DNA from: Deuterostichococcus epilithicus
Taxonomy: Eukaryota > Chlorophyta > Trebouxiophyceae > Prasiolales > Stichococcaceae
DNA: 64,000 nucleotides
NCBI GenBank assembly: GCA_033439295.1
Contig: JAVTLE010000023.1
Span: forward strand, 3,260,530 to 3,324,529
Reading direction: 5' to 3'
Part shown: piece after piece, positions 1-64,000 of the stretch
Position numbering within the stretch: position 1 is the first letter of the stretch
How the letters are laid out: each line of letters starts with the position of its first letter
Notes under the pieces: generated by a model
What the model saw: the letters and a program-made list of their open reading frames with translations, nothing else
Told to the model about the DNA's origin: nothing
Databases searched by the model: none
Translations under genes and position numbers: made by a program

Positions 1-3000
1 TGAGGCGCGGCGGCGTAATGCAAGGTGGCAGCAGGCAGATGTGCTGGTGTGAGATGTCCCGGCGGCGCGGCGAGCGGCGGATCCGCCTGGCGGCCGCCTC
101 AGCTTGCTGCCCTGGTGGCCCTGGTGGCTCAACAGGCATGGGTGTCATCAGGACCACGACAGCTATGTGGGATTGACCCCTTGCACAGACACACACAGGG
201 AGTGCCCGACACGGGCTGCCTAGGCTGTCCACTCGCAGGTGCTTGCATCCGTAGGGGCTTGAGCTCACCACAGGTGGTCGGCCTCATGGCGGTCGGTGGC
301 GGGGTCGGTGGCGATGATGGGCATTTCCAGGGGCATGGAGCTCATGACCGGCCTCGGGTTTGGCTGCACCACGAACCACAGCGCAGTCGTCAAATTTGCA
401 CTGCGGCCTTCGCTGATGAGCTGCCGCCCAGAGCCCAAGTGTGGTTGGAGCGCTGCGCAGCTCGATCAGGTCCAGGAGAGTTTCTGCAGGCACGGCACAG
501 CGCGGCAAAGTAGCCCGTTGTGACGGCCGCATGATTTCTGGGCAACGCCATCTCTCATTCCTCTCCGACCACCGAAAAGCACCTGTCGCTTGAGTTCCGA
601 CAGCTGTCTGGACCTGAACGAGCTGGCACTACAGTCAGCGTGTTTCCACCTCTTTAGACGGCGCCCCCGGCGCACCTGGGGCCACGGCTGGTCGCCGCCC
701 TGGCACACGACGCAGATGAGCTGCCGCCCCGCCTCGTCGACGGACACAGGCCAGTACACCTCCGCCCCCTTGCGCGACGCCGCCTCTGAGAACAGCTGCA
801 CCCAGGCGCCACCAAAGTCGGCCGTGCGCGCCTGCAGCACCCTGCGCCGGCCAGGCCGCGAGATGAATTCGTTCAAATCTTAAGGTTGCTACCCGTAACC
901 TCACCGATTGGCCTTTGCTAGTCGTTTGCATGCAGCCATGCACAGGGGTCGGGACCTTACAGTGGCGTCGAATGTGCTGCACATTGGAGGCAAGCCGGTC
1001 CCTCTGGAGCTCGCAAGGAGTGCTGTATCGCTTCTGTTGGCAAACTGCGGAGGTGCATGCGGGAGCCTCTGCGACTGTGAAACCCTGCAACTGTGAAACC
1101 CTCTGCACCCCGGGTGGCCGAGTGCGGGGCGCACCCGTCTGAGTCCATGGAACACAGGGTGCCCTGGTCGCTGAAGGCGAGCCACGTGAGCGTCGCGCCG
1201 GGCGACAGCGGCAGCGCCCCCCGGTGCACCTCCGACCGGAACGTCATGTCCCACACCGCATACTGCAGCGCCTGCGGCGACGGGTGTCAGATGATCAGTC
1301 GTCGTGCACGAGCAGATTCATGGCAGCCGCATGCCACCTACCATGCCCTGACCAGTTTGCATATTCACAGGCTGCATCCACACAAATCAGATGCAGCAAG
1401 GTCGGACTGACGATTGCGGGATTCGACAACTGGCTGCAGCTGCTGCCAGCCATCAAGCGGCGCAAGGAGAGCTCCTCTGCAGAGCAACTGGATAACACAG
1501 GATGGACAGAGGGGGCACCTGGTCACGCTGCGCAGAGGGCGCGCCGGCGTGCCACACCACCGCCAGCAGGTGGTCCGCCGCCGCAAGCGCCGCCGCCTGC
1601 CCTTGCAGCGCCACCACCCCCGTCTGCAGCCCTGCAGCGCCCCACATACTTCGCGGTCGGCATCGCTTCTGTGGCAAGCGCTCAAATGCGGCTCGACTGG
1701 CAACTGCTGACTCGTGTCCGACGGGCACTGCTTGCTGGGACGCTGATACACCCCCGCAGCCCGAGAATCGGAAGGTGCTACCTTGTCGTGCGGAGCTGTC
1801 ACATTGCACCAGATTGCGGGCAACATGCAGGTGCGCCGAAATGCAGACATTCAAACACCAGCATGGCAGCCGCCGCCGGCCCGGCCTGGCCGGCAAGACA
1901 GGCGGGCGCCGCACCTGAGAGTGCAAACAGGCGCAGCACGCGGGCTGAAGTCGCGGCGGCGGCAAAGTGCCGGCCCGCTGCCAGGGCCGTCACGTCCTCG
2001 CCTGCCGGCAGCTCCAGAGTCCACATGTTCCTGTCGACATCGTCAAAGGGCCGCCAGTGCAGCGTGGACTCGGCGTGCTCGCTGGACTTGCTGCCCAGGA
2101 AGATGCCCTGTGTTACACATCGCGTCCATGCGTCAGCGGCCATGCGCTGTCACCATTGGTCATTTGCATGTGCAGGCAGGATGTTGTCAGGCGCAGCAGC
2201 CATGATTGAGATAACATATCCCGAGGGGTCTGGGTCAGACCCTGCAGGCAATCGATAACCGAAAGACAGCGTCACAGCTGCACACCTTGCCGGCGAGGGC
2301 GCCGAGGGAGAAGCCGAAGAAGTCACTCAGGTGCGGTACACGCTTGCGGGCGTGTAGGTCGTGGAACGCCGTCTCGATGACGCGGTAGTCCTCGTTCTCG
2401 CCGCGGCTGGTGATGCACCCGTCTGATGTGTATGCCAGAAAGTGCCGCCGCGCGCCCTCCGCTGCCACACATGACAGTGCAATGGTCAGCCGTGACTTCA
2501 GCACAGAGCCTGATGCGACGAGCAGCAGCATCCGGTGCCCGGCCCAGTCGATGCAGCTGCAGGACCGCGTCAGTGTGCAGTCTCGCGCGACCCCAAGCTC
2601 CAGAATCGTCAAGGCACAGCGAAAGGCAGGGTTCACACGTTGGGCAGCTTTTGATCGGCTTACCCCGGGGCGTGGCGCCGGGCTGGATCGGCGTCTGCAG
2701 TCGGTGCCGCGGCGCGACCTCTCGCACCACTACCTGCGGCTCCTGCACAAAGGAGCGGGCAAGGAAGAAACTTTATCATTAGCCCAAAATCACGCCAAGC
2801 ATAGTGCGAGTGCTGACAAAGTTAGGACAAAACCTACTGGAGGTCTCAGTTCCGCCGGTGCAGTCTCCTCCTCCCGCACGATGAAGCTGTCCATGCCGCC
2901 CTCAGAGTCGGCGCCGCGTTCGCCGCCGTCAGCGCCACTCGCCGCCGGGCCGGCGCCTGCGGTGGACAGCTGGACATATCACCTGCCATGCTACTATCAG

Positions 3001-5395
3001 GCTGAGCAATGGCCTGAGGTGCGCTTTGGATTGTGTCAACGGTTATCGACTGGTTTTGCACATCCGGGAATCTGCTCTGGTTTGCAAATGTAGGACGGCG
3101 CTCTCATCCCAGACAAAAGGGAAGCAGACAGGCGCATGCCTGGCTGCGGAACGGCAGCCGCTTGTGCGTCCGGGTCGACGGCGGGGCCAGTGCGGTCAGC
3201 AGGCACCGGGTCCGCCCACACCGCCACATCGCCTGCCTCGTCCTGCAAGTGCATAGCCGAGATGCCTTACAATGGAGGTTGATGGCCTGCAGGCCAAATC
3301 TGCGGCTGCGCATGGCCGGCGCAAAAAGCCCTGTCATTGGGCAAGCATTGCTGCGGCCGCAGCATTTGGTATTTTGAAAGTAGAACAGAGTTCCTGCAAG
3401 GCTTCCTGCCCCACCTGGAGCGCAAGGGTGTTGGCAGTCGGGTGCCAGCAGGCCGCCGCAACAGGCATGGTGCACTTGCGGGTCGAGATGCACGCTTTGC
3501 CCTCATCCGCCCACACAGCCACCAGCCCGTCAGTGCCCGCGGTCACGATGTACAGGCCTGCATGTGCCAAGGGTCGCAGTCATGCCAAGTATACCCAGTG
3601 CTTCAAGGCAGCTCGATCGTGCACAGAGTTGCCGCTGACCGAGGAAATTCATGGAGCCTGGCTAGCCCCGACAGTTTCAAGCGCTCATGCAACCTCGAAC
3701 GAGCTAGCAGCAGCATGCCGCTGTGACTCCACCACCGCAGGCACGTCCTTGCAAGAGGCGAGCAGTGCGTGCACTTGCTTTGTCCAGCAGCGGCCACGCT
3801 GCGGTGTAGGGCGCGGCACAGCCGCCAGAAGCCTCGCACCATTAGGGGAGAAGGCGGCAAGGTTGACAGGCCCTTTGTGCTGGCCGACCAGGCTGAAGCG
3901 CGGCTCCCAGTTCAGTCGCTCCAGGGCCTCCACCTCGCCGTCACTGCCTGGCACCGCCAGCAGGCTGCCGTCCGGGTGCCAGCCGATCACCGGGTGCCGC
4001 CCACCCTTGGGGTCGGACTGCAGCAGACGCATTGCAGTGCGAACCGGTCAGCTGCACATTCCCTGGTCGGCTTTCGGACAAGCCTGGCAGCATAGGATCA
4101 TAGTGGCTGGCGCACAAGGCGAGCCAAAAGTCGGATCTCTCCATCTTGAGAGGCACCTGCAGATTGTGGCAGGTCGAGACGGCACCTTGGGGGCCCTGCG
4201 GCGGGCGGCAGAGGCGCGCCGGCTGTCCAGGTCCCACACCTGCACCGCGCCGCTCGCCAGCACCGCCGCGAGGAACTTGCCGTCGTCCGGGTCGTATGCC
4301 AGGCTGACCACCGCCTCGTCTGCCAGTAGCTTTTTGACGACCTGCCGTAGACTCAAGTAGCGTTCGTATGTTGTGAACATGGAGAGCGACAGGGTCACAC
4401 GCCGGGCTGAACACTGCCTCGTTCGACCTGTGGGGAAGCAGGAACTTGTCATGCAGCATGGTAAGCCAGATAACCCCCTCGACCGCCAGCAGCTTCTTGA
4501 CGACCTGCTGGAAACACACGGGAGGTGTCATGTGCTACAGCCGTGGAGAACCACAGGGTCCTGCCACAGCTTTTTCTCTGCATGTTGAGAAACCAGGGAA
4601 TCGTGCTGCAGCGGTGGAGCATGGCAGGTTGCTGCACAGCGCCTCTCGCCACGAGGTCTGCGAACTGCCTGCTCCAGAGCGGTTGCCCAGCAGGCGCTCC
4701 AATGGCGGTCCGCTTCACCACAGCATGTGCCCAGCACATGCATAGACCCCGCTGTCAACAGGGCATTGAAGTGGTTTGTGAATTGCGCACCCGCTGGTCG
4801 GCGACCTGGATGATCTTGATGGTGCCATCCGCGCAGGCTGCCGCCACAGTCTCACCATCCTTGTGGTATGCCACGGCCCCCGCTGGCAGGTCGAACCGCG
4901 TCAGGTTGTTCTCGAACTCGCTGTCTGGCACCTTATGCACCTGTCGGGCGTCGCAAGCAGGCACTCGCAAGCTGGACTCTCCTAAGAACAGCCTTGACGG
5001 CAAACTGAAATCAAACAAGTAGTTCACTGCAGAGCATGCAGGCATGAGTGCCGCCCGGTGTACATGATGTTGGCAGGTCTCGTTGGAAGCGGGCTGCCCT
5101 GCTGATGCTGCTCTGGCTGTGGGGCTCAAGGTCGTACCTTGACAAACTGGTCTATGCCACCCGTGGCGACCTGGCCGCTCACAGGGCAGGCCGCAATGCT
5201 CAGCAGCGGTGGGCTGCTGTGGGGCCCGCTCGCCGCGTGCGACTTCAGCACGTCGGCTGTGGTGGCGTCTCGGACGGCTACCTTGCCGTCAGCGCCGCAT
5301 GTCACCAGGCAGACCCCGTCAGCATGCTTGGCAAATACCACACCCCCCGCGCCCCGGCCATGCCCCGCCGTAAACTGGAGCTCCGACTCTGCCAT
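1..5395 (-). CDS. CTF4: CTF4/WDHD1 (AND-1) replisome adaptor, 3' end beyond window
   Basis: Couples the CMG helicase to DNA polymerase alpha and other replisome clients in the nucleus (family knowledge). The ATG is at 5395. Exon 1 (5395-5138) and exon 2 (4940-4791) encode WD40 blades such as TCGADGKVAVRDA and ACADGTIKIIQVAD. Exon 3 starts at 4341 (VVKKLLADEAVVSLAYDPDD), then GWHPDGSLLAVPG near 4000, AGTDGLVAVWADEGK near 3530 and DEAGDVAVWADPVP near 3230. An acidic linker (GMDSFIVREEE, near 2900) leads to the SepB/Mcl1-type middle domain: QTPIQPGATPRG near 2680, RHFLAYTSDGCITSRGENED near 2440, MWTLELPAGEDVTAL near 2020, FSDQGTLCSMDSDG near 1180 and RPVMSSMPLEMPII near 350. The order matches WDHD1. 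The last clear exon ends at a GTGAGC donor near 257; the C-terminal region lies off the left edge. The start is shared with a divergent phosphatase gene. Confidence 0.9.
1070..1101. repeat. 16-bp tandem repeat, two copies
   Basis: TGCGACTGTGAAACCC is followed directly by TGCAACTGTGAAACCC. It lies in a CTF4 intron, just downstream (in gene sense) of the exon around 1145-1270. Confidence 0.85.
4380..4504 (-). repeat. Two ghost copies of CTF4 exon 3 start in the preceding intron
   Basis: The real exon 3 begins at 4341 after CAG. A copy begins at 4504, also directly after CAG: it reads VVKKLLAVEGVIWL against the real VVKKLLADEAVVSL, and about 25 residues on DKFLLP against GKFLAA. A second overlapping copy near 4425-4380 reads SNEAVFSPACDP against the real ADEAVVSLAYDP. 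Neither continues as a WD40 blade. They lie 163 bp and about 103 bp upstream, in the transcription sense, of the matching real positions. Confidence 0.8.
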
Positions 5396-6130
5396 AGTCT
5401 GCTGCAGGTTTGAAGCCGATCTGTACTATTCGTAAGCAGTTGCTTCAGGCTTCAGTTGCTGTCGCTGCGACTGCGCCACACTGTCTCAATGCTGATACAC
5501 CCTCGATGCTCGAGCGGCACAATTCCGTCAGTCGGGGAGCCGACGTGCGGCAAGCTTGCTAGTCTCAGCCACTTAGATGATCCTTGGCGCACGAGCTTGC
5601 CCAATCGAGGCGCTGCAGACGCCGTTGGCAGTGTTGAAGCCTTTCCGCAGAGTGATGTGCACAAAGATTCCACTGCAACAACCTTGGCCCAGGCTCGTGG
5701 ACTGCGCAGCAATCGAATGCACGAAAGTACTTGACTCTGTTCGGGCAAGTCTAGGCCGGACCTCGCGACAGCTCTTTGACGCGCATGTCCAGCATGCGCA
5801 CTTCGAATTTGAAGCTGTAGTCTCGCTATAAATCTCTCGTGAACACTCACGTACTTACTTGTATACCCTTTCAGGCCTGTACTTCACATTTCTTAGTCTT
5901 GGACATGCCCTGCTCCTCCCTTCAGAAGCTGAGTGTGCGACTTGCAGATTCGTGGAGGAGATGGTGCCAGATTGATTGCAAGACATCCTCTGACCGTTGT
6001 TTAATCGCACAAGCGGTTCGGCTCCCCCAGCAAGCGACGTGCGTTTGTGCTACTACTACTAGACACGAACCGACAAATCGATCTGCAACAGTGATATGCG
6101 GTGACAAATGGCGTATTGAAGTTTGGCATC
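5396..6130. promoter_or_regulatory. 735-bp divergent intergenic region between CTF4 and the phosphatase
   Basis: No supported coding exon. It must hold both promoters and 5' leaders because the flanking ATGs face outward (5395 minus, 6131 plus). It is more AT-rich than the genes around it. I saw no convincing TATA box or repeated operator. Confidence 0.6.
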
Positions 6131-7970
6131 ATGAGCGCTGCTACATCTGGCATGGATGCGGTGGTCGTCTGCTCAGCGCCAGAGACACTTCTCGTCTCGA
6201 GTGAGATCGAGAAGGCCTTCGAGGGTCGGCTGGACGGAGTGCCGCCCCTCATCGACATCGACGGTGCGTACAGATGAGCTTTCTGTGAACTATCATTCGA
6301 TCGCAGGAGGCACTTTTCGAGTGCCGAATGAAAACAGAGCTCAGCATGCGTTGGACGTGCTGTGCTGCAGGCGAGTCGTTCGTGCAGCACCACCGCGTGC
6401 GAGCGTTCTGCAACTGGCTCATTCCGGGATCCCTCATGCTCGGAGTGAGTCGATAGTCAACGAATAGACATGCAACATTTCCATATGCACCTTGGCCCGT
6501 GCTTGATGACAGCCGCATCAGCTTTGTTGGGTGTCTTGACCTTGTTTATCCGCCGCATATGCAACCTATGGCTTGCCATGGTGTTTGTCTGAGCATCCGC
6601 TCTCCTCTGCTTCGTCGCTAACGTTTCCCTTTCCTGGTGTACGGCAGACAAACCCCAACTACGGTATGAATATGCACGCTCACGCTGCCATCAAAGACCT
6701 GCCCTGCACAGACATCTGTAGCTGCACAGCGAGCCGTTCATAAGCTTTGGTTCGACCTGGCGGAGACGTTCGCTCCAGGGTTCCTGCTGTCGCCGCGCGA
6801 GCGCCTCACAGCTATTCTGAAAAAGGGCATCACGGTGTTCTACGCCCTGCAGGCACGTCAACTTGATCACATCCTCATGCTCAAGCACCTGCAGTCTGCC
6901 ATGCGTAATCTGCTCACTGCTCGGGCACCTGCAGACTGACAATTGTCACGGCTGCAGCTGTCTGCCCAGTGCTACACCTGACATGCCAGTGCTGGGTCTC
7001 TCCTGCCGACATGCAGTGTGCGAGCTGACTCTTCGCCGGCCTCCATGCAGCTCGAGGTCCCGGACCAAGAATCGATGGACGACGATGCACCCGGATTGGC
7101 GGATGAGCGCCCTTACAGACCATTGGCGCTGCAGGTCGCGTCCGAGATGCCCGCGCCGCCACAGCTGACCTTCCGCCGCTTTGGCATTCAGGACATGGGC
7201 AGGCCGACCCACGTGGCAGAGTGAGCTTGCATCGAGTCGATCTTGCATGCCTGACTGCAGGCACATGAACCCGTCTCCTTCACATCTCATTTCAGCAATC
7301 TGGACGAATGAACTGGGGTGATCTATATCGCTAATTCCATATGCACAGCGTGGTGCCGGTGGTGGCAGAGCTGGAGCAGCGCATTCGCGGCGGTGAGAAA
7401 ATCTACCTCCACTGGTGAGCTCCATCACACTGACTGGTCTGCAACTCGCTGTGTTCATGAGCACGCTTGCCAGTGTCGTGCTTCACAGCAGTCCAGCGGC
7501 TGGGGTTCAGATTGACCTTGATCTCTGGGTGCTGCAGCCGGGGCGGGGTCGGACGGGCGGGCACCGTCGCCGCCTGCCTGCTGGTGTATATGTACGCTGC
7601 CACCGCAGACGCGGCGCTGGACCGGGTGCAGCGTGCCTACGACACCCGTGGCGGCGCAGGTATGTTCAAGTTGGGGTCAGGTGACGAGACTGCGTGTCAC
7701 TGCAGGATGTCTTCTGGCCATGCGAATCAGAGATGTCTTCTAGCCATGCGAATTCCACTGCCTCCTGCTATCGTGTTGCTCATCGAGAAGTCTCACAATG
7801 GCATTGGCACGTCGCGAGCGGGGTAGGGGCCTCGAGAATACCACGAGTGCAGCTGTCCTGCTGGTCTAGGCACCAGCCCCGAGACGCTTGAGCAGTCAGA
7901 ATTTGTGCGGGAGTTTGCGCGGGACCTGGAGGCTGGCAAGATGCGGCGGCAGGATGCGGTGGAGTACTAG
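6131..7970 (+). CDS. Dual-specificity (tyrosine) phosphatase, 270 aa
   Basis: Protein phosphatase of the cysteine-based class; substrate unknown. Eight exons join without breaking frame: 6131-6263, 6371-6444, 6648-6663, 6722-6852, 7051-7220, 7349-7414, 7538-7659, 7870-7970. The active-site P-loop HCRGGVGRAGT fits C-x5-R-[ST] and is built by joining exons 6 and 7; the catalytic Cys codon is split TG/C by the intron. RRFGIQDMGRPTHVAD upstream supplies the general-acid-type Asp region. The N-terminal half carries FCNWLIPGSLMLG and ERLTAILKKGITVFYALQ, the pattern of plant and algal atypical phosphatases. Exon 3 is only 16 nt. Intron 4 needs a GC donor (CAG/GCACGT). ATG 6131 is chosen because it opens the frame spliced into the conserved block. 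A TGTAA follows the stop within 10 nt. Confidence 0.87.
7706..7757. repeat. 26-bp tandem repeat in the last phosphatase intron
   Basis: Two adjacent copies of GATGTCTTCTGGCCATGCGA plus AATCAGA-type sequence, differing at a few bases. The repeat lies between exons 7 and 8. Confidence 0.85.
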
Positions 7971-8653
7971 TAAGGTGTAAGTCACCACAGCGGCACTAAG
8001 CATTGAGTTTGCTGAAGATAACGGCTTAGGATATTACGACTGGAGGCCTAGGCCGCCGCGTTGCAGCGGCAGTTCCAAACACCCAGATCATTCGAGGCCA
8101 ACGCCGGGAAGTGAGCGGCATAGCAGCGGGGTTACGAAAGGACTATGGCGGTCGTTTCGTGTATGCGTCTAGCACTTCAGACCTTGGGATCGGTGCAGTA
8201 CAGGGTGTTAGGTTATCAGAGTCAGCATGCAGGGTGTTTTAGGTTTGACGCTGCGCAAGGTGGTGCGTGGCGGGGCCTCAGATTTTGTATCGGATCTTTC
8301 AGAAGCCCGACAAGCTTTTATCAAACCAGAAGCCGCGTCTGCCTCATCGAACAATACCTGAGCCTGTGTGTCCTACAGTCGGCAGACTGCTGTAGCTGTA
8401 GCTCCCATCAATGTAACAAGGGAGCTGCAGCTCTGCAGCGACCCCGAGGGCGGTCATGCAGTTCAAATTCAATCGAGGTTTTGTCCGCGCATGTATCTTG
8501 TCTGTTACGCGTGTTACAACATATTGCCCCGCATCGAATGAAGCCCCATTTGCTCTGATGAAGCGGTTGAGGCCACGTTCACAGAGACGGACAAACCACC
8601 GCAGTTGGATCACCCCAATTGAAACTCTCTGCCTCGACGGAGCGGCAGCTTCA
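7971..8653. other. 683-bp intergenic region
   Basis: Lies between the phosphatase stop and the remodeller ATG. No open frame here joins to a neighbour by splice phase. It should hold the phosphatase 3' UTR and the remodeller promoter. Nothing else recognised. Confidence 0.55.
7976..7980 (+). terminator. TGTAA polyadenylation-type motif
   Basis: TGTAA begins six bases after the phosphatase stop. TGTAA is the usual poly(A) signal in chlorophyte algae, but it normally lies further downstream, so this one may be coincidental. Confidence 0.4.
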
Positions 8654-19726
<11,073 letters not shown>

Positions 19727-20257
19727 ACGCTGTGGCGCATGGCGGTCTTGATCGTGTATCGCGCAAAGCGAGGTTCAGTGTCGCTGCACAACAGAAATAT
19801 AGTCCAGGCAGGTCACGACTCTTATATGGTTTAAAGTATCAAAGGGTGGTGTCGGCGCAATCTATGGTTTTGCTTTGCAGCTGTGTGTACTGATCAAGTC
19901 TGCGTTTAGAGTGTCATCACACATGTGGTCAAAGGTTGCAAGAATGAATGAAATCATAAAACACGTTTGGTACAGCAGCAGCTCGGACACAACAGCCGCA
20001 CTCAAGAGCACTCGCTCCCTTCGACAGCATGCGGCGATCTCCAGGTGCAATGCGACAGGCTGCCGGGAACCAAAACCCTGAAATGTGTTTCACCAGTCGA
20101 AATTGCGACCCCTCCACCAGCATGGTGGCGCAGTAGGGCAGCGTGCGCAGCCGTCTCAGAGTCAAAGTTGGCTCAATCAGGTTCTCTCAAGGTTGTCGGT
20201 GCAGCTCTCCTTTCAGGCAGCTGCTCCGATCGAGGGGGTTGTTCAGGTTTCCGCCCC
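19727..20257. other. 531-bp convergent intergenic region
   Basis: Separates the remodeller stop (plus) from the membrane-protein stop (minus). AT-richer than the flanks; holds two 3' UTRs. No supported coding exon seen. Confidence 0.55.
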
Positions 20258-22025
20258 TCAGTCGGAGCGGCTGAGCAGGCCGCGCAGAGCCTCCCGCTTG
20301 GTCTCCAGCTCCTCGAGGTCCTTCTGCGCCTGGAGCCGCTTGCGCTCCCGGTTGCTGCGGCCTGGAGGCCGGGGTCTTATCGGGTCAGCGAATGTCACTT
20401 TGCGCCTTGGGAAGTACGACACAGTGCGCAGCAAGTACCTACCGGAGAGCGAACTGAGTTTGACACAGGCGCGTGCCCGATCACAGGACCCGCCCCGGCG
20501 AGCAGGGCACCTCCGAAGCTAAAGTCGTTCCTCAAACCTAGAGAAAGCAACCAAGAGCAGCGCTTCCGAGGCCAGGGGGCACGCACTGCGCTTGATCAGG
20601 CCGAAGCAGAGGATGCCGCCCAGGAAGTAGATGGAGCCGCAGCCGAGCAGCGCCATTGCCGACACAAAGCGGTACAGCTCCAGCGACTGGTGGAAGTCGC
20701 AGTCCTGTGGGGCCGCAGTTGAACATCACCGAAATCAATGCAGTGCGTCTGGCACTTGACTCCAAGGCCGACGAGGGCTCCAGGAGTGGCGCGCGCTGCT
20801 CACAAGCAGTCTACCAGGCAGTTGCTCTCAGACGGGTGGCAATACGGCTGTCCTTAAGTAGAGCGAGCATAGCCTGTCGGCGATGGCGCACCGTACACCG
20901 AACGCCGCACCAGCACACAGGACGCAGCGCATTGAGGGCCGCCTGAGGATGGCAGAGACCGGAAACGGAGGTGAAGGGGTCGAGGGCGCACCTTTCCGGA
21001 CGGGTCCTTGCAGTCCTTGCCAGCGGGCGACGCCATTTTGAAGGTGAGCAGCGCAATGAACACCTGCGCATGCAAATCGGTGCCGAGGCCCTCAGCGCAG
21101 ACGCCTTACTGCCCACACAACCCTGTGATTTCGTTTCCAAGCAAAAGCCTGTGGCCCAAAACTGCTGCAGCCGCCGTAGCAAGTGGAACGCTGCTGCTGT
21201 CCGGGCCAAAGGCGCATGTGCAGCTAGAAACCTGTATCCACATAGATGGCTGTGCCTGGCGCCAGGAGCGAGCCGCGGCTCTACATTTGAGGCGCTGGCC
21301 GCTCCCGCCCAGTCGGCCCTTCACCAATTGGACAATCGGCAGCTGCCATTTACACTCCGATTCGGCAGCTGCTACGGGCCGCACCTGCACCACGGCGCGT
21401 CCAACCCAGTACTCGGTGAAGCGCACGAGCTGCAGCAGCCGCTCCCACTCAATCTCGATGACAGCGACCAGCACTGCGCCCAGCAGCCCGAACACCCGCA
21501 GCGCTTGGTCCAGCAGCCCCTCCGCGTTCTGCGCCAGATGACGAACTTGCATTGGACATGGTCGGAGAGGCATCGACACGTAAACGTGCTGATTGCAGCC
21601 CAAACACCTGTTGCGCCTGGTGGAGCAGCGCCTCCTGCGCGAACGAAGACGGAGAGTGCTACAGCAAGGGGGGTGAAGGTGCTGATCGCAGCCCAAACAC
21701 CTGCAGCGCTAGGTCCGGCTGGCCCTCCGCGTGCTGCGCAGTGCAACTCCCAACCACCAAGCAACCAACGCCTTCATATATACAACTGACCCTTGCGGCT
21801 GTGAAAGGGCAAGCACTCTGGAGCAAAGCTGCGAACCTGCCCTGTGCCGCTTGAGACCAGTTGCAAGCGGTGGTCGAGATGTACACGTTTGGTGCACTCA
21901 CCGTGATGGGCTGGTAGACAGCAAGGGCCATGCCATAGCTGACGGCGCACAGTATAGCACAGAGGCCGGTTGCCACATTCAGGAACCTGCGGCGTGCGCG
22001 CACGGGCAGTAAGAAGTTGAGGTTT
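20258..22025 (-). CDS. Four-pass membrane protein, possibly COPI-associated/TVP15-like; first exon not found
   Basis: Exons that join in phase: 22025-21902 (RFLNVATGLCAILCAVSYGM, first membrane segment), 21528-21385 (VFGLLGAVLVAVIEIEWERL, second), about 21060-20990 (VFIALLTFKMASPAGKD, third), about 20710-20590 (FVSAMALLGCGSIYFLGGIL, fourth), and a last exon to 20258 (charged tail with ELETKREALRGLLSRSD). WVGRAVVQ-VFIALL across a splice and the short cytosolic helical tail resemble the COPI_assoc/TVP15 family of Golgi vesicle proteins, which is an inference. The first resolved exon opens in phase 2 with no in-frame ATG, so the start lies upstream, between 22026 and DBP10. Confidence 0.62.
21590..21733 (-). 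repeat. Two ghost acceptor-side copies of the second membrane-segment exon
   Basis: The real exon starts at 21528 after GCGCAG (NAEGLLDQALRVFGLLG). One copy starts at 21634, again after GCGCAG, reading EALLHQAQQVFGLQS. Another starts at 21733 after GCGCAG, reading HAEGQPDLALQVFGLRS. Spacings are 106 and 99 bp. The two ghosts also share ATCAGCAC-TTCAC just downstream, absent from the real exon, so they are closer to each other. Confidence 0.85.
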
Positions 22026-22837
22026 CTGCAGCCTCCTCCTGTGCGGCCGGGTTGTGCAGCAACGCCACGGTCTTTGATGGCGGTGGATGCGCCAGCACGA
22101 TGACATGACGTCAGCTAGGAGAGGTCAGACAACCAAGATGCAGTGCGATTGCAACACCTGCAAAAGTAGTCGAAGCAGTCAGGTTTGTGCTGCCGCGGCC
22201 GCGTGTGCTGTGGGTCTGGGCCCAATAGCAGCTCTGCATTTGGCGGCTGGTGGCCCGGGCCAGCCCGTCCCTCCTCCATCGTCGATCAGCGACGCCTACT
22301 GCGAGTGCACCCTTACTCACAAGCCTGCAGCAACGGGCAAGGCTGGTCTCAGCCAATCTGGACCACTAACCAACTTGTCATTTGACCCCTGACAGCCAAG
22401 CACCGGAGCGTCGTGCAAAGTTGCGCATGGAATGCTGAGAACACAACAGAAGGACGACGCACCTTGATCGTGACGCAATGGCTCACGCTGACGTCTGCTC
22501 CTGGATGCTGTCAAGGTGGACCCGTGCTGAGAGGAGCCTTGGCACGAAGACTGACTGTACCTGATATGCGTATATGGACGAGGCAATTGCCATGCAAAAG
22601 ACTTGTGTTCAATCGGCGAGCTGGCTCATTCCGGAAATGGTCGCGCCAAGTCAGCGTTAGTCATCGACAACAGCCTGCCGGGACCGACTGCCAGTCTCTC
22701 CGTTGTGATTATACAAGATTTACACGCAGCCATGTCATGCATTTTCGTGTGCCTTGAGCGGCGCGCTATTTGGTGAGCAGTCGGCCGCCAGGCCGAACTG
22801 GCCAAGATCGCTGGCCAAGACCGCTGCAGCAGGCGTG
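22026..22837. promoter_or_regulatory. Divergent region between the membrane protein and DBP10
   Basis: Must contain the missing first exon of the minus-strand membrane protein and both promoters. No open frame could be tied to either gene by splice phase. A 15-base match, TTTGGTGAGCA(G/A)TCG, links 22769 with the DBP10 exon 1 donor near 23010. Confidence 0.45.
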
Positions 22838-25800
22838 ATGGTGGCAGCCTCGGATGACTTCCCGACGGCCGACCCGCACGTCGGTCAGGACGAGTTTCCT
22901 GCCGCCCCGCCAGCGGAGGGCGCCGTAGACTTTGGATGGGGCGACGAGCGCAAGCTTGGCGGCCGCCGCAAGAAGGCGGAGGCCAAGAAGAAGGCCAAGC
23001 CCGGCAGCTTTGGTGAGCAATCGTAAGGAACTTACACGAGGCTTCTTGAGGCGAGATAGAGCCGGGCACACGCCAGACGCCTCAGGGGTCGCCGCGGCAT
23101 GCACAGAAGCGGCGGCCACGGCCTGGCACGGCGGAGCGTGCTCACTGCAAACCTGCAGCGTTTCCCGAGGCGCCGAACTAAGTCAGAGCCCGCCAATGCA
23201 CGATGACCTTGCTACGACAAGGGACGCAACCTCACGGCCACTCAGTTTTAGCCAGTCAAGTGTCTGTTGATGTCGGCGCTCCCGCAAACTGCACACCCCA
23301 TGCCCGCGCAGAGTCGATGGGCTTCACGGTGGACATCCTGCGCGGCATCAAGCGCAAGGGCTACCAGCTGCCGACGCCCATCCAGCGCCGCGCGATGCCG
23401 GCCATCCTGGCGGGCGCCGACGTGGTCGGCATGGCGCGCACCGGTAGCGGCAAGACCGCCGCCTTCGTGTTGCCAATGCTGCAGAGGCGAGGCTGCTGCC
23501 ACAACGTGCCTTTCGCTGTGATACCCTCTCCCGATTGCAGAGTAGCGTCCTTGGACACCTTCGGGGGCAGCCGGCTCGACGAAGCTTGGCTCCAATGCCA
23601 TCGTTCCAGCAGACTGATGCTTCATGAAAGCTGCATGTCGACGACTGAGAGTGCTGCGCCACGTCTACTCGTCAATTAGTAGCGAGGGCGCGATGGCACG
23701 ACCGCGACACATCCCCGTGCCTCTGTAGGCTGGCGCAGCACTCGCAGCGTGCGGGTGCGCGGGCTGTTATCCTGGCGCCCACCAGGGAGCTGGCGCTGCA
23801 GACGGCGCGCGTGGTACGGGACCTGGGCAAGCACCTCAACCTGAGGGTCGCGACCTTGGTCGGCGGAGACTCCATGGAGGCGCAGTTTGCGGAGCTGGCC
23901 GGCAACCCAGACGTGATCGTCGCGACCCCAGGCCGGCTTGCGCACCACCTGACGGAGGTCGCGGGGTTTGGGCTGAAGACCGTGGAGTACGTCGTTTTTG
24001 ACGAGGCCGACAGGTGGACCCTACGTCCTCAACCCTGACACTCGTGCATGCACCGTCCTCGCACATCCCTCTCTGACTTACTTGGCCACCACAGTATCAC
24101 GGAAGCCGCAGAGGGGTGGCTGGGGCATGGAGGGGCTCCTTAGTATTTGATTCTGAGACAGGCTTCATGGAGCAGCTGTGCATTTAGAGTGTAGCGCGCG
24201 CACGACAGCCGACCTGCCTCGATCCTCCACTCGCCACCAAACCACCGCTGACCGTTGTCGCCGCCCCACAACGCAGGCTGTTCGAGATGGGCTTTGCAGA
24301 GCAGCTGCGCGCAATTCTGGGCGGCATGCCGGAGGCGCGGCAGACACTGCTGTTCAGCGCCACCATGCCGCGCGCTCTGGCGGAGTTTGCACGCGCCGGG
24401 CTGCGCGACCCGACGCTCATCCGCCTGGACGCAGAGTCCAAGATCTCGCCGGACCTTGGCCTCGCCTTCTTCACCGTCAGGTGGGGGGCGCCTGGGCATG
24501 CAAGGCGGTGCTGTGCCACGTGGGAGCTCTTCTTGGGGGGACTTGCGCCTGTCTCGCGAGCACCTGTGCAGTTCGGGCTTGAGCTCGTTGTGGAGACCGG
24601 GCTGGAGTGGCAGTCGCAATGGCCACGCTCTACCGGAGGACAGCGTCTGCAGCGTAAGGGACTGCGCGCCCGGCCGGGCTCGCGGTGTGCACCACGCGCG
24701 TCGTCGTTGCTGCAGGGAGGAGGACAAGCTGGCGGCGCTGCTGGTGCTGGTGCGGGAGGTCATCCCGGAGGGCCGGCCCACGCTGGTCTTCGCGTCGACG
24801 CGCCACCACGTGGACCTGCTGTCCCAGCTGCTGGAGGCGGAGGGCATCCCCGCCACCTACGTGTACGGCACCCTGGATCAGGTGGGGGCCCAGGCATCGA
24901 AGAGGGTGTAGGCTTTCTGCAGAGCAGGACGATGGCTGTGGTCCCACAGGAGGCGGAGGTCGTCCCCACCACCTGCGACTATGGCACCCAGGTGAGGTCC
25001 AGTTATTGAAGAGGGTCTAGCTCGTTTACAAATCAGGACATCCGATGGCGGGTCCCGCAGGATGCGGAAGGCATCCCCGCCACCTGCGACTTCGGCACCC
25101 TGAACCGGGTGGGAGATCCACGGAGTCTGTGGTGCACCACTCCGTCACCGCAGTGACTGGTCGCCGGGCGCTGTTGATGTGTAGGATCCAGAGTCGCTGG
25201 AACACAAGTGCAGCGTCCTGAGTCGTGCATTGCGGCGTCCAGACGTCATCCATCTTCTTTGGGCGTCATGTACACAGCTGACACTCGATTGCAACGTCGA
25301 GATTGCGACTGCCCCTGAATGCACCTGCAGTGAGCGAGGGCTGGTGCTTGTCCCTAGAGACCGGGCTCATCCCCAGGTGGTACGTCCAATGAACGCTCCA
25401 CAGGTGCCACTCCGCCAGTGGCAACACACAGCGTCCGGTGGTGCAGGGTCTCTGGGTTGCCCCTGCCAAGCCGGTCGTCAATGGCAGCCCGAGATTTGTT
25501 GCATTTGCTGCCGGAGTTTTGAGGCGTCGCACCCTGATGCACCCTTTGCCCAGCGACCGTCAGTCCCAGCAACCTAGGGCTGACCTTCGTGCCCTCAAAT
25601 CAGTGGCTGCTGCTTCGTGCCTTCACATCAGCGGCTGCTGCTGCCGCGCGCAGGCGGCGCGCAAGATCAACATCGCCAAGTTCAGGGCGGGGCGCGCGCA
25701 GTTCATGGTTGTCACGGATGTTGCGGCGCGTGGCATCGACATCCCACTGCTGGACAACGTCATCAACTTCGACTTCCCGCCGCAGCCCAAGCTGTTTGTG

Positions 25801-28800
25801 CACCGCGTGGGGCGTGCCGCTCGGTGGGGCTCCTCTCATATTGCAGAGTGTAGATGCTCCCCTCAGCGATGCCACCTTGCTGAGGAACCCACATCTGAAA
25901 GTTGATGCTGCACTTCAGATCCCAACCAAGCATGCTATGCCTTGCCCCTGCAAGCGTGCCATGAGGGTCATCTCAACTTCCAATTCCCTAACCCACATGC
26001 AACTGCCATGGCCCAACCGCTACTGCAACCCAACGTCGCGCCTTGCCTCATAGCCTTGCCTGCAGTGCTGGACAGGCCGGCAGCCATTCGCTGTTCACCC
26101 GGGACGAGCTGCCACGCCTTGCTGACGCTCCAAAATGTCATAATGCCGCGTCACAGCACCACTGCTCTTTCGTTTTGCAGCGCCGGGCGCACGGGAACAG
26201 CGTACTCGCTGTTCACGCGGGAGGAGCTGCCGTACGCCCTGGACCTGCACCTGTTCCTGGGCCGGCGCCTGGAGCCGGCGCCGCAGCGCTCCATCTCAGA
26301 CGCCGCCGCGGCCGAGCGCGGTGACGTGCCCGAGGACACCAGCCTCTTCGGCACCTTTCCCTTGGTGCGCTTCCGCTGCCGCATCCGCTTCCGCTTCCGC
26401 TGCGTACCTCTTCCTGGTGGCAGCATGCGGTCGCTGTGCATGTTGTGGCGTGCCGTTCCGTTCGTGGCGGCGGAGCGGGGCTACGATTACTCGTTTGGCC
26501 AGGCAGCTGGCGAGGCTGAACTCTGGGCACGGCAGCGGCGCCTGCCCGGCCTCGGTCGTGCCGTCAGCACGATGCCTGCCGGCCCTCCCATGCACACGGC
26601 ACCACCGCTCGAGGCGCCTGATACGCACTGCAGGTGTCGCTGGAGACGGGAGCGGAGCACATACGCGACGTCATCGCGTCGTCCAACGAGCTGCAGTCGG
26701 CGGCGGCGTCCGCCGCCAAGGCCTTCGTGCTGTACCGCAAAACGCGGCCGGGCCCCTCGCTGGAGAGCATCAAGCGGTCGCGCGGCCTGGCGCCAGAGGG
26801 CCTGCACCCGCTGCTGGCGCAGGCGCTACCCGCCTCCGAGTTGGGTGAGCGACCTTAAATAAATGTCCTTGGTGTGATATTCCGCGTGCTTGGCTGGCAG
26901 CCAATGCGTGCATCTTTTGGGTTGCCGACCCTTTCGTGTCCAGCTTGCATTTACCGCGTGCTTTCTTTCGGCTGCAGACCCCTGTGACCACCTCATCGGA
27001 TGGTGGCCCACACCCTGCCGGCAGCACAGCACACCTGTGTGTCTTGCTGCAGCCCGCCACCCTCATTCACACCGAGACCATGCCGCGGCTCTCCTCTTGC
27101 AGGCGGACTGGAGGCGCAGCAGGGCATGGCGGCTATCTCCTCGGCGCTGCGCAGCTACCGCCCGGCGCAGACAGTGTTGCAAGCGCGCGTCGCCGGGCCG
27201 CGCTCGTCGGCGGTGCGCCTGTCAGGGCGCCAGCGGCAGGCGGCGCCCGCCGGCGGCCCCAACCTGCTGACCAGCCAGCAGCCCGAGGAGGTGCCCGTCT
27301 GCCCGGCGACTCCTGTGCAATCGCACTTGCACACTGCTGTACGAGTACTCGGTCTTGGTGTGCCAGTGTTTGGCCATCCTTTCACGATGTGCCTCATCAT
27401 TCCGCCCGATTCATCTGCTCAGCATCTGGCGCTTGTGCGATTGGGCATCTGCTTCCAACCACCAGACCTGCGGAGTGCTTGGGCACAGGAGGCGGTGCTG
27501 GCGTCAGACGCCGGCCTGCCAGAGGCCAACAGCGCAGTGCCGCTGGATGGCAATGCAGCAAATGGCGCCGGCAGCACCGACGATGAGGAGGCAGCACCCG
27601 CGTGGAAGCGCGGGCGGGGGCGGGCGGCGGCGCCGGCGTTCGTGCTGCCAGAGGAGGCGGAGCCCACCGGCAAGTTCAAACAGAACGGCTTCTACATACC
27701 GCACGCCAGGTTTGGGATGGACGGTCGCTTTTACCTACATGCGCAAAGCTGAGACAAAGCTGGCGCCCAATGAGGCAGCAACCTGGCGCACTGCAGGGCG
27801 GACTGCGGACTGCGCCCTCGTTGCCTCATGTCCTCTACATTCTGCAGTTGAAACCTTGCTGTGGAGATCCAGCAGCCAGGTGGCAGACGAGCTGCGGCGG
27901 AGCGGGTGTCCAAGCGCCCGCAGCCATCCCACTTTCTGCCTTATCTGGGCCTTTTGAAATGCACCTTCCCGGCTAGCCCGGAGCGCTTGACGCTACAACG
28001 TCCAAGCCGAGACATCCTCAAACTTTGCAGAACCGGCGGGCAGGACGAGGCGGGCTACTCGGTGCACGGGCCCGGCGGCGGCGGCGGCGGCGGCCTGGAA
28101 GCGGCGGTCATGGACATGGTGGGCGAGGACGCGGGCACCATTGCCGCCTCGCGCGGCACCTACCACTGGGACAAGCGCCACAAGAAGTATGTGCAGCTGC
28201 AGCCGGGGGAGGAGGTCCGCGCCGGCAAGCGCATGCGCGCGGAGAGCGGCGCCTCGGTGCGCCGCCGCCCTGCCCCATGTCTTCGTGCCTTCCTCCTGAA
28301 GGCGCAGTCAGGGTTTTGTCCGTCTTGCTTGCTTTCTTAAATTCTGCGGAGAGCAGTTGAATGCTGCGGGCGCCTCATGCAGCAATTTCGTCCCCTGCAG
28401 CAGACTGCTCGGTGGATGCCAGTCGAACGCCTTGCCACCTGCCTCGACTGCGTCATAGTTTGGCAGCTCGCCGTTTCCCTGTTGCTGTCGCGTCAGCGCA
28501 ACACGTTCCCAGGCGACAGCACATGTCACGATGGACTCTCGCCAGGAAGCTGGTCGGTACCGGCAGGCTCTGCTGCTCTTCTGCTCAAGCTTGTCTTATG
28601 CCTCCTGCGTGATTGCACATGTAGACCAAGATCAAGGGCGGCAAGAAGGGTAACGAGGCCAGCGGCGCGATGTACGAGAAGTGGTCCAAGCAGCAGCGGC
28701 GGCGCATCCCCGTCACGGGCTCCGTGGAGACAAAGCACAGCGGCTTCGACGCCAGCCTCGCCGACAGGTGCCGCTCGCTCCACAAAAGTCGGTGTCGTGG

Positions 28801-29590
28801 GAGCGAGCTGTGGTGACGATCGCCGATCACCGGTGCACAGGGTGGTCGGAGCACCTGTGCTGTGCAGCGCTGCGGCAATGGCTGTTGCCAAGCTGAAATG
28901 GTGACTATTCTTATGTGCATCACCGGCTGTTGCTGTGCCATTAGGCTGCGCTGCTCGAGCACTGGACCATGGATTCGTGGCTCTGGAACTTCAGGTTTAA
29001 AAATGGCGGGCGAGGTTGGGCCAACCCCATGAAGGCCGACAAGGCTGCAGCTGGCAAGGGCGGCTCGGCTGCAAAGCAGGAACTGCGGTCGGCGGAGCAG
29101 GTGTGCATTGCTTGCACATCGGTCACAGCTATCCTCTGCGGGCAACTGTAGGAACGGTGCTGCATAGATGTATGTACATCCCCCTGACAGCTCGGGGCGC
29201 TGGCTGCAAACCGCTTGAGTTGGGTACTGACTCAATTACATGCTTCCAGGACACAGCTGGCTCTGTGTCTCGCAGGTGGCCAAGGAGCGTAAGCTGACGG
29301 AAAAGAAAAAAGGCGGCAAGCCTGGCGCCGGCGGCAAGCCCGGCCGTGGCGGCGATGGGGATGGTGCAGGAGGCGCGGGCAGGGGCAAGGCCCCAGGCGT
29401 TCAGGGCGGCGGCGTGGGCAAGCCCGGGAGGGAGAAGGGCGGCGGCAAGCGGCCCAAAGGCGCGGCTCCGGCGCGCAAATGGAAGGGAGACAAGGCGGCA
29501 GCCAGAGGAGGCGGCGATGGCAAGGGCAGGCCTGGCGGCAAACCGGCGGGCCGTGGCAAAGCGGGCGGTGGCAAGGGCAAGAGGCGGTGA
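22838..29590 (+). CDS. DBP10: DEAD-box RNA helicase DBP10/DDX54
   Basis: Nucleolar ATP-dependent RNA helicase for 60S ribosomal subunit assembly (family role). ATG 22838 begins an acidic/basic N-terminus, then the Q-motif region [16 protein letters not shown] (23350), motif [12 protein letters not shown] (23435), Ia PTRELALQT (23785), [14 protein letters not shown] in VFDEADR (23995), SAT in LFSATMPRA (24350), [14 protein letters not shown] (24780), [12 protein letters not shown] (25720), and [19 protein letters not shown] formed by joining an exon ending near 25831 to one starting at 26181. The downstream DBP10 C-terminal region holds [16 protein letters not shown] near 28680 and [15 protein letters not shown] near 28990, then a Gly/Lys-rich tail ending GKGKRR. 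The gene is long because introns hold duplicated exon pieces. An upstream in-frame TTG at 22754 was not chosen. Confidence 0.94.
24951..25117 (+). repeat. Two ghost donor-side copies of a DBP10 exon in ~111-116 bp array
   Basis: The real exon ends [13 protein letters not shown] before donor GTGGGG at 24882. Unit 2 starts at 24951 (reads [11 protein letters not shown] before GTGAGG) and unit 3 at 25061 (reads [11 protein letters not shown], ending NRVG). Matching positions fall at 24834, 24950 and 25061. Intron sequence downstream of the donor is copied too (GAAGAGGGT-TAG and CAGGAC-ATGGC in units 1 and 2), so the unit spans exon end, donor and intron start. Confidence 0.9.
25585..25640. repeat. 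28-bp tandem repeat before a DBP10 acceptor
   Basis: CTTCGTGCCCTCAAATCAGT plus GGCTGCTG is followed by a second copy with three changes. It sits just upstream of the acceptor (GCGCAG near 25652) of the exon with [12 protein letters not shown]. Confidence 0.85.
26066..26125 (+). repeat. Ghost acceptor-side copy of the DBP10 [10 protein letters not shown] exon
   Basis: The real exon starts at 26181 after TTGCAG and encodes [18 protein letters not shown]. At 26066, after CTGCAG, a copy reads [16 protein letters not shown] with matching TCGCTGTTCAC-CGGGA-GAGCTGCC. Spacing is 115 bp. The copy is shifted by small indels relative to the incoming splice phase. Confidence 0.85.
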
Positions 29591-29951
29591 TGCCGCCGCC
29601 AGCGTTCCCCTGCCGTCAATCAGGCCAAGCAAGCCACGCTCTGTTGTTAACTTGTATGTGGCTGCTCGGGCCTCATCAGTGTACCGTTGGACGCTACGCA
29701 GGAACGAAGCGAGAATCATGTCGGAGACAAGCATCGAAACAATCTGCACGAGCCAAGTGCACAATTCTACGTCAGCTGCATCACAACGCCAGAATACCCA
29801 GAATACTGACGGCGAAGGAAAGCCAGCGTTGATCGGATTGCTGATTTGCCAGCTGCGTCGAGACACGCACGGATCGCGCGCCAAATTTCCGACACGATCC
29901 GCGGCTCGAGCTGCGCGAACCAGAGACCAGAGCACACACTGAGACTGCGTC
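29591..29951. other. 361-bp intergenic region
   Basis: Holds the DBP10 3' UTR and snurportin promoter between tandem genes. No exon supported. Confidence 0.55.
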
Positions 29952-32949
29952 ATGAGCTTGCCAACCGGACTGGCAGCGCTGGATCCCCACAGCCCCGGCA
30001 GAAAGAACCCAAAGGCCTTGAGACCTTCGAAACACGCTCAGCGGCGGCGTGACGAGGCCCTCGAGCGGCAGCAGGCAGCCAGGGAAGATGCAACAGCCAG
30101 AGCACGCAAGCTGGCGCTGGACGCCACACGTGGCGAGACGCCGACCTCGCAAGCTGCCCAGGTGCCTGAGGGTGGCGTACAACCCATGGAGGACCAGAGC
30201 GGCACCATGCTTGCGGCCGTCAGCCACTGACAGGACCCGCCGGAGCATTTGCGAGTCAGCCGTGCGTGGCTCCGTGTTCAGTGTTTCCTGAAACGACAGC
30301 AGCAGCACCGCATCGCCGAGACTCACTGACATTTGGGTCGGCGCTTCAGGACGCCGAGATGGCGGATGGCGCTGCCGCAGCGGAACGGCGGCAGGCAGGC
30401 CACCATGCAGGCAGCAGTGGGGAGTTGCATGCGGAGTCCGTGCGCGAGCATTGGGCGCGGCAGCTGATGCGCCCGGAGTGGCTCATCGATGTGCCGCCCA
30501 ACCTGGCTGCCGACTGGTGCGCCTGCTGTGTGCGCTGCAGTCCGCGTGTCTCATGCTCTGCAAGAGTGCCTCATCAAGGTCCAGGAGCGTGATTGCCTCG
30601 CGGACCTCGCAGCTGCAAACCGGGTGTGGATCTGTGCTGCTGCTTGTCATGCTGCGGTGGATGTCGGCTTTCTGAAAGCTGCGCCACGATGGGCATCTCG
30701 TCGCCGTCGGCGGCTCTGAGGCAATTGCTGCGCACCAACGGCAGGTATGTCATGCCGCGGCCGGAGGGCCAGCGCTGCCTGCTCATCTCCAGCGGTGGCC
30801 AGACGGTTGCGCGCATGCGCAATGGGGTGCAGATGGCACGCTTCCCGTCAGCGCTGCCGGGCGGCTCGCGCCACACCCAGGTGACAAGACAAGAGACCCC
30901 CTGCTGAGCATCAGCGCGACCCCTGTGACAAAAAACGTCCCTCCTGCTCAAATTGTGCACTGCTGGTGTCTTGCAGACTTCGCTGTCATCAATATGTGTG
31001 GAATGCTTGTGACGTTTCTTTCCAGTATTGACCAGAACTCTGCTTGTCATGCAATCAGATGTCGGCAGACTCGTACTGCATCCTGGACGCCATATACCAC
31101 CCGCCAAACCAAACTTACTACGTCATGGACATGATGTGCTGGAAGGTGCGCAGCTGCTGCAAGTGCTCTATAGGGTTCAGATTTTATTCGTGGAGCAAAG
31201 GCTCATTGGCCACACACCTCGCGGTCAAGAGCAACCAAGCTGTCTCTGCACACTGTCGATGACGGCTGGTATGAGCCACAGCTACCAGCGAAAGTGCTGG
31301 AGAAGCTGAGGCCCCAGGCTCCTGGCGTGCAGGACTGTGCCTCCCCTGCGTGCAGGGCTATGCTCTGTACGACTGCATGGCCGAGTTCCGGCTGTTCTGG
31401 GTGGCCAGCAAGCTGGCGGAGACAGACGCGTCGCAGCCCGGCAGCAACTACAACCGCTACAGTATCGTCAGCGTGCCCGCCTTCAATGCCACTCCCGGTG
31501 TGCTGTCCACAAACTCACCCTCCAGCGTCACACACAACCACGGCTTAAGGGACACGGCCCAGATTGTGATCCTGGCATGGTAGCAGTGACGTCCTGTCGT
31601 CGAGTGCAGACATGCGGGCCATCGAAAGGCGTGCCCACCTCGCATGTCCCTCGCCTGCATTTGCTGCCACCCGCTTAAGCTGCCACGTGACGGAAGCTCA
31701 CGAGGGGAGGGCCTGCACGCACTGAGCAGGCGGCCTGACGGCGGCACACTCGGCTTCGGTGCCGTTCGTGCGCGACGGGCTGTACCTGTTGCACAAGGAG
31801 GGGCACTACACCCTGGGGCAGAGCCCGCTGGCGCTGACATGGAAGGATGCCGCCAGCTCCCGCTTCCTGCTGGACACCGACCTCAACGGCAACACGCTGT
31901 CGCAGCAGGTGTGGCAGCCCCAGCTGTACGGTTATTGTGACTGCAATCGAGAGAGCTTTTCGAGGTGGAAGGACGCCGTTTGCTCCCGCTCCCTGCCCCA
32001 CACTGACCCCAATGGCAACGCACTGTCGCAGCAGGTACGGCCGAGGAAGCTGTTGAACCAGGTTGAGTCTGGGAAGTAGTTGAACCTGGGTCCAATTGGT
32101 TGACTAGCTGCTGTTACATAATCTTTGGGTGGAGTACCGAGAGGGCGGCGCCCTGGTCGCCTGCCCTTCGATGGAAAGGGGGACGAGGAGCAGGTGGCGC
32201 TGCCGGTGGCGCTGTAGAGGGCATCAAAGCAACTGCAGCCAGAATGTACCTCAGTGTTTGTTCGCACAGCAAGTGGTGCTGGAGTACCGGGGGGACGGCG
32301 CGCTGGTCACGGGGGACGAGGAGCCGGTGGCGCTGGCGCGGGAGCCGCCGGAGGCGACCGCCGCCGCCGGCAAGGCGCTGGCGCCCGGCAAGCTGCTGCG
32401 CTTCGCCATCGGCCCCGGCGGCATGCAGGCACGGCGCGCTCAGAGCCGTCCCCCAGGCTGAAGCAGGCCGTCCGCGGCCTCCCCCTCCAAGAGGGCGCGC
32501 CTACCATGCGCCCACCTCCTGGGGTGGAGGCACAAGTTTGAAGGCTGCTGCAGTTTGGCTTTGCTACGTGGAACGCTGTATGATTTTTCCTCCCTGCCAG
32601 ACACTTGGCGGATACACATCTCCAGAGCGCAGCGGCACACAATGCCCGCCAGGGCACCCTGAAGCGGTTCACCAGCTGGAAAGGGGACCATGTGCCAAGG
32701 ACTGAGCGAGCTGAACACTGCTGCGCTTTGTGTGGCCGACCAGCCTGCCCGCCCTGTGTGCAGATGGTGGACGGCCACCCTGTGGCGGCGGACCTACATT
32801 TCGAGGGCGGGGCGCACGCGCGGCGCGGCCGCGCCGACACCGTCAGTAAGATCCTGTTCCAGTACCTGGCGCGCCTGCAGCCTGTGACGCTACAGATGCT
32901 GCTGGAGTCCAGCCAGGCGGGCGAGCTGCGAAGCGGCATGCAGTCGTGA
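29952..32949 (+). CDS. SNUPN: Snurportin-1, m3G-cap snRNP import adaptor, 421 aa
   Basis: Carries trimethylguanosine-capped snRNPs to importin beta (family role). Eight exons join in frame: 29952-30161, 30350-30516, 30745-30880, 31059-31145, 31356-31497, 31730-31908, 32270-32428, 32764-32949. The N-terminus has an importin-beta-binding-like basic helix (RRRDEALERQQAARED). The cap-binding core is clear: ADWYVMPRPEGQRC, where the Trp codon is split TG/G and matches the cap-stacking Trp of the human protein; FPSALPGGSRH; YHPPNQTYYVMDMMCWK; LYDCMAEFRLFWVASKL; FVRDGLYLLHKEGHYTLGQS; PLALTWKD with the second expected Trp. The human protein is about 360 residues; the extra length lies mostly in the N-terminal linker and C-terminus. 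Intron 7 needs a GC donor (CAG/GCACGG). The intron between exons 6 and 7 carries two different ghost junctions. Confidence 0.94.
31967..32040 (+). repeat. Ghost donor-side copy of snurportin exon 6 end
   Basis: Exon 6 ends WKDAASSRFLLDTDLNGN then TLSQQ before donor GTGTGG at 31909. 126 bp on, the DNA reads WKDAVCSRSLPHTDPNGN then ALSQQ before GTACGG at 32035. The frame is open and the donor intact, so this copy is young or constrained. Confidence 0.9.
32127..32215 (+). repeat. Ghost copy of snurportin exon 7 start
   Basis: Real exon 7 (from 32270) reads LEYRGDGALVTGDEEPVALA. 150 bp upstream the DNA reads VEYREGGALVAC, then, shifted in frame, GDEEQVALPVAL ending in TAG. The copy keeps GGAGTACCG and GGGGACGAGGAGC-GGTGGCGCTG blocks separated by a small insertion. 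Confidence 0.88.
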
Positions 32950-34175
32950 CGGCAGCGAGGGCTGGCCCGCATGTTCCGATGCGCTGCTGCGGCGAGTGGA
33001 CTCCCCTATGGGGGCTCCGCGACGCCGCACCGCAATTTGTCGCTGCCATGTCGGGTTAGCCCTCTGGTGGCCGCGACGGCAGCTCGCGAGATGAACTGGA
33101 CGGTGCATGCAGAGCCGCCGGCAGCATGACACTTGGGTGTCCCGAGGCTGCACGTCATGCTAAAAGGATGGTGACTCCTGACGGATTCAAGGGTAATAAG
33201 AAGGGTGAACAGATCTGACGCATTTGCGATTACCCAATGCCCACTTGCAAGAACGCGAGACACGACCTGCCGGCCGTGACGACGGGTTTCAAGGCCACCA
33301 CTCTTTGTGCAAAGCTGGCGGCTGCATAACAACTGCCTTGAGACTGCGATACGCCGCGTGAAGCGCTTCTACCTCCGGGACTCAGCCGGGTTGCAGCTTG
33401 TGCAGATACGTCCAAAGTCAGTGCCACGTTGCAGCAACCGCCGCAGCGCCACATAAAAACGCTTCTCTCGCCAGGCGAAGTGTTCATCGCTCGGCTCGAG
33501 CAGCGCGGCCGCACCACCGTTGCCGTTCATCCCGTACTGTTCTGCAATTGCTTGCGGCGTGGCAACGGCGCTTAGGGACCGGCGTCCCGGTGGCTGCCTG
33601 GCGCGGCGGCTCAGCTGATCCAGTGGCCTGTGCTGCACGAGCGCGCGCTGCACCGCAAGGTGTGGCCCTAGATTGACTTCCGCACACTCTGCTTTGCCAG
33701 CTTTTGAACAGTCAGCGTCAGCGGCCCTGCAGGATCGCAGGGCCGGCTTCCTACTGCGAGCGTGCATGTCTGTGTCACGCCAAGATACAAAATCACTCTA
33801 TCTCCGCCCGTTCGCAATTGCGGAGGTGGAAGGTGCCGTGTCGGCCGGAGCTCGGGAGTACCTGTCTTGCACTTGGCCAGCTGCAAATGACAGGGTTTCT
33901 TGGAGCAGCAACCCCTACGACTCGTGCTGTGTAACGCGACGAGCACGCGTGCCCCCACACGTCCTTGGGCATTTTGCGTCAGGTGCTGCACCAATGCAAG
34001 GGTGATTGGGAGGCCTGCCAAGACCCCCTGTTGCATGCTATGACCATCCTGCGTTGTACGCAGGCGGCATCCAGAGGATCGTGTGACGGAGCACGGAGCG
34101 GACAGCCGGGCGGGGGTCCGCCCAGGCTCGGAAGCAGCGCAGAGCTGTGATGCCACAGGGCCTGCCCAGCTCGCG
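32950..34175. other. 1.2-kb intergenic region
   Basis: Between snurportin and SnRK2, both plus. One short minus-strand open frame (annotated separately) is the only coding candidate. The rest should be snurportin 3' UTR and SnRK2 promoter. Confidence 0.5.
33369..33530 (-). CDS. Doubtful small ORF, 53 aa
   Basis: ATG at 33530 opens MNGNGGAAALLEPSDEHFAW and continues with an amphipathic RREKRFYVALRRLLQ-like stretch (WREKRFYVALRRLLQRG) to TAG. The frame is open further upstream to 33767. Codon choice is unremarkable and no family is recognised; it may be a non-coding frame in intergenic DNA. Confidence 0.2.
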   Translation of the reverse strand: MNGNGGAAALLEPSDEHFAWREKRFYVALRRLLQRGTDFGRICTSCNPAESRR

Positions 34176-37100
34176 ATGAGCGCAGCCGTCATGAGGCAGC
34201 CCCCGCAGATGCCACCGCACCTCAACGGGGAGGCGCCCAGTCTGCCGGAGAAGCTGCACAGCGTCGACCTGGGGCGCTATGAGCAGGTGGGGCGCCGCAT
34301 CGAGGCCTGCGCGCTGCCAAAGATGTGTGCACGGGTACACCCCTGCATGCAGGCTCAGCGACCCTCCGGCGGCTCATGAGGTCCGTAAGTGCTGCAGCAC
34401 GCAAAGGGCTCATGTATCGACGCAGACTGGCGTGCTTGGGGAAGGCACATTTGGTGTCGTGGTGCGGGCGCGCGACCCACAGGCCAGTGGCGGAGAGATC
34501 GCCATCAAGCTTCTACCCCGAGGCGACTTCGTGAGCTGTTCCCCGCGGCTGCTGCATGCAGCCTGTGGTGGTTCAAGGTCCACTCGTGTTGGCACGACCT
34601 GGCTGCTCGCCTGCACCTGTGCATTCTCATTGCTGCCGGTCTCGAGTGCTTGCTGCGTCTGCTGCGCAGGTCAAAAACTTCAAAACATATGTCAAGAGGG
34701 AGATCGTGCACCAGAGCAGCCTGAAGCACCCCTTCATCGTGTCCCTGAAGGAGGTGCGAACCCTTTGCGGCCTGCTCGGCTCGGCTGACCGGCGCCCCCC
34801 TGCTCTGTGCACATCTGCCGACTGGGTGTTGCCGCAGCTGATGAGGCCAGCCTTCGCTCGCGTCCTCCGGCACTGGCGCCGGAGCCCGCTGCTGCAGAGG
34901 TCGTCCGACCGTCTGTGCGCCTGTGGCAGCATGCGCTGTATGGCTGCCAGGCCGAAGCTCCTCCTCCAGGCAGGCCGTCACCCTGCGCGCAGGTGTTCCT
35001 CACGCAGACGCACCTGGCGATTGCGATGGAGTATGCGCAGGGAGGTGACATGTTCAAGTACATCTGCCGCCACAAGCCCCACTGTCGCCTACTGGAGTCC
35101 CAGGCCCGGTGGATCTTTCAGCAGCTCATCATCGGGTTGGACTACTGTCACAACAAGGTGCGGGACAAGAACAGCGTTCAGTGTCAGAGCCTGCCGCAGC
35201 CACATTGACCAGCCCTGGCTGCGGAGTGCGCAGTCGCGCTGGCTAGGGGGTTGAGTGGGCAAGCAAGTGGGGCAGCATTGACGGCGCACTGGATCGGCAC
35301 CTGCACACATCAGATTTTCGCAAGCTGCCCGCGATCAGCTACGAGAGCAGGTCGTGGCCGCCTTACGGGTCGTGCTTGACATCAGCAATGACTGGGACTA
35401 ACCTTAGCAGTCAGCATGACCAGCATGTTGCCTATCATATGTTTGTGCCATCTGCTGTCACACAAGCGTGCCAAGCGGGCCACTGGCAACCTGTCACTGC
35501 CTCTGACAACCCGATCTCGAGAGCAAAGCGCCTGCGACGAAGTGGCTTTGGATGGACATAGTGATCCAAGCAGCGTCAAGAACAACTGTCGCCCGATTGT
35601 GGCAAGGTGTACGCAGCAGCCGGAACCTGTGACACTGCTTTGTTGACGCAGGGTGTCGCGAACCGGGACCTGAAGTTGGAGAACCTGCTGTTGGACCGGG
35701 ACGGCAGCGACGGCACCCGCCCGCTGCTCAAAATCTGCGACTTCGGCTACTCGAAGGTGCAGCACCTTGTGCATGAGGAATTCGGGAGATTGATCCCATC
35801 GTGGACAGTGGACAGGCGAAAGGAGGCGCGAGGCGTGTCCAGCACAGCCGAGCAACCCGTCCAGTCTGCTGTCAGCCCACCCAGCGCTGCTGACACGGTG
35901 GCGCCTGTCCATCCGTGCAGCACGAACAAAACTCATCGGCGAAGACGGGAGTCGGCACGCCCATCTACATGGCGCCCGAAATTATATATGGTGGCAACCG
36001 CTACGATGCAAAGGTGATTGGCAAAGCTGCCGGTATGATGCCGACTCTGATGCATCTGAAGACCACCCTCATCAGTGGTGCTGCGAGCTGTATGCCTGTC
36101 CCGGGCTCCTTGTGGGCTCTGGGCTCCTTGTGGGCTCCTTGTGCCCCGCCTGGCAAGCGCCTGGCTGCGAGCTGGCCGGGCGCTGGGTGCGGCGGTTGTG
36201 AGCGGGTGGACTCGGCCGGCGTCTGCCGCCATGCCACAGTACTTAAGGCAGCACTTGTCGTGGTGCCCCGCAGAAAGCGGACATCTGGTCGTGCGGCGTG
36301 ATCCTGTACGCGATGCTGTACGGCTGCTACCCCTTCAGCAACAAGGAGCCCGACTACATCCGCAAGATCGTCACGGCCACCTACCACATGCCGCCCGATG
36401 TGCAGGTGGGTCTAGGGTACAAGGTTTCTTACCCCCCCCGGCTGTTCGACTTGCGCCGTCTACCCCTGCACACCACATGCTCCATGCCTCCCCCAAGGCC
36501 TTGCGGGAGAGCATGCTGCAGCGTTCCGGCGAGTGCCCTGAGTCCCCCAGCCACCAGGGGCACAGCAGCAGCAGCAATGCGCTGGGCTCGACGAGCTGGA
36601 GCACGGCCTGAACCGGCGACCCGCGTTTTGACGCGGTGTGCACCACAGGCCCGCAGGCGTTGGCGGAGAGCAAGCTCTTGCTGACGCGGTTGCTAGTGCT
36701 GACACCAAAATGCAGCAACCAGACTGTCGCTTCTGGCCAAGCCTCAACCATGTCATGTGCACAGGTGCCGGCGGCGTGCAAGGATCTGCTGTCGCGGCTG
36801 CTGGTGGCAACCTCACAATGCAGCAACTGCACTGATGTTGCTGAGATTCATTATTTGAAGGGGAAGATGTAATACCGTTGTTGAAACGCACAGGTGTCGG
36901 CAGAGTGCAAGGACCTGCTGACGCGGCTGCTGGTGGCGGACTCGGAGCGGCGGCTGAGCATGCAGGAGATCAAGGGCCACACCTGGTTCCGCCATGCGCT
37001 GCCGTCCGGCGCCACCGAGATGAACGAGTGGTACATGAAGGAGGCCAGCGGCATCGACGAGGTGAGAGTCCCAGGGTTTTGGGGCAGGGTAGCGCAGCCA

Positions 37101-37405
37101 GTCGCCAGCGCGAGGCGGCGGGACGACCGCACTGCTGCCGAGTCGCTGGCGCCCGCTGTTCGTTGCTCGTCGTGCTGCCATGAAGGCTGTTGCCGCCATG
37201 GAGTGTCGCTGCGCCCTGTGCTTGCCAGGGTGAACCTGGGACGGTGGCCCAGGCTCATCTGGAAGGGTGGGTGCGGAGGAACATCGAAATCTTCACCAGT
37301 GGCCCTGCGCTGCTGCGACAGGTCATGAGCCGCATCGACTCGCTCATCCACCAGGCGCAGAAGCGCGGCAGCCCAGGCGAGCCCGTCATCTCAGTCACCT
37401 TCTGA
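34176..37405 (+). CDS. SNRK2: SnRK2-type Ser/Thr protein kinase, 379 aa
   Basis: Plant/algal SNF1-related kinase 2; stress or nutrient signalling is the family role. Nine exons join in frame: 34176-34286, 34426-34530, 34670-34753, 34993-35157, 35652-35756, 35921-36013, 36274-36405, 36894-37061, 37229-37405. Motifs: Gly-loop GEGTFG, catalytic Lys in EIAIKLL, alpha-C region VKREIVHQSSLKHPFIV, HLAIAMEYAQGGDMFKYIC, catalytic loop GVANRDLKLENLLLD, DFG in KICDFGYSK, activation segment TGVGTPIYMAPEI, KADIWSCGVILYAMLYGCYP, and CKDLLTRLLVADSERRLS. The C-terminal extension ends RIDSLIHQAQKRGSP. The usual His of HRD is Asn (NRD); Asp and Lys are kept, so activity is expected. The ATG at 34176 gives a 37-residue lead before the Gly-loop exon. 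Two ghost copies of exon 8 precede the real one. Confidence 0.94.
36103..36143. repeat. 18-bp tandem repeat in a kinase intron
   Basis: GGGCTCCTTGTGGGCTCT is followed by GGGCTCCTTGTGGGCTCC and a further TTGTG. It lies in the intron between exons 6 and 7. Confidence 0.8.
36656..36835 (+). repeat. Two ghost acceptor-side copies of SnRK2 exon 8
   Basis: Real exon 8 starts at 36894 after CACAG: VSAECKDLLTRLLVADSER. A copy starts at 36764 after CACAG: VPAACKDLLSRLLVATSQC, open for a further 12 codons to TAA. An older copy starts at 36656 after CCGCAG: ALAESKLLLTRLLVLTPKC. Spacings are 108 and 130 bp. Both ghosts share AAATGCAGCAAC/CAATGCAGCAAC where the real exon has the RRLS coding sequence. Confidence 0.92.
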
Positions 37406-38639
37406 GCGTGGGCGCGGCGTCGCTGGCACTCGCCCGTGATCGACCGCCGCCGCGGGCGCCGCAGACGATTTGACGCGAGCCTTGGCCCTGTCAGCGGCGG
37501 CGCTGCAGTATGCGAAGCGGCCACCTGTGCGGCACCGATTCGTGCGGCCGCCATACTCAGCACGTCGGCGGTATGGCGGTACCGTCCGCCACTGAGCCCC
37601 CCGCGCCGCAGTCCTCAGCCTTGGGCTGGTGTTGCAGGCCCCCAGCCCAGCCAGGGGCCCGCCCAGCGCCTCCTTAAACCCCCACGCGCGCGGGGCGAGT
37701 TGAGCAGTTGGACAGCGATCCGGCCCGCTGTGGGGCAGTTCGATGCAGTTGGAGTTGGCAGTCAGGCGGCGATGCATGGATCATCCGACTTGAGCGGCAA
37801 AGAGGACAGCAAGACTCTAGGTCCGACAAGGCAGCAGGTAGCCAGCTGGCCTATGGAGGCGTTTCGGATTGTTTTGCTGTCCTCTGCCCCAGACGGCAAA
37901 GGCAGGCAGTCAGGAGAACCGCAGCATGCTGCTGCGATCGTCCACCTGAATAAACCCATTTCAGCAGCACGGCAGCTGTGCTGGCACGGCGCCCAGCGAG
38001 GGGCGCAGCACCCTTGGTTTCCTCCGGTTTTGAAGTCTCGCCGTCGATGTTTGGTTCTCTTTCGTGGATTTTTATTGCCAGTCGTATCGCCCTGCCGGGC
38101 TACTTACTTGCCGCAGCTTCCCCGAGAACGCCTGTCCGTCGCCAAGGGTCGTTCGATTTGAATCATGCAGGCGGCATGCATTCTTGGTTGTTTTGCTCAT
38201 CAGCTTCTGAAACCATTGGTAGATTCAGGAATCCCGTTCCCCGGACCATCCTTCCTTCATCAAGGTACCATCTAGTCTCTGAGATGCCGAAGTGCCTCTC
38301 GCCCTCTGCCTCCTCCAATAAACTACGCCTACCGTCCCTAAACCCGACCATGCTCGGATGAGTCCCTGCTGAAGTGCAACAGCCTCTCCCGATTGCCTGC
38401 CCCTCGCAACGCATCGCAGCAATGAACGGCTGCAGAGAAGCAATTCCTGCACCTTCCTTGACAAGCGAATGCATCAGGACCCTCTCGGTTTCACAAATCA
38501 CCTATGGACCTAATGGAGCCTCGTCCATGAAGGGCGAGGCACAAGGCGGGACATCAAACGGCCAAAGGGCGCCTGATAAAATCAGGACTGCTGATACATG
38601 CACCAGGTTTCGTTTGCTTCCCGACCGACGGAAGCCAGG
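37406..38639. other. 1.2-kb intergenic region
   Basis: Between SnRK2 and the TPR-J gene. GC-rich to about 37750, then clearly AT-richer from about 38000. A 127-codon open frame at 37978-38361 has no recognisable domain and is not called. Presumed 3' UTR and promoter. Confidence 0.5.
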
Positions 38640-41600
38640 ATGAAGTTCGATCCTGGTGAGCAGCGTACGTCGGTGATGTAAGTGCCTCACAAGAAGAGCG
38701 CAAGAGAGCAGGGTGATCGACTCCACAGCCAAAATATCGACGCAGGCACCGCAGGCGCAGTCTGGCGCAGCGAGAAGGCTGGTAACTTTGCATGGAGAGC
38801 CCAGTGCCTTGGCGCCGGTGCGCACCCGGCGGTGGCGGCGCTGCTGGCACAGATCGACGCCCAGACGGCTGCACTGGAAGTTATATGGACGCAGCAGCGG
38901 GACTCCGGATGCAGCCCGCCGTGGTGGGCGGACGGCGAGTATGACGATGCCGAGGCGGACAGGTGCCGCACCATGGCCTGCTGCGCATGTCCTGATGATG
39001 TATCGAATGGCAGCTGCACGTCCTGATGAAGCGGGGATGCGACTGCGACACAATCTACACCCCCAACCTGATGTCCATGCCCATACACGCCACTGCTGTC
39101 ACTCGAAAATTCTATGCCGCGCCTGAAAGCCGAGGACATGGACAATCTGCACCATGTTTCCGCAGGCAGAATGATGCCGGTGCAGCGGCGCAAAAGCAGC
39201 AGGGCTACAGCGCGGCGTTCGACTGCTTCACGGAAGCCATTCGGCTGTGCCCACGGAAGGCCGCCTACCATGCTAACAGGTTCTAGCGGTCAATGACATC
39301 GACTCACTTGACATTGCAAAATGCTTCCAGCACAGCACCACTGCTACGTCTGTCGGCACCCAAGTGCCCATCATCATCATCGCTCAGATGCAATCTGGCA
39401 GCGCATGCGCTGTTAGGCCTGCGTGCTTACGCCCTCACCGACTTGGGCGCCTGCACTGCCACAGGGCCGCTGCCGCGCTGCGGCTGCAGCGTGCAGACAT
39501 TGCTGCGGAGGACGCCGCAAATGCGGTTCGGCGGGACTCGTCGCATGTGCGTGCCCACATGCGCGGTGGGCAGGCGGCACTGAAGCTGAAGCGGCCAGAG
39601 GAGGCCCTGCAGTACTTCGAGACCGTTCTGCGTCTCGACGCTGACAGCGCAAAGGCAGCAAAGGTGACTGGCAGTGCTCTGCTGATTACAGCATTATAGC
39701 GACTCAGGTAGCTTCACCTGGTAGATGCATGACAACACGGCCCTCGGCTGATGCAATTGAGGGTTTGCGAGCGTCTGCAGGCAGGCATCGCGGCGGCAGC
39801 ACGGCTGGCGTCGGAGCTGCATTCTGAAAAGCGGCATCAATCAGCGGCAGCGCTCGCCGGCGCACGGGCGGCGCTGCCGGACGAGGCGCCAGCGATGGCG
39901 GATGCGGCGGAGGTGCTGCTGGCGGCAGACGCCATGCTGGCGGCGAACCCGGACCTGCAGGCTGCCCGAGCGTCGCACATCGAGGTGCGGGCGCATCAGC
40001 GTCTGTGTGAGCCTTTGCTGCAGGGTGGGCCATCCTCCAGGCGAGAGGGTCTTGGCGTTTTGCGAGGACTTGTCGCACCGGCAAGGGCTTGTTAGACTTC
40101 GGCAATTGTGCTTCATGGGCGCAGGCGCTCATCCTGGCGAGGAGGTTTGCGGCGGCCGCGGCCGAGATGGGGGGCCTCAGCCGCGGGCCCAACAGCTGCT
40201 ACCTCGCGGCGGAGGTGGCCTGGCGGCAGGGCGACCTGCCCTCAGCGCTGCGGCTGCTGGAAGACGGTAGCTCAGACAGCAGGCTCTGCAGCTGTGCACG
40301 CGGCGCCACTGGGGTAGGCAGCAGCGCCAGTAGCAGTGCAGGCGCCGGCGTTGTCGCCGGAGGCGGCGGTGTCTCTGGACACAGGTTCGACAATGGGGCA
40401 GAGGCAGGTGCAGGCTGCTGCTGCGGCGGTGTGGGCGGGGGCAAGTGCGTGCAGTTGCGAGCAAGGCTCCAGGCCCTGGCTGCAGAGCTCCAGCAGGCAG
40501 AAGACGCATACCAGGAAGGTGAGCACCCTGCTGTGGTCTGTGTTCTGATCCAGGAGCTGCATGGCGTGGGTCTGACCTCTTGCACAGAGCCTAGAAAGCC
40601 ACGTCGTGCGTGCCATTGCTGTTGATACGCCCAGAACGCGCATACCTGGTGGTTGATTACGTCACCAAGGCCGTCTGCTCCTCGTTCTCGTCTGACGACT
40701 GGAACCCTGTGCTTGGTCGCCAGGTGTGTACCAGGTCTGCATCGAAGCCTGCGGCCGGCTGCTGCAGTGCAGCGTCGGCCGCGGCGCCGCCGGGCTTGAG
40801 GCGGCAGCGCTGCGGCTGCGGGCGCGCGCGTCAATGCGACTGCAGCGGCTGCCGGCGGCGCTGGCCGATCTGGCCACGGCACTGGAGGCGCAGCCGGGGG
40901 ATGTGGCTGCCCTGCTGCTGCAGGCCGAGGTGAGCACCTTGTGGGCACCCCTGGCTGGTCCTCAACTGAGGTGCACCAGACAGGTGATGCAACACCCCAT
41001 ATCCGAAAAGCAGGGAGGTGCACTGGGGGAACGCTCGAGCCAAGTGCAAGAGCACCAGTTCCTGCTTGACAAGATTCACGAGACAGACAGATGTTTCTGC
41101 ATGGGCTTCCACGACTTTTTGGCACGGCCTCAGTTGGTACCTATGCTACCATGACGCCAAGCACATGCAGTCGGTTGTTGCAGGCGCTGCAGGAGGGGGG
41201 ACAGCCGCAGCAGGCGCTGCTGAGTCTGCAGGCAGTTCTCGTGGCGGCACCCGCAACTCCAGGATTGCTGGAGCGCCTGCAGGCCGTCTCCGCAGCGGCG
41301 CTGCGGAATCGTGACGCCAGCGCGGCGACGCCGCAGGTGCTAGATCGACATCGAGTCTGATCAATTTTGCTAAGTTTCGGTGCACCAAGGGATGACGGCC
41401 AAGCTAACGGACGGCATTTATGTCGTGAAGAGCGTATTGTCGAAATGGTTTGCAGGGGTGACAGCTCCTGGAAGTGTGCTTTCATTCTCCATTCAGGCAA
41501 CGCAGCTGGCGGGCTCACTGTATGCCACTCTCCAGATGGACATCGGGGCGGACGCCGCTGCCACACGCCGTGCCTATCGCCAGCAGGCGGGACTCTGGCA

Positions 41601-41736
41601 CCCGGACAAGTGGCGGCATGCGGCAGCACAAAAACAGGAGATTGCAGCGGCGAAGTTTCTGGCAGTGCAGAGAGCCTTCGAGATCCTGGGTGATGCGCAG
41701 AAACGTGCGGCATATGATGCTCGTCACTTCTGCTGA
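38640..41736 (+). CDS. TPR co-chaperone with C-terminal J domain (DNAJC7/TPR2-like)
   Basis: Hsp70 co-chaperone; TPRs bind chaperone tails and the J domain stimulates the Hsp70 ATPase (family role). First exons join in phase: 38640-38655 (16 nt, MKFDP), 38761-38962, 39166-39279, 39465-39663. TPR-type helices: YSAAFDCFTEAIRLCPRKAA, then HANRAAAALRLQRADIAAED, then RGGQAALKLKRPEEALQYFE. Later exons encode more helical repeats (ALILARRFAAAAAEMGG, EVAWRQGDLPSALRLLEDG, RLPAALADLATALEAQPGDV, GQPQQALLSLQAVLVAAPAT). The last exon carries the J domain: YATLQMDIGADAAATRRAYR, WHPDKW with the HPD motif, and VQRAFEILGDAQKRAAYDAR. The donor after HANR is GTTCTA, weaker than usual. An Ala-rich bias is strong. 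Exons between 39700 and 41500 are located but not all joined. Confidence 0.86.
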
Positions 41737-42093
41737 CGACACCAGCGCATCCTAGGCCAGCTGCCTACTTCAGGAACTGCAGTTGCACAAGATTGCGAGC
41801 CTCGTCATTGCAGACTGTTCAATGACATCTGTTTCCGTCAACGCTGAACGCCAGACAATAAAAGAACTGCTGAAGCACAAGCAGAACACATCCCGATTCC
41901 ATCAGGTTGCAGCCTCGATGCATTCACACAATTTGCATGCTGCATGAATGGAAAGCTTTCCTCAAACGCGTTATGTACGTTCGCAAAGCCCAACAAGAGT
42001 AAGTAAACAGGACACCAGTGATCCTTCTGTTCTAGACATGCAGAGCCGGTAGTGGCCGTTCGATGTTCTCAGCACACGAAACCCCTCCAGTGC
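41737..42093. other. 357-bp convergent intergenic region
   Basis: Between the TPR-J stop (plus) and the Gly/Asn-rich stop (minus). An AATAAA lies near 41857. No coding exon seen. Confidence 0.5.
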
Positions 42094-43464
42094 CTAGTAG
42101 GTGTCGCCAGAGCCGCCATAGCCGGTGCGCTGATTGTCGTTCGAGCCGCCACCATACCCCTCATTGTCGTTGGAGCCGCCGCCATAGCCAGTGCCCTCAT
42201 TGTCGTTGGACCTGCCGCCATAGCCAGTGCCCTCGTTGTCGTTGGAGCCGCCGCCAAAGCCAGTGCCCTGGTTGTCGTTGGACCCGCCGCCGAAGCCAGT
42301 GCCCTGGTTGTCGTTGGACCCGCCGCCAAAGCCAGACCCCTGGTTGTCGTTTGAGCCGCCACCAAACCCGCCATCAGCGTCGCCGCCAAGGGTGGTGCGG
42401 CCGCCCTACAGGCAAAGACAGTTTAGTTCAAATTCATGCTGATGCGGCGAAAGGCAGCCACAGGTGGCGACGGCAACATGCGAGGCACACACAGCTTGCT
42501 ATGCAGGTCGCACACCTCGTTGTCGTTCGAACCATAGGTGTCGCCCCCGCTGCGGCCATAACCAGTATCGGTGTTGCCGCCGAGGCCCGTGGTGCGGCCG
42601 CCCTGCACAGGCAGAGGCAGCCGTGTTCTGACGCATGCATGGTGGGATCCGTGTTGATGCACTGATAGGGAGAAGATGCATTGGCAGGTGGTGACGACAA
42701 GTTCAGGAGGTGCACATAGCTTGCTGAAGGTAGGACACCTCGTTGTCGTTTGATCCATAGGTGTCGCCTCCGGTGGCGCCATAACCGGTGTCAGTGTCGC
42801 CGCCCAGGCCCGTGGTGCCACCGCCCTGCGGGACAACCGTGTTCAGCACAATGTTCAGATCCATGATCATGCAGCGCAAGGTAGCGACAACGGCGGATGC
42901 ATTGGCAGGTGGCGACAACAACTTGGGAGCAGCCTGTAGTGAAAGCAGCACACCTCGTTGCGGCCGTAGCCAGTGTCCGTGTCTCCGCCGAGGCCCGTGT
43001 CACGCCCGCCGCCATACCCCGTATCGCTGTCGCCCTGCGTATTTCGAGAGCAGCTTTCAGCGTGGCAGGCTCCGTTCGGGTGTGCTGGTGATGAGGAGTG
43101 TGCCTTGAGCGTTCCACGGTTTCAGGGTCGTCTGTCCTGAATCAATCTGTCGTAAGTCAGCACTGCAAAGCTGCTGCAGCAGAGCGGTTTTACTACACAG
43201 GAGCGCTGCTGCAGCAATGCTAATTCGGGACAGACTGATCCAGGACTCACGATCCTTATGCCTTTTGCAGCGTCTCAAAAAGGCCTGCGTCATCTTCACA
43301 AGGTAACAAACCAGCCATGGATCAAATGCAGCTGAGGTGAAAAAATGGCACACCGGGTTGTTGCTGGAGCCGTACTCGCCGGAAGAGTCATCACTTCGGT
43401 TGCGGCCTCCGGGGAGCTTGTCGGAGATGCGGTCCGGAAGCTTGTCCTCCAGCTTGTTGAGGAA
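42094..43464 (-). CDS. Gly/Asn/Asp-repeat hydrophilic protein built from duplicated exons; first exon not found
   Basis: Resolved exons, all phase 0: 43464-43354 (FLNKLEDKLPDRISDKLP, charged amphipathic), 43034-42954 (DTDTGYG repeats), 42825-42739 and 42602-42516 (each exactly 87 nt, GLGGDTDTGYG and GGDTYGSNDNE), 42405-42094 (GGRTTLGG, then about seven copies of a 12-residue unit GGGSNDNEGTGY/F, ending SGDTY). No hydrophobic core, no Cys in the repeat; expected to be disordered. Fungal stress proteins such as DDR48 have comparable Ser-Asn-Asp-Tyr-Gly repeats, but that is only a likeness of composition. The function is unknown. The upstream first exon must end in phase 0; a short ATG frame near 43642 does not fit that phase. 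Confidence 0.75.
42100..42390 (-). repeat. 36-bp coding minisatellite
   Basis: About seven tandem copies of a 36-bp unit encoding GGGSNDN(E/Q)GTG(Y/F) inside the last exon of the Gly/Asn-rich gene; one copy near the 3' end is shortened. Unit differences are mostly synonymous or E/Q and Y/F swaps. Confidence 0.92.
42406..43034 (-). repeat. Tandem exon-plus-intron units of 197-223 bp
   Basis: Exon starts at 43034, 42825, 42602 and 42405 are 209, 223 and 197 bp apart and all open with GGC-G after CAG or TAG. The introns are also related: each carries a GTCGCCACCTG-type block (TTGTCGCCACCTGCCAATGC, GTCGTCACCACCTGCCAATG, CCGTCGCCACCTGTGGCTGC), and two share AGCAAGCT(A/G)TGTG after the donor. The unit duplicated was therefore exon plus intron. 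Confidence 0.9.
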
Positions 43465-44879
43465 CTGCACCAAGTGTCAGCAAAGTTTTGATGACGACGC
43501 TGATTCGTATGAGGTTTGGTGAACTCGCGAGACTGCGCGTCTGCGGACTTGCTCCAGATTGCCCGTCCACCCAGAGCGTTCCAGAAGCTGGACAGTGCCA
43601 AACACTAGGCCACTCCATTGTTGGGTTCGCTATGCTTGTCGACATGCACACCGGCCAGATTCTATCTTCGTGCAACAACCTCCCTCAAAGCGTGGACCAA
43701 GAAGTCCAAGAGATTGCGGTGTAGCTAACGAACTCCCCGAAGACCCGCTGATCGTATGCCCGTTCACGGTGTGCATGTCCGATCACGAAACGACCGTGGT
43801 CTCGAGTACAAACTGGACAGCGGCAGCCCCTGACCGCGGCCCGTGTCAACAGACCCAGCCGCTCGCAAATCGGATTGATCAGACGATCGGATAGAGTCAG
43901 GACAGCGCCGCGTCCTCGGCTAGTACCAGGCGGTGCTGACTCAGGATAGGTTTGGAAGTGCGCACGTTCGACATGTTGACGGCTGCCGGTTGCGATGCGC
44001 TGGCCTGGATGTGGAGATCTGTGGGACAAGACACAAAGTTTCAGCGCAGCTTTGCTGCGTTTCGTCTGATGCTGCCGCAAGCCACCACGCACTTGAAGTG
44101 ATCTGTGCTGCGACGGGAACACAATCGGGAGCGCGATATGCAGGAGGTTATCTCGCACCCTCAGCAGATTTTCGTCTGAGCGATGAGAAGCTGTTTAGAC
44201 CGTGGAGAGCAAATTGAGACGTGTTCACGAACTGGAGTACAGCTCCGTGTTGATGGGGCAGCTGCTATTCTGATAGTCCACAGGAGCATCTTGATCGGTT
44301 CCCTTGGACTCGGGATTGCCACTTGGCAGTGTCTCAGTCCACCCTACTATCTACGCGTTTTGCAATGGGGCTACAGGGAGGGCGAGTCTCACACTCACAG
44401 AGAGCCAGTCACGTTGGATCACGTCAGATGCTCACGATCTGAACTGCAAGGGCCTCGGTAGCCTCTCAGACTCGGTAGCTCCTGACCGGCGGCGGCAACT
44501 GCAGACTTGGATGGCCGCTTTCAAAGAAACCTAACAACCAACCCCAGATTTACAAAACCAAAAATAACGCATGTCAAGCAATCTGCACCGGGTTGAGCTC
44601 AGTCGCATGCGTCTTGAAGGCTGCTGTGACGCTATTGCTGCCGGAGGCGATGCGCACTGTACACATTTGGCAGCTGCGCTCTACTGAGACGCTCGTCCCC
44701 CAGGCAGCATGGAGGCAACGCGTTTCCATCGCGCAGGCACCTACCGCCTGCAGGAAACTGAGCATGCGCAAGCCAGGCGCGCGGCGGGCCACCGCACATA
44801 GCAGTGGCCCGGCGGTGGTGACTACCCCCGCTCCAGCTCGCTGCGGCCTACTGTCGACAAGCACGAGGGTCATCGCATG
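43465..44879. other. 1.4-kb region between two minus-strand genes
   Basis: Should hold the first exon and promoter of the Gly/Asn-rich gene and the 3' UTR of STK19. AT-richer than the genes. A 157-codon minus-strand frame at 43685-44158 has no recognised domain and is not called. The end near STK19 carries a ghost copy of its last exon. Confidence 0.5.
44785..44846 (-). repeat. Ghost copy of the STK19 last exon, beyond the stop codon
   Basis: The real C-terminus reads ATTAGPLLRAV and stops at 44880. About 102 bp further downstream the DNA reads VTTAGPLLCAVARR with GAGCTGGA-CGGG and CACCACCGCCGGGCC-CTGCT shared. It lies in the 3' flank, so it cannot be explained by intron function. Confidence 0.85.
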
Positions 44880-47259
44880 TCATCCTCGCTTGACAGCTCG
44901 CAGCAGCGGCCCGGCGGTGGTGGCCACCCGGTCCAGCTCCCCGTGGCCGACCAGGTCGCGCACATGGAAGCGCATGTCCAGTGCTGAACGCTGCAGCCGC
45001 CGGCCCGCTAGCTCCCGCTCAAACATCTCGCCGTACTTGCGGCGTGACACCAGGCCCAGCACCTCCGCGCGGCCCTTTGCCACGCTCCTCACCTGGAGGG
45101 AGCCAGCCGAAGGGGGATTGGGTGAGCGGTGCCCCAGCCCGCCTGCGTCTGGGCGACGCCTGCGGACGGCGGCGCTGCCCCGCGCTGCCCCGCGCTGCCT
45201 TAGCCAATGCTGCCAAGCGACGGCTTCAGGGAGGCTCGCATTTCCTATTGGCAGTCTTCGCGGACCACTCAAAACAGGTACAGGCTGTGAATAGCACAAA
45301 GTGGTGCAATCTCCCAGTGGTACTCGTAGGGTCTGACGAACCAGTCCATATCCTGATGTAATTTGCTGAACACCTGGAGGCCCTTCCAATCCAAAAGCGA
45401 GCAGTACGAGTCAAATGTGATTCAAGACGAGGAGTCACCAGCGGTCCAGTGTCCGGCACGCCAAAGAGGTACAGCCCCCGGTCAGTGGCATGTCGCGCCA
45501 GCAGCCCAGCGTTCAGCAGCAGCGAGATGTGCGCCTCGGTGACTCTGTGCGGTTGGGCGCCGCTGCCACCGTCGGGTCGGCCGCAGCCGATGCCGCCGCC
45601 GCCGCCGGCTGATTGTCTCCTGCCTGGAGTGCTGCCGGGCGCCGCTGCCGGGGCTGGGCCACTGCCGCCAGGGCTGGTGCGTGGCGTGACGGCACTGCCG
45701 CCGCCAGTGCCATCAGCATTCGGCGCCGCCGGCGCGCTGCCTGCTGCCGCGCCAGCTGAAATAGCGCTTCCGGCGGCTGCGGCACTGCTGCCGGCCTGCG
45801 CCGCCTGCCTGGCGCCCGGAGAGGCTGCCGCTGGAGCATCCGGGGCTGCCGCTGCGCCTCGGGCCGCGCCGCGCTGCCTCGTTGGGCCGGAGGGCCGCAG
45901 CAGCCGCACTCTGTGCGTGACGGAGTCCGCATCCTCTGCGGCTGCGGCTGCTGCCGGCAAGCTGCCCGTGCTTGGCGCTGCGCATGGCGGCACACCCACT
46001 GCCACGTCACGGCCGGCGTCTGGCAGCGGCTGCGCCAGCAGGGACAGCAGCTGCCGGTGCGGGATGGTCACCTGCGAATGCGTGGCTGGCAGAAAGTGTC
46101 ATCGTTAAGCAGTGGCCTCTCCGGGGCCAACTGCGGACGTTCCTGTTGCTCACGCAGACTGATTAGATCTGCGCGGGGTTGCGAGGTGCAGGCGCAAGGC
46201 TATGAATGTGCCCAGAGGTCCCAAGTTCACACCTCGGGGCAGCCGGGCACCACCGAGTGCAGGAACCAGTCCAGAGCAGCGAGCTGCGCGGCCGGCGTCT
46301 GCTTCGCGGCAAACGCGGCGCGTTGCCTGCGCACGACCGCCCTGTAGTCGTCCGAAAACATGTAGGCGTACTCATCGGCGGCGCCAGAGGCCAGTTTGAA
46401 GACACGTACTATGCCATCCCTCCTGTGTCAGGAAGGGTGCTCTGCTCAGTGCTGCTTCTAGTTGTGCTGAATTGCACGACTGGCGTTGCTTGTGTTTTCG
46501 GCGGAGCACACAGCCAGTGACATAGCCATGCCATAGTCTGTCACAATGCTTGACCTTGCCGGAAGCTCTCGAGCTGTGAGCTTACCGCAGGTCCTCGAGT
46601 TGGCGATCCACGGCAGTGCGGTCCGCCACGATGCTGTACAACTGAGACTTCAACATGACGGGCGCCAGGCTCGCAGTCCTGCCAGCCGGCGGGAACTGCG
46701 CATGCAGGAGCCGCAGCGCCGCCAGCGTGTCGCTGACTGCCGCCGCTGACGCCGCAGCGGCCTCCTCGGCTGCGGCCGCCGCACCGACTGCTGCGGCATC
46801 CGCCGCTTCGTCTTCACTATCGTCCTCGAACACACCCGCAGGGCCGCGCTGCACCGCTCCCACGAGCGGCGGCTTTTCAACGCCGGCCGCAACGGCCGTC
46901 TGATGCTCCGACGGCCGCAGCTGCCGCCGAGGCTGCTGCGGCTGCTGCTGCTGAGCCTGATGCGAAGCAACATGCCACAAGCTTGGTTCGACTGCACACG
47001 GAGTCTCGGCCAAATATGCTTCAGTGAGCAATGAAGGTCAGGCAGAGGTTGCACTTTAGTTGGCACAAATGTTCATGGACCAAACCTGTGCACGGCCCTG
47101 CTGCGGCGCTCGCGCGACTTGCTGCGCCTGGGCCGCAAAATCGGGCAGCACCGTCTCACGTATGAAGCCAGCGTCATTGACGTTGAGTTCAGGCACCTCC
47201 TTGTACCGCGGCGCTGTGCGCTGCCGCTTAGCGCTCGGCCAGGAGCCCCCATACGCCAT
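44880..47259 (-). CDS. STK19: STK19 winged-helix nuclear protein, 526 aa
   Basis: Five exons join in frame: 47259-47086, 46956-46586, 46422-46233, 46071-45439, 45092-44880. Key blocks: SQLYSIVADRTAVDRQLEDL joined to RRDGIVRVFKLASGAADEY, then ISLLLNAGLLARHA, YLFGVPDTGPLVRSVAKGRA, LVSRRKYGEMFERELAGRRL, DMRFHVRDLVGHGELDRVAT and TTAGPLLRAV. These follow human STK19 to its C-terminus. STK19 was first named a kinase but is now regarded as a DNA-binding winged-helix protein that acts in transcription-coupled nucleotide excision repair. No protein-kinase motifs are seen here, which agrees. Exon 4 contains a roughly 120-residue Ala/Pro/Gly-rich insertion between two helix blocks, probably a disordered loop. 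Divergent from the kinesin gene. Confidence 0.9.
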
Positions 47260-48107
47260 GTTCAGTACACTTCGACAATCGCTACATCATCCGAGTCATA
47301 TCCCAATTATCTGAGGACAAAAGTGTTGTGGTCAATCTTCTGCAGACGTCGCACCGGACTGAGCGAGCCAGGCTAAGTGAGCTTCTGGAGATTCAAGCAA
47401 CCAAATGAAACATGCCAATGTCAGCGCGAGACCCTCGTGAGCCACTGGACTGAATCTGCGGGACGTGAACCCTGCGATATGAAGTGGTAGGGCAGCAGAG
47501 CCTTTCGTAGAGCACAGCACAACGCAGCATGGAAGCACAGGACGAAAAGGAAGGAAGCAGCACACCTTTCGAAGTGAGCTGTCGCGGGAACAGAGTTTCG
47601 TGTGATATGTTGCGGGCAGAGCACAAGTTGACAAGCCTTCCACGCTGGTCAGGCCAGTGCACTGTTGCTGAGATCTGGGCTGCACTGCAAGAAGTAGGCG
47701 CATTCTGTTGAGAGGCGATAGCGACTGCGACTTCCATACGGTCCGACAGCTTCCGTCAGCGCAAGCTACTTCGCGGCCGCACTTGAATGCTGAACAAGAC
47801 AAGCTGTCGTCTATAGCACAGAATCGAGACAGCTGCTTGGGTTACAAACACGGTTGGTTCCAAGTCGGATGTCAAGCCTCGGCAAGTCGCTGCACAAGAT
47901 TTGACAGCGCCCTGCAGGCCAGCAAGGTATTGAAAGAATGAGCAAGATCCCTGCGCCTCCAGACGCTACGCCATTGTCGTCGAAGGTGCGTTTTGCATCC
48001 AACACAGGTTGGAGATAGCGCTAGCTGTTGCACATGCAGCAGCAGTCTACACTCAGACCAGCTCAGCGCAGTCTGAGGGAAGCTTCTCAACTGAACATGC
48101 TTCATTG
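47260..48107. promoter_or_regulatory. 848-bp divergent region between STK19 and kinesin-14
   Basis: No supported exon. Contains both 5' flanks. GC content drops relative to the genes; no clear motif repeated in both orientations was found. Confidence 0.55.
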
Positions 48108-51100
48108 ATGCAGGAAAACACTTTGGGTAGCAAGCGCCGGCTGAGCGGCGGAGGCAATGCTGCACCTCCCGCCAAGCGGGCAGGACCCGCAGCTTATGGC
48201 GCTTCCGCCGGCACCACAACCACCATCGTACGTGCCTCCTGGATATCGCTCAGCATGTTGGCCGAGCGCCGTGCTGTTGCCAGCACCCTGTTCAGACACA
48301 TGCGCAGGTCACGCGCTTGCCAGGGGGTGCATCCCTACAAGAGGGCAGCTCACCGCAGCACGTTCGTCAACGCAGGACTGCGAGGCGTGGGACGCTGTGG
48401 CGGCGCAGCACGGCTGGACGCTGGAGGAGTGCCTGGCTCACAAGCTGGCTTTCAAAAAGCGAGACGACCCAAAGGTCAAAGCGGATGCCATGGCCGCGCA
48501 CATGCGCCGCCTGCGCGCCGCCGGCCGCCATCTTCTGGATCTGACACGCTCGTGAGCTTGCTGCTGCCTGGAAAGGGACATGCCAGACGCAAAGGGCGTC
48601 TGTCGCTGGTGTCAGGCTGATGTCACGTTGAGGGGCACCTGCATGCCTTGGCTGCGACAAGCATGTGAGAAGCGCTTTTCCAGTCTTCCACAAGCTGGGT
48701 CGAAATTACAATTCAATGCGCGCCGGGCACTTCGTGACAGGAGCCGAGGTGGCCGGTATGAGGCTGTGTGCGATTCTGTTCGGTTGCGCATCTGCAGCCA
48801 AGAGTCCGACCTGGAGGCGCTGATGACGGACCTGGTGACGGAGGAGAAGACGCGCGAGGCGGACCGCGCGGCGCATGAGGCCGCGCTGACTGAGCTGCGC
48901 TCGGAGGTGTCCGCTACGCGGGTGGGCCCTCTGCAGCCTATTTAACCTTCATGGGCAATGAGCACCTGATGTGTTCGAGGGGGGTTTGCTGTGGCTGTCT
49001 TGACAGAACTGCTCGCTGCTCTGGATGCATTTATGGGACGTCACTGTCAAGCTAGATTTGGCATCTAGGTCCAGCCGTCTGGTGCATGACCATGCGATTG
49101 AAAGACCAGCCTGGCCGCTTGCCCTGTAGGCCAAGCTGGCGGAGCAGGAGGCGGCGACAGCGGCGGAGGCGACGGCTGGGGCAATCGCGCAGGAGAAGCT
49201 CGACAGCGCAGCGGCAGAGCTGGACTCTGCGGCCGCCGCGGTGGCGGCCAGCCGCCAGGAGCTGTCCCAGACGCAGGAGCAGTTGGCCGAGGCCCGCAAG
49301 CAGGTCCGCAGGCTGCAGCCCTGCTTCCAAGTCAGGCGGCCCCTGCTTGGCACTGGGCGCTGGAGATCCCCGGAAACATAGCCTCCCCCAGTCACGTCAG
49401 AAAGCTGCTTGCGGCGGTTGCACTAGCAGCTCCCCAGCGGGAAGCTGCGTGCAACGGTAATGCATTATTTGGGCAGCTCTCTGTGTTCCCGCACATGGAC
49501 TGGTGCTGAGCCGCCGCTCTCTGCCGGCAGGTGGCGACGCTGGACGACCTGCACGGGCAGTCGCAGCGGTACAACGTGCAGCTGCAGGAGTACAACGCCA
49601 AGCTGCAGGGGGAGCTGCGGGAGGCTCAGGCTGCGGCGTCCGCCGTCGGCGCGGCGCGGGACGCGCTCGCCGAGGAGGCCGCCGGGCTGCGCGGCCAGCT
49701 GTCCGCAGCGCAGGCGGAGGCACGGTCAGCGCAGGTGATTCTCCAGCCCCAACTCCACTCTCCTCCCCAGAAAAATACGTTTCTTGTCTTCCCTGCACCT
49801 GCGACCGCTGCTCAGGCTTGTGCGGCAGTCCTGGGGCACGAGGACTGCTGCAGGCGACCGGCGCGGCTGCGGAGCGGCGGTGTGCCCCTCGAAGCGGCGG
49901 AGCCAGTCACACGAACAAGCATGAGCTGTCGCAAGTCACCATCACCCTGGGCCGATAGCTTGCATGCGCACTGCGCAGGCCAGCTGCACTGCGACAGAGG
50001 CGGCAAGGGATGCCGTCGCCGGCGACGCAGCGCGGCTGCGCGGCGAGCTGGCGGCGATGACGTCTGCACGGGATTCTGCGCTGGCGGACCTTGTGGCGGC
50101 ACGAGAGCAGCTATCGGCCTTCCGGGAGTCGTCAGGCAAGACGGCGGAGGTGCTGGCTGTGGAGCAGGCCGCGACTGCGGCGCTGACGCTGCGCAACCAG
50201 TCGCAGGTGTGTTTGCCCACGCAGCGGTTCAACCCTGGTGGCCGCACGGCTGCAGGCTGTCTGCAGCCACGGTGCTGCCTGCCTGTTGCTCCTGCCCTTT
50301 GCTCCTGCCGTTTGACCACAGCGTCTTTCGCTGTGCATTGGCTGGAGAGAGACGGGCATCTGCAGGCAGAGGAGCAAACTGCAGGTGGGGCGGCAGGCCC
50401 GCCGTGCTCAAGCCTGGCCAAGCAGCAGCCTAGTGGGCATGACGCCCTGAGACAGCGTATGCGCGAGCCACTTGCGTGATGCACCCGACATTCTCATGTG
50501 CAGGCGCAGGCCAACGCGCAGCTGCAGGCGGAGGTGGCGGCGCTGCAGGCGGCCAAGGCGGCGGCCGACAGCGCGACGGCGGGCGCCGGGCAGCAGGCGG
50601 CAAGCCTGGGCACGCAGCTGGCCGACACGCGGGCGCAGCTGACGGCGGCGCAGGGCCGCGTACGGGAGCTGGAGGCCCTGCGCTGCAAGCTGCACAACAC
50701 CGTGCTTGTGGGTCCACGCCCTGCGTCGACACCCTCCCTTGCCCTGCCAAGCGGGTCATTAAACCGAAAGCTCACGCTGTACACTGCACCAGGAGACAGC
50801 GCGTCGTCAGGGAACAAGAAAGGAAGAGAGCCTCTGGCATCATTGGTCCGCCTTGAAAGGTTGCTGTGCTTGGTCATGGCGATGCTGAAGCGGCATCAAT
50901 TGATGTGTGATCGCACCGCGCCGCCCGCAGGAGCTGAAGGGCAACATCCGCGTCTTCTGCCGGGTGCGGCCGGCGGCGGAAGCCGAGAACGGCGAGACCG
51001 CCTGCGAGCTGCCTGCCTCTGGCGACGGTGAGGGCTCGTCATCGCCTGCACAGTCGACTGGGTATCGCTGGAACCCTCCTGTGGGCGGTGCAGCAGGGAA

Positions 51101-54015
51101 AGGACTCGGCTGCCTGGCATACCCTGCACCCCAGTTGAGAGTTGCCGTGGTTGCCGTGTGGGATTGCAGATGGCCTCGTGGGTCGGCCACGAAGTGCCTC
51201 CAGCAAGATGGTACTGTCACCAAGCAGGACGGGCGCTGGAGCTGGTCGTCCCGGCGAGCGGCGACAGGCCGGGCAGCGGCGAGCGCTACAGCTTCGCCTT
51301 CGACCGTGTCTTTGGGCCCACCGCCCCGCAGGTGCCTCTGCAGTTTCTGCACGTGGCTGGCGAGCACCTCGACGCTACGCAGCTGCAACAATAGTGTCCG
51401 CCAGCGCAATGCTGCCGAAGCTGTGCCAGTCGGTCCTGCTGAAGGGTCTTCAGAATCACAGCTGCACTGTTTCAGTCCAAGTCCCCATGCTTCAAATTGC
51501 CACCTGTATGCGAGCAGGAGGAGGTTTTCGAGGAGATCTCGCAGCTGGTGCAGTCCGCGTTGGACGGCTACCGCGTCTGCATCTTCGCGTATGGTGCGTT
51601 TTCTGGGAGCTGAGGATTTGCAAGGATGCAGGGCAGCGTGCACCTGCCACGACCAGAAATAGCGCATGGTGTCGTTTGCGCCCGGCGCAGCGTCACATTT
51701 GCTGGGGAAGCCGCAGCAGTGCGACTTGACTGGCATGCGCCAAGCATGCAATCCCTAAGCTCGGCTGTGGTGGGTGTGCTCAGGCGCAACTGGCTCCGGC
51801 AAGACGCACACCATGCTGGGCACGCCGGCGCAGCACGGCATGATCCCGCGCGCTATGGCGCAGCTGTTCGCGGCGTCCACTGAGCTGGAGGCCGCCGGCT
51901 GGACCTTTGACATGAAGGTGAGCATACCATGCTCTTGAACATGTCGACAGTAGGATTCTGGGAGTAGAAGGACGGACCACCGGCGCAGCTGCATCTCGAT
52001 TCGGTGCACAGCATGCAATGCCTGCGCCTATCCTCGCCTGCGCGCATGTCAATGCCGGGCGGAAGCTGTGCTTGTGGACGCCCCCCCTCCTGCGCGCGGG
52101 GTCTCAGCCGCCAGCCAAGAATTGCGCCTGCTTCCACAGGCGAGCATGCTGGAGTGCTACAACGAGGAGTACCGGGACCTGCTGGGCAAAGGGCCGCCTG
52201 CCGGCAAGAAGCACTCGGTGCGCTCTTGTTCGAGCGGCTTTCATCCAGGTTTGCACGACTTTCGTGCTGCAATCGAGCGTTGAATGTGCTGCAGATTCGG
52301 CTCGAGCGAGCATCGAAGAAGGCGGGCATCGACACAGGGCGTGGACCGGGCAGCGTATTGCGCCAGAGCTGGTGTGGAAAGCGATTGCACTGCCTCGTGC
52401 CGCTGCATGCTGAGCTGAACTGGGACGTCCGAAACCGGCGCAGGTGTCGCACGACGAGCAGGGCAACACAAGCGTGAGCTACCTTGAGGCGGTGGACGTG
52501 CAGCACCCCGACCGGGTGGCCGGCCTGCTGGAGCGGGCGATGCGGCACCGCGCCGTCGGCGCGACTGCGCTGAACGAGCAGTCGTCGCGCTCTCACCTAG
52601 TCTTCATGCTGTCCATCGCCGGCCGCCAGGAGGCCAGTGGCCAGACGGTCTCGGGTGAGGGTTGTCCGCGGCTGAGTCCTCAGTGTTCGGCTGTCCCTGA
52701 GCAATTGCTGCGTGGGCTGGCAGAGAACCCCTCCGGTTGTGCATGTACAGGTGGCAGGAGAAAGCACAGTCGCTCAGGATACGGGTGCCAACCAATGGCT
52801 GGCAGGGAACGGCGTGGCAATGCAAGAGACGCAGTGCACTGGACGGCAGGGCTAGCTCAATGGCACTCTTTCGACGCTGGAGCTTTGCAAATGGCAGTCC
52901 ACTCACGGCCAGGTTCGGGCATGGCCCCGCAGGCGCGCTCAACCTCATCGACCTGGCGGGCAGCGAGCGGCTGTCGCGGTCGCTGGCGCAGGGGGACCGC
53001 CTCAAGGAGACCCAGAACATCAACAAGAGCCTGTCCGCCCTTGGTGCGCCCGCCCCAGCAGGTCCTCGGCTCCCTTGTGCTAGATCACGTCGCCGTGCCC
53101 GCCTCCGCGGGCGGCGATCGCCTGGCGGCGGCACCGAGAGCCGCAGCAGCCGGACCTGCGGGCAATGTGAATTACAGCAAGGCAGCAGCCACCAGTGCTC
53201 GTCAGGCGTGCCCTTGATTGTCGTCTTGGGCGGTCTGCCGCAGTGCCAAGGACACATTGCGCGGCTGGACCACAGCCGGCAGGATGCCATGCTCGAAGTG
53301 CGGTCAAGCTGAAGTGCTGTAGCATGACATGCTGAAATGTGCGCAGGCGACGTGATCATGGCCCTGGCGAACAAGGAGGCGCACATCCCCTTCCGCAACT
53401 CCAAGCTGACGTGGCTGCTGCAGGTGCAGCCGCCAACTGCTTGTATGCAAGTAATGCAAAGTGCATTTCATTCGAGCTCTATGCCTGGCTGGCAGCACAT
53501 GCTGGGATCATGTCCATATTCCAGCTCACGATGCAGCCCCGAGTAATCTTATGCCACGCACTGGCCGCGCTGCTGCACCGCAGCCATCGCTGGGCGGCGA
53601 CGCCAAGACGCTCATGTTCGTCAACGTCGCGCCGACGCCCGCTGCCGCGCCCGAGTCCCTGTGCTCCCTGCGCTTCGCATCAAAGGTGACACTGCGCCGC
53701 CAACGGCAAACCAAACAATGCAGATACAGCCAATACCCAGATAGCAGTATTTGCTGCCGCCCCGCGCACGAAGCCCAACTCAATGTAGCCCTGGTACCTG
53801 CTGCCGCTGTCAGGCCCGCGGGGCGAGCATTTTCAAGCATCTGTTGCAGACCGCAGCGCAGTCCGGTGCAAGCCTATATTTTGTAACGCCTGAGCTCTGT
53901 TGACGAACCTTGCATGTATATAACACGATACAACAGGCTTGCACACGCTCTGCGCAGGTGAACGCTTGCGATGTGGGCACCGCACGCCGCACGGCAGGCG
54001 CCAGCAGCAGATGAA
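48108..54015 (+). CDS. Kinesin-14 family motor with C-terminal motor domain
   Basis: Minus-end-directed microtubule motor of spindle or cortex type (family role). ATG 48108 starts a basic head ([19 protein letters not shown]). Exons at 48370-48550 and 48780-50700 encode a long Ala/Gln/Glu-rich coiled coil ([56 protein letters not shown]). The neck and motor begin at [14 protein letters not shown] (50930), then [13 protein letters not shown] (51280), YRVCIFAYG (51570), P-loop [11 protein letters not shown] (51793), [16 protein letters not shown] (52143), switch [12 protein letters not shown] (52577), switch [15 protein letters not shown] (52945), [27 protein letters not shown] (53380), [14 protein letters not shown] (53595) and [10 protein letters not shown]. 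The last exon encodes [18 protein letters not shown]. Neck plus C-terminal motor is the kinesin-14 layout. Two coiled-coil exons resemble each other (see findings). Confidence 0.93.
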
Positions 54016-54856
54016 GCTGCCGGCGGCAGCCTGTCATCTTTGGATGGCGGCAATGCTGCGGTCGAGGTCACCATCGCACAGCAAAGTTGAAAATGCTCCT
54101 ACGAATGTGTTAGGTACCTACTACAGACAAAGGGTTGCCTTGCAGCTCTGGGTGACATAGTTGACGGATTGCGGACTTCATTGATGACTCTGCGCTGGCT
54201 GCAAAGCTCTAATGAAGTAACTTGATGGGGACAGCCAGGGAACACCAATCTTATGCATCGTATGACAACATGCGATACCTTTGCATTGTAAATTCTCGCA
54301 GCACCGCGGCCACCGCCAGTATGCTCTCGGTCGAATTCTGAACGCGGGGCGCTATCGTTGCGACCAAAGCAACTAGGCTGAGCACAGGCTGAAGGCTCAA
54401 AATCAAAAGTATGAAGCCGTCTGCGGCCGAAGGCCATCCTGGAACGTATGGCGATGTACAATCCGCTTCACTGGGCTGGGCACCCGGACCGCCGCCGGCG
54501 ACCGCCGCTATTGGCCCCGCCGAGAAGCCGGCACCTGAAGATGAGCATCATGCAAATTAGACCAGTATCCCTTGATCATCCAAGAAAAGACATCCAGATC
54601 AGGTGTGGCATGGGTTCCTCAAACGCAGGCCAAATTGTGCACAGGTATGCTTGCCATCCTGATCACTCACCCTATGACGTTGAATCTTGTTCTTCGCTGC
54701 AGGCCATACATCTCCGACGTCGATTGTCGAACATGGATGTGCGTATGCTCCCTACTACGCTGCATCACGCGATTCTGAGTGGCATCCAGAACGTGCTGCC
54801 ATTGCTTTAGCTGTGCGCTCATCTGGCACCGTGAAGCAGGGTCAACAACTGAAGTG
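54016..54856. other. 841-bp intergenic region with a short ORF
   Basis: Kinesin 3' flank with TGTAA at 54287-54291, 272 nt past the stop, a plausible poly(A) signal. An ATG frame at 54411-54560 (49 codons, begins MKPSAAEGHPGTYGDVQSA) might be a leader or first exon of the next gene but has no fitting donor. Confidence 0.45.
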
Positions 54857-57312
54857 ATGCCTGAAGCGTCCTTGGCTGCGCAATTCATCAAGCAGCAGGC
54901 CGGGAAATACATCCAGGTGCGCAGCCGCTGCCACGACTTGGTGGTTCAGTGACGACGCACGGATCCATCTCGCATCTGGCGTCTGAAACATGTGCGACGG
55001 TTCTGCCTGCTGCAGGAGAAGCTGACTGGCGATGACGACAACAAACGCCCCGAGCACATTTGCCAGCAGCAGTCAGCGGTGGCAGCGGCAACAGCGGCGG
55101 TGGTGGTGTTGCCAGCCATGACTACGTGCCCCAGGGATCTGGGCAACAGAGCGGCTGCGGCAGCGGCCAAAGCCAGGGCTTGAGCGGCAGTGGCGGTGGC
55201 GGGACATGCCCCAGAGCTCTGGGCAGCAGGGCGTTTAGGGCGGCAGCAGTTACGGTGGCGGCAGCGGATGTATTGTTAATGTTGACGTAGTCCCCAGAGC
55301 TCTCTGCAGCAGGGCAGCTACAGCGCCGGCGGCCAGGGCGGCGGGAATACGTATGGCCAGCAGCACTCGCAGGGTGGCGAGGGGGGTATGGCAAGCCGCT
55401 CCCGCTCTCCCGGCTTTCCCCGCCCAGACCCGTACTTCAACGGGGAGATGTGACCTGGCCACTGACGTATTTTTGCTATTCTTTGATTCACACCTTAGCC
55501 ATGGACGTTCACTGATAGGAACGCCATTGTCGCTATGGGGTCAGTCAACCTCTGCCGAGGTGTGTCACTTGCATCGTGGTCGTGATAACACGTGTGCTTC
55601 GAGGCAGTGACCATGCAGCGGCGGCACCACCAGCGCATGAGGCAGGCTGTGCGCCTCTTGGATGGTGGCAACCTCCCAACAACAACATGCCAAAAGGCTG
55701 GAGCGCTGCCTTGTTGCGTTGCGCCATCACTGACACAATGCCTGCGTGCAGGCGGTAGTGGAGGCGGCCTTACGCCTTACCCAGGGCAGCCCCGCAGGCA
55801 GCGTGTCTTACGAATAGCAGGGCGGCGAGTTGTACGGGCAGCAGGGTGGCGGTTACGACCAGCGGCCCGACTTCGACTCTCACTGGCGCCGGTGCTGGAG
55901 GGAATGGCGGCGGCAATGGCCCGCAGGGTAGCGGTTATGATGACGAGCCAGGATATGGCGGCGGCCGCCCCCACAGCGGCGGGTACGGCGCCGCCCAGGA
56001 GCAGGGCTTCGGCGGCGGTGGGGCTTACGGCGGTGGAGGCGGCCAGGATATCGACTGGTCCAACCTGGGGAGCCTGGCCAGTCACTTCCAGCAGATGCAG
56101 GTGGGTCTTCGCCAGTCACATGAAACCTGATCCGCTGCAAAGACAAGATTTGTGACCTTGGAAAGAGATGGCTGGCGTCCTATGCACTGGCTGGACCGTA
56201 CCAATTTGCACTTGCGCATTTCAATACCGCCTTGCTCGATCAATGCCGCAGGTCGGCTTTGCTGCTTTGGCAGACATCCTTCCGAATTGTCACTTGTCAG
56301 ATACCAGTGTGCGCGCAATGCAGGAGGATGGCGAGGACGTCAACCACCACAACTTCGCCAACAAGATCCAGAACGTGAACAACACTCCCAACACCAATGT
56401 GGTCGGCATATCAGCCTGGCTCTGCCTGCATTTTGCTGTGCTCTATCTGCCGCAAGGGTCCCTGTGATTATGTGCCTCAAGGCTGCTCTATCACTTTGTT
56501 TGACACTTCTGCACATGCGTCAAACTTGCTCTGCGTTGGTGCGGATTGACACTCTACATCAACCGAGTGAATGGTTCGATGCACCGCTCACGCTCTCATG
56601 CTAACACCATTCTGTCATCCTGCAGGTCACTCAGCTACTGAGCGCATTCCAGTCCCAAACCGGCAACAGTTACAACCCAGGCCACTCAGGTGCCTGCTTG
56701 CTGCTTGTCGGACACATGCGCACGCTTGTGCCCGCCAGAGCTCACTTGCACTCACGTGCAGCAGCCATGTGCAGCGCTCATGCCCTGACTATCTCCGGGT
56801 CAAGGACGCGTGCACATGCAGCATCCGCAGTCATTCTCACCCCCCTTGCCGCACGGGGCATCTCCTTTCAAGGGGGTCGGCTCTCAACTGCGGCTCGATG
56901 AATCGATGCCGGGTCTTGCGCCGCAGGCTCCGACCCCAACTCACAGCTGGACGCTCTGGCTGACTTCGTCGGCCAGAAGACGGGGCAGCAAGTGCTGGTC
57001 AAGATCCTGCAGAGCCTGTGCGCCCCCTCCCCCCCTTCTGCCTGCTGCAAGTTTTGCTGCTGTCGCATGTATCAGGTGACCCGTCGGAAGGGCAGCATGA
57101 GGTCCTGCATCAGCAGTTCAGCACCACCTCGTCCCTACGCGCATGCTCGGGCTGATAATTCATCGGATGAGATCCGGCTTGCAAGGCGCCTTCCGCACCG
57201 TCTTGCTGTGGCGCGCCGCTGGCGTGCCCTGCAAGCTGCCACTCCATTCCAAAGTCGAATCTTGTCTGCCGATTTGAACAGGGTCGAGTGGAAGCTCAAT
57301 GGCAAGACCTAA
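54857..57312 (+). CDS. Gly/Gln-rich low-complexity protein, 5' half unresolved
   Basis: ATG 54857 opens MPEASLAAQFIKQQAGKYIQ, ending at a GTGCGC donor at 54917; a candidate exon from 55016 continues EKLTGDDDNKRPEH. Between 55090 and 55850 Gly/Gln/Ser-rich sequence (HDYVPQGSGQQSG, YSAGGQGGGNTYGQQHSQGG) runs through several frames with stops, so the exon limits are unsure. The 3' half is clear and in phase: a Gly-rich exon ending GGGGGQDIDWSNLGSLASHF near 56099, then 56324-56398 (VNHHNFANKIQNVNNTPNTN), 56626-56689 (TQLLSAFQSQTGNSYNPGHS), 56927-57017 (QLDALADFVGQKTGQQVLVK) and 57282-57312 (ending VEWKLNGKT). No family recognised. Composition suggests a prion-like or phase-separating domain followed by a short folded tail. 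Confidence 0.6.
55090..55380 (+). repeat. Decayed ~80-bp repeat units in the Gly/Gln-rich gene
   Basis: The block TGCCCCAG(G/A)G(A/C)TCTGGGCA(A/G)CAG recurs near 55128 and 55206, and as TCCCCAGAGCTCTCTGCAGC near 55290, each flanked by GGC-GGT-rich sequence. Spacing is about 79 and 85 bp. The ancestral reading PQSSGQQG is open in unit 1 and unit 3 but hits TAG in unit 2. Confidence 0.7.
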
Positions 57313-58328
57313 GGGGAGGGCCTGTGCACGTGGATTTTGGCTGGTTTAAAGAGGTGCAATCGCTGGTGCAGTGAATGAAGCAAACGAAGGGTAGAAGACA
57401 GCCGCGAGGCCATGAGATCGATTTTACTTGCTTTTGCATGGGTCTTATCACTATCTCCGATGTGCGAAGGGAGTGTCGACGCCAATCCGTGGTTGTTGGC
57501 AGATGCATATATGATGCGCTGTATGTGGCTATTGCGCAACATGCGCGGACAAAAGCTCGCTGCTGCTGTCTGCGCCCGCAGCACGCATGAGGAAACGACA
57601 TTTAACCTCTCTGACGTTCCAGCGCTGTATGTCCTCGCTTACGTGCACATAGTCCGATTGTACAGGTCCTGCTGCAGAAGGCCTCGACTGCTCCAAGAAC
57701 AACATCTGCTACAGGGCTGCACAGACAAAATGGCTGGCTCCTCCGCACGCCGCGTTCCGTCTGCCATCTGGTCAAGTTTGAGACTTGCTTCATATAGATT
57801 GCTCTCGTGTTCAGCGTCCATCCCGCAGTTTTCCCGCCTGGCGACCTCAGTCAACGCTCAGCGGGGTATGAGTTGCCGGACTGCCTTTCGATCGCAGCTG
57901 GTTAAAGTCGCAGAACAGAGGTTCAATCGCAAAGTCATGTATAGGATCAATGCATTCATCGCCCAGCATCAGAAGCAGAGGATCGGAACTCGATCGGCGA
58001 CGGGTCGGACGTGCTGACTATGATTGCCCACGCAGTGCGCCTGCGTCTTGGTAACAACTGGTATCTGAAGCTGGATGTCCTGCTTGCATGATGCCATTTG
58101 ATATTCTTTCCGCAACCTGCCTGAAGTCTGTCCAATCTTGCAAGGAACACATGAGAGTGCTTTCCACTGTGCGCTGTGCGACATAGCAGTGATGCAAGTG
58201 TGCCAAATTCCACTCGGAGGGAGGATGTCAATTTCAGTGCAGGCGCCCCCGCTATTCCTACTGGTGCTAGCAGCATCTGTCGCGACGTGCGCAATTAAGA
58301 GCTCCCCCGGGCAGCGCCTGTCTCTTCA
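57313..58328. other. 1.0-kb intergenic region
   Basis: Between two plus-strand genes. An ATG frame at 57412-58017 (201 codons) starts with a signal-like hydrophobic run (RSILLAFAWVLSLSPMCEG) but then shows no conserved domain; left uncalled as probably chance. Confidence 0.4.
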
Positions 58329-61300
58329 ATGCAAGCCTGCAGCCCGGTAGCTATGATAGCCACGATGGTGCTGGTGGCGCTCTTCGCTGCGGTGCACGGT
58401 CAGTCCAACGGCGCACAACCGGCAGCGCCGCCCCCGCCGGTGGCGGTGTCGACAGTGGTAGCCATCGAGGCCGGCCAGCAGGCGGCTGCAGCGGAGTCCG
58501 CATATGTGCAGCAGGTCACCGCCAAGGCGTTCACGGCCCAAGCCGCCGGCGTGCTGCAGGCGGAGGCCTTCTCCTGCAACATATCCGCCTCGGAGGTGCA
58601 AAGCGTTGCGCCTCCTTTAGCTCGTCGTACTCAAGCTAAGAGCCAACCGCACGCACAAGCACAACGTGCCTGACCTTGGCGTGCAGGTCAGCGATTGCGC
58701 TCAGCAGCCTGGCTGGGCAATCCAACGCCCTGTGAGCACGGTGGACCAGCAACAGCAGCAACAGCAGCGTCTGACATGCCCAGGTTCAACACAGAGTATG
58801 TGCGCCTTCGCAGGCTGGAGACCTGGCATCGGCGGTGCTCGCCATTGAGCAGGCGTCAATTTTGGACCTTTCCCTGGGCTTTGTGCCTGCGCTGCCCGAC
58901 CAGTCGCCGCCGGCGCCGGACCCAGAACACTCGCCGCTGGGCGCGGGCGTGGAGGCAGATCATTCCACCAGCTGCGGCAACGGCGTGTGCGAGGACCACG
59001 AGTCGTGCAGCAGCTGCGCGCAGGACTGCAACCGGCCCAACGGCAGGCCATGCCAGCGTGTGGGGATGCTGTACTCCGTCTGGCACTGGTGCGTGATGCT
59101 TGATGGCTTATTCTGAAGTTCGGTTCGCCTGAAGCAGAGTGTCTAAGAAGTGTGTTTGCGAAGTGAGCCGCGCACGCAGCCTGTCTGCAACAGGCAAGAG
59201 CACTGAGGGCTATCGATGACACTCACCCTGCGTGGTCTGAAAGCACACACAGAACTGCCAGGCGATGCGCGGCTGTGTTGCAGGCCGGCGTGGAACGCGG
59301 CGCGGCTGACCAAGAAGATGGGCCGACCGTTTCTGACGGTCGAGAACATCCTGCGGAGCCGGACCGAAAAGTCGGACGGCACCACCTCCGGTCGCTCCTT
59401 CCGCGACGTCGTGTTTGGCAATGGTCTCGCCGGCGAGTCCATGCTGTTCCACTGGCAGGTGTGTGGGCTCATGCCAGCAGGCATGGCTCAGACTTTGCAG
59501 CGATGAGCTCCTGACAAACTCTTTTACAAAAGCGCGAGGCATGCGCACGATGCCAGTTACTCTGTCGTCTAGCAGGCTTCTGCTCTTTCACCTGCGAGCA
59601 AATAGTCTCCCGAACAATGCAGTCGGGCGCCGCCAAGACTGCATGATTGACTGGAATCTCAGCCATCCTCGTTCCACCCTGCAGCACGAGCCAGAGGGCG
59701 GCACCTACTGCATCTATACCCGGCGCAACCCGGGCGAGCTGAACTATAATCACAACCACGAGGGCGCCTACCAGGTGTGTCAAACCATGCTATAGAGAAC
59801 TGTGGCTGGTCATCTTGCATGTTGCCTGGCATGTACAGGATGTTTCAGACACCGCAGCAACAACGAGGCGTCTGCACCTGCGGCTGCGGTCCTGTTAATG
59901 TGACGTGCTACTTTCTGCCAACGTGAACAGGTGTACACAAATCAGCCAGACTGCCCGAACGTTCGCGACACGCTGCGGCGCCACGCCAAGCAGCTCGTTG
60001 CACTCGGCGTTGACCATGTGCTGGTGAGGCCCAGAACCCCTGCACGACTCATCTGGCGGCGACAGAGCTCTGCTTCTAAGCATGCGGCCACTTGCATCCG
60101 ACTTGCAAGTGGATGCGGTACAATGTGCTTTTGGGCTCGGTTTCAAGCTGTAGTCTGAGAGCCGTCCACCTTCAGTATGGATCATCGCTGCAGGTCGACA
60201 TGACCAACCTGCACGACTACTCGGCGACGTCTGACGCCGTTCAGCTGCGCCCTTTCGAGGTCCTCATCGAGGAATGGGCTCTCCTGCGCCGCCAGGTGCT
60301 GTTGCTGTCTTCGACTCCCCTGTAGCAAAGTGCTTTGGGACGAGGCAGAGTTGCCTGTTTTAGTCTGCCGCAATGGCAGCTCTGCGCCTTGCTGGAGCAT
60401 GTAGCTTGACTCATGCGGCGTCCTGCGGCGTCCAACGACGTTCCAAACCTCCCTCCCGTGCTGACCTTCTAAATAAAAATCATGCACGCCAAGAAAACCA
60501 ACCCAACTGCCATCACTCAATTCGAATGGGGCGTGTGAGTCAGGGCATCCGCACGCCGGACATCGCTGCCTGGCAGCGCTTCCCACAGGCGCCTGCCACT
60601 CTGGCGACCACCAAGTGCGTGCAAAAGTCGAGCTCAAGGGTTGTGAGATCTTGAAGCTCATGTGTTAACATCTCAACCAGCGATGGGCGTCACCAGTAAC
60701 ATTCATTTGTTTGGGCACATGAAGTGGAGCGGCGGCTGCAAGCTATCAATGCTGAGTTTACATTCGCGACGCGCGTGATGTGCCAGCCCTGCGAGGCATT
60801 GCAACCTGAGCGCCGTCACAAGTTGCGAGTCACGAGGAACGTTGCCGCCTGCCCCTATCCTCTCTGTGCTCGCCGCACAGGCTGGATCAGGAGATGTACC
60901 CGCGCGTCATGGCGGTGTACAACGTTCCGGCCTACGATCGCATGTTCCTGCGCGATCGTGGCACCGGCCGCAAGATCTTCGCCTACCCAGTGTTCCCTGG
61001 CTTCGACCCCGCCTTCACGGCGCACATCCAGTCCAATGGCGGCCGCAATGACCTGGTCACGGTGCGAGCCTTGGCTAGGCTGCCAAGCCTGCTGCTGCAG
61101 GTCGCAGATACCGGCAATCGTCGTGGCAGGATTGGGGTTGTTTCATGTGAACTTAGGGACAGTATGCTGCTCCAGACGGGTACTTTTCGTCAGGGTGTGT
61201 TCAGCGCACGCTGCTGCACAGATGCAATGATCCAATGAGCCAAAGAAAAGCAGATAAGATCGAGGTCTCTCTGACTCCCAAGATCTGATAGGCATCTTCG

Positions 61301-64000
61301 CAGTCACCTGCAGACCTTGCTTCTGTACTTGTACATGGCTGCCGCCCTTTGTAACAGAACGCCGACCGGCTTCCGCTTCACCCTTGACGCAACCTGTGTC
61401 TGACGTGGGCCGCAGGTGCCGATGTGGGTGCACGGGCAGGGGCAAGGGGAATGGGCATTCATGGCCTTCTGTGTGGGCCCGGGCTTCATCACCGATGCCG
61501 CCTGCAACCAGTCTTCTACCGACAAAACCCAGGTAATGCGGCCGCTGTTGCCAGCCGCTGTGCGTGCAGCGGCCTTGCGCGGCAGGCCTGCGATCCTATG
61601 CCGCAAGCGCGCCTGGCTGCGCATAAGTTGTTTTCAGGTTTTGGTGGACCTTGCAAGTCGCATGACAAGCCTGCAGCCGTGTAGCAGCGGCTGAAAAGCC
61701 TTGATCGACCGCCACGTGAAGCGCCTGAGACTCGTTGGAGAGCTTCAAGACCCTGCAATGTGACCCCGGCTGCAGATCATTGGCGGCAGCCAATTGGCAG
61801 TTTCGCCCAGCTATCAGATATCCTGGGGCAGTAACCCCTGGCAGTCGGCCGGCACCTGGGAGGGCCTCACCCTGCGCAAGCAGTTTACAAAGGCCTTCCA
61901 GGTCCGCTCTGCCGCTGTGCCTTGCACTCCGAACACATCCACTGCGTTGCATCGCCATCTGTGAAGCCTGTCGTGACATACTGCATTTTCGAGGCGCTAC
62001 CTGTAGTCTGCAGAACGATTGGAAGGCGCATGCCCGATAAGTGGGCATCAGAGGGGATTCAAACATGTACCGTGCACGGCAAACCTCGCCAACGCGAGGG
62101 CAGCGTCTTACCAACTGCCGCTCGCCGACTCTGCCGCAGGTGCAGCCGGACTGGCTGTTTCTGTCCTCGTGGAACGAATTCATTGCGCAGCCGGTGGTCG
62201 CGCCACTGCGCTCCATGGGCCTGGAGACAGACTCGACGATCGGCAACCTGGGATTCGTCGACCAGTACGGCACCGCCTTTGGGCGCGACCTGGAGCCGTC
62301 TGTCGAGGGTGGTGATGCGCTGTACCAGGTGTGTGCGCCGCCTTCCTGCGGCTGCCCGCTTCCTGCTTCCCGCGAGGTCCTGCGTCGGGTGTGCCCCGCA
62401 GACGTGCCTGCCAGTAATCCCCTGCTTCGGCCAGTACAGTATCTGGCGCCAACTCGCAGCGCAGGTCCTGTGGCTCACCGAACTTAGTGTGTGGTTTATG
62501 ATGCCTGGGATTGCCGCCGCGTGCCGCCGCGTGTCGTTTGACGATTGACGTTGTTGCATGGTGGGCAGCATGGCCATGCATTGCCGGGAATCCAGACTCA
62601 CGCACCTGCTTCTGTCAATATGGATCCAAAGATGCAGGGGCTGTCGAAGCTGAGCTTCGTGAGAGCAATCGGCGTGAGCAACGCAGTGCTCTGTACTGCG
62701 CAGCTGACGATGTCGTGCGTGTGGGTATGGCGCACCGGCGCGCGCTCCTGCAACGACCCCAGCGAGGCATGCTGCCAAGGTGCTCTGCGCCACTTGCTGC
62801 CTCCGTTCCTGCCTGGATGGACTCAATGCCAGGTGGCTCCTGTACGTGGTGCCGTCAGCTCAATGAATTCTGCATCTGACTTCGTCATTCCTTGTCCTTC
62901 CTGACTTTGTGTGCCTGCTAGGTGGCAATTTTGGCAGCAGATTCCAGTACTACAACAATTACAAGGACGGCACATTCGGCATGTACACCAGGTAGGTGGC
63001 TCTGCGGTCAGATGATGGTGTCTTAAAAGCTTGGATACCTGACAAGACTGCAATGCTGTCGGCAATGCGAGCCCTTCGAGTCCGCGCCAGATGGCTGCAG
63101 CCCCTTTTTGTGAGGACGGCCGCTGGTTGCGAGCAGTTTGTTTCCGATCTCAACGTTCTGCGTGTGTGTGCAGCGCCGTTGGCCCGGCAGCCAGCCGGCA
63201 GCCGCTGTTTGCATGCTCCCTGCTGCCGCCTGGCCAGTCCAATCCGCCGCCGCCGCCGCCGTCGCCGCCGCCGCCCCCGCCTCCGCCGCAGCGCGTGCCG
63301 TCCTCCATCCCGGGTGCGCCTGAGGCTCCAGATGTGCCGCTCCGGCTGTAGGAAGCAGGCGGGCAGCTCCGCCTCTGAGACCGCTGGCCGCCCCGCCGCG
63401 CGACAACGCGACGGCCGCTGCCACGAGGCGCTGCCGCCTCGGGTCCACGACTTGCCGCCTCCTGGACAGATGCCCACAAGCCCGCAGCCGTCGATCTTTG
63501 CTCCGTCGCCCCCAGCAGCTCGTCCGGTAGCAAGGCACGTTCCTCCTGCTGTGGTTTGCTGGCTGTGGAAATTTTAGTGTCCCTGGACCACAGGAAGCCG
63601 CAGCGCGGCGAGGCCAGCAAGGCAGCGCCCTACTGCCAGGAAGGTTAGCAAACGAGTCAGCAAGCCCACCAGATCCACGCCGGTGGGGGGCCAGCCGCGA
63701 CGGCCAGTCGCCAAGCCGGCCGCCAGACCTGTCAGCCGCACCAAGAAGCCGTCAATACGCAAGCCGGCGCAGAGCGCGGCCGCTGGGCGGCCGCGCAAGC
63801 GGCCCTCCAAGCAGCGGCCCTCCAAGCAGCGGCCAATCAGAATGCGGCCCACTAAGAAGCGGCCCACCAAAAAGCAGCCACGCAAACCCACAAAGGCAAT
63901 TAGCAGGAAGCGGCCTACAAATAGGCGGCCCATGCAAGGGCGTCGACGTAGGCCAACTAAGGCAGTCCAGAGAAAGCCCAACAAACCTGCCGCTGCGCGG
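58329..64000 (+). CDS. Secreted GH99-like glycoside hydrolase-type protein with Cys-rich module, Pro linker and basic tail; 3' end beyond window
   Basis: ATG 58329 (or in-frame ATG 58353) starts a signal peptide (MIATMVLVALFAAVHG). A Cys-rich module follows near 58975: SCGNGVCEDHESCSSCAQDC, a motif common in algal extracellular proteins. The large domain then reads VGMLYSVWHW, KMGRPFLTVENILRS, FRDVVFGNGLAGESMLFHWQ, GGTYCIYTRRNPGELNYNHN, DCPNVRDTLRRHAKQLVALG, RPFEVLIEEWALLRRQ, TPDIAAWQRFPQAP, RVMAVYNVPAYDRMFLRDRG, PMWVHGQGQGEWAFMAFC, SYQISWGSNPWQSAGTWEG, and PDWLFLSSWNEFIAQPVVAP. The SWNE block near 62170 and the YYF/WH start recall GH99/WbsX/GH71-type TIM barrels, in which Glu residues of this motif are catalytic; exact family and substrate are inference. 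RFQYYNNYKDGTFGMYT ends the domain near 62990. A proline-rich linker and a basic tail follow. Probably acts in the cell wall or outside the cell. Confidence 0.72.
63170..64000 (+). other. Alternative C-termini: Pro-rich end or Pro-rich linker spliced to Lys/Arg-Pro tail
   Basis: The phase-2 exit at GMYTR/GTAGGT enters the exon at 63170 as SAVGPAASRQPLFACSLLPP, then a poly-Pro run with a single Ser, ending at TAG 63349-63351. A GTGCGC donor at 63314 and a CACAG acceptor at 63591-63593 are in matching phase; using them skips the stop and opens a frame to the window end (about 135 codons) rich in RKRPSKQRPSKQRP and MRPTKKRPTKKQPRKP. No other stop interrupts it. Either end, or both, may be real. 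Confidence 0.6.

Follow-up and report, generated by a model that had tools for sequence, protein, structure and literature searches.

Introns of the green alga Deuterostichococcus epilithicus contain diverged partial copies of the edges of their own flanking exons, and these exon-edge ghosts are real and extend beyond the 64-kb stretch of DNA (the window) in which a first-pass annotation had described them. The sample comprised the window and 24 further 10-kb stretches of this genome (46.8 Mb), 304 kb in total, with gene models self-trained from sequence alone (678 model introns, median length 223 nt). Each intron was compared with its own flanking exons at a score of 34, as the first-pass annotation had proposed, with exons of other loci and the own exons reversed serving as controls. 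An own exon edge was matched in 25 of the 678 introns, against 0.5 expected with other-locus exons and 1 intron match with reversed exons. Ungapped self-comparison of the window yielded 39 direct segments at offsets of 40-499, including a coding minisatellite at 42112-42369, versus 0 in both control ranges of equal width (5000-5459 and 20000-20459). In a gapped BLAST census of direct and inverted pairs (264 kb, at least 41 bits), direct pairs numbered 5 at offsets of 60-90, 27 at 90-170, 10 at 170-250, 7 at 250-500, 2 at 500-1000, 11 at 1000-5000 and 4 beyond 5000. Inverted pairs were nearly absent (1 at 250-500, 2 beyond 5000), so that the 27 direct pairs at 90-170 stood against 3 inverted pairs at any distance. 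We found no point in support of an assembly or chance artefact; since the far-offset, reversed and other-locus controls gave almost no matches, and most copies differed by 10-30% and lay on many contigs, such an origin is extremely improbable.

By hand tally, 13 of the 24 additional stretches contained at least one ghost locus, in line with the genome-wide occurrence suggested earlier. A mobile introner-like element would require related sequence at unrelated loci. When the 118 matched copies were compared with the other 24 sequences (304 kb only), 1 match was obtained at 37 bits and none at 41, and this candidate was rejected for the 304 kb sampled. Stretch L014 held four ghost loci.

The main set consisted of 59 pairs at offsets of 85-479, pairs within short-period arrays being excluded. 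Pair type and the assignment of real and ghost copies were made by hand from the self-trained gene models. Subsets were used for codon positions (44 pairs), anchored extension (38), local alignment (31), junction profile (41) and exon-part length (29); those left out of a subset were exon-exon, intron-only or second-copy pairs, or had no clear working copy. Offsets of 100-129 bp were seen in 25 of the 59 pairs, and none was below 93 in the range scanned (85-479). The spacing first reported, about 100-130 bp and up to about 165 bp, covered the 37 pairs at 93-163; the remaining pairs had larger offsets, and many of them were second copies of an array. Donor-side and acceptor-side ghosts both occurred, with 30-87 nt of exon edge in the exon part (29 typed pairs). 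The splice-site dinucleotide, described earlier as often kept, was retained at the anchored position in 20 of 41 ghosts (AG in 11/26, GT/GC in 9/15). An exception was window 42461-42960, where the copy takes in a whole exon.

All seven genes named in the first-pass annotation contained a pair scoring 37 bits or more (Table 1). Gene names were checked by Pfam or PDB (snurportin from Pfam SPN1_m3Gcap_bd), save for the 'membrane protein', which had no Pfam match and keeps the earlier reader's name. The STK19-like gene model is fused with its neighbour, and the placement of 44800-44951 in STK19 is uncertain. Similarity reached into the intron in CTF4 (pair 4310/4473, p=0.002), CHD (14744/14872, p=0.017), snurportin (32178/32311, p=0.01), SnRK2 ghost 2 (p=0.007) and the STK19-like pair 44800/44902 (p=0.035), and in DBP10 a 161-bp alignment of ghost 1 at offset 116 spanned the whole unit at 73% identity.

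Table 1. Exon edges and their ghosts in the seven genes (positions in the window)
Gene	Feature	Position	Strand	Basis
CTF4/WDHD1	Exon-start copy taken as working	4310..4345	-	BLAST pair with 4473-4508, offset 163, 86% over 36
CTF4	Ghost of exon start (acceptor type)	4473..4508	-	BLAST pair; HMM also calls exon here
CHD remodeller	Exon part, donor side	14744..14801	+	Pair with 14872-14926, offset 128, 76%
CHD	Exon-end ghost within intron	14872..14926	+	BLAST pair with 14744-14801
CHD	Exon end and donor	18212..18271	+	Pair with 18324-18383, offset 112, 78%
CHD	Ghost of exon end and donor	18324..18383	+	BLAST pair with 18212-18271
'Membrane protein'	Acceptor and exon start, taken as working copy	21483..21534	-	Pairs at offsets 112, 205
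'Membrane protein'	Ghost 2	21595..21635	-	BLAST pair; ghost-ghost offset 93
'Membrane protein'	Ghost 1	21688..21739	-	BLAST pair
DBP10	Working copy, last 50 nt of exon ending ...YGTLDQ	24833..24882	+	BLAST pair, PDB comparison
DBP10	Ghost 1	24949..24991	+	Repeated unit: exon end and about 66 nt of intron
DBP10	Ghost 2	25057..25108	+	Offset 227 to exon, 82% over 57
DBP10	Ghost of exon start	26088..26121	+	Offset 118, 86% over 36
DBP10	Exon start, working copy	26206..26241	+	BLAST pair with 26088-26121
Snurportin	Exon end and donor	31840..31910	+	Offset 126, 82% over 71, ungapped
Snurportin	Ghost of exon end and donor	31966..32036	+	BLAST pair with 31840-31910
Snurportin	Ghost of next exon's start, blocks 32130-32158 and 32178-32205	32130..32205	+	Offsets 150 (35.6 bits), 133
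Snurportin	Exon start, working copy	32280..32338	+	Pairs with 32130-32205
SnRK2	Ghost 1 of exon start and acceptor	36654..36719	+	Offsets 108, 237
SnRK2	Ghost 2 of exon start and acceptor	36759..36808	+	Offset 129, 90% over 50
SnRK2	Acceptor and exon start, working copy (VSAECKDLLTRLL)	36888..36937	+	BLAST pairs, SRK2E comparison
STK19-like	One of two copies, assigned as working or as ghost in different analyses	44800..44851	-	Offset 102, 81% over 52
STK19-like	Other copy	44902..44951	-	BLAST pair with 44800-44851

The arrangement of the copies supports a tandem origin, as the first-pass annotation had supposed. Spacings within nine multi-copy arrays differed by a mean of 9.5 bp versus 20.8 bp when shuffled (P=0.0009; single spacings were taken from a hand list without offsets of 174 or more), and adding a tenth array left the P value at 0.0009. 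In the six arrays lacking intron-side alignment, spacings were also similar (difference 12.7 versus 24.1 shuffled, P=0.02). Five pairs aligned over the whole unit: the L022 array (period 119-121), L022 719, L008 4648, DBP10 and the whole-exon case at window 42461. By local alignment, intron-side similarity at p<=0.05 was found in 7 of 31 other typed pairs, compared with 1/31 for the far side within the exon; a cruder anchored extension gave a weak contrast (intron side 5/38, far side 2/38).

The two halves of the unit fared differently. Similarity on the intron side fell to background about 10-15 nt from the junction (41 pairs), and the intronic half was recognisable in 12 of the 36 pairs tested. 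Plain random short tandem duplication followed by neutral decay would place copies at junctions only through purging within exons and through an exon copy decaying at half the rate. This reading accounts for the tandem geometry of several arrays and, in a uniform-age decay simulation, matches the median identity of 82 equally well; the three exon-exon offsets below 90, all from coding repeats and two from minisatellites, are divisible by three (66, 66 and 75), as purging would give. The simulations, however, placed the unit-wide signature in 81-88% of detected pairs and produced about 0.8 intron-internal pair per junction pair, whereas 1 such pair at an offset of at least 93, or 5 of any size, was observed per 42 junction pairs. 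On these two counts the steady-state form was rejected. An old burst (age 0.25) came nearer to the counts, but left about 16% of pairs at 84% identity versus 23/59 observed at 84% or above. Because within one unit the exon half survives much better than the intron half, plain duplication with neutral decay is insufficient, and we regard it as unlikely. The earlier scheme of duplication and then decay thus stood as to tandem origin and decay, but not in its simple form.

Since the intron half was rarely recognisable and intron-internal duplications were far too rare, the exon half was either renewed from the working exon or preferred in copying. Preferential copying would mean that repair or template switching transfers a 30-90 nt exon edge, splice site included, to the neighbouring intron, the intron itself staying unduplicated. 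The fall of intron-side similarity close to the junction and the scarcity of intron-internal duplications are consistent with this, as is a 31-bp perfect copy in L014 (2127/2247) whose flanks are unrelated although exon runs on both sides. Equal spacing within arrays, the existence of full-unit arrays and intron-side similarity in some pairs argue against it. Templated insertion can also invert, and the near absence of inverted pairs counts against it as well; we judge edge-only copying quite unlikely. A more far-reaching version, in which exon edges and splice sites are repeatedly re-copied into the adjoining intron at about 120 bp with no intron behind them, so that exon and ghosts would undergo concerted evolution and introns would lengthen genome-wide by exon-edge units, has in our estimate a minor chance of being right.

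Decay of the copies, noted earlier, was evident, and it was almost neutral with little sign of coding constraint. Mismatch at codon positions 1, 2 and 3 was 0.174, 0.148 and 0.216 (44 of 59 pairs). As the extra mismatch at third positions was only about 0.07, ghost and exon must have been identical recently. In-frame stops were fewer than expected under uniform substitutions (4 versus 11.1), a deficit that may point to a degree of coding use or to a substitution bias. The shortage of stops, and the modelling of several ghosts as in-frame exons (DBP10, 42 nt and 48 nt; SnRK2, 39 nt), would fit functional alternative or decoy exons under selection, but the gene model itself demands frame. Against such exons, the codon pattern is near neutral, the barely diverged third positions of the working exon indicate a recent rather than long-conserved similarity, and conserved helicase and kinase sequence is broken by the ghosts. 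For both genes examined (DBP10 and SnRK2), ghosts were excluded from the conserved protein: in the best two solved DBP10 chains listed, LDQ is followed directly by ARK, and SnRK2 with ghost 2 retained aligned to SRK2E only with gaps. Functional exons were therefore rejected as very unlikely.

Identity across the 59 pairs had a median of 82, with 5 pairs at 90% or above. None of these five spans a whole unit, and a constant-rate simulation placed 21-33% of pairs at that level; these results gave no support to the still active process that the first-pass annotation envisaged. When the ghost was simulated as refreshed, and hence younger than its intron half, one of two settings gave a median of 84, with 52% of pairs at 84% or above and 14% at 90% or above, close to the values in the 59 pairs; the other overshot identity (median 89). 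With refreshing, 10-13% of simulated pairs carried a tandem signature, fewer than the 12/36 observed, and a mixture is therefore needed. Mismatch clustering of the kind expected from mosaic conversion tracts was absent within the ghosts of 47 pairs (combined p=0.56).

On balance, we consider it somewhat more likely than not that junction-spanning tandem duplications are absorbed into the intron and that the exon half of the ghost is later refreshed from the working exon. A short tandem duplication, possibly arising from break repair and with a unit mostly of 93-163 bp, would span a splice junction and copy the exon edge, the splice site and roughly 30-100 nt of intron. This additional copy would presumably do no harm, as splicing could still use the original junction beside the exon body. 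The copy would turn into intron and the intron would gain one unit, some arrays reaching three or four, and the ghost would then drift neutrally. In such a ghost the intron half fades long before the exon half does; most likely, occasional re-copying from the working exon, which selection holds constant, refreshes the exon half, perhaps when neighbouring repeats undergo short gene conversion or template switching. This scheme does not account for the lower limit of 93 bp on unit length.

As the first-pass annotation had proposed, introns with a ghost were longer (median 384 nt versus 219 nt). Many long introns held between one and three ghosts, spaced at about 120 bases. A ghost was present in 22 of 151 model introns of at least 300 nt (about 15%) versus 3 of 527 shorter introns, and intron growth by junction-spanning duplication is therefore measurable. 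The suggested link to new introns was not supported. If each ghost marked an intron newly gained from a duplicated exon segment (Rogers model), as offsets of intron size might suggest, intron length should equal the offset; it did so in 0 of 24 matches, one near-fit being a gene-model artefact, and ghosts lay within introns, at distances of 34-189 nt to the donor for upstream-exon matches and 45-189 nt to the acceptor for downstream-exon matches. On these 24 matches, intron gain of this type was rejected as highly improbable. From their sequence, the ghosts could act as decoy splice sites or cryptic mini-exons, and the spare splice sites proposed in the first-pass annotation are likewise possible. 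Some ghosts will be taken for exons by gene-finding programs, as happened with our own gene model.

Tandem exon duplication and mutually exclusive exons involve whole exons under coding constraint. The ghosts resemble them as exon copies with splice sites beside the original, but are partial exon edges in near-neutral decay, window 42461-42960 excepted. Among the matches listed in the open-licence literature, no title concerned exon-edge copies in algal introns, and the excerpted text of neither the Coccomyxa genome paper (PMC3446292) nor PMC8226300 mentions them. In tandem genomic duplication as an intron source, it is the duplicated piece of exon that turns into the intron, with offset equal to intron length (Biol Direct 2012, PMC3443670). 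Local direct exon duplication and splice-site-like edges are common to both systems; here, however, an existing intron absorbs copies of flanking exon edges, and no intron gain was seen in 24 matches. Fill-in at breaks with overhangs (43-50 bp in experiments) yields small tandem duplications, described as short (<100 bp) insertions (Schimmel 2021, PMC8355091). These are likewise short and direct and offer a plausible mutational source, whereas in this alga most units measure 93-163 bp, and the units sit on splice junctions and occur in arrays. Repair-mediated capture of proximal DNA (Pace 2009, PMC2671141; median 147 bp, donor within 5 kb, one inverted case, copies within 50 bp removed as tandem, 4/824 donors partial exon/intron) is also short and proximal and can bring exons and splice sites into introns, but the copies here are direct, about 120 bp away and nearly always an exon edge. 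Chlamydomonas and relatives have median introns of 198-343 bp, similar to the median found here, and that study describes the benefit of long introns as unknown (PMC8226300). For the long introns of green algae, which in the excerpts of that paper have no agreed driver and a length mechanism left open but likely ancient, local tandem duplication of exon edges is a possible route of growth.

Introns repeatedly carried worn copies (ghosts) of the edges of their own flanking exons, and the recurrence proposed in the first-pass annotation was borne out by a direct-repeat excess and by own-exon matches far above controls. The genome comprises 46.8 Mb in 21 contigs; the window, on contig 19, was analyzed with 24 further 10-kb stretches taken from fixed points elsewhere (L-numbers below), together 304 kb or 0.65% of the genome. 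Genes were modeled from sequence only, without RNA support, using a purpose-written self-training hidden Markov gene finder. It converged on CAG-GTG[C/A]G donors and YGCAG-G acceptors (hyphens mark the junction), and yielded 678 model introns with a median length of 223 nt; coding sequence totalled 98.7 kb. GC donors, with C at intron position 2, made up about 7% of model donors in 264 kb, and two ghosts kept one. Six of the seven gene names proposed earlier (CTF4/WDHD1, CHD remodeller, snurportin, STK19, DBP10 and SnRK2) agreed with Pfam and PDB, the CHD remodeller having PHD, chromo and SNF2 domains; the "membrane protein" had no Pfam match. Light-harvesting genes were present, and the best match of a CP26-like protein from L007 among solved structures was chain 6kac_S, from Chlamydomonas. 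Together with SnRK2, these genes mark the source as a green alga.

Repeats of at least 41 bits at offsets of 90-500 bp numbered 44 direct versus 1 inverted in 264 kb, and self-comparison of the window gave 39 direct segments at near offsets versus 0 and 0 in two far-offset ranges of equal width. In a test set beforehand, 25 of the 678 introns matched their own flanking exon edge at a score of at least 34, where exons from other loci led one to expect 0.5 and reversed own exons gave 1; a cutoff of 38 left 22, 0.0 and 0, respectively. With minisatellites removed, 59 pairs were collected at offsets of 85-479 bp (median identity 82%). Twenty-five lay at 100-129 bp and none below 93 bp, with a smaller second peak, mostly third copies, at 220-239 bp (6 of 59). 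By hand tally there were 40 ghost loci in the 304 kb, and 13 of the 24 stretches outside the window had them. Within genes or regions they showed mild clustering (variance/mean 1.57, p=0.026), in L014 (a single gene with ghosts at four junctions), L022, L003 (a poly(A)-polymerase-like gene with ghosts at four places) and window 21-37 kb. This density, measured here in one genome, is plausibly unusual. A dispersed family was rejected as the source, since 118 matched copies compared with other sequences in the 304 kb yielded a single match at the 37-bit level and 0 at 41 bits. Direct pairs of at least 41 bits more than 1 kb apart numbered 15 in 264 kb (11 at 1-5 kb, 4 beyond 5 kb).

Among 41 pairs, whose type and working copy were assigned by hand, 15 were donor-side and 26 acceptor-side; gene models sometimes call ghosts exons. 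Across 29 typed pairs the matched exon portion ran 30-87 nt from the junction, and the unit's intronic portion measured 32-140 nt, falling below 34 nt in 1 of 29 versus 9.7 expected under uniform placement. In the mean profile of the 41 pairs the splice site lay inside the similar region, and background was reached within 10-15 nt of intron. AG or GT/GC was kept at the anchored junction in 20 of 41 ghosts, by our own arithmetic less often than expected for a pair of bases at about 80% identity, a shortfall due in part to indels that displace the anchor. DBP10 was the clearest case in the window, where 50 nt of exon end and about 66 nt of intron precede two more units, each ghost having CAG, an open mini-exon and GT. 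L022 held four acceptor-type units with a period of 119-121 bp.

When ghosts were retained in the DBP10 query, the alignment split exactly at them, and LDQ and ARK adjoin in the best two solved chains listed; SnRK2 with its ghost retained needed gaps around it to align to SRK2E. These alignments place the ghosts outside the conserved protein in both genes checked. Ghost and working exon mismatched at rates of 0.174, 0.148 and 0.216 at codon positions 1, 2 and 3 (2201 sites, 44 pairs), the working copy of the STK19-like pair being assigned differently here than in the mean profile. This roughly fits a ghost that drifts neutrally next to an exon under constraint; all comparisons were within one genome, with changes unpolarised. 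In-frame stops were somewhat scarce (4 versus 11.1 expected with uniform substitutions), a scarcity that may come from substitution bias or possibly from some coding use of ghosts.

Whole units aligned in five pairs, including the whole-exon duplication at window 42461. In the 31 other typed pairs, intron-side similarity reached p<=0.05 in 7, versus 1 for the exon-internal side, which serves as contrast because a tandem unit must stop there; with a cruder, anchored method the counts were 5 of 38 versus 2 of 38. Spacing was even in nine multi-copy arrays (mean difference 9.5 bp versus 20.8 shuffled, P=0.0009), and in the six without intron-side alignment (12.7 versus 24.1, P=0.02); adding a tenth array left the result unchanged. 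The arrays therefore look tandem in origin, with intron halves lost afterwards.

Coordinates of individual duplications and repeats
Sequence	Position	Strand	Feature	Offset or period (bp)
L009	4019-4181		Intron-only tandem duplication	61-83
L016	3821-3942		Intron-only tandem duplication	61-83
L018	1771-1870		Intron-only tandem duplication	61-83
L025	9270-9398		Intron-only tandem duplication	61-83
L004	5164-5332 / 5631-5789		Exon sequence repeated in DNA without model exon, offset exceeding the rest; second copy possibly a gene fragment	about 460
L014	2127-2157 / 2247-2277		Perfect 31-bp intronic copy of exon positions 38-69 whose flanks look unrelated at either end; resembles a templated patch more than a decayed unit	120
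Window	42461-42960	-	Direct duplication (295 aligned columns, 72%) of a whole 87-nt model exon and both flanking intron parts, adjoining the minisatellite; not an edge copy but a tandem duplication of a full exon plus intron	224
Window	42112-42369	-	Coding minisatellite, 7 copies, encoding a glycine-rich GGSNDNEGTGY-like repeat; gene model merges its gene with the STK19-like gene	about 36

All 42 exon-intron offsets were at least 93 bp, whereas 4 of 5 intron-only offsets were 61-83 bp, a class absent among exon-edge copies (Fisher p=2.8e-5, on few cases, not all independent, the test being made once the data had been seen). Splicing is a likely cause of this bound: a second junction less than about 90 nt away may compete with the first, and one farther off would be ignored.

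Junction-spanning duplications were simulated with the exon under constraint, the ghost and intron neutral, 0.2-0.4 indels per substitution and uniform ages, under simple substitution and indel models, and put through the same detection as real pairs. Simulated and observed median identity agreed (82-83%). However, the unit-wide signature was expected in 81-88% of detected pairs versus 12 of 36 observed, identity of at least 90% in 21-33% versus 5 of 59, and intron-internal duplications at about 0.8 per junction pair versus 5 of any size, one of at least 93 bp, beside 42 exon-intron pairs (a sixth, ghost against ghost, was left out). Plain steady-state duplication with neutral decay thus failed under these models. 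A single old burst (age 0.25) came nearer in counts, with a signature of 50% and 0.09 intron-internal pairs per junction pair, but its identities were too low (16% of pairs at 84% identity versus 23 of 59 observed). Making the exon half identical later than the intron half brought identities near the observed values under one of the two settings tried, but with a signature of 10-13%, too low, so that a mixture is needed. A small third-position excess of about 0.07 also indicates that exon and ghost were recently identical. With the misfit of plain decay, this suggests one of two routes: renewed copying of the working exon onto its ghosts, or preferential copying of the exon edge. No direct sign of conversion was seen, mismatches within pairs being unclustered. 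The earlier suggestion of a still active process was not supported, a near-identical full unit being absent from the 304 kb.

Introns with a ghost had a median length of 384 nt versus 219 nt without, and ghosts were carried by 22 of 151 introns of at least 300 nt versus 3 of 527 shorter ones, an effect that is partly circular because longer introns give more room. The pattern does not match Rogers-type intron gain, a model described in PMC3443670. In passages of PMC8226300 the advantage of long introns is called unknown and the mechanism behind their length is left open; duplicated exon edges offer introns a concrete way to grow.
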